From Bernardetia sp. ABR2-2B (GTDB taxonomy: Bacteria; Bacteroidota; Bacteroidia; Cytophagales; Bernardetiaceae), in contig NZ_CP147020.1 in assembly GCF_037126435.1 (NCBI RefSeq), forward strand, positions 620,001 to 684,000: a stretch of DNA of 64,000 nucleotides. The letters are read 5' to 3'. The notes beneath the pieces were generated by a model. The model was not told where the DNA came from. It saw only the letters and a program-made list of their open reading frames with translations, and made no database searches. How positions within the stretch are numbered: position 1 is the stretch's first letter; each line of letters begins with the position of its first letter. The position numbers were made by a program, and so were the translations under genes. Positions 1 through 64,000 of the stretch are shown in pieces.

Positions 1-1
1 A

Positions 2-352
2 GAAGAGATTCTAAAAGAGAGCTTTAAATCTAAAAAAATATCCACACTTTCAGCTCTACACTTAGAAGCTAAAGAGCGCATTGCAGTCATAGAAGCAGCC
101 GAACAAGCTGAAAAGAATTGGTTGCTTAATATTTCTGGACACGCAGGAGAAAAAAGTTGTTTTTGGAAACATGAGTACACTAAAATAGCTATATATGATT
201 TTCAGATACTATGTTCAAAACCTGTTATTTTTTGTGAAAAGACAAGAGAAGACCTCTATAAAAAAATAATAGAATACGGAGAAATGAAACGACAAGCAAC
301 TGCAAAGCAATCATTACTCTGTAAAAAATATAAGGAGGAGAATGATGAGTGA
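2..352 (+). CDS. hypothetical prophage protein, 5' end cut by window edge
   Basis: The reading frame is open from the first bases of the window and ends in a stop at 350-352, so at least 116 residues are visible and the true start lies upstream. A TTG at 122 is an internal codon, not a likely start. The visible part begins with a Lys/Glu-rich helical stretch and is followed by a segment with several Cys and aromatic residues. It overlaps the next gene by 11 bases, which suggests co-transcription and translational coupling. I do not recognise the family. Its position ahead of an HTH protein points to the early or replication region of the prophage. Confidence 0.6.
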   Translation, partial: EEILKESFKSKKISTLSALHLEAKERIAVIEAAEQAEKNWLLNISGHAGEKSCFWKHEYTKIAIYDFQILCSKPVIFCEKTREDLYKKIIEYGEMKRQATAKQSLLCKKYKEENDE

Positions 353-848
353 AGCTGCACAAGCTCCACAGGAGCAACCAAAGAAAGAACCTTACACCTA
401 TTACGATTCAGCTAAAACGCTGCATAATGTAGAAATGTATTTGAGAAAATACAACGAAGATAAGGACTTGAAAGAACAGATAAGAGCATCAAGAGTGCCT
501 ATTCTGCTGCGTATTTACAGACTTGCAATTTTGAAACACAATAAAAAAAGCAAAGACGTAAAAACGATTACAACGCAACGAAGAGACGATGAAGGCAATT
601 CCTATACATTCAAAACATTAGGATTTGTTACAAAAGAGCAAAGCATAGCGACACATTTACAATGCAATCCAAAGACTATACAGCGTAGTCTAAAAGTCTT
701 GACAGGAGAAGTAGCCAAAAGGGCTAACGTAGCACCTCCTGCATTATTAGAGCGTTTTGAGACAAGTTGCTACGGACTAACACTGCTGTTAAACCCTGCC
801 TTCTTAGTGCCTTCAGGGCGTAAGGAGAAGGATTTAGAGAGTGTTTAA
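342..848 (+). CDS. HTH-containing prophage protein, possibly replication or regulation
   Basis: 168 residues. A purine-rich GGAGG lies 5-10 bases before the ATG pair, unusual for this genome, so the start is well supported; the upstream gene overlaps it by 11 bases. Residues about 92-118 contain a plausible winged-helix unit (TKEQSIATHLQCNPKTIQRS), like the DNA-binding helices of phage replication-initiation or DnaD-like proteins. The N-terminus is Pro/Gln/Lys-rich and probably disordered. A role in phage replication or early control is an inference from the HTH and position; the exact family is not recognised. Confidence 0.6.
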   Translation: MMSEAAQAPQEQPKKEPYTYYDSAKTLHNVEMYLRKYNEDKDLKEQIRASRVPILLRIYRLAILKHNKKSKDVKTITTQRRDDEGNSYTFKTLGFVTKEQSIATHLQCNPKTIQRSLKVLTGEVAKRANVAPPALLERFETSCYGLTLLLNPAFLVPSGRKEKDLESV

Positions 849-999
849 GGCTTAAATTTGACGTACCACGAACCCCAAGCAGACCGACAGAAAAAACAAA
901 ATACTTCAAAACGGTACTGCTTTACTATGCACTTTGTTTAAGGGTATTAGGGACAAAATGTCCACCCTTTTACCAGTATTTATATAGAATTTATCTAGA

Positions 1000-1044
1000 C
1001 TATTTAAAAGCTATTTAAATGCTATGTAAATAGCTTTTAAATAG
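1000..1044. repeat. 18-bp perfect inverted repeat with 9-nt loop
   Basis: The left arm at 1000-1017 (CTATTTAAAAGCTATTTA) is the exact reverse complement of 1027-1044. The arms contain smaller repeats of AGCTATTTAAA/TTTAAATAGCT, and part of the unit recurs immediately downstream to 1053. It is made almost only of A and T, so it could melt easily or bind a dimeric protein. It has no T-run, so it is not a normal terminator. Confidence 0.8.
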
Positions 1045-1197
1045 CTTTTAAATTTCTGTTGTAAATCCCCTTATTTTTCCAAGCCTTTGCAGATAGTGAA
1101 CTTTGTTTTAAAAAGTTATTTAATCACAAAGCAAAAAAAATACGGTAAACAGAAATTACTTAGTAAAATAGGCGGGGGAGGGCGTGGCGCAAAAAAA

Positions 1198-1232
1198 AAT
1201 CCTTCAACACGGAAGGATTAAAAATTTTTTTT
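1198..1232 (+). terminator. intrinsic terminator
   Basis: An 8-bp stem (AATCCTTC / GAAGGATT) with a 6-nt loop is followed by AAAAATTTTTTTT. An A-run precedes the stem, so it could act on both strands. It separates the 342-848 transcript from the gene at 1298. Confidence 0.7.
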
Positions 1233-1297
1233 CTGCAATAGGTTGATCGGATTTGACAAAGGGTAAGTCGCACCGACAACACAAACATACAAAAATT

Positions 1298-2623
1298 ATG
1301 AATACTAGTCAAGTAGAATCACTAAAAGAATTTGAATTTAAAGGCAAAATAAGAGACGCATTTTTAGTAGAAGGTCGTATAGTTTGGTTTTTACAATCGT
1401 ACCCAGACTTTCTTACTGTCAATAAGGATTTTTATGGCAGCGATGAAAAAGATAACGCAAAACGTATGTTTTGGCTTAAATGCAAAAAGATACAGCGTGA
1501 GAATAACTTCAGATGTGTAATTGGCAAAAACAAAAAGCCAATTTGGAAAAATGGAAAAGCTCAAATTTCGGATGTTCCTTGTAAGTGGGAAATTATAATA
1601 TATATCCGTGAGCTTGATTACCCAATAAAGTTTTGTAAAAATTTCTTTGACCACGATAGCTTGAGAACGATTCAGGATTTTTTGGTCAAAGAAATTTTTG
1701 GGCGTATTAATCCAAACGGTCAAATCAAAAGACAGAGACCAGATCAAACATTTGTAAAAGCTCTTATCTTTGACAGAGAAACCGATGAAAATGTTTTTCA
1801 ATATCCTGCGCCTGGTATTATGATTCTTGATGTAGAAGAAAGTAGAAAAGAATTGCTACGAGTGTGTAAGCACTTCAAAGAAAAAAAATCGTTTCCTCCA
1901 CAGGAGCATTACAGTTTGCCTGATTTGAGTGAGCAGGAGTTCAAGGCAACTCCAAAGATTTTCAAAGAAGATACGACAGATTACAGCACTATATTTCTAC
2001 AGATGAAAGAAGCGATGTATTCAGAGCTAGTAAGATTAAATCTTGCTGAATACATTGCTGATGTCGCAAATATCAAGTTTCACAGCTTTCAAAATAACTC
2101 TCTAAAATGTTTCATTGATAGCAAAGCGCAATTTGATAAACTGGAGCAGGATAGATTTTTAGTAGTGTTTCGTCAGTTTCAAATTCGTTTTTTTGGTGAA
2201 TCTGTAAAACTTGAATACGTATTAAAAACACCTATTCAGAAAAGCGAAACGCAACCGAAAACAGCCGAAACGAAAGTTGTTGAGCTTGAAAGGTCAGAAG
2301 CTGAAAAAATCCAAAAGCGCATAAAAAGACACGCTAACCCAGATAGAGTATTTACAGCTACAATGATTGACTTCAATCGTAATTCAAACGTGAAACTAAT
2401 AGAGTTTCAGTCGTTAGAGTTGAAGTTTCGCAATGATGATGAAGGAATAACTCATCTCACTTTGCCAAATGAGCATTTGATTGAAGCGTTTATGAGCAGC
2501 GAGTACCGAGTGTTTTTTGATAAAGCGCACGAGAAAAACTTTGGAGGAACTTATAAAATTGTTCTTAGGCACGAGCCTATTGATGTTTCTTTTTTGAATT
2601 TAAAACCTAAACGAATCCTTTAA
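1298..2623 (+). CDS. hypothetical prophage protein with two similar globular segments
   Basis: 441 residues from ATG 1298. The frame is open back to a TTG at 1253, but that region overlaps the terminator tail and reads as leader, while the ATG has the A-rich upstream sequence typical of this genome. Two segments, about residues 230-310 and 370-440, share a pattern of alternating beta and helix (for example LTLPNEHLIEAF) that faintly resembles the DnaA N-terminal/domain I fold, but I would not assign it. The middle is Lys/Glu-rich linker. It heads a run of genes to 3565, several preceded by the leader motif TCACAAC. Function unknown; replication-related is a guess from location. Confidence 0.55.
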   Translation: MNTSQVESLKEFEFKGKIRDAFLVEGRIVWFLQSYPDFLTVNKDFYGSDEKDNAKRMFWLKCKKIQRENNFRCVIGKNKKPIWKNGKAQISDVPCKWEIIIYIRELDYPIKFCKNFFDHDSLRTIQDFLVKEIFGRINPNGQIKRQRPDQTFVKALIFDRETDENVFQYPAPGIMILDVEESRKELLRVCKHFKEKKSFPPQEHYSLPDLSEQEFKATPKIFKEDTTDYSTIFLQMKEAMYSELVRLNLAEYIADVANIKFHSFQNNSLKCFIDSKAQFDKLEQDRFLVVFRQFQIRFFGESVKLEYVLKTPIQKSETQPKTAETKVVELERSEAEKIQKRIKRHANPDRVFTATMIDFNRNSNVKLIEFQSLELKFRNDDEGITHLTLPNEHLIEAFMSSEYRVFFDKAHEKNFGGTYKIVLRHEPIDVSFLNLKPKRIL

Positions 2624-2635
2624 ATCACAACAACT

Positions 2636-3130
2636 ATGAATAATCAAATAGAGAAAAAAAATAGATTTGAAAGAATCTTTTCTTCAATAGTACAGAAACG
2701 TAACTTTTTTAGAAAGAAGGCTGAAAAAGCTAGAAAATTTGAAAATTACAAAAAACATTATAATCAAGAAAAAAAATATAACCCTTTTATTAGACGTGGA
2801 ATTGAATTAGAATTTCGACTTCAATTCCCTAGCAAACTTGGAGATAAAGACATACTAGCACAGACTCAAAAGGAATACAAAAGAAGAGTTGCTGAAAGAA
2901 AAAAGGAGGGTAAGGAAAAGTTTGACAATTCTTATAGAGCTATCCCTTTATTTTGGCAAACTTCTCTAGGTGCAGATTATGGTGAGTTTATTTGCGAACA
3001 CTGTAAATCTACATTCTATCATAGCCCAAGTGAATTGTATTTGGGGAAAGACAAGCTATACAACTGCATTTGTGGTCATTGTGTAAACATAAAAATGTCA
3101 CAAAACGGACAAGAAGAGATTTTTAATTAA
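2636..3130 (+). CDS. small prophage protein with C-terminal zinc-ribbon motif
   Basis: 164 residues, starting 12 bases after the previous stop. The N-terminal half is very basic (many Lys and Arg, helical). Near the C-terminus two CxxC knuckles (CEHC about residue 121 and CGHC about residue 147) are spaced like a zinc ribbon. A basic helix plus zinc ribbon suggests nucleic-acid binding, but no family is recognised. It is probably in one transcript with the neighbours at 1298 and 3152. Confidence 0.55.
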   Translation: MNNQIEKKNRFERIFSSIVQKRNFFRKKAEKARKFENYKKHYNQEKKYNPFIRRGIELEFRLQFPSKLGDKDILAQTQKEYKRRVAERKKEGKEKFDNSYRAIPLFWQTSLGADYGEFICEHCKSTFYHSPSELYLGKDKLYNCICGHCVNIKMSQNGQEEIFN

Positions 3131-3151
3131 TCACAACTAAACTACAAAATT

Positions 3152-3565
3152 ATGTCATTACCATTCGCTGAAAATATGCCCTATTGGAAAACTTCACAAT
3201 CAGGAGTAGAAACTTGGCTTGATAAAGTTGAGAAAATGATTGTTGAGATGGGAGGGCAAGTAGATACTCGTTTGGCAGGAAAACAAAGAGGTAGAGAGGC
3301 AATACTATTTGAATTTACAGTTCAAAATGATATATACAAAATCCTTTATCCAGTTCTTCCAACGAAAAAAGACAAAGACAAAAATGCAGCATTAAGACAA
3401 TGTGCAACTCTGATTTATCATGACGTAAAGTCAAGACTTAATCGTATCAAAATATTTGGTATTCGTGTTGTCTTTTCTGATTATCTAGTTTTAGATAATG
3501 GTCAGACTCTTTCACAGATTGGTAATGACTATTCTATTGCAGATATAAAACAAATTCAAAAATAA
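3152..3565 (+). CDS. hypothetical prophage protein
   Basis: 137 residues, 21 bases after the preceding gene and closed by a strong hairpin at 3572-3604. The sequence reads as a small alpha/beta protein with a conserved-looking core (GREAILFEFTVQNDIYKILYP) followed by a Lys-rich turn and a long helix. I do not recognise it. It is the last gene of the transcript that begins at 1298. Confidence 0.5.
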   Translation: MSLPFAENMPYWKTSQSGVETWLDKVEKMIVEMGGQVDTRLAGKQRGREAILFEFTVQNDIYKILYPVLPTKKDKDKNAALRQCATLIYHDVKSRLNRIKIFGIRVVFSDYLVLDNGQTLSQIGNDYSIADIKQIQK

Positions 3566-3571
3566 TTTCTT

Positions 3572-3606
3572 AAATTAGGGTTGTGATTATCACAACTCTA
3601 ATTTTT
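3572..3606 (+). terminator. strong hairpin terminator with GTTGTGATTATCACAAC core
   Basis: Arms 3572-3586 and 3590-3604 form a 15-bp stem with one G-U pair around a TTA loop, ending in a short T-run. The 17-base core is repeated exactly in the hairpin at 15671-15693 of the same prophage. Confidence 0.7.
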
Positions 3607-3620
3607 GCTTTAACTGAAAT

Positions 3621-3809
3621 ATGAAATCTTTAGAACTAGACAAGCGAATAAAGGAAATATTCTTTTCAAAAATAAAAGAATACAACGAAAAAAATGAGCG
3701 TTGGACTCATATCATTCTTTTTCAAAAAAAGTATATTATCGAAATAGAATTTACTGGAAAGGGATGGCAGTACAATGTGCTTAACATTAATGAGTTTATA
3801 GAAATATGA
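3621..3809 (+). CDS. small hypothetical prophage protein
   Basis: 62 residues, overlapping the next gene by four bases (ATGA), which supports it being real and translationally coupled to the HTH protein that follows. It begins with a charged amphipathic helix (residues 1-28) and continues with short beta-like segments. No family is recognised. A partner or co-regulator of the downstream XRE-like protein is possible, but that is only inferred from coupling. Confidence 0.45.
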   Translation: MKSLELDKRIKEIFFSKIKEYNEKNERWTHIILFQKKYIIEIEFTGKGWQYNVLNINEFIEI

Positions 3810-4150
3810 AAGAATTTAGAAAAAAGCATGGTCTTTCTCAGTCTGATATTGTTCGTCTGCTAGGCTATCACAATAAGGCGAATGTTAGCCACTGCGAAAA
3901 TTCAGATACTATTAGTCAAAAATATATCTTAGCATTGAAAGCTCTTGTAGAGTCAATGATATTGATGACTGAAAAAATAGATAAGTTGGAACTGAAAGAA
4001 CCTACTTTTTTAGTTGCTAGAAAAATGAATTTGGTAAGGCGTATCTATTCAAATAATCATAAATCAATTAATTCTTTATCATTATTTCTACATAGAGAAG
4101 TTATTATTAGAGAAAAAGAATTATACAGATATGAAATAATTGTCTTTTGA
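3806..4150 (+). CDS. XRE-like HTH regulator
   Basis: 114 residues. Residues 1-50 form a recognisable XRE/Cro helix-turn-helix (FRKKHGLSQSDIVRLLGY, then NVSHCEN as the recognition-helix region). The C-terminal 60 residues are helical and basic and could mediate dimerisation. Overlap by four bases with 3621-3809 implies an operon. It lies directly upstream of the methyltransferase gene, and a control (C-protein-like) role for that gene is plausible but unproven. Confidence 0.7.
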   Translation: MKEFRKKHGLSQSDIVRLLGYHNKANVSHCENSDTISQKYILALKALVESMILMTEKIDKLELKEPTFLVARKMNLVRRIYSNNHKSINSLSLFLHREVIIREKELYRYEIIVF

Positions 4151-4164
4151 TAATAAAAAAATAT

Positions 4165-4172
4165 TATATTTG
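4165..4172 (+). promoter_or_regulatory. probable -7 box for the methyltransferase gene
   Basis: TATATTTG matches the Bacteroidota -7 consensus TAnnTTTG and lies 33 bases before the ATG at 4206. A TTTG at 4146-4149 could be the -33 box, but the 15-base spacing is shorter than usual. Confidence 0.4.
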
Positions 4173-4205
4173 GAAACTAACAACACAACTTAGCTTCCAA
4201 AAATA

Positions 4206-6668
4206 ATGGCAAAAAGAAAAATAAGAGAAGGAGAAGTAATAAATAAAGTAGCAAATGATTGCTTTTCAGACTTTGACTGTACAAAGCTACTCGGTGATGT
4301 AGATTTTTGTGTTTCTCCAAAATACGGTACTCAAACACAGGTTTTTGGCGAAGAATCATTCCTTTGGGCAGAAGCCAAAAAAGGAACAGCCGATTATATT
4401 ACTTCTATCGTACAGCTCATTCTTACTATCGGAAAGGCTCGTACTTTTGATAGCCATTTGCCCCCTGCTTATTTGGGAGCTTTTGATGCTGAAAAAATTG
4501 CTTTCATTCCTTACAATGATATTCAAGATGTTTTTTATATCAATGATTTTAACTGGAATGTAACGCCATCAAATTACGAAACAAAAGAATTTAAACAGCT
4601 TCAAGGAAAAGTATCTGAACTCATAGAAAAATACTCTTTGATATTCTATTACGATAAAGACCCCAAGGATTTAAAGAGCTTTATCAAAACGAATTTCATT
4701 TTAGGTAAATCATCTACCTCAAAAATTCAGATTGACAAAAACAACTTTATTGTAATTTATAGCAAATGGCTCATAGCCGTAAAGCCAACAATTACTGTAA
4801 ATTGGGAAGCAGCTAAAAAAAGTGGAATCATTGATGGCGATTTCTATCTAGCAGATTTGCTTTCAAGAGAAAATGAAACGCTCAAAGAAAAACTGTATGT
4901 TCTTTTACAGAAAGATCATTACAGATTAGATAGGAAATTAGACGACATGGGGATGTTTTCTTCTAGGAAAGCTAGTTTTACAGACAATCAAAAAGCACAC
5001 AATCAATTTTGGAATAAATACGAACGTCCTCCAAAAGAAGAATATTGGGATTATATTGTAGAGCGTAGAGATTTGCTTGTTCCACAGGATATAAGAGAGC
5101 GAAAAGGTAGTTTTTTTACTCCTCAAATTTGGGTAGAACTGTCTCAAAAATACCTTACTGATGTGCTAGGCGAGGACTGGCAAGATGAATATTATATTTG
5201 GGATTGTGCAGCAGGAACAGGAAACCTACTGGCAGGACTGACCAATAAATACAATATTTTCGCTTCTACACTAGACAAACAAGATGTTGATGTGATGCAC
5301 TCTCGTATCAACACAATGAATAAAAATTCAATAAGTGGACACGGAGCAAACCTTTTGGAAGATCACGTTTTTCAGTTTGATTTTCTGAATGATGATTTTG
5401 ATAAACTTCCCGAACCATTATTGAAGATTATAAATGATCCAGAGAAACGTAAAAAGTTGGTTGTTTATATTAATCCTCCTTATGCTGAGGCAAGTAGTAG
5501 AGATACTGTAGTTGGTACAGGTGAAAACAAGACTAGTGTTTCAACAAAAACAAAAGTTTACGAAGATTTTAAAAGTATTACAGGAACAGCAGGAAGAGAA
5601 CTTTTCGCACAGTTTTTTTTGAGAGTTTATAAAGAAATTCCAAATAGCAAATTAGCATCTTTTAGTAAACTGAAGTTTATAAGTTCTCAAAATTTTTTCA
5701 AATTTAGAAAATACTTTAAAGCTAAGTATGAAAAAGGTTTTGTTGTACCTGCAAGTACATTTGATAATGTAACAGGCAATTTTCCAATATCATTCATCAT
5801 TTGGGATACAAGCAAAAAGGAAGATATTACTAAAGTTAATTGCCAAGTTTTTTCTTCGGAAGGGGAATATAAGTCAAAAAAGCGTTTTTACGCACACAAA
5901 AAAAATGGCTTTATAATTAATTGGCTTCGTAATTTCTATGATAAAAAATCTGATAGATTAGCCTATCTTAGAATGCAAGGAACTGATATGCAAAATAATA
6001 GAGGTGTTTTCTTTACAAATAATCCTTCAAAAAATGACATAAAAAAATCTTTAACAACTGATATAACACAAAATAATGTAATTCAAATGTGTGTATATTT
6101 GACTGTTAGACATATTGTAGATAATACATGGTTAAATGATATAGATCAGTTTCTTTACCCAAAGCTAAAATGGGAAGTAGATATAGAATTTCAAAATAAC
6201 TGTTTAATATTTGCTATTTTCAATGGACAAAACAGAATCACATCAGAAGAAGGAACAAACCATTGGATTCCATTCAAAGAACAAGAAGTAAATGCAAGAG
6301 CGAAGTTTGAGAGTAATTTTATGGCTGATTTTATTGCAGGAAAAATAAAAAAAGAAGAAAGCACAGGGCTATTTGAAGGTGCAAAAAGCAGTAATGAGCC
6401 TTTAGTATTTTCGGAGGAAGCAAACGCCGTTTTTGATGAAGGGCGTGAGCTTTGGAAATACTATCACAGTCAGCCGAATGTAAATGTAAATGCTTCTCTG
6501 TATGATATTAGAGCGCACTTTCAGGGCAGAAATGCAAAAGGAAGAATGAATAGTAAAAGCGATGATAAAAAATATATGGAGTTGATAGGCAATCTAAGAA
6601 ATGCCTTAAAACTTCTAGCCAAAAAAATAGAACCTAAAGTTTATGAATATGGATTTTTAAAAGAATAA
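4206..6668 (+). CDS. type IIG-like DNA adenine methyltransferase with possible PD-(D/E)xK nuclease domain
   Basis: 820 residues. The centre is a gamma-type N6-adenine methyltransferase: SAM-binding motif I DCAAGTGN at residues 333-340 and catalytic NPPY at 423-426. The N-terminal 100 residues contain Asp31/Asp33, then a beta strand ending in E56-A-K58, which looks like a PD-(D/E)xK nuclease site. The C-terminal 300 residues would be the target-recognition and helical spacer region. This order (nuclease, methylase, recognition) is that of single-chain type IIG restriction-modification enzymes. In a prophage it could modify phage DNA against host restriction or exclude other phages. The methylase call is firm; the nuclease call is tentative. 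Confidence 0.8.
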   Translation: MAKRKIREGEVINKVANDCFSDFDCTKLLGDVDFCVSPKYGTQTQVFGEESFLWAEAKKGTADYITSIVQLILTIGKARTFDSHLPPAYLGAFDAEKIAFIPYNDIQDVFYINDFNWNVTPSNYETKEFKQLQGKVSELIEKYSLIFYYDKDPKDLKSFIKTNFILGKSSTSKIQIDKNNFIVIYSKWLIAVKPTITVNWEAAKKSGIIDGDFYLADLLSRENETLKEKLYVLLQKDHYRLDRKLDDMGMFSSRKASFTDNQKAHNQFWNKYERPPKEEYWDYIVERRDLLVPQDIRERKGSFFTPQIWVELSQKYLTDVLGEDWQDEYYIWDCAAGTGNLLAGLTNKYNIFASTLDKQDVDVMHSRINTMNKNSISGHGANLLEDHVFQFDFLNDDFDKLPEPLLKIINDPEKRKKLVVYINPPYAEASSRDTVVGTGENKTSVSTKTKVYEDFKSITGTAGRELFAQFFLRVYKEIPNSKLASFSKLKFISSQNFFKFRKYFKAKYEKGFVVPASTFDNVTGNFPISFIIWDTSKKEDITKVNCQVFSSEGEYKSKKRFYAHKKNGFIINWLRNFYDKKSDRLAYLRMQGTDMQNNRGVFFTNNPSKNDIKKSLTTDITQNNVIQMCVYLTVRHIVDNTWLNDIDQFLYPKLKWEVDIEFQNNCLIFAIFNGQNRITSEEGTNHWIPFKEQEVNARAKFESNFMADFIAGKIKKEESTGLFEGAKSSNEPLVFSEEANAVFDEGRELWKYYHSQPNVNVNASLYDIRAHFQGRNAKGRMNSKSDDKKYMELIGNLRNALKLLAKKIEPKVYEYGFLKE

Positions 6669-6762
6669 TATTTTGCTAAAAAAGTAAACATATTCTAAAA
6701 ATATTCGTATTTTTACACTACACCCCCTATCTGCGTTTTTTATTACTTACTAAATTAATAAG

Positions 6763-7224
6763 ATGCAGAATAATAAAATACCTCTCAATTTAAAACTACC
6801 CGTTTTCGCAGTAAAAATACTGGAGAAGTCGGGTTATTTGCCTTTGAAAAATGGAACAATAGAGCACAATGCTATTTATTCTATCCTTGTTTTAGGACGA
6901 CATGTTCCATTTACGAATAATGTAATTTTCAAACCTTCAACACTTGTAACCCAAAATGTTGAATTAGGAATTCACATTCCCTATCATTTTTCATTAGATT
7001 ATCATCCTGATAAATTGAAAAATATTCAAGCCTTTTTGATTCACACAGCTAAAGAGAAGATTGTTGAATTTTGTGATTTTCAAAAACAGCAGCTCTCCTT
7101 ATCTTTAGTAAAGTCTGTGCAAAACCTAGCAGGTTTTTATGATATTGATGAAGATACTTATTCTCAACAAAGCATAATTACAATGTATTACGAGCGCAAG
7201 AAGAAAAATAATAAAAACAAATAG
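6763..7224 (+). CDS. hypothetical prophage protein
   Basis: 153 residues, standing alone between the methyltransferase and the head operon. The sequence is mixed alpha/beta with a moderately hydrophobic N-terminal half and a Lys/Asn-rich tail. The first late-promoter element begins at its stop codon. No motif is recognised. Confidence 0.5.
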   Translation: MQNNKIPLNLKLPVFAVKILEKSGYLPLKNGTIEHNAIYSILVLGRHVPFTNNVIFKPSTLVTQNVELGIHIPYHFSLDYHPDKLKNIQAFLIHTAKEKIVEFCDFQKQQLSLSLVKSVQNLAGFYDIDEDTYSQQSIITMYYERKKKNNKNK

Positions 7225-7277
7225 GGTAAAAAAAGCTCGTACAACATTCTTTTAAAGTCCATTTTTGAAAATATTTG
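7223..7277 (+). promoter_or_regulatory. phage late promoter element, copy 1
   Basis: AGGGTAAAAAAAGC is followed by TCGTACAACATTCTTTTA and, 15 bases later, by AATATTTG (7270-7277), one mismatch from TAnnTTTG. The ATG of the head protease is 22 bases downstream. The same block with the same spacing to TTTG occurs at 17430 and 22066, each at the head of a late operon. Confidence 0.7.
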
Positions 7278-7298
7278 TAGCGTACTAATACTCTACAA

Positions 7299-8558
7299 AT
7301 GTCTTTAAGAAATACACTTGCTTCGATAAACTCCTCAAAATGGGCAATCACACAAGCACACGCAACTGATTATTTGCGTGTGCTTGACGCTGCATTAGAT
7401 TCTGATCAAACAGATGTTTCTCCAAAAGCAGCTATTGCAAGTTATGAAAATGCCGATGCCGAAAAAACTGAAATTGCCGAATACGATGATAAAATCGCAA
7501 TCGTAAGGATTGAGGGCGCAATTATGAAAAGTGGATGGTGCAACTATGGAACAGAAGATTACGCAAACTACATTGAAAATACTTTTGCTGATGATGAATC
7601 TATCAAGGGTATGCTACTCATTGTAGATTCAGGAGGAGGACAAGTTGCAGGAACGCAACGCCTTTACAAAGCTATTCAAAACGCTCAAAAACCAATCATA
7701 GGACTGGCTTCAAGTGTCGCTGCAAGTGCAGGGTATTGGATTGTTGCACCCACACAAAAAATATTCATTGAATCGGAAACGGACGAAGTAGGCAGTATAG
7801 GGGCGTTCGTTTCCTTCTCTGATTACTCCGAATACTTCAAAGAAGCAGGTATAAAAAGACATGAGATTTACGCTCGTAAATCAAGTAACAAAAACAAGGA
7901 AGTACGAGAAGCATTGAAGGATAATTATACTCCAATGCTTGATAATGTACTTGATCCCCTTGTAGATATTTTCATCAAAGACATCAAAACGGCACGTCCA
8001 AATATTTCTGAAGAAGTCTTTTCAGGAGGTATTTATATTGCCGAACGTGCAATTCAAGTAGGATTAGTCGACGACATTAAAAGCGAAAAAGAGGCAATGG
8101 AATATTTGCGCTCTCAAATAAATTCAAATAATTCTCAACCTCAACAAACTCAAATTTATATGAGCAAATTAACCATAGGTGCAAACATCATGAAAAAGTT
8201 AGGCTTTGGTGATGCGACTGAAAAAGAAACTTCATTAGAGGTCAATCAATCAGGTTTAACAAAGTTAGACGCTGCACTTCAAGAACTTCAAGAAGCTGAA
8301 GAGTCTAATCAAAAACTCACTTCCGAAAAAAGCGAACTTTCAAAAAAAGTCAAAGACTTGGAAGCTGAAAAACTGGTTTTAGAGCAGAAAGTAACAGAAC
8401 TCAAAGCCAAAAACGAAGAATATTCAAAAGTTGCAGCAGCAAGTCCAGCAGCTCCAGTTTCTGCTACTCAAAAAACTGAAACGGCTGATACAACGCCAAA
8501 AGATGATGATATTTTTGCTGAATTTAATGCAAAAGTTGAAGCTGACTTTGGAGCTTAA
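7299..8558 (+). CDS. phage head maturation protease (S49/SppA-like) with C-terminal scaffold
   Basis: 419 residues. Residues 64-270 are an S49 (SppA/lambda C-like) serine protease: strand and turn VDSGGGQVAGT at 110, nucleophile Ser143 in AASAGYW, and Lys194 in ARKSSN, a Ser-Lys dyad 51 residues apart. Residues 300-395 are a charged coiled coil with an acidic tail, like a scaffold. An in-frame ATG at 8160 (Met288) precedes this part and could start a separate scaffold protein, as in lambda C/Nu3. First gene of the head operon; the major capsid protein follows. Expected role: cleaving scaffold and capsid proteins in the procapsid. Confidence 0.88.
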   Translation: MSLRNTLASINSSKWAITQAHATDYLRVLDAALDSDQTDVSPKAAIASYENADAEKTEIAEYDDKIAIVRIEGAIMKSGWCNYGTEDYANYIENTFADDESIKGMLLIVDSGGGQVAGTQRLYKAIQNAQKPIIGLASSVAASAGYWIVAPTQKIFIESETDEVGSIGAFVSFSDYSEYFKEAGIKRHEIYARKSSNKNKEVREALKDNYTPMLDNVLDPLVDIFIKDIKTARPNISEEVFSGGIYIAERAIQVGLVDDIKSEKEAMEYLRSQINSNNSQPQQTQIYMSKLTIGANIMKKLGFGDATEKETSLEVNQSGLTKLDAALQELQEAEESNQKLTSEKSELSKKVKDLEAEKLVLEQKVTELKAKNEEYSKVAAASPAAPVSATQKTETADTTPKDDDIFAEFNAKVEADFGA

Positions 8559-8636
8559 AAGTCTTTAAAATCATCAAAAAACAGCCATTTAAAAAATTAC
8601 CAATTTACCGAATCACTTACTTATTTATAAAATAAA

Positions 8637-9602
8637 ATGAGTCAAATTACAATCACTCAAGTAGTTGCAATGTTTGGGGCATATTATGTTCAAAACACAG
8701 CAAATATGAAAAATCTGATACAACAGATTTATCAGGCAGAAAAAACAGCTTCGTTTTTTCGCATTATGCCCACAATGTCCACAGTTTACAGAAGAGCTAC
8801 ATCTGAATTAGGGGAAGTGCTTCAAAAGTATCAGGCAGACTTTACTCCAAAAGGTACTATTGAATTCAAGCCAGAACAATATGAATTACCTTGGCTTAAA
8901 GTCGATTTAGAATTTGTTCCTGATGAGCTTGTACAAAGTTGGTTAGGGTTTTTAGCAGGTAGTGGTTATGAGAAAGAAAAATATCCTTTTATTAAATGGT
9001 TTATGGAGGACCATTTAATTCCAAAAATGAAGGAAGATTTTGAAACAGCTATTTACATGGGTGTTGATGGGGCAGTAACTCCAGGTACAGCAACATCAGC
9101 TATTGCTATTATGGATGGAATTAGAAAGCAAATAAATGACTATGTAGCTGATGCTAACTCTGGTATAAACGTAATAGTTACAGGTGCACTTGATAATGAT
9201 GATAAGATTTTTGTTCGTCAAGTAGAAGATTTTTGTGATCAAGTAGCTGAAAAATTTGGAATGCCAATGGAGCTTTTTATGCGTCCTAGTCGCTTCAAAT
9301 CTTACCGAAGAGGTAGACGTAGTTTGTATAATGAAAATTATGCTCAAGTTCCTGACTCACAACTCTTAGATGTAGAAGATACCAATATCAAAGTTGTAAA
9401 TTCTCCTTCGATGGCAACTTCTGACAAAATCTATATGACTCCTGCAAAGAACAGAGCAAGACCTATTCGTTTGCCAAAAAACAAGCAACTCATTGACATA
9501 GATAGAGAAATACGTAAAGTTAGAATGTTCTCAGACTGGCACGAAGGAGCTTGTTTTGACACCCCAAAATTCATTTGGACAAACGATCAAGATACTTTAT
9601 AG
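8637..9602 (+). CDS. major capsid protein
   Basis: 321 residues, directly after the protease-scaffold gene, the standard position for an HK97-fold capsid protein. The sequence fits: a long N-terminal helix region, an E-loop-like segment (residues 50-90), a central helical stretch (VAEKFGMPMELFMRPSRFKS) and a C-terminal beta region with KIYMTPAKNRARPIR. It contains a short insertion with GTATSAIAIMDGIRKQ typical of Bacteroidota phage capsids. It would form the shell of the head. Assignment rests on position plus overall pattern, as capsid proteins diverge quickly. Confidence 0.82.
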   Translation: MSQITITQVVAMFGAYYVQNTANMKNLIQQIYQAEKTASFFRIMPTMSTVYRRATSELGEVLQKYQADFTPKGTIEFKPEQYELPWLKVDLEFVPDELVQSWLGFLAGSGYEKEKYPFIKWFMEDHLIPKMKEDFETAIYMGVDGAVTPGTATSAIAIMDGIRKQINDYVADANSGINVIVTGALDNDDKIFVRQVEDFCDQVAEKFGMPMELFMRPSRFKSYRRGRRSLYNENYAQVPDSQLLDVEDTNIKVVNSPSMATSDKIYMTPAKNRARPIRLPKNKQLIDIDREIRKVRMFSDWHEGACFDTPKFIWTNDQDTL

Positions 9603-9675
9603 GGTTTTGTTTAAGCTATTGAGCTGACAACCTTAAACAATTCAAAATATAACTTAAACAAACCTTGACAAACTC

Positions 9676-9999
9676 ATGACAAAAGAAGAAACCGAAAAAG
9701 CACTTGCAGAAGCTAATCAGCAACTCGCTGAAAAAGATGCGACAATCAAAGAAATGCAAACTCATATTGATAAGCAAGATAAAGCTCTTGAAAAACACGA
9801 AGTTGCAAAATCTGTAAAAAAGCCTGTTTACACGTCAAAAGACAAAAAGAATTATGAAATCGTAATTCCTACTATGACTGTAAACAGCAAGTCGTACACT
9901 TCAAAAGAACTTGCAGATAAAGCCGAAAACGCTGAACTCTGTGAAACACTTATTAAAGGAGGCTCAGGCGCATTCAAACTTATAGAAAAAACAAAATAG
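9676..9999 (+). CDS. small coiled-coil structural protein of head operon
   Basis: 107 residues between capsid and tail-tube genes. Residues 1-45 are a heptad-like coiled coil rich in Glu, Ala, Lys and Gln; residues 55-107 are a compact globular part (VYTSKDKKNYEIVIPTMTV). The layout would suit a head-associated or head-fibre-like protein, but no family is recognised. It is followed by a GGGTTCATACCCTA mini-hairpin at 9997-10010. Confidence 0.5.
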   Translation: MTKEETEKALAEANQQLAEKDATIKEMQTHIDKQDKALEKHEVAKSVKKPVYTSKDKKNYEIVIPTMTVNSKSYTSKELADKAENAELCETLIKGGSGAFKLIEKTK

Positions 10000-10063
10000 G
10001 GTTCATACCCTATTTCGTTTTTTCCTTTTTATCAAATTAAGAACATTCTAATTTTTATATAAA

Positions 10064-10600
10064 ATGGATTTAGAAAATATGACACCTGAAGTATTGGGTG
10101 ATGTAGAAGCAAAAGGTATAGAAACGACTATATACTATGCTTTGCGCTCTGATATAGAAACTATGCCTACTTATCCTGTTGTAACTAACCCCGAGGATAT
10201 TGTTACGGTAACTGGAGATATAATTTTTAAGACAGGAAAGTGTTTTAAAGAGATGAAACTTCGTGTAGATAAAAATGGTGTAAAAAGCTCATTGGTTGGA
10301 GAAATTCAAAGCAAGAGTTGGAATAATATGCTAGATGTGAGCATTCCAACAAATCACCCAAAATTGTTAGGAACAATTGACTATTTGAAAAATAGAGAAG
10401 TTGTTTATGTTTTCAAAGAACGTTGTACTAATTCGAATAGAATGATGGGTTCAGATTGTAATCCAGCAACTTTTGATACAGCAGAAATTGATTCTGGAAC
10501 AGATCAAGAATCTTTCAAAGGATTTAATGGAGGTATCAAGTCTTCTGGCAAATTACCTGCATTTTATTCTGGTGTGATTACTACAACTCCAGCAGCTTAA
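10064..10600 (+). CDS. putative major tail tube protein
   Basis: 178 residues. The pattern of an N-terminal segment (GIETTIYYALRSDIETMP), beta-rich core (GDIIFKTGKCFKEMKLRV, then SLVGEIQSKSWNNMLDVSIP) and C-terminal FKGFNGGIKSSGKLPAFYSG resembles tail tube proteins annotated in Bacteroidota prophages. No signal peptide or membrane segment. Its place in the head operon, far from the tape measure, is odd for a tube protein, so a head decoration protein is an alternative. Confidence 0.5.
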   Translation: MDLENMTPEVLGDVEAKGIETTIYYALRSDIETMPTYPVVTNPEDIVTVTGDIIFKTGKCFKEMKLRVDKNGVKSSLVGEIQSKSWNNMLDVSIPTNHPKLLGTIDYLKNREVVYVFKERCTNSNRMMGSDCNPATFDTAEIDSGTDQESFKGFNGGIKSSGKLPAFYSGVITTTPAA

Positions 10601-10629
10601 ATTATTCGTAAACCAATAAATTTATTCTT

Positions 10630-10941
10630 ATGTGTTGTGAAAAGCTAGAAAGAGAAAGCTCAGAGCGTAATCTAAATACTCATCAGTTACGAGAATGTGT
10701 TGCTAGTAAATTCAATCTTGTTGGTTTGCAATATGCAGGAGCAGTTATTTGGAGAAATAAAAAAATTCAGATTGACCAGATTTGTTGTAAGCAAGCTGAA
10801 TATTTAGTTAATGAAGGATTCCCTTTTTTAGAAAAAAAAGAAGTAGTAGAAAATGAAAATTCAACAACAGATACAGGAAGTTCTGCGACTGTGGAATTAT
10901 CAAAAAGCACTCGCAATTCTAAGAAAAACAAAGCCAAATAG
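10630..10941 (+). CDS. small Cys-containing prophage protein
   Basis: 103 residues. The first 75 residues are a compact domain with two Cys pairs (MCCEK and ICCKQ) and the last 25 are Ser/Thr/Lys-rich and probably disordered. The 3' end overlaps the next frame by 89 bases. The family is unknown; the position suggests a head or tail completion factor. Confidence 0.5.
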   Translation: MCCEKLERESSERNLNTHQLRECVASKFNLVGLQYAGAVIWRNKKIQIDQICCKQAEYLVNEGFPFLEKKEVVENENSTTDTGSSATVELSKSTRNSKKNKAK

Positions 10942-11473
10942 CTTTGTCTTGAAACAATGTGAGAAGTCTGAAAGTGATTTTCATAACGACATCTTGAAAA
11001 AAGAAATTGAGGCGTTGCAGGATATTCAAGATGAATCGCCTGAACGCCTTAATACTTTTGTTGCTAAAGCTCGTCCAAAGAAACTTCAAGAATTGGAAAC
11101 TGAATGGAAGGATAAATACAAGATTGCAAATTACAAATTTACCAATCTTGATTTTATGGATGAAGAACAGCGTAGAGTAGCCTGTCTTGATATTCTTGAT
11201 GAATTTGATATTATCAATGAATATCAGCAAATAACTGACACATGGGAAACAAACGGAATCTTAAAACCTAAAAAGTCAGAAATAGAAGCTAAAAAAACTC
11301 AATCAGATATAGAAAATCTGCCTGATGATTTAGCTGAACTTTATAGAATGCTGAATAATAATCGCTCAAATCGCTCAAAACATAAAGGGCGTGAGAAATA
11401 CGAACATTATAATGATTTGGTCATTGCCATAGAAGAAAAAATTAATGCTATTCAGTCCGAAGGAAACAAATAA
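10853..11473 (+). CDS. hypothetical helical prophage protein
   Basis: 206 residues if started at ATG 10853, which overlaps the previous gene by 89 bases; a TTG at 10949 would remove most of the overlap, so the start is uncertain. The protein is charged and mostly helical (EWKDKYKIANYKF, LPDDLAELYRMLNNNRSNRS). Its 3' end overlaps the PLD-like gene by 29 bases, in keeping with a tightly packed packaging operon. No family is recognised. Confidence 0.5.
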   Translation: MKIQQQIQEVLRLWNYQKALAILRKTKPNSFVLKQCEKSESDFHNDILKKEIEALQDIQDESPERLNTFVAKARPKKLQELETEWKDKYKIANYKFTNLDFMDEEQRRVACLDILDEFDIINEYQQITDTWETNGILKPKKSEIEAKKTQSDIENLPDDLAELYRMLNNNRSNRSKHKGREKYEHYNDLVIAIEEKINAIQSEGNK

Positions 11474-12017
11474 CGAGCTTTTAAAAAAAGAAGAAACTAC
11501 AAGTAGTTGTGCAGGGCAATCATTCAAAACGCCAAAAGTTCAAGCAAAGGAAATCAAAACTCGTAAAGATTTGAGAGCAACTATCAAAATCTTAGAGAAA
11601 GATTCTTTCTTAGAATTTTGGACGAATGGAGCTTGGAGCAATGCAGATTTAGTGGAATTTGTTTTGGAGCAGACAGGTAAAGCAAATCTCTATATCTGTA
11701 CTTGGTCAATTACAGAAGTTCCCGTCCGAAAGTTATTCCTTCTTAAAGAGAAAGGCTTGATAGGGAGCATAAAGGCATTGTTAGATTATCGTATCGAAAC
11801 AACAAGTCCGAAGGCAATCCCATTTTTCAAAACATTTGCTGATATACATCTTACCAAGGTACACGCAAAAATTACGCTTATAGAAGCCAAAAATACTTTT
11901 GTAACGATTAATAGCAGTGCAAATTTTACAAAAAACCCTCGCTTAGAGGCTGGCTATATTTCCACACATAAGTCAAGTTTTGACTTTTATAAAAAGATAT
12001 TTGATGAGTATAACTAA
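11445..12017 (+). CDS. PLD-like (HKD-type) protein in packaging operon
   Basis: 190 residues. Residues 45-185 look like one half of a phospholipase D-superfamily fold, ending in a VHAKITLI segment followed by NSSANFTKNPRLEAG, which matches the HxK...N core of the HKD motif. A single HKD copy suggests a homodimer, as in Nuc or BfiI-type nucleases. Residues 1-40 are a polar linker. Genes of this kind near terminase are seen in Bacteroidota prophages, and a DNA-processing role during packaging or exclusion is plausible, but the substrate is not known. The Asp of HKD is not obvious, so activity is uncertain. Confidence 0.65.
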   Translation: MLFSPKETNNELLKKEETTSSCAGQSFKTPKVQAKEIKTRKDLRATIKILEKDSFLEFWTNGAWSNADLVEFVLEQTGKANLYICTWSITEVPVRKLFLLKEKGLIGSIKALLDYRIETTSPKAIPFFKTFADIHLTKVHAKITLIEAKNTFVTINSSANFTKNPRLEAGYISTHKSSFDFYKKIFDEYN

Positions 12018-12294
12018 TCTCACAGCCGAATTAAAAAAAGATATAGAAGATTTTGCAGCCGTCTATTTTACGCACGAACAAATTTGTATTTCCTTAGAAT
12101 TAGACTTAGAAGAATTTGAGAATGATTATGAAAGTGAAGGCGAAATATATAGACTAGTACAAAAGGGGAAGCTGCAAAGACTGTACAAACAAAGAAAAAT
12201 GATATTTGAATTAGCTGAAAATGGCAGTACACCTGCTCAACAAATGGCTATGAAGATTATAGAGACTCAATCACTAAAGGAACTGAAACTATGA
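12004..12294 (+). CDS. putative terminase small subunit-like HTH protein
   Basis: 96 residues from ATG 12004; an upstream in-frame ATG at 11980 would lie inside the PLD-like gene. It overlaps that gene by 14 bases and the next by 4. Residues 12-60 (DIEDFAAVYFTHEQICISLE) form a helix-turn-helix like the DNA-binding part of small terminase subunits, followed by a helical oligomerisation-like tail. With the next gene it sits immediately before the large terminase, so one or both serve as the DNA-recognition subunit. Confidence 0.5.
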   Translation: MSITNLTAELKKDIEDFAAVYFTHEQICISLELDLEEFENDYESEGEIYRLVQKGKLQRLYKQRKMIFELAENGSTPAQQMAMKIIETQSLKELKL

Positions 12295-12890
12295 ATCCAG
12301 TAACATTAGATAATCTTGATGTAGAAATTATTATAAAAGCCTTACAATCTAATAACTCAAATTGGTTAGATAGTCTTACTGATAATCAAAAGAGGCTTTA
12401 TGAGCGATGTGAAGAAGCAAAGGATCTTATTCATAAATGGAAAAGTCGTAGTAAGGTTGTACCTATGCTTGTCAAGAAGTTTAAAATAACTACAACAGAT
12501 GCTTATGTACTTTATAATAACACTCAAATTATTTTTGGTGAACACGTAAAGAATAATAGCAAACCTTTTTTTGTAGATATTCTTTTAGAGCAGATTTTTG
12601 AAGTTTATAGGCTTGCTCAAGAAAAAAATGACTTAAAAGAAATGAATGCTGCAAACAAGCAGCTTCAAGTTGCTATCGAAAAATTCTTTCCTGAAACAGA
12701 TGCACTATTGCCAGAGGATATTAATGTTCCTGCAATTATGATGGGATTCCATCCAGAGATATTAGGAATGAATTTGCCTACTGAAGTAGAATTACAAAAG
12801 AAAGTTTCAAGAATACTTGATTTCAAGAAGAAAAAGCAAACTGAATATACAGATTTTGAAGAGATAGAAGCTCAAAACAGAGATGATTGA
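12291..12890 (+). CDS. probable terminase small subunit
   Basis: 199 residues, overlapping the upstream gene by four bases and the large terminase by eight, so expression is coupled. The sequence is helical, with an HTH-like region at residues 50-75 (SKVVPMLVKKFKITTTDAYV) and a Pro-containing C-terminal part with acidic tail. Position directly upstream of the terminase ATPase supports a role in recognising the phage genome end. The division of labour with the 12004 gene product is unknown. Confidence 0.55.
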   Translation: MNPVTLDNLDVEIIIKALQSNNSNWLDSLTDNQKRLYERCEEAKDLIHKWKSRSKVVPMLVKKFKITTTDAYVLYNNTQIIFGEHVKNNSKPFFVDILLEQIFEVYRLAQEKNDLKEMNAANKQLQVAIEKFFPETDALLPEDINVPAIMMGFHPEILGMNLPTEVELQKKVSRILDFKKKKQTEYTDFEEIEAQNRDD

Positions 12891-14508
12891 ACCACAAAAA
12901 CGACATTTCAATAAACCTCAACTACTTTCTCATTTGATTTTCGCTCAAATAATGATTCTTATTTGGGGAAGGGGAACAGGAAAAAGTACAGGCGTTATTG
13001 CGCCCTGGTCATTGAGAAATGTTATTGCAATGCCAAGGTCTAACGGTATTTTTGTTGGAAAGACTTATGAGCAGCTTCTTATTAGGACACTTCCTCCAGT
13101 CATTGCAGGATTAGAGAAATTAGGTATTTATGAAAATATACACTACTTCATAGGCAAGTTTGCGCCTAAATCGTGGAAATGGGATAAAGCATACACAAAA
13201 CCCATAAAAGCCGACCATTATATTCATTTTTGGAATGGTGCAGGAATTTACCTTGTTTCTCAAGATAGGGTAGGTTCTTCAAACTCGCTTTCAGTTGATT
13301 TTGTCGCAGGTGATGAAGCAAAACTTCTTAATAAAGAAAGATTAGATGAAGAGGTTTTACTTACTCTTCGTGGAAATGCCCAATACTTTGGTCATCTATC
13401 AAATCACTATTCTCAATTATTTACTACTGACCGTCCAAAGGGAGCTGCTGCAAAGTGGCTTTTAAATTCTGTAAATGAAATGGATGCTGAAGTGATAGAA
13501 ACTATTTTACAACTTTCAGCAATCGTTGAGCAGCAAAAAATAGAACAATATCATAAACCAAATAAGACAAGAGCGTACAGAATTAAGATGATGGAAGAGC
13601 AGCTCCACGCTCTCCGAAAAGGAACTACTCTTGTTAGTTTTGCATCTACCTTGGATAATATTCACGCACTAGGTTTTGATGCTATTTCAAATATGAAACG
13701 TAACCTTACTCCTACGGATTTTACGCTTTCTGTTTTGAATAAAGATACTCCGACTGTTGAGGTTGCTTTTTATCCTACGTTTGATATTGAACGATTAGGC
13801 TATAATAAACCTAATTACAGCTTTATTGAGAGCTTAGAATATGAAGAACTTAGAAATAAAGAGAGGGATTGTAGACACGATGGCGATTTGTGGAATGCGC
13901 CTTTGGATATTGCCTTTGATAATAATAATAAAATTAACTCTTTAGTTGTTGGTCAAGCGCACGGAAGGTACTATGACATAATAAATGCTATGTTTGTCCT
14001 AGGAGAGAATAAAGAGTTCCTAAAACACTTATGTAAAAAGTTTGATGCTTACTATAAATATCACAAAATTAAATGCAATAAAATACACTTCCATTATGAT
14101 CATACAGCAAAGAAAGGAGATGATAGAGGTAACAAGACATCAGCCGAATCTACAGTAGAAGAACTGCAAAAACTAGGTTGGGAAGTAGAAGAGCATGACG
14201 CAGGACACGCACCCGACCATACAGTACGTTATCCTTTCTTTATTACTGCCTTCAACAATGAAGATAGTAGATTGCCTATCTTTCGTTTCAATGAAGACAA
14301 CTGTAAACCTTTAACAACCTCAATAGAGGATGCAGGTAGTTACCTAACACTCAAAGGAGAGACAAAGAAAGACAAGAAGACTGAACAGAGTACACTCATA
14401 CCACCAGAAGAATCTACCCACTTCTCCGAAGCATTTGATATGCTTATCTATCCTCAGTTTGCTCATCTTATCCAAGAACAGGCGTGGAGAGATGTTCCAG
14501 TTCCTTAG
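12883..14508 (+). CDS. terminase large subunit
   Basis: 541 residues. N-terminal ATPase: Walker A GRGTGKST at residues 29-36 and Walker B VDFVAGDEA with Asp144-Glu145. The C-terminal half reads as the RNase H-like nuclease: acidic residue in DIAFDNNN, a central HYDHTA and a distal Asp in SEAFDMLIYP. It is the motor that cuts concatemers and drives DNA into procapsids. It is the last gene of the head-packaging operon and is followed by a strong terminator at 14538-14592. Confidence 0.93.
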   Translation: MIEPQKRHFNKPQLLSHLIFAQIMILIWGRGTGKSTGVIAPWSLRNVIAMPRSNGIFVGKTYEQLLIRTLPPVIAGLEKLGIYENIHYFIGKFAPKSWKWDKAYTKPIKADHYIHFWNGAGIYLVSQDRVGSSNSLSVDFVAGDEAKLLNKERLDEEVLLTLRGNAQYFGHLSNHYSQLFTTDRPKGAAAKWLLNSVNEMDAEVIETILQLSAIVEQQKIEQYHKPNKTRAYRIKMMEEQLHALRKGTTLVSFASTLDNIHALGFDAISNMKRNLTPTDFTLSVLNKDTPTVEVAFYPTFDIERLGYNKPNYSFIESLEYEELRNKERDCRHDGDLWNAPLDIAFDNNNKINSLVVGQAHGRYYDIINAMFVLGENKEFLKHLCKKFDAYYKYHKIKCNKIHFHYDHTAKKGDDRGNKTSAESTVEELQKLGWEVEEHDAGHAPDHTVRYPFFITAFNNEDSRLPIFRFNEDNCKPLTTSIEDAGSYLTLKGETKKDKKTEQSTLIPPEESTHFSEAFDMLIYPQFAHLIQEQAWRDVPVP

Positions 14509-14537
14509 ACTATTATTATACACAATTTCTAAAAGAT

Positions 14538-14592
14538 TGCCACTTAAATTTTTGAAGCTCGCAGCTTAATACAAAAATTCAAGTGGCATTTT
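14538..14592 (+). terminator. terminator of the head-packaging operon
   Basis: A 17-bp stem with one mismatch (arms 14538-14554 and 14572-14588), with an inner AAGCT/AGCTT stem, is followed by TTTT. It lies 30 bases after the terminase stop. Confidence 0.75.
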
Positions 14593-14644
14593 GTATAGGA
14601 AGCAGTTAAGGTTGTTTTTGCCTTTATTTGCCCTTTATAGCGTA

Positions 14645-14674
14645 TTTGTACGCACTTATTTTTAATTACGATTG
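14645..14674 (+). promoter_or_regulatory. promoter-like pair before small ORF
   Basis: TTTG (14645-14648) and TACGATTG (14667-14674) are separated by 18 bases; the second box is one mismatch from TAnnTTTG. The spacing fits Bacteroidota sigma-ABfr promoters. The 47-codon ORF starts 25 bases downstream. Confidence 0.45.
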
Positions 14675-14699
14675 TGTGTTTGAATAGAAAAAACGTTCA

Positions 14700-14843
14700 A
14701 TGTACGCATTAAAAAGCGTGTCAAAACAAGCGACAACTAGCAGCGCAAAAGCCAGTCAAACGCCCTCATATATCGGAAAAAATGACTTTTGGCAATTGCC
14801 ATTCTTCCCAGTGCGTGTCGGCAGTTTAGAGAGTGATTTTTAA
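14700..14843 (+). CDS. possible 47-residue small protein
   Basis: ATG 14700 to TAA 14841-14843. The predicted peptide has a basic Ser/Thr/Ala-rich N-terminal half and an aromatic C-terminal half (NDFWQLPFFPVRVGSLESDF). The ORF is more GC-rich than its surroundings and is preceded by a promoter-like pair. No family is recognised, and a random ORF or part of an untranslated RNA is the main alternative. Confidence 0.35.
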   Translation: MYALKSVSKQATTSSAKASQTPSYIGKNDFWQLPFFPVRVGSLESDF

Positions 14844-14931
14844 TAAAATTTTTTAAAAAAAATATTGATAAAGTGTTGATATTCAGATGCTTATCTATTA
14901 AAAAAATAATTCAAAAATCTTAATTTTATTT

Positions 14932-14947
14932 GCCTAATATATTAGGC
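14932..14947. promoter_or_regulatory. palindromic operator, copy 1
   Basis: GCCTAATATATTAGGC is a perfect 16-base palindrome, extended to 18 here by T and A. The identical 16 bases occur at 21818-21833 upstream of an HTH gene. A weak -7 box (TATCTTTA, 14966-14973) lies 18 bases downstream. Probably a binding site for a dimeric phage repressor. Confidence 0.65.
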
Positions 14948-15051
14948 ATATTCAATATATTTTCGTATCTTTAAGTATTGAAAGAAGGTAGTGAAGCATC
15001 ATCTTTTAATACTCTTTTTATTTATTTTACACAAAATTAAATTTATTTATT

Positions 15052-15672
15052 ATGTCAAATTCAAATGTAACAACCGTAAAAAAAGAAACTACTAAAAATG
15101 CACCTAAAAACGGAGCAAAACAACCGACAGCAGCCGAGATAAAAAAACAGATTGAAAAGTTGGAAAAAGAAAATGCTAACCTTATTCAAGACTTAACGCA
15201 TGAAGCGCAAAGTAATGAAGAACTAAAACAAGAAGCTGAAAAGCTAGAAATACAAAATGCAACTTTGAAAGCAAATTTAAAGGCAGTAGAAGAACAGGCA
15301 AAAACACAACTAGAGAAGGAAAAAGAGCAAATAAGGTTAAAAGCTGCAAAACAAATCGAACTCCTTAAAAAAGAGAAAGAAGCAGCGATGAAACCAACGC
15401 ACAGGACAGCAACGGAAAAACAAGAACGTTTGCAAGAATTGAATACAATCAATTTAAAACTAGTTCAGAAAAATAAATTTTTCAAAAGTTTTATTACTAT
15501 GCGTAATAACCCACAAAATGAACAAATGCAAATTTCTTTTATTCCTTTAAATTCTGAAAGTATAACTTTTGGAACGCCTGACCTTGTGAGTTTTGTTTGT
15601 GATTCTTTAATTGAATATATGAAGGGGAATATTACAGATTTAGAAAAAGAGCTTTTGAATTATCAAATATAA
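15052..15672 (+). CDS. coiled-coil prophage protein
   Basis: 206 residues. Residues 25-130 form a long Glu/Lys/Ala-rich coiled coil; residues 130-206 are a small globular domain (MQISFIPLNSESITFGTPDL). It has no membrane segment. It has its own upstream region with the 16-base palindrome and is followed by two hairpins, so it is probably a single-gene transcript under repressor control. Function unknown. Confidence 0.6.
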   Translation: MSNSNVTTVKKETTKNAPKNGAKQPTAAEIKKQIEKLEKENANLIQDLTHEAQSNEELKQEAEKLEIQNATLKANLKAVEEQAKTQLEKEKEQIRLKAAKQIELLKKEKEAAMKPTHRTATEKQERLQELNTINLKLVQKNKFFKSFITMRNNPQNEQMQISFIPLNSESITFGTPDLVSFVCDSLIEYMKGNITDLEKELLNYQI

Positions 15673-15693
15673 GGTTGTGATTATCACAACTTT
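15671..15693 (+). repeat. hairpin with the same core as 3572-3604
   Basis: AAGGTTGTGA-TTA-TCACAACTTT forms a 10-bp stem with one G-U pair. It overlaps the stop codon of the upstream gene. The 17-base core is identical to that in the 3572 terminator. Confidence 0.65.
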
Positions 15694-15700
15694 AAATTAC

Positions 15701-15734
15701 AAAAGTCTTGTAAACGGCAATTTACAAGGCTTTT
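15701..15734 (+). terminator. hairpin terminator with CGGCAA loop
   Basis: AAAAGTCTTGTAAA and TTTACAAGGCTTTT form a 14-bp stem with one U-G pair around the loop CGGCAA. The stem ends in TTTT. The same loop occurs in the hairpin at 16428. Confidence 0.7.
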
Positions 15735-15768
15735 AAATCAATTTTTTCAATCAAAAATAAATATCACA

Positions 15769-16416
15769 ATGTCAGTAATAAAATACACCAAAGAAGAAGT
15801 CTTCGAAGCATTAGAAGGAGCATTAAAAAACACACGCATCAAAAATGCACTTTTGCAACATGACGAAGAAATGAAAAGAGATATTTTTGTATATACAAAA
15901 AATAAAACATCTTTAGAGCTTGTAAATACTCTTATAGAGTACTGTTATTGGTATGCTTATATAAGTAATACAGTCGCATATAATTTGCAATATCAACAAA
16001 ATGAAGAAATATGTTTTGAAGATGTTACTCTTTCAGAGCGTGAAGGAGTTAGCGAAGTAGAGAAAATAAAGCAAGATGCAAGGCGAACAAGCTCAGTAAA
16101 TTACAATATGTACACAAATAACGGTAATAGCTTTTACCCAGAGCAATATTTGAAATATTGGCAAATAATAGTCGATACTTACAAACAAATTGAAAGCCTA
16201 AACGAAAAAGATTTTTTAGTATTTGAAGCTCCCCTAAATTATCCATGTGTTATGCACGAGGATAAAGCAAAAGAAAATATTAAAATAGAAAATTTGGGAG
16301 CTTTTCATCTTATTGAAAATGAGGAGGATTTTAATGAGAAACTAGCATATTATAAAAACCCTAAAATTTCGCATTATTATGAAATTGTGAGTTTTGCTAT
16401 AAAAGCAAATTCATAA
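15769..16416 (+). CDS. hypothetical prophage protein
   Basis: 215 residues starting at an ATG preceded by AAATATCACA, a leader also seen before 16499. The sequence is helical with many aromatic residues (EYCYWYAYISNTVAYNLQYQ) but no clear membrane segment. It stands between two hairpins and is probably an independently controlled accessory gene. I do not recognise it. Confidence 0.5.
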   Translation: MSVIKYTKEEVFEALEGALKNTRIKNALLQHDEEMKRDIFVYTKNKTSLELVNTLIEYCYWYAYISNTVAYNLQYQQNEEICFEDVTLSEREGVSEVEKIKQDARRTSSVNYNMYTNNGNSFYPEQYLKYWQIIVDTYKQIESLNEKDFLVFEAPLNYPCVMHEDKAKENIKIENLGAFHLIENEEDFNEKLAYYKNPKISHYYEIVSFAIKANS

Positions 16417-16427
16417 TACCACAAAAA

Positions 16428-16459
16428 AACCCTTGTCAGACGGCAATCTTTCAAGGGTT
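16428..16459 (+). terminator. hairpin with CGGCAA loop
   Basis: AACCCTTG and CAAGGGTT pair, then a 2-base mismatch and AGA/TCT close the loop CGGCAA. No long T-run follows, so termination may be weak. It separates 15769 from 16499. Confidence 0.55.
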
Positions 16460-16498
16460 ATATATTCAATTTGATTTTTCAAGCAAACTAAATATCAC

Positions 16499-16945
16499 AT
16501 GACAAATATACAGGAAATTACGGAACTTGCAAATATACATGCAGCCGAATACGGCACGAGCAGAAAAGAAAAATATATTTACCTCTCAAATCTTAGTAGA
16601 AGTCTATTAGAAGCGATTGAGGATGATAATTTGACAGCCGAGTTTTACGAAGATTGCGAAAATACAAACGCAATTCTTAAAAAATACTACCAAAATCAAT
16701 ACAGAGTAAAAGAATTTAACACTTTCAAAGGGTGGCAAAAAGAAGGCTTTAAGGTCAGAAAAGGCGCAAAAGCGTTTCTTTTATGGTCAAAACCAAAAGG
16801 AAAAAAAGTTGATGAAGAGAAAAAAGTAGAAATAAATAAAAATGTTTTTGTAGAAGGTGCAATTTCAGAAGAAACCGAAGAAAAGAAAAAATATTATATC
16901 GCTTATTTATTTTCTAACCTACAAGTCGAAAAAATAGAATTATGA
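16499..16945 (+). CDS. ArdC N-terminal-like ssDNA-binding protein
   Basis: 148 residues. Residues 70-148 contain FNTFKGWQKEGFKVRKGAKA followed by a strand pair ending in YYIAYLFSNLQVEKI; this is the pattern of the ArdC N-terminal (ssDNA-binding) domain, seen in anti-restriction and plasmid/phage proteins. The metallopeptidase domain of full ArdC is absent, so this is a stand-alone N-domain. It overlaps the next gene by four bases. A role in protecting entering DNA is plausible; activity is not shown. Confidence 0.6.
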   Translation: MTNIQEITELANIHAAEYGTSRKEKYIYLSNLSRSLLEAIEDDNLTAEFYEDCENTNAILKKYYQNQYRVKEFNTFKGWQKEGFKVRKGAKAFLLWSKPKGKKVDEEKKVEINKNVFVEGAISEETEEKKKYYIAYLFSNLQVEKIEL

Positions 16946-17142
16946 AAAAACAAATTTTAGTAACTTTTGAGTTTGATATAAAAAAACCTTCTCAATCTTT
17001 AAGCGAAATTTTAGAAGATTTTGCACTAACTCAAATAGTAGAACAAAAACTAAATAATATTTTCAAAGGCTCATTTATTTATTACTCTGACACAGGAGAA
17101 GAACAAGAAATAAAAGGCACATGGGAAATAAAGTATATTTAA
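16942..17142 (+). CDS. small prophage protein coupled to ArdC-like gene
   Basis: 66 residues, start overlapping the upstream stop (ATGA). It reads as a small beta-alpha-beta domain (ILVTFEFDI, then a helix, then GSFIYYSDTGEEQEIKG). Closed by the terminator at 17172. No family recognised; likely a partner of the ArdC-like protein by coupling. Confidence 0.5.
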   Translation: MKKQILVTFEFDIKKPSQSLSEILEDFALTQIVEQKLNNIFKGSFIYYSDTGEEQEIKGTWEIKYI

Positions 17143-17171
17143 TCTAAAATCTATTTTTTTTATAAAACTTT

Positions 17172-17208
17172 TCTACTTCCAAAATTCATTTTTTGGAGGT
17201 AGATTTTT
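17172..17208 (+). terminator. intrinsic terminator
   Basis: TCTACTTCCAAAA and TTTTGGAGGTAGA form a 13-bp stem with one U-G pair and a 6-nt loop, followed by TTTTTG. Confidence 0.8.
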
Positions 17209-17256
17209 GTGCTTTATAGTTTACTATTTTTCGGTAAGTGCGCTATGAGCATACCC

Positions 17257-17310
17257 AAATTACAACCCCCTTCAAAAAGAAAGTAGCCTTTTTAAAGGGG
17301 GTTGTAATTT
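17257..17310. repeat. 16-bp perfect inverted repeat, strong hairpin
   Basis: AAATTACAACCCCCTT (17257-17272) is the exact reverse complement of 17295-17310, and the interior can pair further (AAAAAG/CTTTTT). There is no protein explanation; it could be an insulator terminator, a structured RNA or a transposon end-like relic. Confidence 0.75.
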
Positions 17311-17326
17311 GGCTGCTTGAAAAAAC

Positions 17327-17365
17327 GGATAACAGAAAGCTTGAGGCTTTCCGTTATCCATTTTT
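17327..17365 (+). terminator. terminator-like hairpin
   Basis: GGATAACAGAAAGC and GCTTTCCGTTATCC pair over 14 positions with one mismatch around TTGAG, followed by ATTTTT. It precedes late promoter copy 2 by about 65 bases. Confidence 0.6.
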
Positions 17366-17429
17366 CGGCTTAGAGCAGTTTTCATTCAACCATTATCGAT
17401 TTTGTTTTAGGAAAAATAATAGTTTATTA

Positions 17430-17483
17430 AGGCTAAAAATATTCGTACAACATTCTTTCATTCCTATTTTCTTAGCTTTTTTG
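17430..17483 (+). promoter_or_regulatory. phage late promoter element, copy 2
   Basis: AAGGCTAAAAATAT, TCGTACAACATTCTTTCA and then 15 bases before CTTTTTTG. The TTTG at 17480-17483 lies at exactly the same distance as in the copies at 7223 and 22066. The ATG of the PAS-like gene is 24 bases downstream. Confidence 0.65.
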
Positions 17484-17507
17484 TATTTAAAACTAAACGC
17501 TCAAGAA

Positions 17508-17897
17508 ATGCCTAAAGATGATGATTTAGAACTAAACAATTTATTTATTCAACTAGCTTATTTAGAGATAATAAGTTATCATTTGCCCATTCCAATGTGT
17601 ATGGTCGATGAAAACATGAACTATCTTGTTTTTTCTAAAAAATGGGAAACTCTATTAGAACATTCTGATAAACCAAAACAAGGTGATAATCATTACGACC
17701 TATTTCCTACTATAAAAAAAGACTATCCGCAATTTGTTGTGGAACATCAAGAATGCTTGAAAAAGGGGAAAGTCATTTCGCAGATTGTAGATGATTTTCA
17801 AGGTATAAAAATTTGGTACACTTTACAGCCTGTAAAATTACCAAACGAAAGAAACGGAATGATTATGATTATTAATGATTTTGAAACAAATTTATAA
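17508..17897 (+). CDS. PAS-fold protein
   Basis: 129 residues from ATG 17508. The frame is open further upstream to a GTG at 17238, but that part spans two hairpins and the late promoter, so it is untranslated. Residues 25-128 read as a PAS domain: PIPMCMVDENMNYLVFSKKW, then GDNHYDLFP, HQECLKKGKV and a final strand pair IWYTLQPVKLP...GMIMIIND. There is no kinase, HTH or membrane segment, so it is a PAS-only sensor or scaffold. Being the first gene of a late phage operon that includes the portal is odd. Role unknown. Confidence 0.65.
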   Translation: MPKDDDLELNNLFIQLAYLEIISYHLPIPMCMVDENMNYLVFSKKWETLLEHSDKPKQGDNHYDLFPTIKKDYPQFVVEHQECLKKGKVISQIVDDFQGIKIWYTLQPVKLPNERNGMIMIINDFETNL

Positions 17898-17900
17898 TTT

Positions 17901-18287
17901 ATGGAAAATAAAGAAAATCTTAGTAATCAACTTTTAAAGGTATTCTCAGAAGTGAAGGAAAATTTAGGAAAACTCTCTGAAAAGTTTGAAGCATTCGATA
18001 AAAAGTATGATGAAAACAACAAAGATATTCCAAGAATGAAGGAGGACCTTACTGTAATCTCACATACGCTTTGGGGAACAAAACCTGACAAACAAGGAGG
18101 ATTAAATCATACTATAAGTGATTTGGAAAAAAAACTAGAAAAATCAGAAGAAGTAAACAAAACTAAATTTGAAGGTTTTGAAAGAATTGTAAATCAAGGA
18201 CGTGGAATGCTTACGCTTGTTTCATTTTTCGCACTAGCACTTAGTATAGCTTCTGGAATAATGACGATAATTATTTTTTTTAGGTAA
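17901..18287 (+). CDS. coiled-coil protein with C-terminal membrane anchor
   Basis: 128 residues, three bases after the PAS gene. Residues 1-95 are charged coiled coil; residues 102-127 are a single hydrophobic segment (MLTLVSFFALALSIASGIMT), so the protein is tail-anchored with its coil in the cytoplasm. The shape resembles XhlA-type lysis accessory proteins, but no lysis gene is adjacent. A holin-like or membrane-docking role is possible. Confidence 0.55.
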   Translation: MENKENLSNQLLKVFSEVKENLGKLSEKFEAFDKKYDENNKDIPRMKEDLTVISHTLWGTKPDKQGGLNHTISDLEKKLEKSEEVNKTKFEGFERIVNQGRGMLTLVSFFALALSIASGIMTIIIFFR

Positions 18288-18631
18288 TGATTTCAACCCA
18301 AACCATATTTTTACGAGAAGCTCTAAAGCAAATGAATGCTAGAGATGAGGATAATAACCTCATTCCTTTTTCTCTAAGATTGTACACAGCAGACAGGAAA
18401 AATAAAACGGGAGGACAATTACTCTATTTTGAAAATTGTGTAATCTCAAAACTTGCAAGACTAACAGAACTTCAAAAAAAATATAGAAGACTTGCCTTAA
18501 AAGACAAAACCATAAAAGCGAATCACTGGGAAAACTCTACTAGAAATATTTTACTCCTTAATAGTGGCGAAATCAGAACCGTACATATTCGTCTTATCAC
18601 TCATTTCAATAGCCAAAAAATTATATGGTAG
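18287..18631 (+). CDS. hypothetical protein upstream of portal
   Basis: 114 residues, start overlapping the previous stop by one base and end overlapping the portal gene by seven. Basic, mixed alpha/beta (FSLRLYTADRKNKTGGQLLY, then a helix, then IRTVHIRLITHFN). The tight packing says it belongs to the portal operon. Family unknown. Confidence 0.5.
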   Translation: MISTQTIFLREALKQMNARDEDNNLIPFSLRLYTADRKNKTGGQLLYFENCVISKLARLTELQKKYRRLALKDKTIKANHWENSTRNILLLNSGEIRTVHIRLITHFNSQKIIW

Positions 18632-20010
18632 AGCAAAACACAAATAAGAATACAGAAGTCATCCACGCAGGAACTACACCAAATGGAGAAGCGTATGTTT
18701 TGCCAAAATTAGGTTTGCTCACTCATGTATCAACTTCAAGCGTAAGTCAAAAAAAACCTCTTCCTGCAAATCCAAAAGATTTAGACGCAGAAAGTCAAAG
18801 TTCAGATGTATTTTATTGGGGAGATGATAATAACTTTCCTGCTCAATTGATTGCAAGAATTAGAAAAAGTCCTGTAATTCCTTCTACATTAGACTGGAAA
18901 GTGAGAGCTTTGTATGCGCTTGGTTTGGAATATGGATATTATCAAATCGAAAACAATGAGAAAGTTTTTAAACTTATTTTGGATGAAGAAATTGAGGAAT
19001 TTCTATATAATACCAAGATAAATGAGTATTTAGCTAAAGCATTAAAAGATTTTTACACCTTCTACAATGTATTTCCAGAGCTTGTTCTATCTGTAAATAG
19101 AGAAAAAATAAGCCTTTTGGTTGCTCAAGAAGCCTCTTTTTGTAGATGGTCTAAACAAGAAAAAGATGGACGTTTCAAAGATTGTTATATTCGTTCAAAC
19201 TGGGATAATGATTCTAAAGAAAAAGCAATCAAAATTCCTGTTTTAGATTCTTATTTTGATAACGTAGAAACATTGAAAGCTAAAAAAGGACATAATTTTA
19301 TTTATCCCTTATCCTATCCTTCAACAGCTACAATAGGCTATCAAGAACCTGAATGGCATTCTATCATTCGCTCAAATTGGCTAGACTTAGCTGAAGCAAT
19401 ACCTCTTTTCAAAAAGACATTGCTTAAAAATCAAATCACAGTAAAATATGTAGTTCATGTTCCTTCCTATTTTTGGTCTTGGAAATATCCTGATTGGGCA
19501 AAATATGATTTAGATAAGAAAAAAGAACTACAAAAGAAAGTATTTGATGAGTTTCAAACATTTATGTCTGGAGAAGAAAATGCAGGTAAAGTATTTTTCT
19601 CTCTTTTTGCATTTAATGAAAAAGGAGGAGGAACAGAGTATCCAGGATGGAGATTCGAACCTTTAGACGACAAAATAAAAGATGGTATCTATCTGGAAGA
19701 TTCTCAAGAAGCAAATAGTAATATGCTCTATGCTCTTGGAGTGCCATCGGCTTTGATAGGAAATAGTCCGAACGATTCAGGACACGGAGGAGGTAGTGGT
19801 TCAGATGTGCGAGAACACATGAACTTATACTGGTTGCTAAATACGCTGCACGAAAATATCCTTTTGCAGCCCCTAGAATTTGTAGCAAAATACAACGGTT
19901 GGAACAAAAGGTTAGGAAAGCGCATTAAATTCCGTTTCAAAAAAACAACTATGCAAACACTCAATCAAGTTGCGCCAAAAGACAGAGAAACTAACCCACA
20001 ACCTAACTAA
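18625..20010 (+). CDS. phage portal protein
   Basis: 461 residues. Hallmarks of portal proteins of Bacteroidota prophages are visible: an N-terminal arm ending in VFYWGDDNNFPAQLIARI, a helical/beta middle, and the C-terminal helix region ANSNMLYALGVPSALIG followed by a Gly/Ser-rich loop (SGHGGGSGSD) and HMNLYWLLNTLHENILLQPL. It would form the dodecameric ring at the head vertex through which DNA passes. It lies about 4 kb downstream of the terminase rather than beside it, which is unusual. Confidence 0.78.
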   Translation: MVEQNTNKNTEVIHAGTTPNGEAYVLPKLGLLTHVSTSSVSQKKPLPANPKDLDAESQSSDVFYWGDDNNFPAQLIARIRKSPVIPSTLDWKVRALYALGLEYGYYQIENNEKVFKLILDEEIEEFLYNTKINEYLAKALKDFYTFYNVFPELVLSVNREKISLLVAQEASFCRWSKQEKDGRFKDCYIRSNWDNDSKEKAIKIPVLDSYFDNVETLKAKKGHNFIYPLSYPSTATIGYQEPEWHSIIRSNWLDLAEAIPLFKKTLLKNQITVKYVVHVPSYFWSWKYPDWAKYDLDKKKELQKKVFDEFQTFMSGEENAGKVFFSLFAFNEKGGGTEYPGWRFEPLDDKIKDGIYLEDSQEANSNMLYALGVPSALIGNSPNDSGHGGGSGSDVREHMNLYWLLNTLHENILLQPLEFVAKYNGWNKRLGKRIKFRFKKTTMQTLNQVAPKDRETNPQPN

Positions 20011-20013
20011 ACT

Positions 20014-21000
20014 ATGAAATTACTTATAAAAGAAACTGTAGAAGTAAAGGAATACGTAGAAAATGTAGCACTTACAAAATCTATTAAAAATATTCGTCCT
20101 TCTTTAAAAACGGCAACTACAAAGTATTTATTTAGGTATATTCCTAGAGATTTTTATAAAGATTTTTCTAAAAAGTATGATGACGGAGATTTGAATGAGT
20201 TTGAAGAAGAACTATTACCTTATCTACAAGAAACTATAGTATTATATGCTTTTGCTATTTCAACAGCAAAAAGGCAAGTTATAGAAACGGATTCTGGAAT
20301 TCATATTATCAGCACAGCAAATCAAAAAACAGCTTTTGAACATCAAATAAAAGCATTAAAAGACACTTATTTAGAAGATGCAAACTATGCACTGGAAGAA
20401 CTTTTAGAGTTTCTCACAGAAAACGCTGATAAAACAGAACTTCTCAAATGGAGAAAGTCTGATTATTTCACAGAAACAAATGAATGTTTTATCAAAAACT
20501 CAAAGGAGTGCAACAAAATTGCATCATCATTAAATATTGAAGCTCGTCATTTTATAGAAATGAAATCTGATTTGATGAAGGTGCAAGAAAAGCAAATCAA
20601 AGCTACTTTGACTCCTTCTTTGTATGAAGAGCTGCTCAAACAATACAAAGGAAGTAATGTAAATGAGCGCAACAAAAAGCTTTTACAGCCCATCAAAGAA
20701 GCGATTTTGTATCTAGGCTATGTAAAATATACCGACTTACAACAGCTAAAAAATACTACAGATGGAACGACAATTCCTAAAAAAACTACTAATTCTTTAT
20801 CTTCAAGAGAACAGGCAACTGGAGAAGTTCTAAGTGCTTTTTCTTTCAGACTGTACGAAGAAGGAAACGCAGCTCTAGGAGAACTAAAAACTTTCTTAGA
20901 TGATAATTATAGAGATTATCCCCTTTACGAAAACTCTAAAAATTTTGGACAACCTAAAGTAATCCAAAATGATAAAAATAATTCTTATTATGTACCCTAA
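20014..21000 (+). CDS. putative head-tail connector-like protein (DUF6712-like)
   Basis: 328 residues, three bases after the portal gene. It begins with MKLLIKETVEVKEYV and continues with helices that contain conserved-looking RPSLKTATTKYLFRYI and FAISTAKRQVIETDSGIHI, a pattern I associate with DUF6712 proteins that follow the portal in Bacteroidota phages. The C-terminal third is a second helical unit ending in DDNYRDYPLYENSKNF. Likely a connector or head-completion protein; family assignment is from memory and not certain. Confidence 0.5.
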   Translation: MKLLIKETVEVKEYVENVALTKSIKNIRPSLKTATTKYLFRYIPRDFYKDFSKKYDDGDLNEFEEELLPYLQETIVLYAFAISTAKRQVIETDSGIHIISTANQKTAFEHQIKALKDTYLEDANYALEELLEFLTENADKTELLKWRKSDYFTETNECFIKNSKECNKIASSLNIEARHFIEMKSDLMKVQEKQIKATLTPSLYEELLKQYKGSNVNERNKKLLQPIKEAILYLGYVKYTDLQQLKNTTDGTTIPKKTTNSLSSREQATGEVLSAFSFRLYEEGNAALGELKTFLDDNYRDYPLYENSKNFGQPKVIQNDKNNSYYVP

Positions 21001-21011
21001 ATTTTAATTTT

Positions 21012-21227
21012 ATGGCAACTATCACAGAAGTAAAAGTTACTGTCAAAGCGCATCAAGATGACATCTTTGCAGAAGCTACAGTTAATAAAAGTAATGAAAC
21101 TATCACGGTCAAAGACAATGATGGACTGGATTTTAGAATAGAAGATTATCCAAAAAATAAATTAGATGATTTGATTGCTGTTCTTACGGCAATTTCAACA
21201 TCAGCAACAACCGAATTTGCTGCATAA
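21012..21227 (+). CDS. small phage structural-like protein
   Basis: 71 residues, last gene of the portal operon, followed by a bidirectional terminator. Mostly beta (EVKVTVKAHQDDIFAEATV) with a short C-terminal helix. Function unknown; the position suggests a minor head or connector component. Confidence 0.45.
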   Translation: MATITEVKVTVKAHQDDIFAEATVNKSNETITVKDNDGLDFRIEDYPKNKLDDLIAVLTAISTSATTEFAA

Positions 21228-21254
21228 CGGAAATAAATAAACTTACTTACAAAC

Positions 21255-21292
21255 AAAAAAGCCTTTCAAAATCTAATTTGAAAGGCTTTTTT
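21255..21292. terminator. bidirectional terminator
   Basis: AAAAAAGCCTTTCAAA (21255-21270) and TTTGAAAGGCTTTTTT (21277-21292) are perfect complements around ATCTAA. It serves both the portal operon on the plus strand and the minus-strand gene ending at 21300. Confidence 0.85.
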
Positions 21293-21299
21293 ATTTGGT

Positions 21300-21704
21300 C
21301 TAATCTTCTAAAAACTCAAGCATTGTTCTAACTCTAAGTATTTCAGGATTATCACTACTCAAACCTGTTTCTTCTATCAGCGTTTCTATCCTATCTGCAT
21401 CTACCGATTCATTTTCAATTAATATATAAATTCTTTCAAGTTTTTTTTGAATGTCAAACTGAAAGTTAGGAGGTTTTCCTTCCAAGTACCTTACCATTTG
21501 CTCTACGCAAGATGATAATTCCTTTGGCTCTCTTGTTTCACTCATTGCATTAATAAATTCTACTAATACAAGTTGTTCGGCAGGTGTAAAATTCATAGTT
21601 TCATTGATTTGAATATTCAATGCTTCTTTCATTTCTAAATTATGAGCATTGTCTTTAGTCTGCACTTTTTTTGCAGATTCGTTTTTCTTACTTTTGTCTT
21701 GCAT
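21300..21704 (-). CDS. hypothetical minus-strand prophage protein
   Basis: 134 residues, the only minus-strand gene inside the late region. N-terminal 25 residues are basic and polar; the rest is acidic and helical (MNFTPAEQLVLVEFINAMSE; KLERIYILIENESVDADRIE). It is divergent from the HTH gene at 21854 across a promoter region with the 16-base palindrome, an arrangement typical of control genes. No DNA-binding motif is clear. It could be expressed in the lysogen. Confidence 0.55.
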   Translation of the reverse strand: MQDKSKKNESAKKVQTKDNAHNLEMKEALNIQINETMNFTPAEQLVLVEFINAMSETREPKELSSCVEQMVRYLEGKPPNFQFDIQKKLERIYILIENESVDADRIETLIEETGLSSDNPEILRVRTMLEFLED

Positions 21705-21817
21705 AAATTCGGTTTATGTAAGCACAACATTTATTCTACCGTTCGAAAAGTTGATAAATTGTTGTGCTTCTGTTTTCAAAATAATTGAAATCAAAACTAC
21801 AAATTTTTATTCAATTA

Positions 21818-21833
21818 GCCTAATATATTAGGC
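21818..21833. promoter_or_regulatory. palindromic operator, copy 2
   Basis: GCCTAATATATTAGGC, identical to 14932-14947. It covers the expected -33 region of the promoter whose -7 box is at 21842-21849, so a bound dimer would block transcription of the HTH gene at 21854. It could also control the divergent gene ending at 21704. Confidence 0.7.
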
Positions 21834-21841
21834 GTTTTTTG

Positions 21842-21849
21842 TATATTTG
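21842..21849 (+). promoter_or_regulatory. -7 box of the HTH gene
   Basis: TATATTTG is a perfect match to TAnnTTTG, five bases before the ATG at 21854, so the transcript would have almost no leader or the start codon may be the second ATG. It lies eight bases after the palindrome. Confidence 0.55.
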
Positions 21850-21853
21850 TTTT

Positions 21854-22063
21854 ATGAATGCACAAAGCGAAAAACCAGAGATTTTAAAGTTTATAGAAGA
21901 ACGTCGACCTTTTTTAAATATACAAGGCATTGAAGAAGGTGCAAAACTTCCTGATAAGACATTACAAAAATACTTGTACGGTATTCGTGCGTTTCCAAAA
22001 AAGCACATCGAAACATTAGAAAACTTTTGTAAGCAATGGTTAGGCTACATAAAAGAGAAATAA
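21854..22063 (+). CDS. small HTH protein, possible phage repressor or control protein
   Basis: 69 residues from ATG 21854; a TTG at 21839 lies inside the promoter and is rejected. Residues 10-62 fit a small helix-turn-helix: FIEERRPFLNIQGIEEGA, then LPDKTLQKYLYGIRAF as turn and recognition helix, then a closing helix. It resembles minimal XRE-type phage HTH proteins. The palindrome in its own promoter suggests autoregulation, and the second palindrome upstream of 15052 would make a two-promoter regulon. Which protein binds the palindrome is not shown. Confidence 0.6.
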   Translation: MNAQSEKPEILKFIEERRPFLNIQGIEEGAKLPDKTLQKYLYGIRAFPKKHIETLENFCKQWLGYIKEK

Positions 22064-22065
22064 AC

Positions 22066-22120
22066 AGGGTAAAAAAGCCTCGTACAACATTCTTTTACTC
22101 CCTCGTTTCAAATAAATTTG
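22066..22120 (+). promoter_or_regulatory. phage late promoter element, copy 3
   Basis: AGGGTAAAAAAGCC, TCGTACAACATTCTTTTA, then 15 bases and TAAATTTG (22113-22120), a perfect TAnnTTTG. It begins two bases after the HTH gene stop and drives the lysis and tail operon. Alignment with copies at 7223 and 17430 is gap-free over the core. Confidence 0.75.
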
Positions 22121-22168
22121 AGTTCGTTAATTAGTCCAATTACTTACTTTTTACTCAAATTTATTCGT

Positions 22169-22606
22169 ATGAATTTCCTAGCTCAAATTGCTTCTAGCCA
22201 TATTTCAAAAATCATTTTCCGTAAAGTCCCTACAAAATTTAAAAAGTTTGTAACTTTTATTATGGAATTTCTTTTTGCTACCTTATTTATCTTTTTAGAT
22301 AAAAATCCGAATGACGAGGAGCAAATGGAACAACTCGTAGAAGAAAAATCTTCTGAACTCTCTGTATTTGCAGTAGATGAACAAGCGCATATTTTGCGTA
22401 AACGTGTTCAGCGTGGAGAAATATCTCAAGATGATGCAGATGATACTATTATGGCAGGACAAGCCTACAAACTTATGCTTCTCAATCTCAACACCAAAGG
22501 AAATTTAGATATTGTTTTGACTGAAGAGGACGAAAAAAAAAGCCCCGAACTGGTCAAGTCGATGACGGAATCCTTGCACCTGACAGCTCTAAATCATGTC
22601 TCATAG
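22169..22606 (+). CDS. membrane protein upstream of endolysin (holin-like), with A9 slippery site
   Basis: 145 residues from ATG 22169; a TTG at 22118 overlaps the promoter -7 box and is rejected. Residues 27-43 form one membrane segment (FVTFIMEFLFATLFIF) after a basic N-terminus; residues 60-130 are an acidic SHOCT-like helical region (LRKRVQRGEISQDDADD). It could be a holin or spanin-like lysis factor. At 22532-22543 the codons GAA AAA AAA AGC contain nine A residues; a -1 shift there enters the amidase frame. The normal frame ends 21 codons after the tract. Confidence 0.6.
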   Translation: MNFLAQIASSHISKIIFRKVPTKFKKFVTFIMEFLFATLFIFLDKNPNDEEQMEQLVEEKSSELSVFAVDEQAHILRKRVQRGEISQDDADDTIMAGQAYKLMLLNLNTKGNLDIVLTEEDEKKSPELVKSMTESLHLTALNHVS

Positions 22607-23145
22607 ACCTTTCAAAACCTGCTGAACGAATTGAGTTTGGAGTTCTTCACACAGGAGGAGGAAATCCGAAAGCAACTGCTCAGTGGGTTTATGAATATCT
22701 GACTAAAAAGAAGAAAAACGGAGGGCGTTGGACAAAAGGCTCTCCGAATGGAGGTTACCACGTTTTCGTTGAATTAGATGGTACAGCCGTTTTTCTAGTA
22801 GATGATGAATTAGTTACCTACGGTGTTGGAACTACTCCTTTTGACGGTATCAAAAATGGTAACACACTTCATATTTCGTATGCTGGAGGTTATAAGGCAG
22901 GTGTAATTTCAAGAGCGCAAGTAGAAACTACAGAAAGGTTAGTCAAAGAATATACAGAAAAATACCCTCACATAAAATGGTTAGGACACAATCAAGTTTC
23001 AAGAAAACTTTGTCCTTCTTATTCTGCTCTAAAGTTTTTGCGTGAAATCGGTATTCCAGAAGAAAATATTTATGCTAAAGACCATTATGGCATTGATGCT
23101 ACACTAAAAGATCCGTATGAATACCTTAGAGTTAAAGGCGAATAA
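22525..23145 (+). CDS. N-acetylmuramoyl-L-alanine amidase endolysin without own start codon
   Basis: The frame is open from 22525 to TAA 23143-23145 and holds no ATG, GTG or TTG before the domain begins. The protein from about 22561 is a typical Amidase_2 enzyme: zinc ligand His in VLHTGGG, the NGGYHVFVELDG strand, second His and Cys in GHNQVSRKLCPS. It would cleave the amide between muramic acid and L-Ala to lyse the host. It lies in the -1 frame relative to 22169-22606 with the A9 tract at 22533-22541 at the junction, so it is probably made as a membrane-anchored fusion by slippage. A sequencing indel or a true frameshift mutation are alternatives. It overlaps the next gene by 29 bases. Confidence 0.75.
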   Translation, partial: RGRKKKPRTGQVDDGILAPDSSKSCLIDLSKPAERIEFGVLHTGGGNPKATAQWVYEYLTKKKKNGGRWTKGSPNGGYHVFVELDGTAVFLVDDELVTYGVGTTPFDGIKNGNTLHISYAGGYKAGVISRAQVETTERLVKEYTEKYPHIKWLGHNQVSRKLCPSYSALKFLREIGIPEENIYAKDHYGIDATLKDPYEYLRVKGE

Positions 23146-23863
23146 CAAAATTTTGAAAAGTAAGCCTATCCCATCAACTTGGGATGAGCTTACTTTTTTG
23201 CAGTTAAAAAAAATCTTGTCCCAAAATCTAAGCAAATGGCAAATATTCTTTGTCTTGCTTAATCTGAAATGGCATCAATTCAGATTTATGTATTTGCTTC
23301 GTAGAATTGATAAAGAAGATTTATACCTAATCAATAAATTTTCACTCTGGGTAAGTGATTCAGAAAGGCATATTACAAAACAGTTTTTACCTTCTTTTTG
23401 GATTCGTTTTAGGAAATTCAAAGGAAAAGAAAATTTTGGAAAGCTAACCTTTTGGGAATTTGTACAAGCAGATACTTTCTACACAAGGTATATGCAAAAG
23501 CAGGAAAAAGAACACTTACTCAATTTTCTGAATGTTCTTTATCCTTCAAAACTCAAAAACTCAAAAAAGCTATTATCAAAGCTAAGTCCATTATACGCTA
23601 ACATAGTGCTATTGTGGTTTTCAGGTAACAAAGTGAATCTGACAAAGAAGTACAAACACGTTTTTCCAAAAGAAGATAGAGAGCAAAATTCAAACTATAC
23701 AAATTTTGCTTGGATTGGAGTTATAAAAAGTCTGTCAACTGGTCTTACAGATATGAAAAAAGTAGGTGAGCAGCCTGTTCATACAGCTTTGAATTACCTA
23801 AATATTGAAATTCTACACAACAAAGAGCGTGAAGCTGAACAAAAACGAAATTCTAAGAAATGA
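23117..23863 (+). CDS. hypothetical prophage protein
   Basis: 248 residues, start inside the amidase 3' end. Basic and helical, beginning with a short beta hairpin and IPSTWDELTFLQLKKILSQN, a pattern also seen in proteins between lysis and tail genes of Bacteroidota prophages. It could be a tail assembly chaperone by position, but this is not supported by a recognised domain. It overlaps the next gene by four bases. Confidence 0.55.
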   Translation: MNTLELKANNKILKSKPIPSTWDELTFLQLKKILSQNLSKWQIFFVLLNLKWHQFRFMYLLRRIDKEDLYLINKFSLWVSDSERHITKQFLPSFWIRFRKFKGKENFGKLTFWEFVQADTFYTRYMQKQEKEHLLNFLNVLYPSKLKNSKKLLSKLSPLYANIVLLWFSGNKVNLTKKYKHVFPKEDREQNSNYTNFAWIGVIKSLSTGLTDMKKVGEQPVHTALNYLNIEILHNKEREAEQKRNSKK

Positions 23864-24381
23864 CAATAGGCGATTACATAACATACTTTGAAGAAATTGC
23901 TAAATATTCTGTTCATATAGAGCATACAGAAGAAAATAGCCGTTTTACTACGCTTGACATACACGAAGCTCTGAATGGAATGATTACAGATATTGATTTC
24001 AATGAGTTCTGTATGCTCCTTACAACTTATGAAGGGCAGTTAAGCCATTATGATTATGAGTCGCCAGTTTATCATACTTCAGAAGGAGGATTTATGATTA
24101 TAAAGCATATTGAGCAAAATGATTTTAGAGCGCAAGATGAAGTATATAGAGAAGCCGAAATTGTAGGTTATAAAATTATAGCTAAGATTTTAAAAGACAA
24201 ATTGAAAGGTGCTAGAAATTCTGAATGCCCTGAACTTATTGCAGCCTTTGATTTGAACACAGTAGAAACGATGAAAGTAGGTCCTAAGTTCGACAACTGC
24301 TTTGGAATGCTTTTTACTTTTTCTATCAAGTCCAATGTATCTAAATATTTGAAATACAGCGTGGAGGACTGGAAAGAATGA
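23860..24381 (+). CDS. hypothetical tail-region protein
   Basis: 173 residues, coupled by four-base overlaps on both sides. N-terminal half helical; residues 70-110 a beta hairpin region (GGFMIIKHIEQNDFRAQDEV); the C-terminus reads NCFGMLFTFSIKSNVSKYLK. Likely a minor tail or tail-completion component by position. No family recognised. Confidence 0.5.
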   Translation: MTIGDYITYFEEIAKYSVHIEHTEENSRFTTLDIHEALNGMITDIDFNEFCMLLTTYEGQLSHYDYESPVYHTSEGGFMIIKHIEQNDFRAQDEVYREAEIVGYKIIAKILKDKLKGARNSECPELIAAFDLNTVETMKVGPKFDNCFGMLFTFSIKSNVSKYLKYSVEDWKE

Positions 24382-25226
24382 TAACACGCTATCCAGAAGC
24401 AGAATGGAACTTTGGAGGAATATGTGAAATAAGAATCTTGAAAAGATGTGATTTTGAAAAAACACAACTCATTATCGAAAGATACCGAGGTTCAGGAATA
24501 ATAAAAATTTCTGCAAATGATGAATTACTAAATGTTTTTGAGTTTGCTTATCACACTTATTTATCTGCTTTACACGACCAAAAAGGCAATAAATCACAGC
24601 ATGGTTATTTTACTGAGCAAGGATTTTCATTTGCAGTCGCCAAAAATAGACCTGACTTGCTCAATTATTTCACACAGTTGCAAGATGAGCCTCTTACAGT
24701 TTTGGTCAAAAATCAAAACAACACTTGGCGAGTAATCGGCACTGAGGAAGATTGGGCTTTAATTTCTGCATCATCTACATCAGGTCAGAAAGTAGAAAAT
24801 GCTAATGAAATGATTTTTGAAGTGCGTTGCGCTTCTCGTTATTTAGCTCCTTTTCTTGATTTTGAAGAAAGAGAGGAAGTTATTATTCCAGAACCGAGTG
24901 ATTGTTTTGAAGGTGGAGAAGGTTTTTCTCACAACAGAACATATACAATGGAAAGAAGAAAACTTTACAATTATGGGCGTTTTGATAGAGTTGGTACATA
25001 TAGATTAAATTATTCTTTAGACTTAGCAACGAGAATATTAATAAGATATGATTCAGATTCTACAATTATAGACGACAGAACTGTACAGGCATCAGATGAC
25101 TCTTCTTATACATTTACAACAAATGGACAACCCTTTTTAGTAATTGTGGAGAAAATGAATGGACGTAGAGACACGCAGCCTTTCAATAATGTAGGGGTTG
25201 CTCCTCCGTGTTTACCTTCTCCTTAG
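24378..25226 (+). CDS. hypothetical tail-region structural protein
   Basis: 282 residues. Residues 1-165 are alpha/beta; residues 165-282 look like a small beta domain with repeats such as TYRLNYSLDLATRILIRYDS and SYTFTTNGQPFLVIVEKMNG, ending in PPCLPSP, which may be an Ig-like or carbohydrate-binding-like decoration. Position before the tape measure supports a tail component. The next start lies just beyond its stop. Confidence 0.5.
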   Translation: MITRYPEAEWNFGGICEIRILKRCDFEKTQLIIERYRGSGIIKISANDELLNVFEFAYHTYLSALHDQKGNKSQHGYFTEQGFSFAVAKNRPDLLNYFTQLQDEPLTVLVKNQNNTWRVIGTEEDWALISASSTSGQKVENANEMIFEVRCASRYLAPFLDFEEREEVIIPEPSDCFEGGEGFSHNRTYTMERRKLYNYGRFDRVGTYRLNYSLDLATRILIRYDSDSTIIDDRTVQASDDSSYTFTTNGQPFLVIVEKMNGRRDTQPFNNVGVAPPCLPSP

Positions 25227-25237
25227 TATTTGAACTT

Positions 25238-25639
25238 ATGGGATTTATAATAGAGACATTCAAGTTTGCAGAGCAGTATTCAGCAAAAACAAATCAATTT
25301 TTACGTCAAGAAATTCAACGACTTGATGTAAAAGATTCAGGCGATTTAGAAAGAACATTGTCTGAATCTGTAAGAAGAAAAGGAGATGAAATTATTATCG
25401 ACACTATTTTCAAAACTTACGGAAGATATGTCGATATGGGCGTAGGCTTCAAATCTAAAAAGCGACAAAGGCAAGAAATGGAAGAAGCATTAGGCATAAA
25501 AAGAAGAAAAAAGAAAGGAAGAAAAGGTAAAATTTGGTGGTCGAAAGTTTGGTACTCAAGGTTGAATAGTCTAGCAAGTGGAATAAGTTATAAACTAATA
25601 GAACAAACTGTAAATACTGTAAAAGAACTAGAAAAATAA
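25238..25639 (+). CDS. putative tail completion protein (gp10-like)
   Basis: 133 residues from ATG 25238, 11 bases after the upstream stop; the frame extends back to a GTG at 25208 inside the preceding gene, which is less likely. Helical N-terminus, then DTIFKTYGRYVDMGVGFKSK and a very basic segment (KRRKKKGRKGKIWWSKVWYS) followed by a C-terminal helix. This pattern is seen in HK97 gp10-like and related tail completion proteins next to tape-measure genes. The tape measure starts two bases after its stop. Confidence 0.55.
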   Translation: MGFIIETFKFAEQYSAKTNQFLRQEIQRLDVKDSGDLERTLSESVRRKGDEIIIDTIFKTYGRYVDMGVGFKSKKRQRQEMEEALGIKRRKKKGRKGKIWWSKVWYSRLNSLASGISYKLIEQTVNTVKELEK

Positions 25640-25640
25640 A

Positions 25641-28600
25641 ATGTCTTCAAAGCAGGAAAAAGTACAGGTTAGTGCAATTATAGATGGAAAACAAGCTATA
25701 AATGAGCTTGTTAAAATGGAAATTGCACAAAGAGAACTAAAGAATGAAATAAAATCTTTAGCTGGTTCTGCACGTCAGTATGAAAGCACACTCAAAAAAC
25801 TAAATAAATACAAAGTTGGAAAAGAGAACTTTAAGTCTGCTCAAAAAGAAGTAACACGTCTAAATGGTTTTATAGCTAGATATGAAACACTTTTGAAGTC
25901 TGCAAATAACACACTTGCAGGAACAAAAGAAGGAACATTAGAATATGGAAGAGCTAAAGAAAAAGTAGATAGACTATCTAACTCTATTGCTAACTACAAA
26001 GCACAGCTTACGGCTGCAAATGATGTTTTAAAGAAAAATAAAAATGCTTCAAAAAACTACGAAAAACAGAACACAGAACTAAAAAAACTACAGTCTTCTT
26101 ATGATAGTTACAACAGGAAGTTAGAAGAAGCAAACGATAATCAAAAAAAGATAGAAGAAACAACTTCTTCTATGAAAGCGCAGGAAATGACAATGCGCCA
26201 ACTTCGTAAAGAAGCTAAACGCCTTAAATTACAGCTTGATAATACGGTTTCTGGAGGAAAGAAGTATGATAGCTTGAAACAACGTTTTCAAGAAATAAAT
26301 ACTCAAATCACAACCCAAAATACAGCCCTAAATCAAACCTCATCTGGCTGGAAAAAATTCACAGGCTCATTTGCTTCATTCGGTGCAATGGCTGCTGGAG
26401 TAATTGGAGGAGAAATAATTTTACAGGCATTTCAATGGATAACTTCGTTTGTTATTGGAATTGCAACAGGAGCAGCAAAAATAAGCGATGAGCTTTCTGA
26501 TATTCAGAAAAGCACAGGAATGACAGCCGAAGAAGTAAAAAGCCTAAATTCAGAACTCTCCAAAATAGATACCAGGTCCTCAACTGGGAGTTTGAGGGAA
26601 ATTGCCAAAGTTGCAGGACAGCTCGGCATCCCTAAACAAGAAATAAAAGGATTTACGGAGCAAGTGGACAAAATGAATGTTGCCTTGGGCGATGAGTTCT
26701 CTGGAGGAGCTGAGGAAATAACTCGTAAAATCGGAACGCTTCAAACTTTATTCAAAGAAACAAAGAACTTGAAAGCTGATGAAGCGATGAATCGCATAGG
26801 TAGTTCCTTGAATGCACTTGGTGCAGCAGGTAAAGCTCGTGCGCCCCAAGTTTCAGATTTTGCTAACCGTTTAGGAGTTTTAGGAAAATTAGCCCCTTCT
26901 ATACAAGAAACTTTAGGTTTAGGAGCTGCACTAACTGGCGAATTTGGATTAACTGCCGAACAAGCTGCTGGAGGTGTTAGAGGTGTTATTTTAGAAGCAG
27001 GTAAAAATATAGGGGCGTTTTCTGCTCAAATTGGTATCACTCAAGAGGAATTTAAAAATCTTTTGAATAATGATCCAAATGAAATGTTTTTACGATTAGG
27101 TCAAAGTATGCAAGGTTTGAATAATGATCAAATTATTACAGCTCTAACTAATATGAAAGTTGGAACAGATGATGCTATTGCTGTAATGCAACAGCTCGCA
27201 GAAAACACCGATTTAGTAGTAGAAAAACAAGCTCTTGCAGCAAAAGAATTTGATTTAGCTACTTCTTTACAAGCAGAATTTAACCTAAAAAATGAAAACT
27301 TTGCTGCAACTCTTGAAAAAGCTGGCAAAGCGTGGAATGCATTCGTTGCAGGTATTGGCTCTAAATTTCAGCCGATTATGCAGGTTGCACTCCAATTATT
27401 CACTAAACTTTTTTCTAAGACGGAGAAAGCTCCTAAATCTTTACAGCCACTAATTAAAGTATTCTCAAGGCTTTGGGATAGTTTAAAAACTATTTTTGGA
27501 GCAGTTTGGGACGTAATAAAAGTGTTTAATGTTTTTGATGGAGAGAGCGATTTATGGAAAACAACTATCAAAATTTTGGCAGCCGTTGTCGAAGTCTTAG
27601 CTTTTCAGTTCAATTATGTTGCACAAAGAATTAAACAAGCAAAGAAAGATTTTATTGCATTTTATAACGAATCTGAAACATTTCGTAGAATTGTCACAGG
27701 CTCTATTGCAGCCGTAAAACAAGTGTTTGCAAATTTCTTTAAAACTGTTGGAGATGGATTTGAAGCCATTGCAGATTTATTAACTGCAATTGCAACAGGA
27801 GATTTGAAGATGTTTGAATCTGCTCTATCTAAAACTTGGGAGGTTCTGAAAGATTTGACTTATGGAAATGCCGTAAAAGTAGGCGAAAAATTCGCAGAAG
27901 GCTATGCAAAAGGAGCTGATAAAATAGAAATAAAACCAAAAGTAGATACCAAAGAAGCCGAAAAGAAACTAGAAGATTTTACCAAAAAACAAGAATCCTT
28001 GATAGCAAAAGTCCAAGGACTTAAAAAAGTGTCCAAATCTGACAAAGATCCAATTATTAACGAATTAGAATTTTATGCACAATCTACAGAAGAGCAGCGT
28101 AAAGCCATAGAAGCAAAAGTAAACCAACTCATCACTAAAAATAATCAAAGAAATTTCAGTTCTAATAACAAAAAAGCAGCTAAGAAAGCTAATTCCGAAG
28201 CTGATAATTTAATCAAAGAATGGGAAGAATTTAATAAAAAAGTACAGCAGTACAAAAAAGAAAACTTTGAGAGTACGCTTTCTGAACAGGAAAGAGAAAT
28301 TTCGGCAGCAGCAGACAAGTATAATGCTATGCTTACCGAGCTAGATAAATTCAATATTTCTAAGGCTGAAAAAGAAGCAAAAGAAAGTGAGCTTACTGAA
28401 ATGTTTGCTCAAGAAAGAGCAGTCATTGAGGCAAAATACAGAGAGCAGGAAGCAAAAGCAAAAGAAGAGGCTAGAAAAACTATCGATGAATCTCAATTAG
28501 ATGAGTTTGATAGTGAAATCTTGGCAGTAGAAAACAAGTACAACGAGCTTATTCGTTTAGCAGAACAACACGGTTTAGATATTACGCAGCTTGAACAGGC

Positions 28601-29414
28601 TAAAGCTGATGCCATAGATGCAATTTACAATCAACAAACCGAAGCTCAGACTGCAAAAACAATCGAAGAAAATGAAAAGCAGCGTCAAGCTAGTTTTGAC
28701 TTTACTAATTCTTTGTTAGATATTTTCACAGCTACTAATAACCTAATGGGCGAACAAAGCGCAGGTTATTTGGAGTTTCAGAAAATGATTACGATAGCTC
28801 AAATTGCTATCGATACAGCAAGTGCAATTTCTTCTATTACTTCCAAAAGTGCAGCTACTTCACTAACTCCAATAGATTACGCTATAAAAGTAGCATCAGG
28901 AATAGCTGTTGTTATTGCTAATATAGCTAAAGCAAAACAAGTTCTTTCTACTGCAAATACTCCAGAATCTCCAAAATTTTCTCGTGGGGGAATGATAGAC
29001 ATAAAAGGAGATTCTCACGCAAACGGAGGAATTAGCATGGTAAATAAAGCAGGACAAAAAGTTGGCGAAATGGAGGGAGGAGAATCTTATGTTCTTCTTT
29101 CTAGAAACACTACGAAAAATAATAGCCCTCTTATAAATGCACTTTTGCAAAGTAGCCAAACCAACGGAGCAGCCGTTGTTCCAAATTTTGCAGCGATGCA
29201 AAGTGCTATAAGAACTAGTAATACAACGATAAACAACAACACAACAAATGCAGGTGTATCGGACGAATTACTTACGCAAATGCTAATAGAACAGCGTTTA
29301 GCTAGAAAAGCAATGGAAAAAATGCCTGACAAGCAAAAGGCATATATCGTCTATTCTGAATTTAAAGATGTAGATGATAAAATGAAAAATATTGAAAATT
29401 ATTCAGGACAATAA
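25641..29414 (+). CDS. tail tape measure protein
   Basis: 1257 residues, the longest gene. Residues 10-235 are coiled coil; 245-280 a hydrophobic segment (AAGVIGGEIILQAFQWITSF); 285-590 a TP901-type tape-measure core with SDELSDIQKSTGMTAEEVKS, GQLGIP, TGEFGLTAEQAAGG and KAWNAFVAGIGSKFQPIM; 590-680 further hydrophobic helices; 830-1060 long coiled coil; the C-terminus includes GGMIDIKGDSHANGGIS, a common tape-measure tail motif. By family rules (about 1.5 angstrom per residue) it suggests a tail on the order of 150-190 nm. It sets tail length and takes part in DNA ejection. Confidence 0.92.
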   Translation: MSSKQEKVQVSAIIDGKQAINELVKMEIAQRELKNEIKSLAGSARQYESTLKKLNKYKVGKENFKSAQKEVTRLNGFIARYETLLKSANNTLAGTKEGTLEYGRAKEKVDRLSNSIANYKAQLTAANDVLKKNKNASKNYEKQNTELKKLQSSYDSYNRKLEEANDNQKKIEETTSSMKAQEMTMRQLRKEAKRLKLQLDNTVSGGKKYDSLKQRFQEINTQITTQNTALNQTSSGWKKFTGSFASFGAMAAGVIGGEIILQAFQWITSFVIGIATGAAKISDELSDIQKSTGMTAEEVKSLNSELSKIDTRSSTGSLREIAKVAGQLGIPKQEIKGFTEQVDKMNVALGDEFSGGAEEITRKIGTLQTLFKETKNLKADEAMNRIGSSLNALGAAGKARAPQVSDFANRLGVLGKLAPSIQETLGLGAALTGEFGLTAEQAAGGVRGVILEAGKNIGAFSAQIGITQEEFKNLLNNDPNEMFLRLGQSMQGLNNDQIITALTNMKVGTDDAIAVMQQLAENTDLVVEKQALAAKEFDLATSLQAEFNLKNENFAATLEKAGKAWNAFVAGIGSKFQPIMQVALQLFTKLFSKTEKAPKSLQPLIKVFSRLWDSLKTIFGAVWDVIKVFNVFDGESDLWKTTIKILAAVVEVLAFQFNYVAQRIKQAKKDFIAFYNESETFRRIVTGSIAAVKQVFANFFKTVGDGFEAIADLLTAIATGDLKMFESALSKTWEVLKDLTYGNAVKVGEKFAEGYAKGADKIEIKPKVDTKEAEKKLEDFTKKQESLIAKVQGLKKVSKSDKDPIINELEFYAQSTEEQRKAIEAKVNQLITKNNQRNFSSNNKKAAKKANSEADNLIKEWEEFNKKVQQYKKENFESTLSEQEREISAAADKYNAMLTELDKFNISKAEKEAKESELTEMFAQERAVIEAKYREQEAKAKEEARKTIDESQLDEFDSEILAVENKYNELIRLAEQHGLDITQLEQAKADAIDAIYNQQTEAQTAKTIEENEKQRQASFDFTNSLLDIFTATNNLMGEQSAGYLEFQKMITIAQIAIDTASAISSITSKSAATSLTPIDYAIKVASGIAVVIANIAKAKQVLSTANTPESPKFSRGGMIDIKGDSHANGGISMVNKAGQKVGEMEGGESYVLLSRNTTKNNSPLINALLQSSQTNGAAVVPNFAAMQSAIRTSNTTINNNTTNAGVSDELLTQMLIEQRLARKAMEKMPDKQKAYIVYSEFKDVDDKMKNIENYSGQ

Positions 29415-29458
29415 CCCTAGAGAATTATATACAACTTTTTAGATAAATTATATAATAA

Positions 29459-31696
29459 ATGGCAGCAACTCTAAATAGCGCAAGTTTTTTAACAACAAGT
29501 GGAACACTAACTACTCGCTTAGCGTGGGCTAGAAATATTGTCTTTATAAATCTACAAGCAGATATTAACTGGCATCTAAATAACTCTTATTATTTAGAGC
29601 TTGAAATAGGCATATTTGATATAAACACAACAACTTATACAAAGTTAGGTAAGTCTTTAATCGAAGAGCCAAGTGCAGAAGGAATTGTCCAATTTGAGAT
29701 ACAACAAAAAATGCAGGACTATGCAGGAATAAATATTCCTGTTCCTGATTTCAACGCCACACAAATTGTTGAACATACAACAACAACTTTTTATATAAAA
29801 ATCTATGAAGTCGTTGATAACGTAAAAACACAACTTGGCTTAGATGGAATGTCTGGAAATATCGAAGACTTACGCTATTTGGTAGATGCTGTAGATGCAG
29901 CACTAGATAGAGAGGCTTTTTCCTATGAACAGCAGTATGATTGGTTTTTTGGAGATATAGAAGCTGGAGATAGAAGATTTTTAACAAGCGTAGAAGACCC
30001 AAAATCTACTACAAAATATGCAAATGAATTTCTCTATTGGTTTGGCTCACAGGCAAACAGAGATTTAACAGTAGATTCTATAATCTATTACGATGATGGC
30101 ACAGAAGAAACTGTTCGTTTATTTGATTATCTAGCAGGTTATCATATACAATGTATTCCAACTCGTTACGATATTATAAAAGCCAAATCTACAGAACAAA
30201 CAAAAAATATAATTGCGTGGAGTGTTTACGCTGCATATAATTCGTTCTTGGTATCTCAATATTTCAGATATGAAATTGCAGATCAGCCCAATAGAGAAGC
30301 AAAATATTTTTTAGCTAAAAATTCTTTTGGTGTATTCGATACACTCATTTGCCAGGGAGATTATGAAGATTTCTTAGAAAGCGAATCTGAAACAGCGAGT
30401 AAAAGAGATTTTGCTAATTATGCTATTACAGATGCTCAAAAATTTATTATTTCAAAAACTGGAAGGCGTGGAGGAACTGCAAATACAGCTTTTCTAAATC
30501 GTTTACAGTCTGTTGTAAAGCAAGACTTTGTTTTATCTAGAGAAATGCTTCTACAATCCGATACAGGATTTATCCCTATTATTGCAGAAAAAATAAAGCA
30601 TATTTATAGTCAAAAAAATAATGGATTGATAGGTTTTTCTTTCGAATATGTACACGCTCACAACGTCAAACACTATACAAATAAAATATTTCGTCCTGCT
30701 TTGGGAGAAGTTCCCACACCTCCTACACTTCCAAAATTTACTATTCGTAACACGGGAGCAGTAAATAGTTATGTAAGAGTAGAATATGATTCTGAAATCG
30801 TAGATGTTGCGCCAAACAGCGAAGAAAGCATAGAAATTGGAGAGAATATTTCTGTAAAAGTAACTTGGTTGATTGTAAACCCAGATACACTTTTATTAGA
30901 CGCTTCTACTATAGATATTTCTTTTCCTAATTACGCCTTACCAGCTCGGATTATAAATGCTACTTTTGATAATATCGTACAAGCAGGAAGTACAGTTGTG
31001 GCAATTCCAGACCAAAACGGAGTAAAAAAAGCAAGAAGTTTTACATTTTCAATGCCAAACAACGATTATTTTGCAGAAATAAAGTTTAGAGAGATTGCAA
31101 CAATAGATTTTGATTTTGAAAACCCAGCTTGTTATGATGTAGTAATTCCTACTTTTGTAAGAAGCCGAGAGGGTTCAAGAACATTGTCTCAAAACACACC
31201 CTCTGCTAGAGGAACTATACAAAATAACGCACTCCTTATGGGAGCTAACCAAATGTATTTGAGTGCAACAAATGGCTTTTATGTAAAGAAAGTTTATTTC
31301 GTTTATAAAATACTTAGAGACACTTATACATCAGTTGTTGGAAATTCTTACCTAAACAACTATAACCACACATTAAGTGGTTTTACATCCTCACAATTTG
31401 TGGTCGGATATGCTTATCAATATGAAACTTATTTTGGAGACACAACAGGTATTCCTTTTACTCAAAATATATTATGTACATCAGATTCAGCTTATGTAGT
31501 AAAAGTAAAAGCATTGGCTTATACTGCTCAAACTACAACAAGTGCTTTCCGACAAACTTATACACCTCATTATATTGGAGATTCAAGAAGACCTTCTGAA
31601 TTTGAACTGTCTAGGCATATTTCTATAACAGAAAATTACACAACTGAAGAAGATGCAATTATTTTATCTAAAATAGGTCAAAAATATAATCTATGA
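29459..31696 (+). CDS. distal tail / baseplate-like protein
   Basis: 745 residues immediately after the tape measure, overlapping the next gene by four bases. Beta-rich N-terminus, central region with aromatic clusters (QQYDWFFGDIEAGDRRFL, YQYETYFGDT) and no coiled coil or membrane segment. Residues 415-470 resemble an Ig-like beta sandwich. By position it is a distal tail or baseplate protein; the collagen-like or fibre repeats of tail fibres are absent. Exact family not recognised. Confidence 0.6.
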   Translation: MAATLNSASFLTTSGTLTTRLAWARNIVFINLQADINWHLNNSYYLELEIGIFDINTTTYTKLGKSLIEEPSAEGIVQFEIQQKMQDYAGINIPVPDFNATQIVEHTTTTFYIKIYEVVDNVKTQLGLDGMSGNIEDLRYLVDAVDAALDREAFSYEQQYDWFFGDIEAGDRRFLTSVEDPKSTTKYANEFLYWFGSQANRDLTVDSIIYYDDGTEETVRLFDYLAGYHIQCIPTRYDIIKAKSTEQTKNIIAWSVYAAYNSFLVSQYFRYEIADQPNREAKYFLAKNSFGVFDTLICQGDYEDFLESESETASKRDFANYAITDAQKFIISKTGRRGGTANTAFLNRLQSVVKQDFVLSREMLLQSDTGFIPIIAEKIKHIYSQKNNGLIGFSFEYVHAHNVKHYTNKIFRPALGEVPTPPTLPKFTIRNTGAVNSYVRVEYDSEIVDVAPNSEESIEIGENISVKVTWLIVNPDTLLLDASTIDISFPNYALPARIINATFDNIVQAGSTVVAIPDQNGVKKARSFTFSMPNNDYFAEIKFREIATIDFDFENPACYDVVIPTFVRSREGSRTLSQNTPSARGTIQNNALLMGANQMYLSATNGFYVKKVYFVYKILRDTYTSVVGNSYLNNYNHTLSGFTSSQFVVGYAYQYETYFGDTTGIPFTQNILCTSDSAYVVKVKALAYTAQTTTSAFRQTYTPHYIGDSRRPSEFELSRHISITENYTTEEDAIILSKIGQKYNL

Positions 31697-32166
31697 AACT
31701 AATATATAAATCTAATTCTATACTAGACAAAATAAAAAAAGTACGCATTGTCGATAATATGCGAGATGAAATACATCAAAAAATAGAGCAGGGTGTAGAA
31801 TTTTCAAATGAAGCAACATTAGCTCTTTCTGTATTTCCACTTTCTGATGCAGAAACTGTTTTTTCTATTGTAGAAGATAGAATTGTAAAAGGAGCTTACA
31901 AATTTAAAAAAGAAAATCCTAAAAATTGGGGCTATTCCTTCGCAGAATTTCACCCAAGCAGATATTACAATTTAGAAGAATACGAAGGACAGGAACTAGC
32001 AGACAAAACAGCAGAACAAGAAGAAAAAAAAGACTGGGTTTGTTATTATATTTCTTACAGAGAACTAGAAAAAATAGGATGGACAGATGCAGCTATTGTA
32101 CCAGACTTTGTAACTGAAGTATTTACAAAATTAGATTGTATGCCAGATGAAATTGTGAACGATTAA
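31693..32166 (+). CDS. small tail-region protein
   Basis: 157 residues, coupled to the upstream gene. Alpha/beta with an acidic middle (EYEGQELADKTAEQEEKKDW) and a motif-free C-terminus. It sits between two large distal-tail genes and so is probably a minor tail component or chaperone. No family recognised. Confidence 0.5.
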   Translation: MKLIYKSNSILDKIKKVRIVDNMRDEIHQKIEQGVEFSNEATLALSVFPLSDAETVFSIVEDRIVKGAYKFKKENPKNWGYSFAEFHPSRYYNLEEYEGQELADKTAEQEEKKDWVCYYISYRELEKIGWTDAAIVPDFVTEVFTKLDCMPDEIVND

Positions 32167-32176
32167 ATAAATCAAT

Positions 32177-34003
32177 ATGCTAGAAATAAGTGCAAATAAC
32201 GCATCTTTAGATTTAGATAACGATGCTAAAATTACTATAAAACAAAATAATTCTCTTTTTAAAATAATAAAAAAAGAGAACAAACAGTCATATTCGTACC
32301 CTTTTACTCTTCCTACTTCTCGTATAAATAACAGTATTATTTCTAATACTTTAGAAGAACAAAAAAAAGGAACTTTACAGACTATTCTACGTGCCAATGG
32401 TATTCGTTTGTTTAAAGCAGATTTGATAACAAAAAGAAGTAATACAGGCTATGAGGTTAATCTACAATTAAATAAAAAAGTCGATTTGTTTAATCGTAAG
32501 CTCAACACTCTTTTCGATGAATTAGGGACGTTTTTTATTACAGAAGATAATCATTTTGTAGAATTAAATTTGCGCTCTCTTTTTTTTATACCAACAGCTT
32601 CTTGGGATAATTACACAGGCTCTATTACCGCAGTGGTAACTGGAATAACTTATACAGTTTCGAACACTTGGGATAATCTTATTTCTGATTTAGTAAATGC
32701 TATTAATGCAGATACTAATAGCAACGCTGTTGCTACTGTAAACGGAATAGATAAAATAAAAATAGAACGATTTGATACCAATTTGCCTTTTTCTGCTTAT
32801 GCAGACAACACAAAAACAACAAACTCTACAGCCGAACCCATTTTAGCTTTCTTTGAAAGACCAAATGACAATTGGGATAATAAACTAAAAGCAAAAACAC
32901 ATGTTGATGCAATAGATGCACTTGCAGATTTTAGAAACTCAGATTATTGTTTTCCTTTTTTTTTAGTAGAGATGGAAACAAACACCATTTTTCAATTCGT
33001 TGTAGTTAATGCCTTCAACGAAGATACACAAGAATATGAGCGTTATAATGACGGTGTATTTCTTCCTAGTTTTCGCATTACAGCACTAATAGAAAAAATT
33101 CTAAGCTTAGAAGGTTGGAAACTAGAAAGCGACTTTTTAAAAGATATAGAAATAGAAAAATTGTTTTTAACGAATCCTTATGCTGTTGCAGAAAAAATAT
33201 CCAATACTTGGCATATAACACAAAATCTGCAGTTTTTCGTAGCAGATTGCTTACCTGATATTTCTTTCTCCGAATTAATTACAGAACTACAAAACCTTTT
33301 TTGTCTTAATGTAAATTATGACCATACTCGTAAAATTTTGAAAATAGAGACGGCAAACTCTATCATTTCGAAAAAACTAGCGAAAGAGTATGCTTGTACA
33401 GAAAGATTTTCAGAAATAGAAAAAGAAAAAACAGAAGGGTATCTTCTAAAATACAACTTAGAAGATAATCCAGATAGGAAAGAAAAACTAAACACAGGGT
33501 TTTTGACCTCAAAAACAATTGAAAATGGAACTCAAGAAATTATAAGCAACTTTCCTTTTTTGCCACTTTATCAAGTTACTCCAGATGTATTTGCGTTTCC
33601 TTTCTTAGAAAAAGGATTGCGAATGCCAAGCTCTTTTGCAAAGTTTGGTTATGTACAAGGTTTTGAGCTTTTGTTAAAAGAACTTTGGATAAAAGAAGGA
33701 GTAGTAAAATCATTCAATTTTATCTCCTATATAGATAAGAGAGCCAAATTTCAAACAGATAATTATTCGCTTTTATGGGAGAGCTTGTATCAAAAATTTT
33801 GGAAAAACTACTTAAACCTTATAGACAACTCCGAAGTAGAACGAGAGATAATTTTCACATTTTCAGAGCTCCAAGGAATAGACTTAACAGAACTAATTAG
33901 ATTAGAGTATTCTAATTATTTTATAAAAGACATTGAATATACTTTAACAAATAAAGAACAATTGCGTATATTAGCTAAAGTAAATTTAATAAAAACATTA
34001 TGA
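32177..34003 (+). CDS. putative baseplate hub / tail tip protein
   Basis: 608 residues. N-terminus beta-rich with a repeated strand pattern (ASLDLDNDAKITIKQNNSLF; YSYPFTLPTSRINNSII) like the hub domains of Bacteroidota phage tail-tip proteins; the middle has LITELQNLFCLNVNYDHTRK, typical of gp27/Gp44-like hubs; the C-terminus is alpha/beta. No peptidase motif seen. It overlaps the next small gene by four bases. Role inferred from position and overall pattern. Confidence 0.55.
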   Translation: MLEISANNASLDLDNDAKITIKQNNSLFKIIKKENKQSYSYPFTLPTSRINNSIISNTLEEQKKGTLQTILRANGIRLFKADLITKRSNTGYEVNLQLNKKVDLFNRKLNTLFDELGTFFITEDNHFVELNLRSLFFIPTASWDNYTGSITAVVTGITYTVSNTWDNLISDLVNAINADTNSNAVATVNGIDKIKIERFDTNLPFSAYADNTKTTNSTAEPILAFFERPNDNWDNKLKAKTHVDAIDALADFRNSDYCFPFFLVEMETNTIFQFVVVNAFNEDTQEYERYNDGVFLPSFRITALIEKILSLEGWKLESDFLKDIEIEKLFLTNPYAVAEKISNTWHITQNLQFFVADCLPDISFSELITELQNLFCLNVNYDHTRKILKIETANSIISKKLAKEYACTERFSEIEKEKTEGYLLKYNLEDNPDRKEKLNTGFLTSKTIENGTQEIISNFPFLPLYQVTPDVFAFPFLEKGLRMPSSFAKFGYVQGFELLLKELWIKEGVVKSFNFISYIDKRAKFQTDNYSLLWESLYQKFWKNYLNLIDNSEVEREIIFTFSELQGIDLTELIRLEYSNYFIKDIEYTLTNKEQLRILAKVNLIKTL

Positions 34004-34227
34004 CAACTTATAAAAAACTAAGAAGACTTTCTTATGTTATTACAGCAATAGTAAGCTTTTACTTTTCTTATTTCATTGTTGTAGAGAGTATAGACTACCT
34101 GCACAAACTTCATCCAGTTGTTGTTGCCTTTCTCGTTTTCGCAGAGTATTTTCTATGCTTTTTTTCTTGTGCGATTATTCTTTTCAATTTTTTTCTTAAA
34201 CTATTAAGCTATTTTGGATATGAGTAA
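34000..34227 (+). CDS. small membrane protein with two TM segments
   Basis: 75 residues, coupled to the tail-tip gene. Two hydrophobic segments (about residues 10-29 and 41-68) separated by a short polar loop give a hairpin topology like many class II holins, but its position at the end of the tail operon, away from the endolysin, leaves this open. It could also be a superinfection-exclusion protein. It ends 9 bases from the convergent ATPase gene. Confidence 0.5.
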   Translation: MTTYKKLRRLSYVITAIVSFYFSYFIVVESIDYLHKLHPVVVAFLVFAEYFLCFFSCAIILFNFFLKLLSYFGYE

Positions 34228-34236
34228 TAGATAAAA

Positions 34237-36315
34237 CTATTCAGGTATGATGCTTTTTGAGCCTACTTGTATTAGATTAAAATCTGTTACTGTTACTCCC
34301 TCTGTCATCTCTTTATATGCTTCTTCTTTTTGATGAAAAGATGCAAATATGATAGATTGCCCTTCTTTATATGTAGAAAGCTCTCTAATTAAGGCATTTA
34401 CACTTTTATTAGAAGTGTCCTGTTGAATAGGCTCATCAAATATTAATATTTTTGGATGATTGGTATTATATTCCCCTGAGATTTTATATAAAGCACAATA
34501 GAATGCCCACAAAGATCTAATAAAGTCACTACCAGAACTATCAAATTTTAAATTGTAGTTAAAACCTCCCTGTTCTTTTATTACTGGTAATAAAAAACGT
34601 TTATCACTATCTTTTGATATTATTATCGAATTATCAGATTTACTAGTGTATCCAAAACGTTTCAATAATGTAATAAATATCTTTTGGACATCACTTATTT
34701 TAGAATTGTCCTGTGGGCTTAGATTATTTTTAGGTAGTTTACTTTCTTTTACAAGAAGTTCTTTCCATTCAAGAGATAGTGACTCTAGCTCTAAAACTAG
34801 ATCATTAATCTTATCTTTAGTCGAGTAATATAGAGTCAATTTAGACTTTAGAAGTATTTTTTTCTCAAGCATCGCTTCTGAATGAGCTTTATCATTAGCA
34901 GTAAGATCTGATTTAAGTGCTCTTATTTCTTTCCGTAACTCATTCATCTCATTATTAAAACTGTTAGCAAGTCTTTCATTCTGATTTACAGCTCTCTTCT
35001 CATTTTCTATATATACTTGAATCATTTTTAATTGAGACCGTAAGTATTTTATTGTTTCTTCTATACTTAAAGGTTCAATACCAGAGTTATGTACAAATAA
35101 GTTGTCTTTTATGTGTTGTTTACAGTAAGGGCAAGTATCATCTGCTGTATCTAAATCGATATGTCCTCCTAAGCTAACAATTTTCTTTGCATCTTGATTT
35201 TGTCTTAATTCTTCTTCTTTCTCGTTTAATCTAATCTCTGAATTTTTCAAGTTGTTTCTAGATGCTGTAAGCCTCTTTGATAGCATAGACCAAGAAATAT
35301 TTAACTTACTTAAATCTAATTCTTTTTCTGATAGAAGCTTTTCAGTTTTAGTAACATCTACTTTTGGAGTTTTTTTTATATTTTTATCAGTATCCTTATA
35401 TTCTTTATTTAATTTACTAATATATTCATCTAAAGTAATTTTTTCTGATTCATTTCTTTTCTTATTTAGACTGTATAGAAAAAAAGATATAGGTGTTTTA
35501 TCATCTATTATTTCAGGGTCTTTAGTAATTCCTTTAATAGATATATCTGCACTTACAGTAGCATATTTTAAACTACGATATGTACTTTCCCAACGATCCT
35601 TTAAATCTTCTTTTTGTTGTCTTAACTCCTGTTTTTGTCTGCTTTTTTCAAATGTGTCAAGTTTTAACAAAAACTCAATAGCACGACTATCAGCATTTCT
35701 TATCCCATAGTATGGAATTCTTGCTAGGAAGTCACTCCATCCTCCTTTCTGTTCAATTAAAAATGAAGGGAATATTGTTTGTATATAAAGCTTTCTAAGC
35801 TCTCCTGTAGAGTAATATATATCAGGTAAATCCCAACCTAAAAAATCTTCTAATATAGAATAAAAACCTCTTTTTTTATTACTAGCAGCTCCACTATCGT
35901 GTACCCAAGTATCAAAGAAATCAATACCCTTACTGCCATTTGTTATTATTCCACCTTTGAAAACTCTGATTAATTTAGAACTTATTTTACTACTTTTACT
36001 TACTATATATCGTTGAGTGGTAATTATTTTTTTATTATTCTGTATTTCTAAAAAAACTCTGCTCTGAATTATTTTGTTATACTCCCCTTTGGGAAACTCA
36101 ACTTCGTCTTTCAACGCTGACTGCATAGTTTTCTCATTCCTTCCACCTAACAACTCTTCCATTCCAAGACCATAAAGCATAGTTTGGAATACAGTACTCT
36201 TTCCTGATGTATTAGCACCTTTTACAATATTTAAACCATCTTTAAATGACATTTTGGATAAAAAATTACCCTTGTCAGTAGTTATATCAATATGTACATG
36301 GTTTATCTTAAGCAT
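34237..36315 (-). CDS. Rad50/SMC-like ABC ATPase, ABC-3C defence component
   Basis: 692 residues. Walker A GANTSGKST at residues 33-41; long coiled coil in two arms (about 205-385 and 415-540) joined by a zinc-hook-like CPYCKQH near residue 393; a degenerate signature region SSGSDFIRSLWAFY and Walker B ILIFDEPIQQ with Asp627-Glu628, then a D-loop-like segment and a switch His in ASFH. This is the layout of Rad50-like ABC ATPases. With the small middle gene and the nuclease gene upstream it matches an ABC three-component conflict system, in which the ATPase is thought to sense invading nucleic acid. Last gene of the cassette, 11 bases after the middle gene. Confidence 0.85.
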   Translation of the reverse strand: MLKINHVHIDITTDKGNFLSKMSFKDGLNIVKGANTSGKSTVFQTMLYGLGMEELLGGRNEKTMQSALKDEVEFPKGEYNKIIQSRVFLEIQNNKKIITTQRYIVSKSSKISSKLIRVFKGGIITNGSKGIDFFDTWVHDSGAASNKKRGFYSILEDFLGWDLPDIYYSTGELRKLYIQTIFPSFLIEQKGGWSDFLARIPYYGIRNADSRAIEFLLKLDTFEKSRQKQELRQQKEDLKDRWESTYRSLKYATVSADISIKGITKDPEIIDDKTPISFFLYSLNKKRNESEKITLDEYISKLNKEYKDTDKNIKKTPKVDVTKTEKLLSEKELDLSKLNISWSMLSKRLTASRNNLKNSEIRLNEKEEELRQNQDAKKIVSLGGHIDLDTADDTCPYCKQHIKDNLFVHNSGIEPLSIEETIKYLRSQLKMIQVYIENEKRAVNQNERLANSFNNEMNELRKEIRALKSDLTANDKAHSEAMLEKKILLKSKLTLYYSTKDKINDLVLELESLSLEWKELLVKESKLPKNNLSPQDNSKISDVQKIFITLLKRFGYTSKSDNSIIISKDSDKRFLLPVIKEQGGFNYNLKFDSSGSDFIRSLWAFYCALYKISGEYNTNHPKILIFDEPIQQDTSNKSVNALIRELSTYKEGQSIIFASFHQKEEAYKEMTEGVTVTDFNLIQVGSKSIIPE

Positions 36316-36326
36316 AATTAATAATC

Positions 36327-36773
36327 TTATTGCCAGTGTTTAGATATTGTTTTTATTTTACTTTCAGAAATAGATTTTCCTATTTTTTTTAAGAATCTTT
36401 TTTCAGGGTGTAATGCGTCTAAATGATTAATTTGCTCTACAAAACTTTTGCCTTTTACTGTTAGTGAAAAACTTATTCCTTTTCTATCAAAAAGACCTTC
36501 TGCAACCCCAAAGTTTAAAGCTCTAGTTACTGAAGCTTCTAAACTCCAAATACCAGAATCAAGAGTCTCTTCAAATTTAGCCATGTTTTTGCTTGATTTC
36601 AATGCCCAAGCAAATAAATGTAACTTAACCAATGAAGCTTTGTTTTTTATACAACAATAATACAAAATTAACGCAAAATGAGAAATTTTATATAATGGTC
36701 TATAATCAATTGGAATGGGGCTTTTTTTTCTATTGAAGGTAATTTGTATTTTCTTGTTATTCATCTCGATCAA
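36327..36773 (-). CDS. ABC-3C middle component-like protein
   Basis: 148 residues (a second ATG at 36764 would give 145). Residues 24-110 carry YRPLYKISHFALILYYCC, KASLVKLHLFAWALKSS and a winged-helix-like ALNFGVAEGLFDRKGISFSL segment. This pattern and its place between a nuclease and a Rad50-like ATPase match the middle component (MC) of ABC-3C systems, thought to link sensor ATPase and effector. The start overlaps the nuclease gene by 17 bases. Which MC subfamily it belongs to I cannot tell. Confidence 0.7.
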   Translation of the reverse strand: MIEMNNKKIQITFNRKKSPIPIDYRPLYKISHFALILYYCCIKNKASLVKLHLFAWALKSSKNMAKFEETLDSGIWSLEASVTRALNFGVAEGLFDRKGISFSLTVKGKSFVEQINHLDALHPEKRFLKKIGKSISESKIKTISKHWQ

Positions 36774-37698
36774 AGTTTAATGGACAACGTTGTAACCAAT
36801 CAGATATCACATAATTGGCTAAATTCTTTATGGTTATTAACTCATATGTAGAAAACTCTTCTTTCAATCTTTCTTCTACTCTTTCCTTTATATTCTTATA
36901 AGTAAGCTTATGATCTCCATCAGAAGATGCACAGATATCATATATTTCTTTTTCTTCTTGGGCTATAATTTTTTTAAAATTTTCATAATCATCAGAGGTC
37001 AAATCTTGCCAACTATCTATAATTGAGCTTCCTATTAGAAAGTCTTCAATAGAATTGTGAATTATTATATTTAAACGAGGTTCAGGAATTTTTTTCCCTA
37101 ATCGCTTCTTTTGTTTACGTTGTAAATTATTTACTAATGCCCCAGTATCTTTTTGATAAGACAGTATATCCTCATTTAAAGGATCTTTCTTAGGATTTAG
37201 TTTAATTTTTTTATCGATGGAATTTAAATTGATTCTTAGTTCAGGGTGAAGAAAAGCTATATCTTGTGGAGTAACTTTAAAATTCTCATTATCTATTATA
37301 CTCAATTTCCATTTTTTCACCTCTTCCTCTTTTTTTCTACAGTGATTTATTATATCGTTTTTTCTATAACTAGGGGTAACAAAATACCACTCATTTATTT
37401 TCATATTCTCTCCTATCTTCTCCTTGAGGTCTCTTTCGTAACTTTTTAATTTATTTAAGTCAGTTGTAATTTTATCTCTTTGCTTTTTGTAGAGTTCATC
37501 TGATGTATATGATTCATTAGGACAATAACATTGAAATACTTTACCTGAATAAGTAAAGCCTTCTATTCCACTATCTCCAGGTGTTGCAGGCACTGGTACA
37601 TAAGTAGTATTTTGAGTTTGATATTTTTGTATAAAGCAAATCTTACACAGTTCTTCCCAAGTAGCTCCATCAAAATCTCCATAAGTTGTACTAATCAT
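36757..37698 (-). CDS. Mrr-like restriction endonuclease-fold effector of ABC-3C system
   Basis: 313 residues, first gene of the minus-strand cassette. The N-terminal 60 residues hold a restriction-endonuclease fold core: Glu15-Glu16 in WEELCK, Asp42 in PGDSGIEGF and the strand VFQCYCP, where Q56-x-Y58 replaces the usual (E/Q)xK. Variant QxY cores of this kind occur in ABC-3C effectors in my recollection. Residues 70-150 and 230-313 are helical and charged, perhaps for contact with the middle component. It probably cleaves DNA when the ATPase senses infection. The missing Lys makes catalysis uncertain. Confidence 0.7.
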   Translation of the reverse strand: MISTTYGDFDGATWEELCKICFIQKYQTQNTTYVPVPATPGDSGIEGFTYSGKVFQCYCPNESYTSDELYKKQRDKITTDLNKLKSYERDLKEKIGENMKINEWYFVTPSYRKNDIINHCRKKEEEVKKWKLSIIDNENFKVTPQDIAFLHPELRINLNSIDKKIKLNPKKDPLNEDILSYQKDTGALVNNLQRKQKKRLGKKIPEPRLNIIIHNSIEDFLIGSSIIDSWQDLTSDDYENFKKIIAQEEKEIYDICASSDGDHKLTYKNIKERVEERLKEEFSTYELITIKNLANYVISDWLQRCPLNFDRDE

Positions 37699-37737
37699 TA
37701 GAACATATTTTTAATTAAGGGGACAAGCACTCTTTAT

Positions 37738-38925
37738 TTAATCTACCAAATGCTTCACATCATCCAGAATTTTATCTGGAAGAACAGCAGCATAATGGCG
37801 CATAGTAACTACTACACTAGAATGCCCTAATAAACGGCTCACAGTGTCGTAAGGAACTTTTTCAAAATTCAGCAGCCAAGTAGCGAACGAACGCCTAAGC
37901 AAATGGCTACATAAATTAACTCTTGTAATACCTACGAGAGTTGCAATTTCTTTCAAATAAGCATTACGATTTCCTAATGCTTTTATAGGAAGAACGTAAT
38001 TACAATCTTCAAGAATTTGTCTAGCTTCCCTAAATAAAGGAACTTCGACAATATTTCCATTTTTGGATCTTTGCGTACAAATCCAAGTTTGACCGTTTTT
38101 TTCAATCAAATAATTCTTTGGGTTTTTGGCAAATATTCTCAAATCAATATCAGATAATCCGACAGCGCACTGAAAAAGAGCGACTATTTTTTCATCTTCT
38201 AATCTTTGTAAAGGCATTTTCTTTTCTCTTATCTTTTCAATTTCGAAAGGATATAAAAAATTAATATTCCTTTGTGCTTTTTTTGTCTTGATACCTAAAC
38301 GTTTTAGCTTATTTCTATCTAAGTATTCATCATCAAGCGCATTTTCAAAAGCTGTTTTTACTTTCGTAACTTTTTTCTTTGCGTGTAATTCAGAATTTCC
38401 GTTTTGGCGTAAATACAAAAAAAACTTTTTACCTAATACTTTATCAAATTGATTTGCAGGTAAATGTTTTGAACTCTCTTTTTCTAAAAAAACAGACAGA
38501 TTATTATAAATTGTCTTGTATTTTTGAACTGCTTTAGGTTGTATATCACCCAAATCAGCTTCAATTTGTTTTTCTTTCCAAAGATTTTTAAATACTTCTA
38601 ATACGGTAATAGGAGGTTTTGAATTTCCCTTATAAGTGTTTTTGACAAGAAGAGCCGTAGGGGAGCAGCCCAGATTACACAGACGATTAAAACATTCCAT
38701 CAAATCCGTTTGAATTTGTGTAAGTCTATCGTTGTACTGTTTTGCGAATTTGTGGGAACGAACAACAGGATTAACCCATTGTTTCGCAGATTCCAAAACA
38801 ATTCCACTCGCTATATTTTCTCGTTGTCCGTTTATGGAAATTCGAAAGCGAATAGATAACTTGCCGTTTTTTAGTTTTTGAGCAAAAAGTGAAATATACA
38901 ACTGGTTGAATTTTTTATAAATCAT
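37738..38925 (-). CDS. tyrosine integrase, Bacteroidota type
   Basis: 395 residues: N-terminal arm-binding domain (1-95), SAM-like core-binding domain (100-210) and catalytic domain (215-395). Catalytic residues seen: His341 and Arg344 in HLLRR, His368 in LGHSS and nucleophile Tyr378 in MRHYA. At the first Arg position the sequence is AVGLSDIDL, so Ser258 stands where most family members have Arg, as in the CTnDOT integrase IntDOT. It integrates and excises the prophage at the adjacent tRNA-Arg. It is transcribed away from the tRNA cluster toward the phage, alone, with an inverted repeat just upstream of its start. Confidence 0.92.
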   Translation of the reverse strand: MIYKKFNQLYISLFAQKLKNGKLSIRFRISINGQRENIASGIVLESAKQWVNPVVRSHKFAKQYNDRLTQIQTDLMECFNRLCNLGCSPTALLVKNTYKGNSKPPITVLEVFKNLWKEKQIEADLGDIQPKAVQKYKTIYNNLSVFLEKESSKHLPANQFDKVLGKKFFLYLRQNGNSELHAKKKVTKVKTAFENALDDEYLDRNKLKRLGIKTKKAQRNINFLYPFEIEKIREKKMPLQRLEDEKIVALFQCAVGLSDIDLRIFAKNPKNYLIEKNGQTWICTQRSKNGNIVEVPLFREARQILEDCNYVLPIKALGNRNAYLKEIATLVGITRVNLCSHLLRRSFATWLLNFEKVPYDTVSRLLGHSSVVVTMRHYAAVLPDKILDDVKHLVD

Positions 38926-38931
38926 TTTACC

Positions 38932-38972
38932 ATTTTGAAAGATTGAACAATTATTAAATTGTCTTTCAAAAT
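38932..38972. repeat. inverted repeat upstream of integrase
   Basis: ATTTTGAAAG (38932-38941) and CTTTCAAAAT (38963-38972) are perfect complements, with ACAATT/AATTGT pairing inside. Seven bases from the integrase start on its upstream side, it could be an arm-type binding site, an operator or an attenuator. Confidence 0.6.
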
Positions 38973-39158
38973 CTGAAAATGACTTGAGCCTTAGTTAAAT
39001 TAGAGATACCTTACTGGATTTAAGATAACTAGAGTGATACTAATTAAAGCATATAAGGGATAGCTTTAATGAAAATACTCTTTAAATAAGTTTTCAATGC
39101 TGCAATACATCATCTTTTCTTTTAAAATGCTCTTTTTCCTTTTGAAAAAGTAGCTTAG

Positions 39159-39232
39159 TGATTCCTTCAGGACTCGAACCTGAAACCTACTCCTTAGAAG
39201 GGAGTTGCTCTATCCAGTTGAGCTAAGGAACC
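39159..39232 (-). tRNA. tRNA-Arg (anticodon TCT), likely phage attachment gene
   Basis: Read on the minus strand: acceptor GGTTCCT pairs with AGGAATC, D-arm and T-arm (GGTTCGAGTCC) are standard, anticodon stem ACTCC/GGAGT encloses CTTCTAA with anticodon TCT. The 3' end points to the prophage, 234 bases from the integrase start. The 3' half is the probable att core; a duplicate should lie at the left prophage end outside the window. Confidence 0.93.
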
Positions 39233-39316
39233 TTCCTTTTGATTTGAATAAAAATCAAAAAAAAATTGCTAGATAAAAAGTAAAATTTTTACGACTAACA
39301 ATTTTTTTTAATTTTG

Positions 39317-39391
39317 TCGGGATAGCAGGATTCGAACCTGCGACCTCCTCGTCCCAAACGAGGCGCGATGACCGGACTACGCTACATCCCG
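39317..39391 (-). tRNA. tRNA-Pro (anticodon TGG)
   Basis: Acceptor CGGGAT/ATCCCG, anticodon stem CCTCG/CGAGG with loop TTTGGGA and anticodon TGG, T-loop GGTTCGAATCC. Second of three tRNA genes on the minus strand with short spacers. Confidence 0.93.
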
Positions 39392-39551
39392 ATTTCAATT
39401 GAATCGACATGGAGAATTATTTAACTAACTCTCTTTGAGTTTCATATTTGAGAATACAAAGGTAACTTATTTTTTTTATTAAAACAAATAAATTTGCATA
39501 TTTTTTCTCTTTTTTTTTAAAAAAAGAATATTTTTATAAAAAATATTCTAG

Positions 39552-39638
39552 TAGAGAGGAAGGGATTCGAACCCCCGGTACCGTTACCAGTACAACACCT
39601 TAGCAAGGTGCCGCTTTAGACCACTCAGCCACCTCTCT
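39552..39638 (-). tRNA. tRNA-Ser (anticodon GCT)
   Basis: Acceptor AGAGAGG/CCTCTCT, long variable arm (GTACTGGTAACGGTAC, class II tRNA) and anticodon stem GCACC/GGTGT with loop TTGCTAA, anticodon GCT. First gene of the minus-strand tRNA cluster. Confidence 0.93.
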
Positions 39639-40248
39639 ATTTTTTTTGATAACTTTTGTTTCGTTATCTGAATGCAAAACTACAAACAATTTATTTTAGT
39701 TCAAAACTAAATATAAAATTTATTCAAACTATTTTTCAGTTATAGATTTCACTTTTTAACCTTCAAATTCTCACAAGCCATTTTCTATAAAAATAGCATC
39801 GTTTTTCCCTTTTGGTGATGCAAAGTAAGTAACTATTTTTGATATACACAAGAAAGAATTATCATTTTTGGTAAAAAAAAGCTTTTTTTTATCTCTCATA
39901 ATTTAGGATAACTTATAAACAATTAGTTATCAATTTGTTACGTACTTGAAGCAAATCATAATTTTTTCTATTTTATTTTAAGATATTTAGCTCTTTAGCT
40001 GAAAGGTCATATCCACACTCAAAAATAGCTTTTGAAACGACTAAAAAAAATAAAATTTATAGGATACTTACTAGAGGTTCAATTAAAGAAATAGTGTAAT
40101 AATCATAAACTATTAGGTTGTTGAGAATAAATTTTGATAGATTATACCGTATCATAAAATGGTTATGTATATTTGTACTTGAATAACAAAGTTAAATAGT
40201 AAATTATTAGGCCAATTTTCAAGTTCCTTTTCTCAAAAAAGATTTTTT
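39639..40248. other. non-coding, AT-rich gap
   Basis: No gene, repeat or RNA is evident in this 610-base stretch. The left part should hold the promoter of the minus-strand tRNA cluster. TATATTTG at 40168-40175, a -7 box match 73 bases before the dioxygenase gene, is the only promoter-like element and lacks a good -33 partner. Confidence 0.5.
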
Positions 40249-41268
40249 ATGCAAACTATAAAAGATAACTCAATAGATAATTTTTATCAATCTCCAGCTC
40301 CTCACGGTGGGACTTTTGAAGTTCCTGTGGATTATGACGCTCAAAATGATATTTATAATACACTCACAACACCTGCTGCACAAAAAGAATATTATGAAAA
40401 AGAAGGTTACTTAATTATTCGTAACCTAATTCCAGAATCTCTCTGTGATGCAGCCAAAGAGGCATTTGATAAAGAAGTAAAATCATATGAAGGTTATATT
40501 TATAGACAAGCTTCTGCAAATCCAGAGAAACACAAACTGACTGATTATCAATACATGATTAATTCTATTTTGAATATTCAGTCTTTAGATAAAAATAAAT
40601 TTCCAATTTTTAGAAAAAAAGGAATGGAAATTCTGACAAGTGAAGGGTTCAAAACAGCCTTAAATAATTTGATGTCTGATGACCCAAAACTCGTTCAGAG
40701 CATGTATTTTGAAGGAAACCCAGCTACTTGGGCACATCAAGATAGTTATTATTTAGACTCTTCTGAACTTGGTAGAATGGTCGGAACTTGGATAGCGATT
40801 GAAGATATTGCACCAGGGGCAGGTCGTTTTTATGTTTATCCAAAAAGTCATTTAATTGATATGGAAAAAAATGGAGGTGATTTTGATATTGCTTTCAACC
40901 ACGATAAATACAAAAAATTAGTTGTAGATATTATTCATCAGTTTAAATTGGAGTGTAGCGCACCAGTTTTGAGAAAAGGCGATGTTCTTTTTTGGCATGG
41001 AAAAACAATTCATGGAAGTCTTGCCACTACTCAGCCAGAACATTCTCGTTCCTCTTTTACAGGACATTATATTCCTACTTCTACGGAATTTTTACAATAT
41101 CAATCTCGTATTAAAAAGTTGAATCTCAAAAAAGTAAATGGGATTGATGTAAACTTCCCAAAAGACCAAAATGAAAGCCTCAATCGTTTGATTTTGAATG
41201 TAGAAACCACATTTCCTACTGCTTTTCAGATGGCAAAAAAATTAGCTATTAAGTTAGTTACTAAGTAA
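40249..41268 (+). CDS. phytanoyl-CoA dioxygenase (PhyH) family protein
   Basis: 339 residues. Fe(II) ligands of a 2-oxoglutarate oxygenase are visible: His163-x-Asp165 in WAHQDSYY and distal His255 in WHGKTIHGS, followed by HSRSSFTGHYIP, whose Arg would bind 2-oxoglutarate. N-terminal EYYEKEGYLIIRNLIPESLC is the usual PhyH opening. It hydroxylates a small molecule, not identifiable from sequence. The carbamoyltransferase gene follows 119 bases downstream on the same strand, so both may act on one natural product or glycan. Confidence 0.85.
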   Translation: MQTIKDNSIDNFYQSPAPHGGTFEVPVDYDAQNDIYNTLTTPAAQKEYYEKEGYLIIRNLIPESLCDAAKEAFDKEVKSYEGYIYRQASANPEKHKLTDYQYMINSILNIQSLDKNKFPIFRKKGMEILTSEGFKTALNNLMSDDPKLVQSMYFEGNPATWAHQDSYYLDSSELGRMVGTWIAIEDIAPGAGRFYVYPKSHLIDMEKNGGDFDIAFNHDKYKKLVVDIIHQFKLECSAPVLRKGDVLFWHGKTIHGSLATTQPEHSRSSFTGHYIPTSTEFLQYQSRIKKLNLKKVNGIDVNFPKDQNESLNRLILNVETTFPTAFQMAKKLAIKLVTK

Positions 41269-41387
41269 TGCTTTATCGATAAAGAACACACATTAAATGT
41301 CTAAGTTTTTCTAATTGTTTTGATTAATTTTGAAGTGATTATTTAACCTTAGACTTTTTTCTATTCACTAACTATTCAATTCAACAC

Positions 41388-43139
41388 ATGTATATTTTAG
41401 GTCTTAATGCTTATCATGGCGATTCTTCTGCTTGTATTCTCAAAGATGGAAAATTAATTGCTGCAACAGAAGAAGAACGTATCAGACGCATTAAACACTG
41501 GGCAGGATTTCCGACAGAAGCCATTAAATTTTGTTTGAAGGAAGCCAATATTTCTATTGAAGAGGTAGATTATATTACTATTTCTCGTAATCCTTCATCC
41601 AATTTGTATAAAAAAATTATTTTTGCTGCCAGTAAAATGATTAGTTATGATGCAATAAAAAGCCGTCTTCAAAACTCTAAAAAAATAGGTGGAGTAAAAC
41701 AAGAATTAGCAAAGGCATTTAAAATAGATGAGAAAAAAATAAAGGCAGAAGTAAGAAATATAGAACATCACCGTAGTCATTTGGCAAGTGCTTTTTTTCC
41801 TTCAGATTTTCAAGAAGCTGCTTTGCTTTCTATTGATGCTTTTGGAGATTTTACTTCTACCATGACAGGAACAGGTAAAGGCAACCAAATTACTGTTCTT
41901 GATCAAGTTAATTATCCACATTCGATAGGCGAATTTTATACTACACTTACTCGTTATTTGGGTTTTCCTAAATATGGTGATGAATATAAAGTGATGGGAC
42001 TTGCTCCTTATGGAGACCCTGTTTATTTAGAGCAATTTAGAGATATAATAAAATTCAAATCAAATGGACTTTTTGAGCTTAATTTGGATTATTTTAGGCA
42101 CGATAAAGACGGAGTTACGATGTCTTGGGAAGGAGGAGAACCTCATGTAGATACACCTATTTCACCGCTTTTAGAAGAAAAGTTTGGAAAAATGCGTACT
42201 AAAGACGAGCCTCTTACGCAACACCATATCAATTTAGCCACTTCTATTCAGCGTATTACAGAAGAAACGATTTTTCATATTCTGAATCATCTGCACAAAA
42301 AAACAGGTTTGGATAATTTGTGTGTAGCTGGTGGCGTGGCTCAAAATTCAGTAGCAAACGGAAAAATTTTAGAAAACACTCCATTTAAAAAAGTCTATGT
42401 TCCAAGTGCAGGACATGATGCAGGAACAGCTTTGGGTTCAGCTTTATATTTATATAATCATGAACTAAAAAAACCTAGAATAGAACCAATTTGGGATGCC
42501 TATACAGGGAGTAATTATTCAGATGCAGAAATAGAAACAATCTTGAAACATGAAAAAGCTACGAAAGAAATAGCAAAAGATATTCAGTATTCAGTTTTGA
42601 GTGATGAAGAATTATACAAAACAGTTACAGATGCTATTCTTGATGCTGGTGTAATTGGTTGGTTTCAAGGAAGCGCAGAATTTGGCCCTAGAGCATTGGG
42701 TAACCGTTCAATTTTAGTCGATCCACGTCGTGAAGATGCTAAAGAATTATTGAATGAAAAAATAAAACGAAGAGAGAGTTTCCGTCCTTTTGCTCCTTCT
42801 ATTTTGGAAGAGCATGTAGAAGAATATTTTGAAGGTGCTGATAAAGTTCCGTTTATGGAAAAAGTCTATCCTATTAAAAAGGAAAAGCATGAAATAATTC
42901 CTGCTGTTACTCATGTTGATGGAACAGGTCGTTTGCAGACAGTAAGTGCATCTACAAATCCACGTTATCACAAACTCATTGATACTTTTAGAGAACAAAC
43001 AGGCGTTCCAGTTCTTTTGAATACTTCTTTTAATGAAAATGAACCCATTGTAAATACGCCACAGGAAGCATTAGATTGTTTTTTACGTACCAAAATGGAT
43101 ATTTTAGTTTTGGGGAATATTGTTGTTAGAAGAAAGTAG
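41388..43139 (+). CDS. carbamoyltransferase, NodU/CmcH family
   Basis: 583 residues, full length for the family. N-terminal YrdC/Kae1-like domain starts MYILGLNAYHGDSSACIL with the metal-binding HHRSH (EHHRSHLASAFF, about residue 126) and GGVAQNSVANGK; the C-terminal domain has QGSAEFGPRALGNRSIL and FRPFAPSI. It transfers a carbamoyl group from carbamoyl phosphate to a hydroxyl of an antibiotic, sugar or lipid. Paired with the PhyH gene, it suggests hydroxylation followed by O-carbamoylation, an inference. The REP-like hairpin at 43139 abuts its stop codon. Confidence 0.88.
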   Translation: MYILGLNAYHGDSSACILKDGKLIAATEEERIRRIKHWAGFPTEAIKFCLKEANISIEEVDYITISRNPSSNLYKKIIFAASKMISYDAIKSRLQNSKKIGGVKQELAKAFKIDEKKIKAEVRNIEHHRSHLASAFFPSDFQEAALLSIDAFGDFTSTMTGTGKGNQITVLDQVNYPHSIGEFYTTLTRYLGFPKYGDEYKVMGLAPYGDPVYLEQFRDIIKFKSNGLFELNLDYFRHDKDGVTMSWEGGEPHVDTPISPLLEEKFGKMRTKDEPLTQHHINLATSIQRITEETIFHILNHLHKKTGLDNLCVAGGVAQNSVANGKILENTPFKKVYVPSAGHDAGTALGSALYLYNHELKKPRIEPIWDAYTGSNYSDAEIETILKHEKATKEIAKDIQYSVLSDEELYKTVTDAILDAGVIGWFQGSAEFGPRALGNRSILVDPRREDAKELLNEKIKRRESFRPFAPSILEEHVEEYFEGADKVPFMEKVYPIKKEKHEIIPAVTHVDGTGRLQTVSASTNPRYHKLIDTFREQTGVPVLLNTSFNENEPIVNTPQEALDCFLRTKMDILVLGNIVVRRK

Positions 43140-43160
43140 GTGTCGCTTTGCTAAAACACC
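43139..43160. repeat. REP-like hairpin, copy 1
   Basis: GGTGT-CGCTTTGCTAAA-ACACC. The related copies at 47861 and 56885 share GTCGCTNNNCTAAAACA. It lies at the stop of the carbamoyltransferase gene. Confidence 0.6.
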
Positions 43161-43427
43161 AACAACGGCATCAATAATAGTGTGATAAAATTTATAGAAT
43201 CCTTTATGAACTAAGAAAAAGTAGTTCGTAAAGGATTTTCTCTTAAAACTCCTCAACTTTGAAAACTAACATTGGCTACTTTGTGTTAGCATGTTTTTAT
43301 ACTTTGATAATCCCTACAAGAGTTTTATAGCTGTCTTGGAGGTAGAAATTAAATACATTGACATTTTTAATTTTGTAATTGATTGATAATCATAGTTTTT
43401 AATTCGTAATTGTTCCTTATATATACT

Positions 43428-44654
43428 TTGAAAAATAAATCCTTCATTCTATTTTTACTTGCTGCAGCCAATTTTACGCATATCATGGACATCATGATAA
43501 TTATGCCTTTGAGTGATAGGCTTATGAAACTCTTCGAAATTGCTCCTCAAGAATACACACTTTTAGTCTCTGCTTATTCTTCTTGTGCTTTTGTGGCAGG
43601 GCTTTTAGGAGCAGTTTATTTGGATAAATTTGATAGACGAATAGCTTTTTTATTTGTTTATGCCTTCTTTGGAATAGCTACTTTTGCGTGTTCTTTTGTT
43701 CCTAATTTTTATTTTTTCTTGATTTTTAGGGGAATAGCAGGTTTTTTTGGTGGTGTAATTGGTGCATTAGTTCTAGCTATTGCCAGTGATTTGTTTGAAG
43801 CTGAAGAACGAGGAAAAGCAGTAGGAATAATTATGATGGCTTTTTCAATAGCCTCTGTTATTGGCGTTCCGACAGGTTTGTATCTTGCCATACAATTTGA
43901 CTGGCACGCACCTTTTCAGCTTTTGGGGGCATTGAGTTTTGTTATTTGGATTATTTCCTTTAAATATATCCCTTCATTACGTGAGCATATAGACATACAA
44001 AATAAAGATGATGAAGGAAGTGGATACAAAGAAACACGTAAAGAAGCTCTTTTAGAACTTCTAAACTCTAAGAATGCTCGTCTTGCTTTATTACTTACCT
44101 TTACACTCATTTTGGGACAATTTATGATTATTCCATTTATTACACCTTATATGATTCGTAATATTGGGTTTACAGAAGCACAAATTACACTTATTTATTT
44201 GACTGGAGGAGGTTTTACTATTTTCACTTCTCCTTTTTTTGGTCGTTACGTCGATCGTTTTGGAGCTAGGAAAATGTTTAATATTATTCTTCCTATTTCA
44301 TTCATTGCTGTAGGTCTGCTTACTCACCTAGACATTATTTTAGATACACCTATTTGGTTGGCTCTCTGTGTAACCACTTTCTTTTTTGTTTTTGGAAGTG
44401 GACGTAGAGTTCCTGCTCAAACGCAACTTACAATGGCAATTTCTGCCAAACGAAGAGCTAGTTTTATGAGTTTAAACTCTTCGGTTCAACAACTTGCTTC
44501 AGCTATAGCTTCTGTTGTTGGTGGTTTTATTGTTATCGAAGCTGACACTCCATCAAAAGAGCTAATTCATTATAATTGGGTTGGGGTAATTGCAGTTTGT
44601 ATTGGCGCAATTGCACTAATTATTTTTCCTATGATAAAATCTGTTAGAGATTGA
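43428..44654 (+). CDS. MFS transporter
   Basis: 408 residues from TTG 43428 (MKNKSFILFLL); a TTG at 43410 is also in frame, and no ATG lies before the first membrane segment. Twelve hydrophobic segments are visible, with the MFS loop 2-3 motif as VYLDKFDRRIAF and a second-half equivalent GRYVDRFGARKMF. The protein resembles drug/arabinose efflux MFS of the DHA1 type. It may export the product of the two upstream genes. Its end faces sucA across a terminator at 44774. Confidence 0.82.
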   Translation: MKNKSFILFLLAAANFTHIMDIMIIMPLSDRLMKLFEIAPQEYTLLVSAYSSCAFVAGLLGAVYLDKFDRRIAFLFVYAFFGIATFACSFVPNFYFFLIFRGIAGFFGGVIGALVLAIASDLFEAEERGKAVGIIMMAFSIASVIGVPTGLYLAIQFDWHAPFQLLGALSFVIWIISFKYIPSLREHIDIQNKDDEGSGYKETRKEALLELLNSKNARLALLLTFTLILGQFMIIPFITPYMIRNIGFTEAQITLIYLTGGGFTIFTSPFFGRYVDRFGARKMFNIILPISFIAVGLLTHLDIILDTPIWLALCVTTFFFVFGSGRRVPAQTQLTMAISAKRRASFMSLNSSVQQLASAIASVVGGFIVIEADTPSKELIHYNWVGVIAVCIGAIALIIFPMIKSVRD

Positions 44655-44773
44655 TAAACAGTTATAGAACTTGCCTAAGAATGTAAATTTTCGTTATCAA
44701 AAAGCTCAAAATAATATGCAACCCTATGTTTTTACTCTCAAAAATATATTAAGATAGGGCAATTTTATAAAAA

Positions 44774-44807
44774 AAAGACCATTTTTCTTTTTTAAAAAAT
44801 GGTCTTT
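44774..44807. terminator. terminator between MFS gene and sucA
   Basis: AAAGACCATTTTT and AAAAATGGTCTTT pair; the hairpin has A-rich and T-rich flanks and lies between convergent genes, so it may act in both directions. Confidence 0.75.
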
Positions 44808-44839
44808 AGTATTTACTTCTATAAGTCTGACTTTATACT

Positions 44840-47671
44840 TTATTTCACATCAAAAGCTTCATCAATGATAGCTTGTTGCGTAGTAGCATGAACTTTTGAA
44901 TAGCCTGTTGCTGGAGAAGCACTTGCCTTTCTTGAAATTACTCGTAAAGTAGGACGTTTTTCTTCTACCCATTCTTTATAAAGCATTCTCAAAACAAATA
45001 GCCAAGCTCCCATATTTTCAGGTTCTTCTTGTACCCAAACTACTTCTACATTCTTTTTATATTTATTAATTTCTTCATAAATACGTTTTTTAGGGAATGG
45101 GTGAAGTTGCTCTACTCGTACAATTGCAACATCTTTACGCTCTTCTTTTTCTTGTTTGTCTAATAAATCATAATATACTTTACCAGAACAAAGAAGAACA
45201 CGTTTTACCTTTTTCTTATCTGCATAATCATCTCCATAGACTTCTTCAAACTTTCCATCTGTAAATTCTTTCATTGGAGAAACTACTTTTGGATGTCTTA
45301 AAAGTGATTTTGGCGACATCAAAACACAAGGTTTACGGAAATCCCAAGCAAGTTGGCGACGCATCAAATGGAAAAAGTTTGCAGGTTTTGTTACGTTAGC
45401 AACAATGATATTATATTCTGCTGAAAGCTGCAAAAAGCGTTCAGGACGAGCGTTAGAGTGTTCAGGTCCTTGTCCTTCATAACCGTGAGGAAGTAAAAGA
45501 ACTAAACCTGTTGTACGTTGCCATTTTGTTTCACTACTAGTAATAAATTGGTCAATCATAATCTGCGCTCCATTAGCAAAATCTCCAAACTGAGCTTCCC
45601 AAATAGTAAGCGCATTCGGATTTGCCATTGCATAACCAAACTCAAAACCTAATACTCCGTATTCTGAAAGAAGGGAGTTATAGATATCAAAAGAAGGTAA
45701 ATTTTCTCCTAGGTGATTTAGGTTATTATAAGTTTCATTTGTTTCTGCATCACTCAAAACAGCATGACGATGCGAAAATGTACCTCTACGTACATCTTGC
45801 CCTGTGAAACGAACTGTATGCCCATCCAAAATAGTAGAACCATACGCCAAAAGCTCTGCACCTGCCCAATCTAAAACTTTATCTTCAAAAAACATTTTTT
45901 CTCTAGTAGAAAGTAGCTTATTGATTTGTTTTAGTGGCGTAAAGCCTTCTGGAATAGTCATGAGTGCTTTTCCTACCTTATCAATATGCTCTTGTGTAAT
46001 AGATGTTTTTGGAGAAACATCAAAATCTTCTGCTTCAGAACGTCGCATAGATTTCCACGCCTGTTCTAATTCTTGGTATTCATAAGGAAGTGGCTTTTGT
46101 CTGACATCATCTAAGCGTTCTTGAAGCATTTTTTTGAAAGATTTTTCCATGTCTTTCGCCAGTTTGCTTGTAATTTCTCCTTCTTCTGTCAATTTCTCTA
46201 TATATAATTTTCTAGGGTTTTTGTGTTTTCCTATCAAATTATAAAGTTGTGGCTGCGTAAATTTTGGCTCATCAGCTTCATTGTGTCCATACTTACGATA
46301 ACAAACCATATCTACATAAACGTCTTTATGGAATTTTTGACGATATTCGGTAGCTAATTTTACAGCAAAAACAACGGCTTCTGGGTCATCCCCATTGACA
46401 TGAATTTCTGGAGTTTCGGTAAGTTGCGAAATATCTGTACAATAATTAGAAGAACGACCATCATAAAAATCTGTCGTAAAACCAACTTGATTATTGATAA
46501 CAAAATGAATTGTTCCACCTACTTCATAGCCTTCTAATTCAGACATTTGTGCTACTTCATAAACAATTCCTTGTCCTGCAAGAGCAGCATCTCCATGTAT
46601 AATAATTGGTAAGGCTTTTTTCTTATCTCTCCCATGTAAAAAGTCAAGTTTAGCACGAGTATAACCTTGAACGACTGGCGCAACAGCTTCTAAGTGAGAA
46701 GGATTTGGTGCAAGACGTAGATATACTTTTTCTCCGTTTGGAGTTTCTACTTGTGAAGAATAACCCATGTGGTATTTTACATCACCATCTCCCAAACCTA
46801 AAAGTTCGTCAGAAACATTTCCTTCAAATTCGTTGAATACTTGAGCATAGGTTTTGCCCATAATATTAACAAGCACATTGAGACGACCACGGTGTGCCAT
46901 TCCGATAACTACTTCTTCTACACCTAATCTTGCGCCTTCGTTGATGATAGCATCAAGGGCAGGGATTGTAGATTCTCCACCTTCTAAGGAAAAGCGTTTT
47001 TGTCCTAAATATTTTGTATGCAAGAAGTTTTCGAATACAGAAGCTTCATTGAGTTTCTGTAAAATACGTTCTTTTTGCTTATTATCTAATTTGAATTTTG
47101 GATAATCTACTTCTACTTTTTTTCTGAACCAATATTTTACGTCTGGCTCACGAATAGACATAAATTCAAAACCTATTCCACTCTCATAAATCATTTTTAA
47201 TCTATCAATGATTTCTTGAAGTGTAGCTTCTCCAATTCCAATTTCGTTACCTGCTCTAAATTTTTTACTTAAATCAGCCTCTGAAAAGCCAAAATCCTCT
47301 AGCTTCAAACGTGCATGTCTGTCTCTACGAGGACGAACAGGGTTTGTTTTGGCTTGTAAGTGTCCACGCAAACGATAGCCATCAATTAACTTTTTAACAG
47401 AAATTTCTTGTTTTAGTTTGTCTTCATCAAGACCAGCAGGAAGGGAATCTGCAAAACTATTTTGGTTTGCTGTGCCGTTTGAAGATTTACCATTTTTATT
47501 TGTTTTGGTAACTTCTCCAGTCTCGGTATCATAATCAGTCATTGAAAATTCAAAGCCTTCAAAAAATCGTTGCCAACTTTCATCTACAGAACTGCTATCT
47601 TTTTGATAATCTTGATACAATCCTTCGATATAGGAGTTTTCGGCATTGGAAAGGTATGAGAGTTTGTCCAT
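44840..47671 (-). CDS. sucA: 2-oxoglutarate dehydrogenase E1 component
   Basis: 943 residues, the usual length. N-terminal YIEGLYQDYQKDSSSVDESW is the E2-contact opening; ThDP-dependent domain has GMAHRGRLNVL, GDGDVKYHMGYS and HGDAALAGQGIVYE; the C-terminal transketolase-like part has QFGDFANGAQIMIDQF and LLPHGYEGQGPEHSNARPER. It decarboxylates 2-oxoglutarate in the TCA cycle and passes succinyl to the E2 lipoyl domain. The E2 gene, usually next, is not downstream here; the neighbour is a convergent MFS gene. Confidence 0.97.
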   Translation of the reverse strand: MDKLSYLSNAENSYIEGLYQDYQKDSSSVDESWQRFFEGFEFSMTDYDTETGEVTKTNKNGKSSNGTANQNSFADSLPAGLDEDKLKQEISVKKLIDGYRLRGHLQAKTNPVRPRRDRHARLKLEDFGFSEADLSKKFRAGNEIGIGEATLQEIIDRLKMIYESGIGFEFMSIREPDVKYWFRKKVEVDYPKFKLDNKQKERILQKLNEASVFENFLHTKYLGQKRFSLEGGESTIPALDAIINEGARLGVEEVVIGMAHRGRLNVLVNIMGKTYAQVFNEFEGNVSDELLGLGDGDVKYHMGYSSQVETPNGEKVYLRLAPNPSHLEAVAPVVQGYTRAKLDFLHGRDKKKALPIIIHGDAALAGQGIVYEVAQMSELEGYEVGGTIHFVINNQVGFTTDFYDGRSSNYCTDISQLTETPEIHVNGDDPEAVVFAVKLATEYRQKFHKDVYVDMVCYRKYGHNEADEPKFTQPQLYNLIGKHKNPRKLYIEKLTEEGEITSKLAKDMEKSFKKMLQERLDDVRQKPLPYEYQELEQAWKSMRRSEAEDFDVSPKTSITQEHIDKVGKALMTIPEGFTPLKQINKLLSTREKMFFEDKVLDWAGAELLAYGSTILDGHTVRFTGQDVRRGTFSHRHAVLSDAETNETYNNLNHLGENLPSFDIYNSLLSEYGVLGFEFGYAMANPNALTIWEAQFGDFANGAQIMIDQFITSSETKWQRTTGLVLLLPHGYEGQGPEHSNARPERFLQLSAEYNIIVANVTKPANFFHLMRRQLAWDFRKPCVLMSPKSLLRHPKVVSPMKEFTDGKFEEVYGDDYADKKKVKRVLLCSGKVYYDLLDKQEKEERKDVAIVRVEQLHPFPKKRIYEEINKYKKNVEVVWVQEEPENMGAWLFVLRMLYKEWVEEKRPTLRVISRKASASPATGYSKVHATTQQAIIDEAFDVK

Positions 47672-47860
47672 TTGTTTGGTTTATATTTTCAAAAGTAACG
47701 CTCTTTTATAAAAAATGAGTTACTCTTTTATAGTATTTTTGTTCTTCAGCTATCTATTAACTAGATATTGAATGAGAAGTTATGAAATTTAGAACGAATT
47801 TACAATAAAGTGTTCTATTTTACAAAGAAGTTGTTTAAGAACAGGTTTTATACATTTATT

Positions 47861-47890
47861 TGTTGGTGTCGCTACGCTAAAACACCAACA
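47861..47890. repeat. REP-like hairpin, copy 2
   Basis: TGTTGGTGT (47861-47869) and ACACCAACA (47882-47890) form a 9-bp stem around CGCTACGCTAAA. The best-preserved of three related copies. Confidence 0.65.
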
Positions 47891-47951
47891 AAGGCTTGAA
47901 CCTATATTTTTTTAAGATTATAGGTTTGTTTTTATGCAACATTCAAGAATG

Positions 47952-49205
47952 TTATTTCAATAGCAAACTTTCTAAGAAATGAGTTTTTATTCCGAAAAAT
48001 GATTTTAAGGCTTCAAACTCTTTTAACTTTTCAGTTTTTCTATTTTCCTCTAAAAAACTCTCTTTTTTGGTGGCAATAAGTAAGACATTTTTTGGGGTGT
48101 GTGCATCAGAAATAAATTCTACTGCTTTAGTTTGATAACCACAATAGTTTAGAAGCAAACAGCGCATTGTATCGGTCAGCATTTCGGCTTGTCGTTCTAA
48201 GAAAATACCGTAATTTGTGAGTGGAGAAAGTTCATTTTCGGTCTTTTTATCTGATTTAAAAGCATTTTCTATTTCCCTACGAATTTGTTTATGACAACAA
48301 GGCGCAACGACTATCAGCTCTGCATCAGCTTCAATCCCCTTAAAAATTGCATCATCAGTTGCTGTATCACAAGCATGTAAGGCAATCAAAATCTGTGTTT
48401 TCTGCTCTATATCTTCTTCTTTTATTTTATAATTTTCTATTGTTCCTTCTACAAAACTAAGGCTTCCAAAATCTGATTTTTCGGCAATAGTAGTACACAA
48501 CTCTACTAAATCTTTTCTAAACTCTACACCAACTGCACTTACTTTGAGTTTCAAAATATTTTTTAAATAATCGTACAAAGCAAAAGTCAGATAACCTTTT
48601 CCTGCTCCCATGTCTATAATTTGTAACTCTTTCTCTGTTGGTAATTGCTTCAACAAAACACTCAAAATTTCTATATATTGATTTATTTGTTTGTATTTGT
48701 CTTGTGCATTTGCATATACTCTTCCTGTGTTGTCTGTTATTTTGAGAGCTTGAAGATAGTTTTTTGAGTTTCCTTTTTGATCTTTCGTTTGGATAGCTCG
48801 TTTTTTTTGCTTGTCATGTGAAGTAGAAAGAGTTTGTTTTTGAGTTGGCTTTTGCGAATGAATGGCTGGATTTTTACTTATGTTTTTGAGATGTAAATCA
48901 AACGCTGTTGTAAATAAAATAGCTTGATTAAAAAATCCTTCGTGGTTTTGATTATTACTTTCTTTTGTGAGAAGTGTTATAACTTTATTTACTCCTTCTT
49001 TGATAGAATAGTTCTTAGTAATGTCATTTGTCTTATGACGATAAACAAAAGTTAGTTTTTCTTCTCGTTTGATAATCGTCTTTCGAATTAAGACTTTTTT
49101 GAGTGTAGATTTTTCTTGACTTGAAATAAAATTTGATAAAGTAATTTTGATAAACGTATTCTTCTCTAAACTTTTTTCTATTTTTTCTATGAATTGATTT
49201 GTCAT
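47952..49205 (-). CDS. class I SAM-dependent methyltransferase (Methyltransf_32-like)
   Basis: 417 residues. Residues 1-160 are a basic N-terminal extension without recognised domain; residues 190-400 are a Rossmann methyltransferase with motif I IIDMGAGKGYLTFALYDYL, acidic loop AVGVEFR, motif IV ALHACDTATDDAIF and APCCHKQIR. The HACD and PCCH motifs are typical of the family that includes GSTCD and RRNAD1, thought to act on RNA. The substrate is unknown. It ends near the nuoK gene, 24 bases from its stop side, on the same strand. Confidence 0.75.
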   Translation of the reverse strand: MTNQFIEKIEKSLEKNTFIKITLSNFISSQEKSTLKKVLIRKTIIKREEKLTFVYRHKTNDITKNYSIKEGVNKVITLLTKESNNQNHEGFFNQAILFTTAFDLHLKNISKNPAIHSQKPTQKQTLSTSHDKQKKRAIQTKDQKGNSKNYLQALKITDNTGRVYANAQDKYKQINQYIEILSVLLKQLPTEKELQIIDMGAGKGYLTFALYDYLKNILKLKVSAVGVEFRKDLVELCTTIAEKSDFGSLSFVEGTIENYKIKEEDIEQKTQILIALHACDTATDDAIFKGIEADAELIVVAPCCHKQIRREIENAFKSDKKTENELSPLTNYGIFLERQAEMLTDTMRCLLLNYCGYQTKAVEFISDAHTPKNVLLIATKKESFLEENRKTEKLKEFEALKSFFGIKTHFLESLLLK

Positions 49206-49229
49206 TGTATTTTTCGTTTTCTTGATTTA

Positions 49230-49505
49230 CTATTCCTTTTCTACAATTTTATCTATTTCGATTTGTCCAAAATATTTATATATTTTCAGAATTAAAGCCA
49301 GTGCAATCGTAATTTCGGCAGCAGCCACTACAATGATTAAAAGGACAAATAAATGTGCTTCCATATTTTTAGAAAAAACAACAAAATTAATCATTGAAGC
49401 TGTAAGCATTAGTTCAATTCCCATCAAAACAAGCATTGCATTTTTGCGTGTCAAAACAATCAAAATTCCAATTCCAAACAAAATGGCAGCTACAAAAAGT
49501 ATCAT
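49230..49505 (-). CDS. nuoK: NADH-quinone oxidoreductase subunit K
   Basis: 91 residues. Three membrane helices and the family core MLVLMGIELMLTASMINFVVF, with the conserved Glu in helix 2 (GIELM) and HLFVLLIIVVAAAEITIALAL with the Glu of helix 3. It is a proton-translocating membrane subunit of complex I. The usual neighbours nuoJ and nuoL are missing; it lies alone between a methyltransferase and the divergent nuoD. Confidence 0.93.
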   Translation of the reverse strand: MILFVAAILFGIGILIVLTRKNAMLVLMGIELMLTASMINFVVFSKNMEAHLFVLLIIVVAAAEITIALALILKIYKYFGQIEIDKIVEKE

Positions 49506-49754
49506 TTATGATGCATTAAATGTCTTCTAATAATTATCAAACTCTATAAAAAACTAATCTAAATTCTATTTATTAAACTTGATTACATATTTTTGTAAAA
49601 ATAACAACTAAACTCACCAAATACAATTTATTTTTGATTCTCAATTTCACACTTTTTCATAATAAAATAGAAATTAGTTAAGCTGTTAGTTGTTGAGACA
49701 TAAGTCATTAATATTAAATTCGTAATCTGTATTTTTTAATTCGTAATCGCTACT

Positions 49755-50951
49755 ATGTCATTCCACCAGCAATCTGAACCAACAAAATACAACTCTGATA
49801 CTCTCAAAAGCGAAGAAATGCTTTTCAATTTAGGCCCTCAACATCCTGCCATGCACGGAGTTTTACGTTTGGAAGTTATTACAGATGGCGAAGTTGTTAG
49901 AGAAGCTGTTCCTCATATTGGTTACTTGCATCGCTGTTTTGAAAAACATGCTGAAAGTTTGAATTATGCTCAAATAATTCCCTATGTAGATAGAATGGAT
50001 TATGTTGCATCAATGAACTCGGAACATATTTATGCGTTGGGGGTAGAAAAAATGCTAGGAATAACAGAAAAAATACCCAAACGAGTAGAATATATTCGTG
50101 TTTTGGTAGCAGAACTCAATCGAATTGCATCTCATTTTGTTGCTATCGGAACATACGCTGTTGATGTGGGAGCAACTACGCCTTTTTTATGGCTAATGAA
50201 AGAACGAGAGTATATTTTGAGATTATTGGAATGGGTAAGTGGCGCACGACTTTTATATAATTATATTTGGATTGGTGGATTATATTATGACTTACCTTTA
50301 GGTTTTGAAGAAAAATGTAGCGAATATGTCAGTCATTTAAAACCAAAATTAGATGAGTTAGAGAAATTACTTATCAATAATAAAATTTTTGTTTCAAGAA
50401 CAGCAAATATCGGTGTTTTGCCATTGCAAACAGCTATCAATTATGGTGTTACGGGTGCAATGCTTAGAGCTTCGGGACTAAAGTGGGATTTGAGAAAAGT
50501 AGATAACTATTCTATTTATGGAGAAGTAGAATTTGACATTCCAATTGGAGAAGGAAAAATGGGAACAACTGGCGACTGTTGGGATAGAAATTTCGTGCGC
50601 TTTCAAGAGTGCAGAGAGTCTTCAAAGATAATCGAACAATGCCTTAAAAAACTCAAAAAAGAACATAAACGAACACGAGAATTTGACCCACAAGCCCTCG
50701 TACCAAAACGCATAAAGCCACCTAAAACTGATTTTTATTTTAGAGGAGAAAGTCCGAAAGGCGAACTTGGCTTTTTCTTTAGACAAAACCCAAAACATAA
50801 AAAGGGAGATATTCCTTTTCGTTTGAAGGTTCGTGCGCCTTCATTTTGTAATCTTTCTGTTTTGCCTTATCTAGCTCAAAACACACTACTTTCTGATTTA
50901 ATTGCTATTGTTGGTTCATTAGATATTAACTTAGGGGAAGTCGATAGATAA
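49755..50951 (+). CDS. nuoD: NADH-quinone oxidoreductase subunit D
   Basis: 398 residues. Typical 49-kDa subunit sequence: FNLGPQHPAMHGVLRLE, then VPHIGYLHRCFEKHAE, DRMDYVASMNSEH, and the C-terminal GELGFFF and LIAIVGSLDINLGEVDR with the Asp-Arg end. It builds the quinone-binding cavity of complex I with NuoB. It is alone on the plus strand, without nuoC upstream or nuoE downstream, followed by a terminator at 50951. Confidence 0.95.
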   Translation: MSFHQQSEPTKYNSDTLKSEEMLFNLGPQHPAMHGVLRLEVITDGEVVREAVPHIGYLHRCFEKHAESLNYAQIIPYVDRMDYVASMNSEHIYALGVEKMLGITEKIPKRVEYIRVLVAELNRIASHFVAIGTYAVDVGATTPFLWLMKEREYILRLLEWVSGARLLYNYIWIGGLYYDLPLGFEEKCSEYVSHLKPKLDELEKLLINNKIFVSRTANIGVLPLQTAINYGVTGAMLRASGLKWDLRKVDNYSIYGEVEFDIPIGEGKMGTTGDCWDRNFVRFQECRESSKIIEQCLKKLKKEHKRTREFDPQALVPKRIKPPKTDFYFRGESPKGELGFFFRQNPKHKKGDIPFRLKVRAPSFCNLSVLPYLAQNTLLSDLIAIVGSLDINLGEVDR

Positions 50952-51002
50952 AAAATAGATTGAAATATTTTTGTTTAACTTTTATTGAACAATCTATTTT
51001 TT
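50951..51002 (+). terminator. terminator after nuoD
   Basis: AAAAATAGATTG (50951-50962) and CAATCTATTTTT (50990-51001) pair around a 27-base T-rich loop; T-run continues to 51002. Confidence 0.6.
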
Positions 51003-51132
51003 AGTGGAAAATTATTTCTTTTAAATTATTCCCAACATTTAAGTAGTGTTTCTTGTTTATAAAACAAAGAAAGATAATAATCCAATAAAATGGATTACAC
51101 TTTCCATTTTTTAATCTAAAAATTTTATTTTT

Positions 51133-51474
51133 ATGAATACTCCAGATAAGAAACAAGACAAAAATACTGATTCATCACAAGAATTTTTCAAAGATAAATT
51201 TGATTATGACCCAAAAGAAGATATTTATAATCAAGGCAAAAAAGTAACTAACATTGATAACAACAAAGATTTGATAGTAGATAAAGGAATTCCTACACCG
51301 AATGATAGTAATAAGCTTCATAAGGAAGTTCCTCTGCATAATGCAGAATCAAACTTCGAAGGAGAGACTATTGATGTTCCTGGTGCTGAGCTAGACAATC
51401 AACAAGAAAGTATTGGTTCGGAAGACGAAGAAAACAATTATTATAGCTTAGGAGGAGATAATCATTCTAACTAA
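51133..51474 (+). CDS. acidic, probably disordered hypothetical protein
   Basis: 113 residues, highly polar with many Asp, Glu, Asn and Lys and hardly any hydrophobic core, so it is predicted to be disordered. The start has an AAATTTTATTTTTATG leader normal for the genome, and a terminator follows. No signal peptide. Resembles small acidic proteins common in Bacteroidota but without known function. Confidence 0.55.
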   Translation: MNTPDKKQDKNTDSSQEFFKDKFDYDPKEDIYNQGKKVTNIDNNKDLIVDKGIPTPNDSNKLHKEVPLHNAESNFEGETIDVPGAELDNQQESIGSEDEENNYYSLGGDNHSN

Positions 51475-51506
51475 ATAATATTGAAGATTCTGCTTAGTTG
51501 TCTTTT

Positions 51507-51543
51507 AAAAGCATATAGTCTAACTAGATTATATGCTTTTTTT
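51507..51543 (+). terminator. intrinsic terminator
   Basis: AAAAGCATATA and TATATGCTTTT pair around GTCTAACTAGAT, followed by TTT. Confidence 0.75.
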
Positions 51544-51743
51544 GTTTAACTTTTTTTACAAAAAAAAGCAAAAACACGTATTTTTTGAAACAAAAATTGA
51601 TTTACTTCCGTTATAATAGTATATAATACATAATAAGTGTATTATTTCATCTTATTGAAATAATTTATTTTTATCACTTTGTAATTATGTATATAGTTCT
51701 ATGAATTAGAGCTTATTTTTTAACCTAAACTTTTTAACTCAAT

Positions 51744-52289
51744 ATGTTTACCCCATTCAAATCAAATACAATCAAATTTATTCTTTCAGCCACTATAATA
51801 GTAGGTAGTTTATCTAGCTGTGCAAGAGAGCAAGTAGAAGAGACAAGAAGAGAAATAGCTACGGAGGAGTCAGTTGAATCATCAGATGTTTCAAAGATTG
51901 CCAATTCAAACTTTCAAGATACAGTAGTCTATCCAGTCGACCCAGTAGATGGAAGCGAATATATGCTCAGAGTAGCTGGTAATTGGGATATGACCTCACT
52001 CAACGAACAAAATGTTGATTATAAATTAGAATTATACAAAGATGGAACATATCAAATAGCTCCTGATGAAGCCTTCACTAGAGGTGCAACAAAAGGAGAT
52101 TGGAATATAGATAGTAGTGTAAGTGGTACATTATATTTATATTTGGGTGGTCTTTATGAATCTAATACAGGTGGAAAATTTGTAGCTGAACCAACTACTA
52201 GAAATAAATTTGAGATTACTACATTTTCAGATGATAAAATTGTCATTATAAATGCTCAAAATGATTCATTTATTTTGACTAGAAATTAA
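51744..52289 (+). CDS. lipoprotein, lipocalin-like
   Basis: 181 residues. Signal peptide with lipobox LSSC, Cys26 as the lipidated residue. After a Glu/Ser-rich linker (27-60) comes a beta-rich domain (MLRVAGNWDMTSLNEQNVDY, ... DGTYQIAPDEAFTRGATKGD) ending in DKIVIINAQNDSFILTR, similar to lipocalin-like domains of Bacteroidota outer-membrane lipoproteins. Flanked by terminators, so monocistronic. Confidence 0.7.
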   Translation: MFTPFKSNTIKFILSATIIVGSLSSCAREQVEETRREIATEESVESSDVSKIANSNFQDTVVYPVDPVDGSEYMLRVAGNWDMTSLNEQNVDYKLELYKDGTYQIAPDEAFTRGATKGDWNIDSSVSGTLYLYLGGLYESNTGGKFVAEPTTRNKFEITTFSDDKIVIINAQNDSFILTRN

Positions 52290-52326
52290 AATATAAAATT
52301 ATTGATGTAACAATAATATTTTCACA

Positions 52327-52365
52327 AAAAAAGCTATTTACTTTCTTAGTAAATAGCTTTTTTTA
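52327..52365. terminator. terminator between convergent genes
   Basis: AAAAAAGCTATTTAC and GTAAATAGCTTTTTT are perfect complements around TTTCTTA. It lies between the lipoprotein gene and convergent rlpA. Confidence 0.8.
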
Positions 52366-52384
52366 TGTCTTTGTTTTCTATAAC

Positions 52385-52801
52385 TTACAAATCATACTCT
52401 ATTTTCACCTTAGTTAATCCATCACGGACAAAGTCTAATTGTTCAGCTCCTTTTCGTGTAACATCAATTATTCTCCCCTTCTTAAAAGGTCCTCTATCAT
52501 TTATTCTGACTCTAATTTTCTTTCCATTTTTCAGATTAGTAACAGTTACCATTGTACCAAAAGGTAATGTTCTGTGTGCAGCTGTCATTAATTTTTGTCT
52601 GAATTTTTCGCCACTCGCTGTTGGTCTCCCCTCGTATTTATCATTATAATAAGATGCAATTCCAGTTTCGCTATGTTCTCCTGCTTTAGCAGAGTTATCT
52701 GAAGTATCCTTCTTTGAGCCAAAAAGAGAAGTACAAGAAGAAAAAGAAAAAACTAAAAGTAAAGAAAGAAAAATGAGTTTTATTGACAGTTTCATGAACA
52801 T
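52385..52801 (-). CDS. rlpA: RlpA-like septal lipoprotein with double-psi beta-barrel
   Basis: 138 residues; a second ATG at 52795 gives 136 and is equally possible. Lipobox FSSC with Cys23, short Ser/Lys linker, then the RlpA barrel: GIASYYNDKYEGRPTASGE, AAHRTLPFGTMVTVTNL and RINDRGPFKKGRIIDVT. The conserved Asp of NDRGP is present. RlpA proteins act on glycan strands lacking stem peptides at the septum. No SPOR domain, so localisation is not by denuded-glycan binding. Confidence 0.88.
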   Translation of the reverse strand: MFMKLSIKLIFLSLLLVFSFSSCTSLFGSKKDTSDNSAKAGEHSETGIASYYNDKYEGRPTASGEKFRQKLMTAAHRTLPFGTMVTVTNLKNGKKIRVRINDRGPFKKGRIIDVTRKGAEQLDFVRDGLTKVKIEYDL

Positions 52802-52897
52802 TGAATTTTATAAATTTTAATTTGATTTATTTATTGCAAAATTAACTATAATTATAGGCTATTATAAGCAATTTTTATACGAAATGTACAGCAACAA

Positions 52898-52933
52898 AAA
52901 ACACACCTCAAACATAGTTTTGAGGTGTGTTTT
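52898..52933 (-). terminator. terminator of dps
   Basis: AAAACACACCTCAAA and TTTGAGGTGTGTTTT pair around CATAGT, adjacent to the 3' end of dps. Confidence 0.75.
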
Positions 52934-52956
52934 GATTTTATAAGTTTAGAAATTTC

Positions 52957-53454
52957 TTATTTACTATTACTTCCCAACCATGCAGAAAGCATCCAAACTG
53001 TCTTTTCTTGTGTCTTGATAAATCCTGCTAACATATCTGTTGTACCTTCATCATTTGCATCATCTGCAATAGGAAGAGTTTCACGTTCTTTCTGAATAAT
53101 GATGGAATAATCTTGTATGATTGATTCTACTGATTTTACCTCATCACTAATATTTTTGTGTACTTTTACTGAAGACTCATTTAAATAATCTTCATAAGTA
53201 TGTAATGGTGTATGTCCTAAAGTAAGGATTCGTTCAGCAATTTCATCAATATTTAATTGCGCCTCATTATATAATTCTTCAAATTTTACATGAAGAGAAA
53301 AGAAATGATGACCCAATAAATTCCAATGAAAACCTCTTAGGTTTTGATAAAATACTTGATAATTTGAAAGAATTTCGTTGAGGTGTTTGACTGTTTTTGC
53401 CGATTTTTCTTTGTCTAAAGCGATTCGGTTAAGCTCTATCATAGCAGTTTCCAT
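52957..53454 (-). CDS. dps: Dps-like DNA-binding ferritin
   Basis: 165 residues, four-helix bundle. Ferroxidase ligands are present with family spacing: His43 (FHWNLLG), His55 (SLHVKFEELYNE), Asp70 and Glu74 (DEIAERI). The protein would form a 12-subunit shell that oxidises Fe(II) with peroxide and can bind DNA under starvation or oxidative stress. N-terminal extension is short, with one Lys-rich patch. Single gene with own terminator. Confidence 0.93.
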   Translation of the reverse strand: METAMIELNRIALDKEKSAKTVKHLNEILSNYQVFYQNLRGFHWNLLGHHFFSLHVKFEELYNEAQLNIDEIAERILTLGHTPLHTYEDYLNESSVKVHKNISDEVKSVESIIQDYSIIIQKERETLPIADDANDEGTTDMLAGFIKTQEKTVWMLSAWLGSNSK

Positions 53455-53634
53455 AAAAATAATGTTCTTTTAAAAATGAGTTATAAATTAAAAAATGAAA
53501 TGACTAAATCTTGCCCCAATTACTAATTCTCATCAAAGCAAAAGATGCTGTCATTCTATACACTAATAACACTCAAAAGTATCTTTTGTTAGATAAGTTT
53601 CGAAATAAACACTTTAATAACACTACTTAACTAT

Positions 53635-53850
53635 TTAAAAATAGAGTGTTTCTTCTATATAAGATAATGTTTCGTGTCTATGAATTTTGATAAGACTGGC
53701 AGCACCAAATTTAGTTTCGATTCTATACAAATCTTTCTCACGATAAAATTTACCGTCTGGTGCAGAATATACTACATCGTGTTTAGAAGATTGAAAAAAG
53801 TAAGCTGCTTGTTCTAATAATTCTTCAAAATTTTCTCTGTTCATAATCAA
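53635..53850 (-). CDS. small hypothetical protein
   Basis: 71 residues (ATG at 53844 gives 69). Helical N-terminus (NFEELLEQAAYFFQSSKHDV) followed by a beta hairpin (VYSAPDGKFYREKDLYRIET). No motif recognised. Composition and length suggest a real soluble protein rather than a shadow, as no gene lies opposite. Confidence 0.45.
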   Translation of the reverse strand: MIMNRENFEELLEQAAYFFQSSKHDVVYSAPDGKFYREKDLYRIETKFGAASLIKIHRHETLSYIEETLYF

Positions 53851-54244
53851 ATGCTGTTTTAGAATAAATGAGCTAAATAAAATAGAAATGAAATACCAAG
53901 AAAAAGACCTTTTGACTTTCTAGGTGCAAGATGCAATTTTGCATTTTAAGAAGGAAATAATAAACATTATCTTTGAATAAACTTAAAGTGAATAAATTAC
54001 TGCCAAATATGAGCTGAATTGCTAAATAATTAATTCGTAAAAATTAATCCTATAAATTCGTTTTTCAAATAGAACCATTTGAGTATCTTAGCGTTAATAA
54101 AAGCTATAAATCAAACTATATTTCGTCTATTTACGTACTGTGTATAACCAAGTAGCTATCATTAGTTTTAGTTATTAAATAAAATTACTCTTGCTTCTAG
54201 TTTTGAGAGGCAATATCTTGAAAAAATAAAACCAAAAATTACCT
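53851..54244. other. non-coding gap
   Basis: 394 bases, AT-rich. Only a minor inverted repeat (GATGCAA-TT-TTGCATT, about 53930-53950) is visible. The promoters of the divergent genes at 53850 and 54245 should be here, but no clear TAnnTTTG pair stands out. Confidence 0.45.
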
Positions 54245-55141
54245 ATGTGGGACTATCTTCTTTATAAATTAAAAGACAAAATGCGTCTTGATGACGACAA
54301 CGAACGTGCTGATAAAGTCATCGAAAACTCTGTCATTTGGGCAATGGCAGCTTCTCTGATTCCCATTCCTTTGGCTGATATGATTGCCGTTACGGTCATA
54401 CAGGCTGATATGGTTAGGAGATTGGCAGAAATAAATGATGTAGAAGCCAATAATGCAAATATAGAATCGTGGCTCGGAACGCTTTCAGGTGGGGTTTTGT
54501 CAAAACTGGGAGCGCAGGCCTTAAAACTTATTCCTGGGTGGGGAAGTATTGCAGGTGGTGTCGGAATGGCTGTTTTGTCAGGGGCTTCTACTTATGCAGC
54601 AGGAAAAACGTTTGCCAAACATTTTAGAGAAGGAGGAGATTTAGAAGACTTTGATACAGAAGCAGTAAGAGGGTTTTATGACGAACAGCTGATTAAAGGA
54701 AGAGACTTTGCCAAACAAATGAAAGATGAAGTAGAAAAACGTGCAAAGGCAGCTTATGCCGAGTTTTCGGGCGAGGAAGTAAAACAAGAAAATGAAAAAG
54801 ATTTTGATTTTGAAGAAGTAATGGACTTTGAAGAAGTGGTAGATGAGAAATTTCAAACACAAAATAAGCAAGACACAAAGCAAAAAACTACCTTTACTTC
54901 TAATCAAGAAGAACCTCCTCATCAAGCAAACCCAAGTAAACACTCTGCTAAAAAAGCTCCAAAGACAGAGGATACTCCACCAAATAGTGCAGTTAATAAA
55001 TCTTCTGCTTCCTATCAGTCAGCTAAAGAATCTGCTAATGCTTTGGCAGAACTTCGACAACTTGCTAGTTTGAGAGATAAAGGAATCTTGACAGAAGATG
55101 AGTTTCAACGTCTTAAAGGAAAATTGATGGAAAAATTATAA
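54245..55141 (+). CDS. DUF697 and SHOCT domain protein
   Basis: 298 residues. Residues 20-140 resemble DUF697: NSVIWAMAASLIPIPLADMI, then helices with Gly-rich LIPGWGSIAGGVGMAVLSGA, which form membrane-associated hairpins. Residues 165-255 are a polar Glu/Lys/Thr linker, and 268-298 are a SHOCT motif (LRQLASLRDKGILTEDEFQR). SHOCT segments often mediate oligomerisation. Function in Bacteroidota not known; membrane stress or GTPase partner roles are proposed for DUF697 proteins. Confidence 0.7.
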   Translation: MWDYLLYKLKDKMRLDDDNERADKVIENSVIWAMAASLIPIPLADMIAVTVIQADMVRRLAEINDVEANNANIESWLGTLSGGVLSKLGAQALKLIPGWGSIAGGVGMAVLSGASTYAAGKTFAKHFREGGDLEDFDTEAVRGFYDEQLIKGRDFAKQMKDEVEKRAKAAYAEFSGEEVKQENEKDFDFEEVMDFEEVVDEKFQTQNKQDTKQKTTFTSNQEEPPHQANPSKHSAKKAPKTEDTPPNSAVNKSSASYQSAKESANALAELRQLASLRDKGILTEDEFQRLKGKLMEKL

Positions 55142-55240
55142 TAGAAAATTCAGAACAAAATACTAGTTGAATTGATTTTTAAGGTATAGTTTTATGTCAA
55201 AAAGTCAATTCAACTCATTTTTTAACCTTATATTACTTTT

Positions 55241-55621
55241 ATGGAAAATAAAAAAACACTTATTCTTGGCGCAACGCCAAACCCTACTCGTTATGCTTAT
55301 TTAGCAGCAGAAAGATTAACTAATAGAAATCACGATATCGTTCCTGTTGGAATAAAAAAAGGAGAACTTTTTGGGCAAGAAATTGAACAGCAATTAGAAA
55401 ATAAAAGCCTACCCATTCATACTGATATTGATACAATTACACTCTATGTTGGTGTCAGAAATCAACCAGAATGGTATAACTATATTCTTCAAACAAAGCC
55501 AAAAAGAATTATTTTTAATCCTGGAACTGAAAATCCAGAACTTATGAAAAAAGCTAGAGCAGAAGGAATTGAAGTAGAGGTTGCTTGTACGTTAGTTATG
55601 CTTAATACTGGACAGTATTAA
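55241..55621 (+). CDS. CoA-binding domain protein
   Basis: 126 residues of a Rossmann-like CoA-binding fold (CoA_binding_2): N-terminal KTLILGATPNPTRYAYLAAE with the nucleotide loop, then HDIVPVGIKKGELFG, DTITLYVGVRNQPEWYNYIL and RIIFNPGTENPEL near the end, and Cys at ACTLVML. It resembles the YccU/YdiV type. The physiological role is unknown. Followed by a terminator at 55673. Confidence 0.8.
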   Translation: MENKKTLILGATPNPTRYAYLAAERLTNRNHDIVPVGIKKGELFGQEIEQQLENKSLPIHTDIDTITLYVGVRNQPEWYNYILQTKPKRIIFNPGTENPELMKKARAEGIEVEVACTLVMLNTGQY

Positions 55622-55672
55622 TTCGATAGCCTTTCGTATTCATTTAAAAATCTTAAATCTATATTTTTTCTT

Positions 55673-55706
55673 TAACTATCTTTGCAAAAAGGTAGTTATT
55701 TTTTTT
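55673..55706 (+). terminator. intrinsic terminator
   Basis: TAACTATCTTT and AAAGGTAGTTA form an 11-bp stem (one U-G pair) around GCAA, followed by eight T residues. The TATCTTTG inside is not a promoter. Confidence 0.8.
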
Positions 55707-55752
55707 AGCTTCTATCTTTACTATCTGCTTAATTTTATCTTTCCCTATTTTA

Positions 55753-56856
55753 ATGAGTTATATTACTGCTATCAATACTGCAAATCCTCCTTTTACAATT
55801 TCTCAAGAACAAAGTGCTGACTTTTCAGCTCATTTTATGGGAAAAAGTAAAGACGAAAAGCGAAAAATTAGAATATTACAACGTGCAACAGGAATAAAGA
55901 ACCGTCATACTGTTTTAGAAGATTATACAAAAAAAGAAAATTTTGATTTTTACCCCAACTCTGAAGATTTAGAACCATTTCCTACCACTTCTGAACGAAT
56001 GAAAATGTATGAAAAATGGGCTACGAAATTAGGAATGGAAGCTGCAAAGCCAATTATAGAGGGAAGAGAAAAAGAAATCACGCATCTTATCACAGTTAGT
56101 TGTACAGGAATGTTTGCCCCCGGAATTGATATTGAATTATTAGAAAATTTAGGTCTTAATTCTTCTGTACAGAGAACTGCAATTAATTTTATGGGTTGTT
56201 ATGCTTCCTTCAACGCTCTAAAAGTAGCTGATGCTTTTTGTAAGGCATTTGATGCAAAAGTATTGATTGTAGGGGTAGAACTCTGTACTCTTCACTTCCA
56301 AAAGCAATCTGATGACGATAATTTACTTGCCAATTCTATTTTTGCTGACGGTGCTGCTGCTGTTTTGGTAGAATCTAAGCCAAAAGAAAATAATACAAAT
56401 TTATTTTTGAAAAACTTTTATTGCGATCTTGTTCCGAAAGGAAAACGAGATATGGCGTGGTATATTAGAGATACAGGTTTTGAGATGCGCTTGTCTTCTT
56501 ATGTGGCTGATATTTTGGGCGAAGAAATTGAAGGTATTTTAGATAACTTAATGACAGGATTAGATATTAATAGAAATTCAGATGCTATTTCTCAATGGGC
56601 TGTTCATCCAGGGGGAAAAAAGATTCTAGACACTCTTGCCAAAAAACTTGCAATGAACAAATCAAAACTAGATGTTCCCTTCAAAATTTGGGAAGAATAT
56701 GGAAATATGTCTTCTGTAACTGTTCTTTTTGTCTTGAAAGAGCTTTTACACAATAAAGAAAAGTATCAACTCAAAAATAATCAACTTATCCCTTCTCTAG
56801 CCTTTGGTCCTGGACTGACTGTTGAGTCAGCTTTATTTGAATTAGTAGAAAAATAG
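55753..56856 (+). CDS. type III polyketide synthase
   Basis: 367 residues, family length. Catalytic triad: Cys149 in FMGCYASFNAL, His285 in AVHPGGKKIL and Asn318 in YGNMSSV; the C-terminal FGPGLTVES loop is present. It condenses malonyl-CoA units on an acyl starter to give pyrones, resorcinols or phloroglucinols. No tailoring gene is adjacent; the upstream CoA-binding protein and downstream lipoprotein are unrelated. The product cannot be predicted. Followed by a REP-like copy and a terminator. Confidence 0.92.
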   Translation: MSYITAINTANPPFTISQEQSADFSAHFMGKSKDEKRKIRILQRATGIKNRHTVLEDYTKKENFDFYPNSEDLEPFPTTSERMKMYEKWATKLGMEAAKPIIEGREKEITHLITVSCTGMFAPGIDIELLENLGLNSSVQRTAINFMGCYASFNALKVADAFCKAFDAKVLIVGVELCTLHFQKQSDDDNLLANSIFADGAAAVLVESKPKENNTNLFLKNFYCDLVPKGKRDMAWYIRDTGFEMRLSSYVADILGEEIEGILDNLMTGLDINRNSDAISQWAVHPGGKKILDTLAKKLAMNKSKLDVPFKIWEEYGNMSSVTVLFVLKELLHNKEKYQLKNNQLIPSLAFGPGLTVESALFELVEK

Positions 56857-56884
56857 CTTTAGAAACTCTTATTGTATATTTTTT

Positions 56885-56906
56885 TGGCGTCGCTACCCTA
56901 AAACAT
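56885..56906. repeat. REP-like hairpin, degenerate copy 3
   Basis: GGCGTCGCTACCCTAAAACATC retains GTCGCTNNNCTAAAACA from the 43139 and 47861 copies, but the stem has decayed. Confidence 0.45.
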
Positions 56907-57142
56907 CAATAACAGCTAGGTTGTTTTGCTTATTTTTTCAAGAAACCAAATTATCTTTACCTATAAATAGTAACATTTTGATGAAGCGAGATAGGCGCAA
57001 AATAATAACTTCTCTATAAAATGGCATTATAAATAAATTATATCTTAAAATTTACGATATTTGTAGCTTGTACACTTTTACACTTGTGCAAAATTTTATG
57101 CATTCTTATCCTAAAAACCGAATGTATAATAAGAAAATAGAT

Positions 57143-57180
57143 AGAACTGCTTTTTATTGAAAGGCAGTTCTCTGTTTTTT
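57143..57180 (+). terminator. intrinsic terminator
   Basis: AGAACTGC and GCAGTTCT pair, with TTTT/AAAG continuing inside, followed by CTGTTTTTTT. Confidence 0.7.
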
Positions 57181-57218
57181 TAATCTTATTCTGACAAACC
57201 TCTATATTTACCTAAGCT

Positions 57219-58493
57219 ATGCAAAAAATACTTTCTCTATTCTCTATTACTCTCCTTTTGGCTTCTACTTTTATTTTCAGTAGTTGTGATTCTAAAAAAA
57301 ATAATGATATGAAACTTCCGAACGGAATTTGGCGTGCAACTTTGCAGCAACAAGAAGGCGCAGTTTTGCCCTTCAATTTTGAAGTCAATTATCTAAATCA
57401 AAATGATACAATTCCAACTTTTACGCTTATCAATGGTGAGGAAAAAATTCTGTTGGATAATGTAACTAAAGAAGGAAATACATTTACAATTCCGATGCAT
57501 ATTTTTGAAGGTGAAATAGTGGCAGAATGGAATGCAGCTACTCAAAAACTAACTGGAAAATGGAATCGTAGAAGTTTTACTAACTCTAGTTCATTAGATT
57601 TTTCAGCTACTCCAAATACAAAAACTCGTTTTGAAGCAAATCAGAAACCCAAATTTGATTTGAGTGGAAAATGGGAAACCTATTTTTTATCTCAAGGAGA
57701 TTCTAGTGCAGCTCTAGGAGTCTTTGAAAAGATAGAAACCTCAGATGTAAAAGGAAATTTGAAAGGAACATTTTTGACAGCAACAGGAGATTATCGTTAT
57801 CTTTTTGGAAGTGTTTCTGATGATTCTCTATATTTATCTTGCTTTGATGGCTCTCATGCATTTTTGTTTGTAGCAAAGGCAGAAGATGAAAACACATTAA
57901 AAGGAAAGTTTTGGTCTGGAAAAGGACAACCTGTTGATTTTATTTCTACTCGTAATCCAAACTTTACACTACCAAAAGCTGATACACTTACTTATTTGAA
58001 AGAAGGATATGAAACAATAGCTTTTGAGTTTCCAAACTTAGAAGGACAATCAATTTCATTAGATAACCCAAAATATGATGGAAAAGTAAAAATTGTACAA
58101 CTTTTAGGCTCTTGGTGTCCAAACTGTATGGACGAAACTAATTTTCTAACAGAGTTATATTCTACTTATAACCCAAAAGGATTAGAAATAATTGGACTTG
58201 CTTATGAGCAAACTGAAGACTTTGAAGATGCAAAAACAAGGTTAGAAAGAATGAAAAAACGACTTGATGTAAATTATGAAATTCTTTTTGCTGGACGTGC
58301 AGACAAACAATTTGCAGCACAAACATTACCTATGCTTAATCATGTGATGTCTTTTCCAACAACAATTTTTATAGATAAAACAGGAAAAGTAAGAAAAATA
58401 CATACTGGTTTTTCTGGAAAAGGAACAGGAGAATATTATGATAATTATGTAGAAAAAACTACTAATTTTGTAGAAAAGCTTTTAAGTGAATAA
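57219..58493 (+). CDS. TlpA-like thioredoxin-fold lipoprotein
   Basis: 424 residues. Lipobox FSSC with Cys23; residues 30-250 are beta-rich, as in the DUF4369-like N-domain of Bacteroidota TlpA proteins; residues 260-424 are a thioredoxin fold with GSWCPNC (Cys300 and Cys303), YEQTEDFEDAKTRL and cis-Pro region SFPTTIFIDKTGK. It would reduce or isomerise disulphides at the outer or periplasmic face of the membrane. Monocistronic with a terminator at 58516. Confidence 0.85.
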   Translation: MQKILSLFSITLLLASTFIFSSCDSKKNNDMKLPNGIWRATLQQQEGAVLPFNFEVNYLNQNDTIPTFTLINGEEKILLDNVTKEGNTFTIPMHIFEGEIVAEWNAATQKLTGKWNRRSFTNSSSLDFSATPNTKTRFEANQKPKFDLSGKWETYFLSQGDSSAALGVFEKIETSDVKGNLKGTFLTATGDYRYLFGSVSDDSLYLSCFDGSHAFLFVAKAEDENTLKGKFWSGKGQPVDFISTRNPNFTLPKADTLTYLKEGYETIAFEFPNLEGQSISLDNPKYDGKVKIVQLLGSWCPNCMDETNFLTELYSTYNPKGLEIIGLAYEQTEDFEDAKTRLERMKKRLDVNYEILFAGRADKQFAAQTLPMLNHVMSFPTTIFIDKTGKVRKIHTGFSGKGTGEYYDNYVEKTTNFVEKLLSE

Positions 58494-58515
58494 TTAAGTT
58501 TTTTCAAAATAACAT

Positions 58516-58587
58516 AAAAAAGGAAGCAAAAATTTGTGTTTTGTGTAATAATTTCAACACTACAATCTTTTTTGCTTCCTTTTTTTA
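58516..58587 (+). terminator. long hairpin terminator
   Basis: AAAAAAGGAAGCAAAAA and TTTTTTGCTTCCTTTTTT pair across a 34-base loop; T-run follows. Confidence 0.65.
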
Positions 58588-58637
58588 AAGGCAATCAGAA
58601 TTTTAGAGATTTTCCTATAAAAATGAATATGAGTTAT

Positions 58638-58853
58638 CTATACTTTTTTACATTCTTTGATAGTAATTCCTGTTCCCCACATAAAGATTCCGAATCCCAT
58701 TGATTCTTCGCCTTTTACTTCTACTTTCAGTCCTTCTTTTTGAAACTCTGCAGCTAAATTTTCAGGCTTGTACTCTGTGCCATCATCAGCAACAATTCCC
58801 CAAAAACCACCTTCTAAATCTTGATAAACTACTTTTCCTTTGAAATGTGTCAT
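58638..58853 (-). CDS. small beta-rich hypothetical protein
   Basis: 71 residues. Reads as an OB-like five-strand domain (HFKGKVVYQDLEGGFWGIVA, DGTEYKPENL, FGIFMWGTGITIKE). Similar small proteins of unknown function occur in many bacteria. Start ATG at 58853; the DUF2480 gene ends 44 bases upstream, so the two may form one transcript. Confidence 0.6.
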   Translation of the reverse strand: MTHFKGKVVYQDLEGGFWGIVADDGTEYKPENLAAEFQKEGLKVEVKGEESMGFGIFMWGTGITIKECKKV

Positions 58854-58897
58854 AATAAAAATTGAAATTTATAATTAAAAAAATGAAATATTTGTGA

Positions 58898-59407
58898 TTA
58901 ATTTTTAGGTTTCTTATAAACAGGAACGCTACTACAGGCTTCTCCAAACATAATTAGTTTTGCAATTGGTGCAAGTTTGCGAGTAACTTCTCCATATACA
59001 TAATTTGGAATCTGGACTTTGCTACAGCCTTTGATAACTACTTTTGAGTTTTCGAATTGCTTCCAATCAAAAGAGTTGAAAATATCTCGGTAAAGCTCAC
59101 TTTCTAGCTCTTCGCTTGTTCCTATGATTACTTTTTTTGCAAAAGGTTGAATGTTCGAAATTACAACCATAAATGCCCACATCGGAACAATAGCATCAAC
59201 GGAACAAATTATATTTACAAGTTTGCCTTCATATTGTGTCCAATCGTGATTTTTGACAAACGCTCTGAAATCTTTTTCTTTCAGAATTAATTCTTGAAAA
59301 AGATTATCTTTCAAATCATATGTAATTCGTTCGCCTTCTGGGTATAAATCTTCCAAATCAAAGGTAATGACCGATGAATTGACTACTTTATTAAGTGTTT
59401 TTTCCAT
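58898..59407 (-). CDS. DUF2480 family protein
   Basis: 169 residues from ATG 59407; an upstream TTG at 59440 lies in the REP-like hairpin and is rejected. Sequence pattern SSVITFDLEDLYPEGERITY, DWTQYEGKLVNIICSVDAIV, MWAFMVV and FNSFDWKQFENSKVVIKGCS is that of DUF2480, a family found in Bacteroidota. Function unknown. Confidence 0.75.
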   Translation of the reverse strand: MEKTLNKVVNSSVITFDLEDLYPEGERITYDLKDNLFQELILKEKDFRAFVKNHDWTQYEGKLVNIICSVDAIVPMWAFMVVISNIQPFAKKVIIGTSEELESELYRDIFNSFDWKQFENSKVVIKGCSKVQIPNYVYGEVTRKLAPIAKLIMFGEACSSVPVYKKPKN

Positions 59408-59421
59408 AATAATTATGTGTC

Positions 59422-59438
59422 GCTCGTGAGACACGAGC
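59422..59438. repeat. short hairpin repeat, type B copy 1
   Basis: GCTCGTG-AGA-CACGAGC, with following AACGGAG. The same core lies at 59558-59581. Confidence 0.6.
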
Positions 59439-59557
59439 AACGGAGTTTTTTTTATTTTTTCTACAAATATAATGTTGCTCTATAAAAATAGTAGGATGCT
59501 GTTGATTGTATTATTAATATAATTTTTGTTTTAAAAATTAACTTTACCATTACTACC

Positions 59558-59581
59558 GTTGCTCGTGCCTTCACGAGCAAC
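59558..59581. repeat. short hairpin repeat, type B copy 2
   Basis: GTTGCTCGTG-CCTT-CACGAGCAAC, a perfect 10-bp stem with the GCTCGTG core. It is 136 bases from copy 1, near the 3' end of the DUF3999 gene. Confidence 0.65.
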
Positions 59582-59594
59582 AAAAGTAAAAAAA

Positions 59595-60911
59595 CTATTG
59601 TTTTTTCATCATCTTGAAAGTCATAACTGTCAAAATCAAAATGATTGCTCCCATAATGCCCCACAACCAAAACGAGTTTTCGAAAAGTGGTATTACTTTC
59701 TCTACTTCTTTTTGTGGTATTTTTTGCTCTGAATCTAATTCTAACAAGGTTACATCAGTAGGAATTGTATTTTCAAAACGAATAATATCATAGTTAGGTT
59801 TTGATAGATTTTCATCTCCATACATCAAAAAATAATTCGTCGTTTTGTCGCTAGGACTTACTCTAGCAAAAAGGTAATCTGTATAACTTTTCAATTTTAC
59901 TTTTTCAATATCCAACGCCTGATTATCTTGATTATCAATAATGATTTGATAATGACTAGATTTTATATTAGAACTTGAACTAGGATTTATGAAGAAGTTT
60001 GAAACCCCATTTTCTTTTTCTATCGATGAGAGCGTACTTGTATGAAGTGTAATAAAATTATAAAATACTCCTTTTTCTGTCTTTGTGCTATCCTTCAAAT
60101 ATCTAAATTGAATTTTTCTGTAATAATCAAAATCATTTTTTACTTCTAAAGAAATAAAATCAACAGGAATAGCATAAGCTAGTTTTAAATCAATGATAGT
60201 TTGTTTCTTGTTCTTGTCAATCTCTATATTTTGAGAAACGGTTTTGACATCTTTAAAGTCTCCTTCTATTATTTTTTGAGAAAATAAGATTGCCGAGTTT
60301 AGTTTTGGAGCATTATTTTTAAATGAATTATCACTTTGACTTTCAGATTTATCTGTAACTTTTATTCTATAATACTTATATTTTGAGTTTGGAAAAACAA
60401 GTTTTGTGAAATCATAGGCTGTAAAATCATTTTGAATAGAAATAATTCTATAATCATTCACTATTTCGAACCATTCGTTTTGATTTTGGCTTCCTTCTAA
60501 AGTTATTCTCCAATCAAAATTAGTATTATCAAAATTTAGTTTGATAAGATTAACAGCTTCTTCTATTTTTGTATTTTTTTCTAGCGTAAAAAAATAAGCA
60601 TTGTTTTTCTTAGAAGAGTTAATAACTTTGAAATCAATTTGCTTATTTTCAAACCTCTGTCGTATTTTTTTAGATAAAAAAGGAGACTCTAAAGTATCTG
60701 AATCTGAAACGCCAAAAATACGAATATCAGAAAAATCAGTATTTGCTTTCTCTACAACTTCAACAGGTAATTTTATCTTGTACCACTCTGTCTGTTTGCT
60801 ATTTTCTATTCCTTTTATTTCCCTTTTATAAAGAAAATTTTGAGAAAAAATTGGAGTCATAAGAAATACAAAAGCCAATATAAGGCTCAATTGAAAGATT
60901 ATTTTTTTCAT
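59595..60911 (-). CDS. DUF3999-like membrane protein
   Basis: 438 residues. Signal sequence (residues 1-23), long beta-rich extracytoplasmic domain (KYKYYRIKVTDKSE, YYRKIQFRYLKDS) and one C-terminal membrane helix (WLWGIMGAIILILTVMTF) with basic tail. This is the DUF3999 layout; in other bacteria it pairs with DUF2339 membrane proteins, not seen here. It is the last gene of the minus-strand array of zinc-motif proteins, 24 bases after the preceding gene. Confidence 0.65.
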   Translation of the reverse strand: MKKIIFQLSLILAFVFLMTPIFSQNFLYKREIKGIENSKQTEWYKIKLPVEVVEKANTDFSDIRIFGVSDSDTLESPFLSKKIRQRFENKQIDFKVINSSKKNNAYFFTLEKNTKIEEAVNLIKLNFDNTNFDWRITLEGSQNQNEWFEIVNDYRIISIQNDFTAYDFTKLVFPNSKYKYYRIKVTDKSESQSDNSFKNNAPKLNSAILFSQKIIEGDFKDVKTVSQNIEIDKNKKQTIIDLKLAYAIPVDFISLEVKNDFDYYRKIQFRYLKDSTKTEKGVFYNFITLHTSTLSSIEKENGVSNFFINPSSSSNIKSSHYQIIIDNQDNQALDIEKVKLKSYTDYLFARVSPSDKTTNYFLMYGDENLSKPNYDIIRFENTIPTDVTLLELDSEQKIPQKEVEKVIPLFENSFWLWGIMGAIILILTVMTFKMMKKQ

Positions 60912-60935
60912 AAGTTGTGATAAGTTTTGTTTTTT

Positions 60936-61835
60936 CTAATTCGAAATACGAAAGTTAGAGTTGCCCTCTGCAATCATTTTTTGGACATAATACAGCGTGT
61001 TTTCTTTCCTACTTTCTATACGTATTGGCACATTATAAGTTATCGATAGCGTATTTAAAGCTGCAACCAAGTTACTAGAATTATTGAAAATATCACTATC
61101 AATTTGAAATTTTGTTACTTTTGTCATTCCTTCTCTTCGGTAATAGATTTGACAATAACTATTGGTAAAAAAGCTATCTTTTTCATGAAAAACAATTTCA
61201 TCTATCTGCTCTGCTGACAGTACAAACTCATTTATCCCGTATTTACTAGAAAAACCAACTGATTTTTTGGTAATATAAAACGTATTGTTTTTAAAATGTT
61301 GATAGACAGATTCTATTTTTTTTCCGTAATGCCAATCGTGTATCCAAATAAGAGCTTCTAGTATAAAAGGAACATAAATCAATGGAAAAAAAGAAAGGTT
61401 TAATTTTGAGACAAATAGCACATAGAATAATGCCATAGCTGCAATTTTACCAAATTTCATAAAAGGATGATGCAAAATATCTTGGTAAGGAGAAATCTGT
61501 TGAGATTTTTTGAGCCAAGGTTCTTTTTTTGCTTTTCTAGGAATACTGGTTTGAGATTTCCCTGATTTTGGTAATGAAGTATAAAACAAAATAGAATCTT
61601 CTACCTTTAAGCGAATTTCCTTTTGAGTAGGGAATTTGCCTAATGTTTCAGACTGCTCACAATGCCGTTTCCCCAAATATTCCCACGTATCAAGTAAAAA
61701 TACAGATTTACAACCTGTACAAAAAACTACCTCATCGCCTTCCAAAATAGCATCGCCTGTAATTGGGTCTTTTCGGTTTTGGGATAAGAAACTTTGGTGT
61801 TCTTCTGAGTTTGGGTTTATTTTGTGAATGTTCAT
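60936..61835 (-). CDS. RING-like zinc-motif membrane protein, tandem paralogue 1
   Basis: 299 residues. N-terminal motif with Cys39, Cys42, His58 and Cys59 in EVVFCTGCKSVFLLDTWEYL...HCE, reminiscent of half a prokaryotic RING/treble-clef; two membrane segments about residues 130-170 (FYVLFVSKLNLSFFPLIYVP); C-terminal beta domain (YGINEFVLSAEQIDEIVFHE). It abuts the next paralogue by direct contact (start 61835, stop at 61836). Function unknown; the family looks like membrane sensors or scaffolds. Confidence 0.65.
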   Translation of the reverse strand: MNIHKINPNSEEHQSFLSQNRKDPITGDAILEGDEVVFCTGCKSVFLLDTWEYLGKRHCEQSETLGKFPTQKEIRLKVEDSILFYTSLPKSGKSQTSIPRKAKKEPWLKKSQQISPYQDILHHPFMKFGKIAAMALFYVLFVSKLNLSFFPLIYVPFILEALIWIHDWHYGKKIESVYQHFKNNTFYITKKSVGFSSKYGINEFVLSAEQIDEIVFHEKDSFFTNSYCQIYYRREGMTKVTKFQIDSDIFNNSSNLVAALNTLSITYNVPIRIESRKENTLYYVQKMIAEGNSNFRISN

Positions 61836-62738
61836 TTATTGTATATTCTCTATTACAAATTTCTGATTTTCTTCATCAATTACATTTCTAATACAAGTTA
61901 GAGTCTTTTTTTCTTCAATCTTCATTGTAATAACAAATGAAGCTGAACTAGATACTATATCAAGAGCTTGAAAAAACTTCGTATTTTCATAAATTTTACT
62001 TGGCAAAGTACAGTTTGCAACTTCCATAACTCCATCTTTTTTATAATGTATTTTAAAAGAAGCATTATTATAAAAACCTATATTTTCTTGAAACTCTAAC
62101 TTCTCAATGATTTCCACAGGTAAAATATATTCTTTCATACCGTACATATTAGAAAAACCTATTGATTTATCAGTGATATAAAATGAATTAGTTCGAAGTT
62201 TTCTATGAAATGTAGGAAGTTTTGAGCCATAGTAATGAACAGGGATTAAAGGAGTAAATAATAGTATTACTACATATATAAAACCTCCAAATGCTATATA
62301 AGGTGTTTGAAATAATAATGTCAATAAAATACTAGATACTAATCCTAATACAATCAAGACAATAAATAACCAACTTTGAAAAAACTCTTGATAAGGCATA
62401 ATCTTATTGGAATTTTTAATCCAAGGATTTTTTTTTACTTTTTTTGATTTATAGACAGGAGAATTCTTTGAGGCTGAAATATAGTATAGTAAAGTAACTT
62501 CTTTAGCTTTCAAAAAAATAGAAGAGTCAATAGGAAACTTTGACAAAGTTCTAGACTGCTCACAATGCCGATTTTCCAAATACTCCCACGTATCACGTAA
62601 AAAAACAGACTTACAACTTGCACAAAAAACTACCTCATCGCCTACTGAAATAGAATTACCTGTAATTGGGTCTTTTCGGTTTTGAGCTAAGAAATTTTGA
62701 TGTTCTTGTGAGCTTGGGTTTATTTTATGGGTGTTCAT
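61836..62738 (-). CDS. RING-like zinc-motif membrane protein, tandem paralogue 2
   Basis: 300 residues with the same order: N-terminal CASC...HCE motif (Cys39, Cys42, His58, Cys59 equivalents), Lys-rich linker, two membrane segments (about 122-165), and a C-terminal domain (YGMKEYILPVEIIEKLEFQE). The N-terminal 60 codons are nearly identical to those of its neighbours, the rest has diverged. Spacing to the next gene is six bases. Confidence 0.65.
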   Translation of the reverse strand: MNTHKINPSSQEHQNFLAQNRKDPITGNSISVGDEVVFCASCKSVFLRDTWEYLENRHCEQSRTLSKFPIDSSIFLKAKEVTLLYYISASKNSPVYKSKKVKKNPWIKNSNKIMPYQEFFQSWLFIVLIVLGLVSSILLTLLFQTPYIAFGGFIYVVILLFTPLIPVHYYGSKLPTFHRKLRTNSFYITDKSIGFSNMYGMKEYILPVEIIEKLEFQENIGFYNNASFKIHYKKDGVMEVANCTLPSKIYENTKFFQALDIVSSSASFVITMKIEEKKTLTCIRNVIDEENQKFVIENIQ

Positions 62739-62744
62739 AGTTTG

Positions 62745-63653
62745 TTATTTTCTTGAAATAGAAATAGCATAACCGTTTTGTTGTATTTCGTTTTCTAACA
62801 TATTATAAAGCAAAGCATTATCTTCTATTTGTATTTTGATAGAACAAATAGCATCTTGATTCATACTGTGTAGTGCTTCTAAAAACTGAGTGTTTTTATG
62901 CTCTTTTAGGTAATTAGTAATCAAAAATTTCACTTTATTTCCGTTTATATCTTTGATAATACAATAACTGCCAGAAAAGAAAGAAAAAGAAAATTGAAAT
63001 TCTAAAGAATGAATATTAATTATTGGTAGAGTATATTCTTTTAGTCCGTATCTACTACTAAAACCTATTCCTGTTTTGGAAATATAAAAAACATTATCAT
63101 GAAAATATTTATGAGCTGTTTTGAGTTTTTTTGCTTGTGCTTTTTCTTCTTGCACTGCAATTAAAGATAATAATATAAAAAAAGCAACAGAGCCAAAAAT
63201 AGGGAAAAATGATTTCAATGTTACACAAAAAGTAATTCCCACTATAAAGCCGAAAGTAATAATGGTATAGAAAGTAGGAGTCATGTAGAAATCGTATTCA
63301 AAATTTGCCAATTCTCCTTTTTTAGTGTTCCATGTAGCAGAATCTAACCCACTAGGAATTTTACTTCCTTGTTTTCCTGCTGGTGGCAACTGCTCATAAA
63401 ACAAAATAAATTCTGATTTCTGAATTATTAAACTAGCAGAACTTAAAGGAAAATCAATCAAAGTTCTAGACTGCTCACAATGCCGTTTCCCCAAATACTC
63501 CCATGTATCTCTCAAAAAAACAGATTTACAACCTGCACAAAAAACTACCTCATCGCCTTCCAAAATAGAATCGCCTGTAATTGGGTCTTTTCGGTTTTGA
63601 GCTAAGAAACTTTGGTGTTCTTGTGAGTTTGGATTTATTTTGTGAACGTGCAT
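62745..63653 (-). CDS. RING-like zinc-motif membrane protein, tandem paralogue 3
   Basis: 302 residues, same layout: CAGC...HCE motif, linker, two membrane segments (about 132-175), C-terminal domain with YGLKEYTLPIINIHSLEFQF. The upstream paralogue ends two bases before its start codon, so all four are one operon. Confidence 0.65.
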   Translation of the reverse strand: MHVHKINPNSQEHQSFLAQNRKDPITGDSILEGDEVVFCAGCKSVFLRDTWEYLGKRHCEQSRTLIDFPLSSASLIIQKSEFILFYEQLPPAGKQGSKIPSGLDSATWNTKKGELANFEYDFYMTPTFYTIITFGFIVGITFCVTLKSFFPIFGSVAFFILLSLIAVQEEKAQAKKLKTAHKYFHDNVFYISKTGIGFSSRYGLKEYTLPIINIHSLEFQFSFSFFSGSYCIIKDINGNKVKFLITNYLKEHKNTQFLEALHSMNQDAICSIKIQIEDNALLYNMLENEIQQNGYAISISRK

Positions 63654-63655
63654 GT

Positions 63656-64000
63656 TTAAGAAAATAAATTATCAAAAAATGAAGATTTTTCAGGTTGGTG
63701 TGTAATAACAAAATTAGTTTCCCATTTCTTGTTCAACGTTTCAAGATGAATAATTGTGCTTCTTTCTATGCTTTCTATTTCAACCTCAATATTCTTATTT
63801 TTTGATAAAACCTGTAGAGCATCAAATAATAAATATGGATCTTCAAATGTCTCATCAGATAAGTAGCAAGTAATATGTTCAAGTTTATCAATACCTTTTG
63901 TGTTATAATAAAAAATGAAATACTTATTTTTAACTCTCGTGTCTATATGGCGAAAAACTACCTTTTCAATATATTCAATAGGTAAAGTATAGTGTTTTTT
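63656..64000 (-). CDS. tandem paralogue 4, 3' part only
   Basis: 114 residues up to the window edge; the start is beyond 64000. The visible part is the C-terminal domain, beginning HYTLPIEYIEKVVFRH, which matches the same segment in paralogues 1-3. It shows that the array is at least four genes long. Confidence 0.65.
   Translation of the reverse strand, partial: KKHYTLPIEYIEKVVFRHIDTRVKNKYFIFYYNTKGIDKLEHITCYLSDETFEDPYLLFDALQVLSKNKNIEVEIESIERSTIIHLETLNKKWETNFVITHQPEKSSFFDNLFS

Follow-up and report, generated by a model that had tools for sequence, protein, structure and literature searches.

Identification of three putative late promoters

Three sites of a Bernardetia sp. ABR2-2B prophage, P1, P2 and P3, are probably activator-dependent late promoters, at which the host sigma factor would act together with an activator (most likely the product of the gene at 6763-7224) bound at positions -45 to -30. 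That the sites function as promoters is in itself very likely. The coordinates given below are those of the window, i.e. the whole 64,000-nt stretch of DNA that was analyzed, and the identified features are listed in Table 1.

Table 1. Features of the putative late-promoter system.
Feature	Position	Strand	Remarks
Candidate late activator	6763-7224	+	153 aa; predicted C-terminal helices 82-111, 115-125, 135-152
A-rich block GGGTAAAAAAA	7224-7234	+	UP-like position upstream of P1
P1 putative activator box TCGTACAACATTCTTT	7237-7252	+	predicted -45 to -30; precedes the operon for head protease and capsid
P1 -7 element AATATTTG	7270-7277	+	predicted +1 near 7282 (spacing rule from PMC6847099); ATG 7299
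S49-type head maturation protease	7299-8558	+	first gene of P1
Major capsid protein	8637-9602	+	similarity to annotated Mea-Yong924-1 capsid, plus position
Terminase large subunit	12883-14508	+	
Related A-rich block	17431-17439		
P2 putative activator box	17443-17458	+	same 16-mer; before pre-portal/portal operon
P2 -7 element CTTTTTTG	17476-17483	+	poor match; predicted +1 near 17488; ATG 17508
P2 operon	17508-20010	+	129-aa, 128-aa and 114-aa genes, then portal (18625-20010)
Related A-rich block	22067-22076		
P3 putative activator box	22080-22095	+	same 16-mer; before lysis/tail operon
P3 -7 element TAAATTTG	22113-22120	+	full TAnnTTTG; predicted +1 near 22125; ATG 22169
P3 operon	22169-23863	+	145-aa gene, Amidase_2 open frame (22525-23145), gene 23117-23863

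Analysis of the window revealed three exact copies of the 16-mer TCGTACAACATTCTTT, and a search of the whole 5.38-Mb genome yielded the same three, every one inside the prophage. When up to two mismatches were allowed, ten matches were obtained (the three exact copies and seven with two mismatches, one of which, at 10415-10430 on the reverse strand, also lies within the prophage), compared to five for the reversed control pattern.

The sequence TTTG begins exactly 21 nt past each 16-mer (at 7274, 17480 and 22117). With the TTTG frequency of the window (0.0113 per position), three occurrences at one of about 60 offsets would be expected approximately 1e-4 times. The three copies with fixed box-to-TTTG geometry described in the initial annotation were therefore confirmed; the distance from the 16-mer to the 8-base box is 17 nt, the earlier value of 15 having been counted from a block 2 bases longer. 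Sites 1 and 3 have 36 of 40 bases in common, while site 2 retains the 16-mer, with GGGTAAAAAA replaced by GGCTAAAAA one base nearer.

The full TAnnTTTG element is present only at site 3. TTTG is kept at the other two, of which site 1 lacks T-12 and site 2 lacks both T-12 and A-11. In Flavobacterium johnsoniae, transcription starts 4-5 nt past the -7 element and the -33 motif is described as "much less evident" (PMC6847099). No -33 TTTG element was found at the window sites, the invariant 16-mer at -45 to -30 containing no TTG. The reported absence of a normal -33 box thus holds, but as an argument it is weak evidence, since the element is a weak one in Flavobacterium in any case (PMC6847099). 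Related A-rich blocks are present upstream at all three sites, but TAAAAANNNNTCGTA alone is no more frequent than chance predicts (6 found and 5.7 expected with one mismatch allowed; 14 genome-wide, compared to 25 for the reversed control). A 15-base match was also observed between the upstream part of P2 (17433-17447) and positions 6695-6709, ahead of the activator gene; it may be due to chance, since other 15-mers repeat too.

The placement of the sites before head, portal and lysis operons is borne out by the protease, portal and Amidase_2 matches of the downstream genes. The lysis assignment derives from the Amidase_2 open frame, and gene 23117-23863, kept in relatives, was called tail by position. 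P1, P2 and P3 appear to belong to the prophage of a temperate tailed phage; no convincing direct repeat was found that could mark its attachment sites. A nucleotide search of phage records with the first 8 kb gave no match, a family-level capsid search returned only the strain's own genome (1 of 11), and neither the capsid nor the window activator detected a relative when used to scan viral contigs.

Distribution of the promoter class in related phages

Related prophages contain promoter-like sites of the same anatomy, as do the isolated phages Leef_1 and Mea-Yong924-1. In these relatives, one constant spacing separates a YGTCCT box from a -7 element of the host type. Within 40 non-window units (20 of them picked because they carry the regulator, and with sites from related phages not independent of one another), the YGTCCT-to-TTTG distance was 32 in 80 of 322 forward cores, other distances averaging 1.8 each; among the 547 reverse cores of these units, no distance rose above 9. 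The Polaribacter phage Leef_1 carries TGTCCTTTT boxes with -7-like elements behind them.

The -7 forms at 76 relative sites, identified with a pattern that itself requires YAnnTTYG, were CAnnTTTG (42), TAnnTTTG (16), CAnnTTCG (14) and TAnnTTCG (4). An ATG is located exactly 4 nt past the -7 element, at the predicted point of transcription initiation, at 22 of these 76 sites, compared to 21 of 1109 box-less -7 matches. Sites found with a stricter pattern (n=69) precede the protease gene (19), g10853 (15), the candidate regulator (7), g23117 (6), the pre-portal gene (4) and others (18). Many of the relative sites are preceded by a hairpin.

Repeats in phage genomes often serve antitermination, processing, packaging or recombination, and the hairpin would be compatible with an RNA or DNA element of such a kind. 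This is nevertheless extremely improbable, considering that the box lies upstream of a predicted start, that a -7 element of the host type comes after it, and that the 22 sites mentioned above abut the start codon.

At the level of the order, 12 of the 13 genomes with at least three pattern matches carry the regulator family. A rough off-by-one control pattern (CA shifted by one base, T for Y first), which is one bit stricter and should therefore yield roughly half the matches, gave 17 matches in 15 of 390 genomes. The loosest pattern gave 106 matches in 12 genomes, compared to 73 for the reversed control. Of 395 genomes drawn from across the phylum, only 5 matched, which counts against the proposed explanation.

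Pattern matches were also present in order genomes without a regulator match (42 in 330), as would be expected if a host regulator read the box or if the phages had borrowed a host promoter type. These correspond to 0.13 per genome, compared to 1.3 in regulator genomes, and differ little from the reversed pattern, for which 40 were counted by eye in 390 genomes; moreover, the host genome contains no further exact copy of the window box. Both of these host-based readings are accordingly very improbable.

The window box itself was found in no relative. In viral contigs, a hallmark gene of the phage group was present, among the matches listed, at 21 of 120 loci for the GTCC pattern and at 1 of 120 for the window-type pattern (15 and 1, respectively, in the first 80 loci analyzed of each); the 120 window-pattern loci listed contain a single match each, which looks like chance. 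In register with the YGTCCT box of the relatives, the window box reads CAACATTCT, which gives 5 of 9 matches to YGTCCTTTY, and the GTCCT core is absent. As in the relatives, a constant box-to--7 distance is found upstream of the protease, pre-portal and tail-block genes. Since the window box is not GTCCT, the kinship rests on position, downstream genes and the common protein family. Judged on these features, it is a divergent form of the GTCCT-type class that would work alike, rather than a plain member.

The candidate activator and its family

The protein encoded by 6763-7224 has no match at E<=0.1 in Pfam and PHROGs or at E<=0.01 in NCBIfam, and its relatives gave only weak, unrelated matches in Pfam and PHROGs. 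Pfam, PHROGs and NCBIfam include the Mu C/Mor, RinA/ArpU and sigma-70 families, and searches of these databases did not place the protein in any of them. A profile built without the window protein recovers it at E 7.8e-7 (next window ORF, E 5.1), compared to E 0.18 with a first, narrower profile.

This family is the commonest upstream protein, present in 15 of 21 first units, the next same-strand family being present in 8. Among the 20 non-window units that had been selected solely by their capsid, the wider profile detected it in 19; the remaining unit is truncated at the end of its contig. At 57 of 73 capsid places in the order, capsid and regulator genes share a strand and lie within 25 kb of each other, the regulator being upstream in all 57 cases; 16 places lack it at that threshold. 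Without the 12 profile seeds it was found near the capsid at 45 of 61 places. The frequency of the family among the units argues against the view that the late promoters depend on another phage activator, e.g. the protein encoded by 3806-4150, and that the 6763-7224 family acts elsewhere in the early-to-late switch. The 3806-4150 protein does have weak helix-turn-helix matches and the DNA binding of our candidate is only predicted, but we consider this alternative unlikely.

One activator relative has a confidently predicted fold (mean pLDDT 92.6), for which a Foldseek search of the PDB returned nothing at E<=0.001. A transposon protein, 2rn7, was rejected as a fold match: 52 columns superimpose at 2.0 Å, yet with E 7.8. 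Since the PDB offered no Foldseek match, DNA binding by the candidate is inferred. Residue R144 is nearly invariant in alignment A1 of the family. GTCCTT boxes occur mostly with KK/RK-x-[YV][QY]R-like last helices, GTCCTG with RYYxR (in G375 and G384) and GTCTTT with QHYYR in two of three units. This co-variation of box and last helix is suggestive, but has exceptions and is confounded by descent. The activator reading the boxes is likely to be the 6763-7224 product.

The initial annotation had proposed that either a phage activator or an alternative sigma factor reads the block. The former is best supported, the same anatomy being found in relatives upstream of the same genes. A phage-encoded sigma factor reading box and -7 element jointly could account for the fixed spacing of both elements and for the C-terminal helical domain, which lacks a clear structural counterpart. 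However, the -7 element appears to retain the host consensus, which favors a host sigma factor with an activator, and no sigma-factor family was matched by the window protein (Pfam, PHROGs, NCBIfam) or its relatives (Pfam, PHROGs); this possibility therefore appears improbable.

In the favored activator model, host RNA polymerase with the housekeeping sigma factor would read the -7 element. The candidate activator, probably made as the last early gene product, would bind the -45 to -30 box and recruit or remodel the polymerase through the exactly fixed distance to the -7 element. With one activator for all boxes, the head, portal and lysis/tail operons would be switched on together, presumably in the lytic phase, and P2 would restart transcription behind inserted genes.

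A wider reading is offered only tentatively: a single, widespread phage protein family might take over the -33 contact of the Bacteroidota sigma factor, the box diverging phage by phage with the last helix (a private late switch for each phage), and many late mRNAs might start exactly at the AUG. Since the protein would then sit where sigma region 4 should bind, this might represent one-protein sigma appropriation outside T4-type phages.

None of the literature titles listed as matches dealt with late promoters or with late activators in Bacteroidota phages. The three matching switches are probably read by a small phage protein of an undescribed family, in a design shared with related phages of other Bacteroidota. 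This provides a testable late-promoter system for which a gene can be named, the site is defined and start points are predicted. It is represented in prophages of many genera and in the isolated phage Leef_1. It would make late operons recognizable by pattern in a major phylum and could be a source of switchable promoters where the sigma factor is unusual; it also predicts that late mRNAs are leaderless, in a phylum without Shine-Dalgarno signals.

Comparison with known systems

RinA/ArpU-type proteins are late regulators of phages of Gram-positive bacteria, in which a small gene at the early/late border turns on the packaging and head genes. The candidate resembles them in position and predicted role, but occurs in another phylum and has no family match. 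Mu is a phage of E. coli. Its C protein, a single phage activator, serves several late promoters (lys, I, P and mom) with non-consensus -10/-35 elements (PMC4461284), which is the likeness to the system proposed here. The C site lies upstream of -35, whereas the window box covers -45 to -30, and the 6763-7224 protein has no family match in Pfam or PHROGs. In the T4 MotA/AsiA system, a box at -35 to -26 replaces the -35 element and the -10 element is kept (PMC2988021), but a second protein, AsiA, is required and middle rather than late promoters are served; no sequence or fold match to the candidate was seen. The sigma-ABfr promoters of Bacteroidota contain TTTG and TAnnTTTG elements (PMC6847099). 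Their -7 element is matched in full at window site 3 and in its TTTG at sites 1 and 2; the window sites carry a phage-specific box instead of the -33 element.

Recurrence and position of the box in the window prophage

A sequence block recurring three times, each copy at a fixed distance from a TTTG, had been proposed in the initial annotation, and both parts of the claim held: a 16-mer is exact at all three putative late promoters (P1, P2 and P3), and TTTG lies downstream of it at one common offset in all three cases. Searching the whole genome (5.38 Mb) for the 16-mer returned these three copies and none outside the prophage. P1 and P3 are identical at 36 of 40 bases, while the likeness of P2 covers a shorter stretch. 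In the available text of PMC6847099, the G of the Flavobacterium johnsoniae -7 element is numbered -5; under this numbering the box is predicted to cover positions -45 to -30, and transcription to start near 7282, 17488 and 22125.

Prophage features in the window (positions in the window; 16-mers for P1-P3)
Feature	Position	Strand	Context
Candidate activator gene	6763-7224	+	153 aa
P1	7237-7252	+	between candidate activator gene and head protease gene
P2	17443-17458	+	preceded by genes inserted after terminase, followed by pre-portal genes
P3	22080-22095	+	before lysis/tail block
CTAAAAATATTCGTA	6695-6709; 17433-17447		before activator gene; upstream part of P2
GTTGTGATTATCACAAC palindrome	3580; 15674		
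GCCTAATATATTAGGC palindrome	14932; 21818		
Amidase_2 open frame	22525-23145	+	E 1.7e-10
Three-gene cassette	34237-37698	-	includes an SMC-like ATPase (692 aa); flanked by late genes and integrase

The prophage genes are ordered head protease and capsid, then terminase and portal, then amidase and further late genes. In G077, the nearest relative fetched by the terminase and portal genes (44% and 45%, respectively), the terminase gene is followed within approximately 0.4 kb by the pre-portal gene; the window therefore carries additional genes at this point. A hairpin-like sequence, judged by eye, lies immediately upstream of P2. For the Amidase_2 frame, no ATG, GTG or TTG start giving a listed ORF of at least 55 aa was found; an unusual start is possible, as is a frameshift out of the gene whose end is at 22606. 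The CTAAAAATATTCGTA pair may reflect chance or a half site used in autoregulation, and the two palindromes are possible operators. The minus-strand cassette, whose NCBIfam matches are weak, may be a defence cassette, which is a guess.

A putative promoter class in related prophages

Among 390 genomes from the order, 57 have a match to the capsid protein, the window's own genome included. Forty non-window prophage regions (units) were analyzed, 20 picked by capsid match and 20 for capsid and regulator genes close together. A repeat search covering mostly their non-coding parts showed that many operon starts carry TGTCCTTTT with TTTG downstream. Of 322 forward YGTCCT cores, 80 have TTTG at distance 32 (other distances: mean 1.8, maximum 10); among 547 reverse cores every distance count was at most 9. 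The -7 elements conform to the Bacteroidota type. A loose pattern gave 106 matches in 12 whole genomes versus 73 with the reversed control, so lone matches mean little; its matches cluster on one strand by the capsid gene (e.g., 4/5 in G251, 6/7 in G290 and 6/6 in G257). The relative prophage of Hymenobacter sp. BT18 (L010; Cytophagales, Bacteroidota) has four sites in 21 kb. From this relative and the type of the -7 elements, the window prophage is taken to have a Bacteroidota host.

The pattern YGTCCTTTY-N19-CAnnTTTG had 120 matches in 66 of the 390 order genomes, compared with 40 (counted by eye, at most two per genome) for its reversed control. Seventy-eight fell in the 60 genomes carrying the regulator family and 42 in the other 330. 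Twelve of the 13 genomes with at least three matches carry the family; in one of the twelve, G375, the matches are scattered. The thirteenth, G215, has three matches on one strand within 21 kb (G215:C20:91604-112063); no profile match for either capsid or activator was found in this genome, and the locus may belong to a more distant phage that uses the same switch. In viral contigs, among the matches listed, a hallmark gene of the phage group was present at 21/120 loci for the GTCC pattern and at 1/120 for the window-type pattern.

A stricter pattern gave 69 sites, at which the next gene was the head protease (19), the homolog of window gene g10853 (15), the regulator (7), the homolog of window gene g23117 (6), the pre-portal gene (4) or another or unassigned frame (18); the positions of P1, P2 and P3 are three of these contexts. 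At the regulator-gene sites the -7 element reads TAnnTTTG in 5/7, three of them TAGGTTTG. Over 76 sites (units plus Leef_1, Mea-Yong924-1, L010 and L041), it begins with CA in 56 and TA in 20. An ATG follows it by exactly 4 nt in 22 of the 76 (open frame of at least 60 codons; many orthologous, hence non-independent), versus 21 of 1109 box-less -7 matches (frame length free). Since this ATG falls at the +1 set by the F. johnsoniae rule, late mRNAs from the 22 sites would be leaderless.

Boxes may also be private to a phage. Among the matches listed, G384 has four copies of TGTCCTGTTTT, three preceded by GGTCGCCTGA, and G375 three of GATTGATTGTTGTCCTGT. The 10 bases ahead of the core agree at 5.9/10 within and 4.0/10 between phages, both figures being raised by terminator T-runs. 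The window sequence TCGTACAACATTCTTT fits a private box that also lost the GTCCT core.

A candidate activator family

In the first 21 units, proteins encoded upstream of the protease gene were compared; the candidate family was shared by 15 units, and the next same-strand family by 8. Its first profile matched the window ORF with E 0.18; wider profiles built from more diverse relatives, the window protein excluded, gave 7.8e-7 and then 1.2e-6 (second-best window ORF, 5.1 and 3.3). A member is present in 39 of the 40 non-window units, and the remaining unit ends at a contig end. The regulator lies within 25 kb of the capsid gene on the same strand at 57 of 73 places, upstream in every one (45/61 with the 12 profile seeds removed); some of the 16 places lacking it at threshold have members that the wider profile alone detects. 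Among 395 genomes drawn from the phylum the family is thinly spread, with five matches: the window and G121, whose sequences were themselves in the profile alignment, G021, and two genomes from other orders. G283 contains nine copies on nine contigs (C6, C8, C9, C10, C22, C27, C28, C31 and C66).

The model of the window protein has a mean pLDDT of 67.6 (block means above 90 at residues 101-150), the C-terminal helices being the main well-modelled part; that of the L079 relative reaches 92.6. No significant match was found in PDB. Among predicted viral structures one match had E≤0.001, the Leef_1 protein A0A8E5EBJ1 (E 5.4e-7, TM 0.68/0.80). Its length and profile match identify this protein as Leef1_39, encoded two genes upstream of the protease/capsid gene.

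Isolated phages

Leef_1 (Polaribacter; Flavobacteriales) contains six copies of TGTCCTTTT, all intergenic and on the late strand, three directly preceded by a hairpin. By eye, some of these copies have a -7-like element at a spacing of 31 or 32; several of the -7 elements match poorly. The Microcystis phage Mea-Yong924-1, described as a cyanophage, has capsid and portal proteins resembling those of the window prophage. Of its five TGTCCTT sites, one precedes the protease gene; at distance 32, four have TTTG and one CTTG. An activator-family member lies at 8977-9450. Because of the Bacteroidota-type -7 elements, this member and the window-like capsid and portal, the phage may in truth have as its host a member of Bacteroidota present in the culture. 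The word "promoter" is absent from the available text of both isolation papers, and a literature search for promoters or activators of late genes in Bacteroidota phages found none among the top-ranked titles.

Proposed mechanism and comparison with known systems

In the favoured model, sigma-A would bind the -7 element at the putative late promoters and the activator the box; the rigid spacing between the two is read as direct contact. We infer binding, activation and timing for the candidate activator. No sequence or fold link of its family to Mu C or T4 MotA was found, and it is therefore not classed as a member of either type. According to the text available for each, the proposed mechanism would work like that of Mu C (PMC4461284), and T4 MotA is nearer than Mu C in box position; the MotA box occupies -35 to -26, and the -10 element is retained (PMC2988021).
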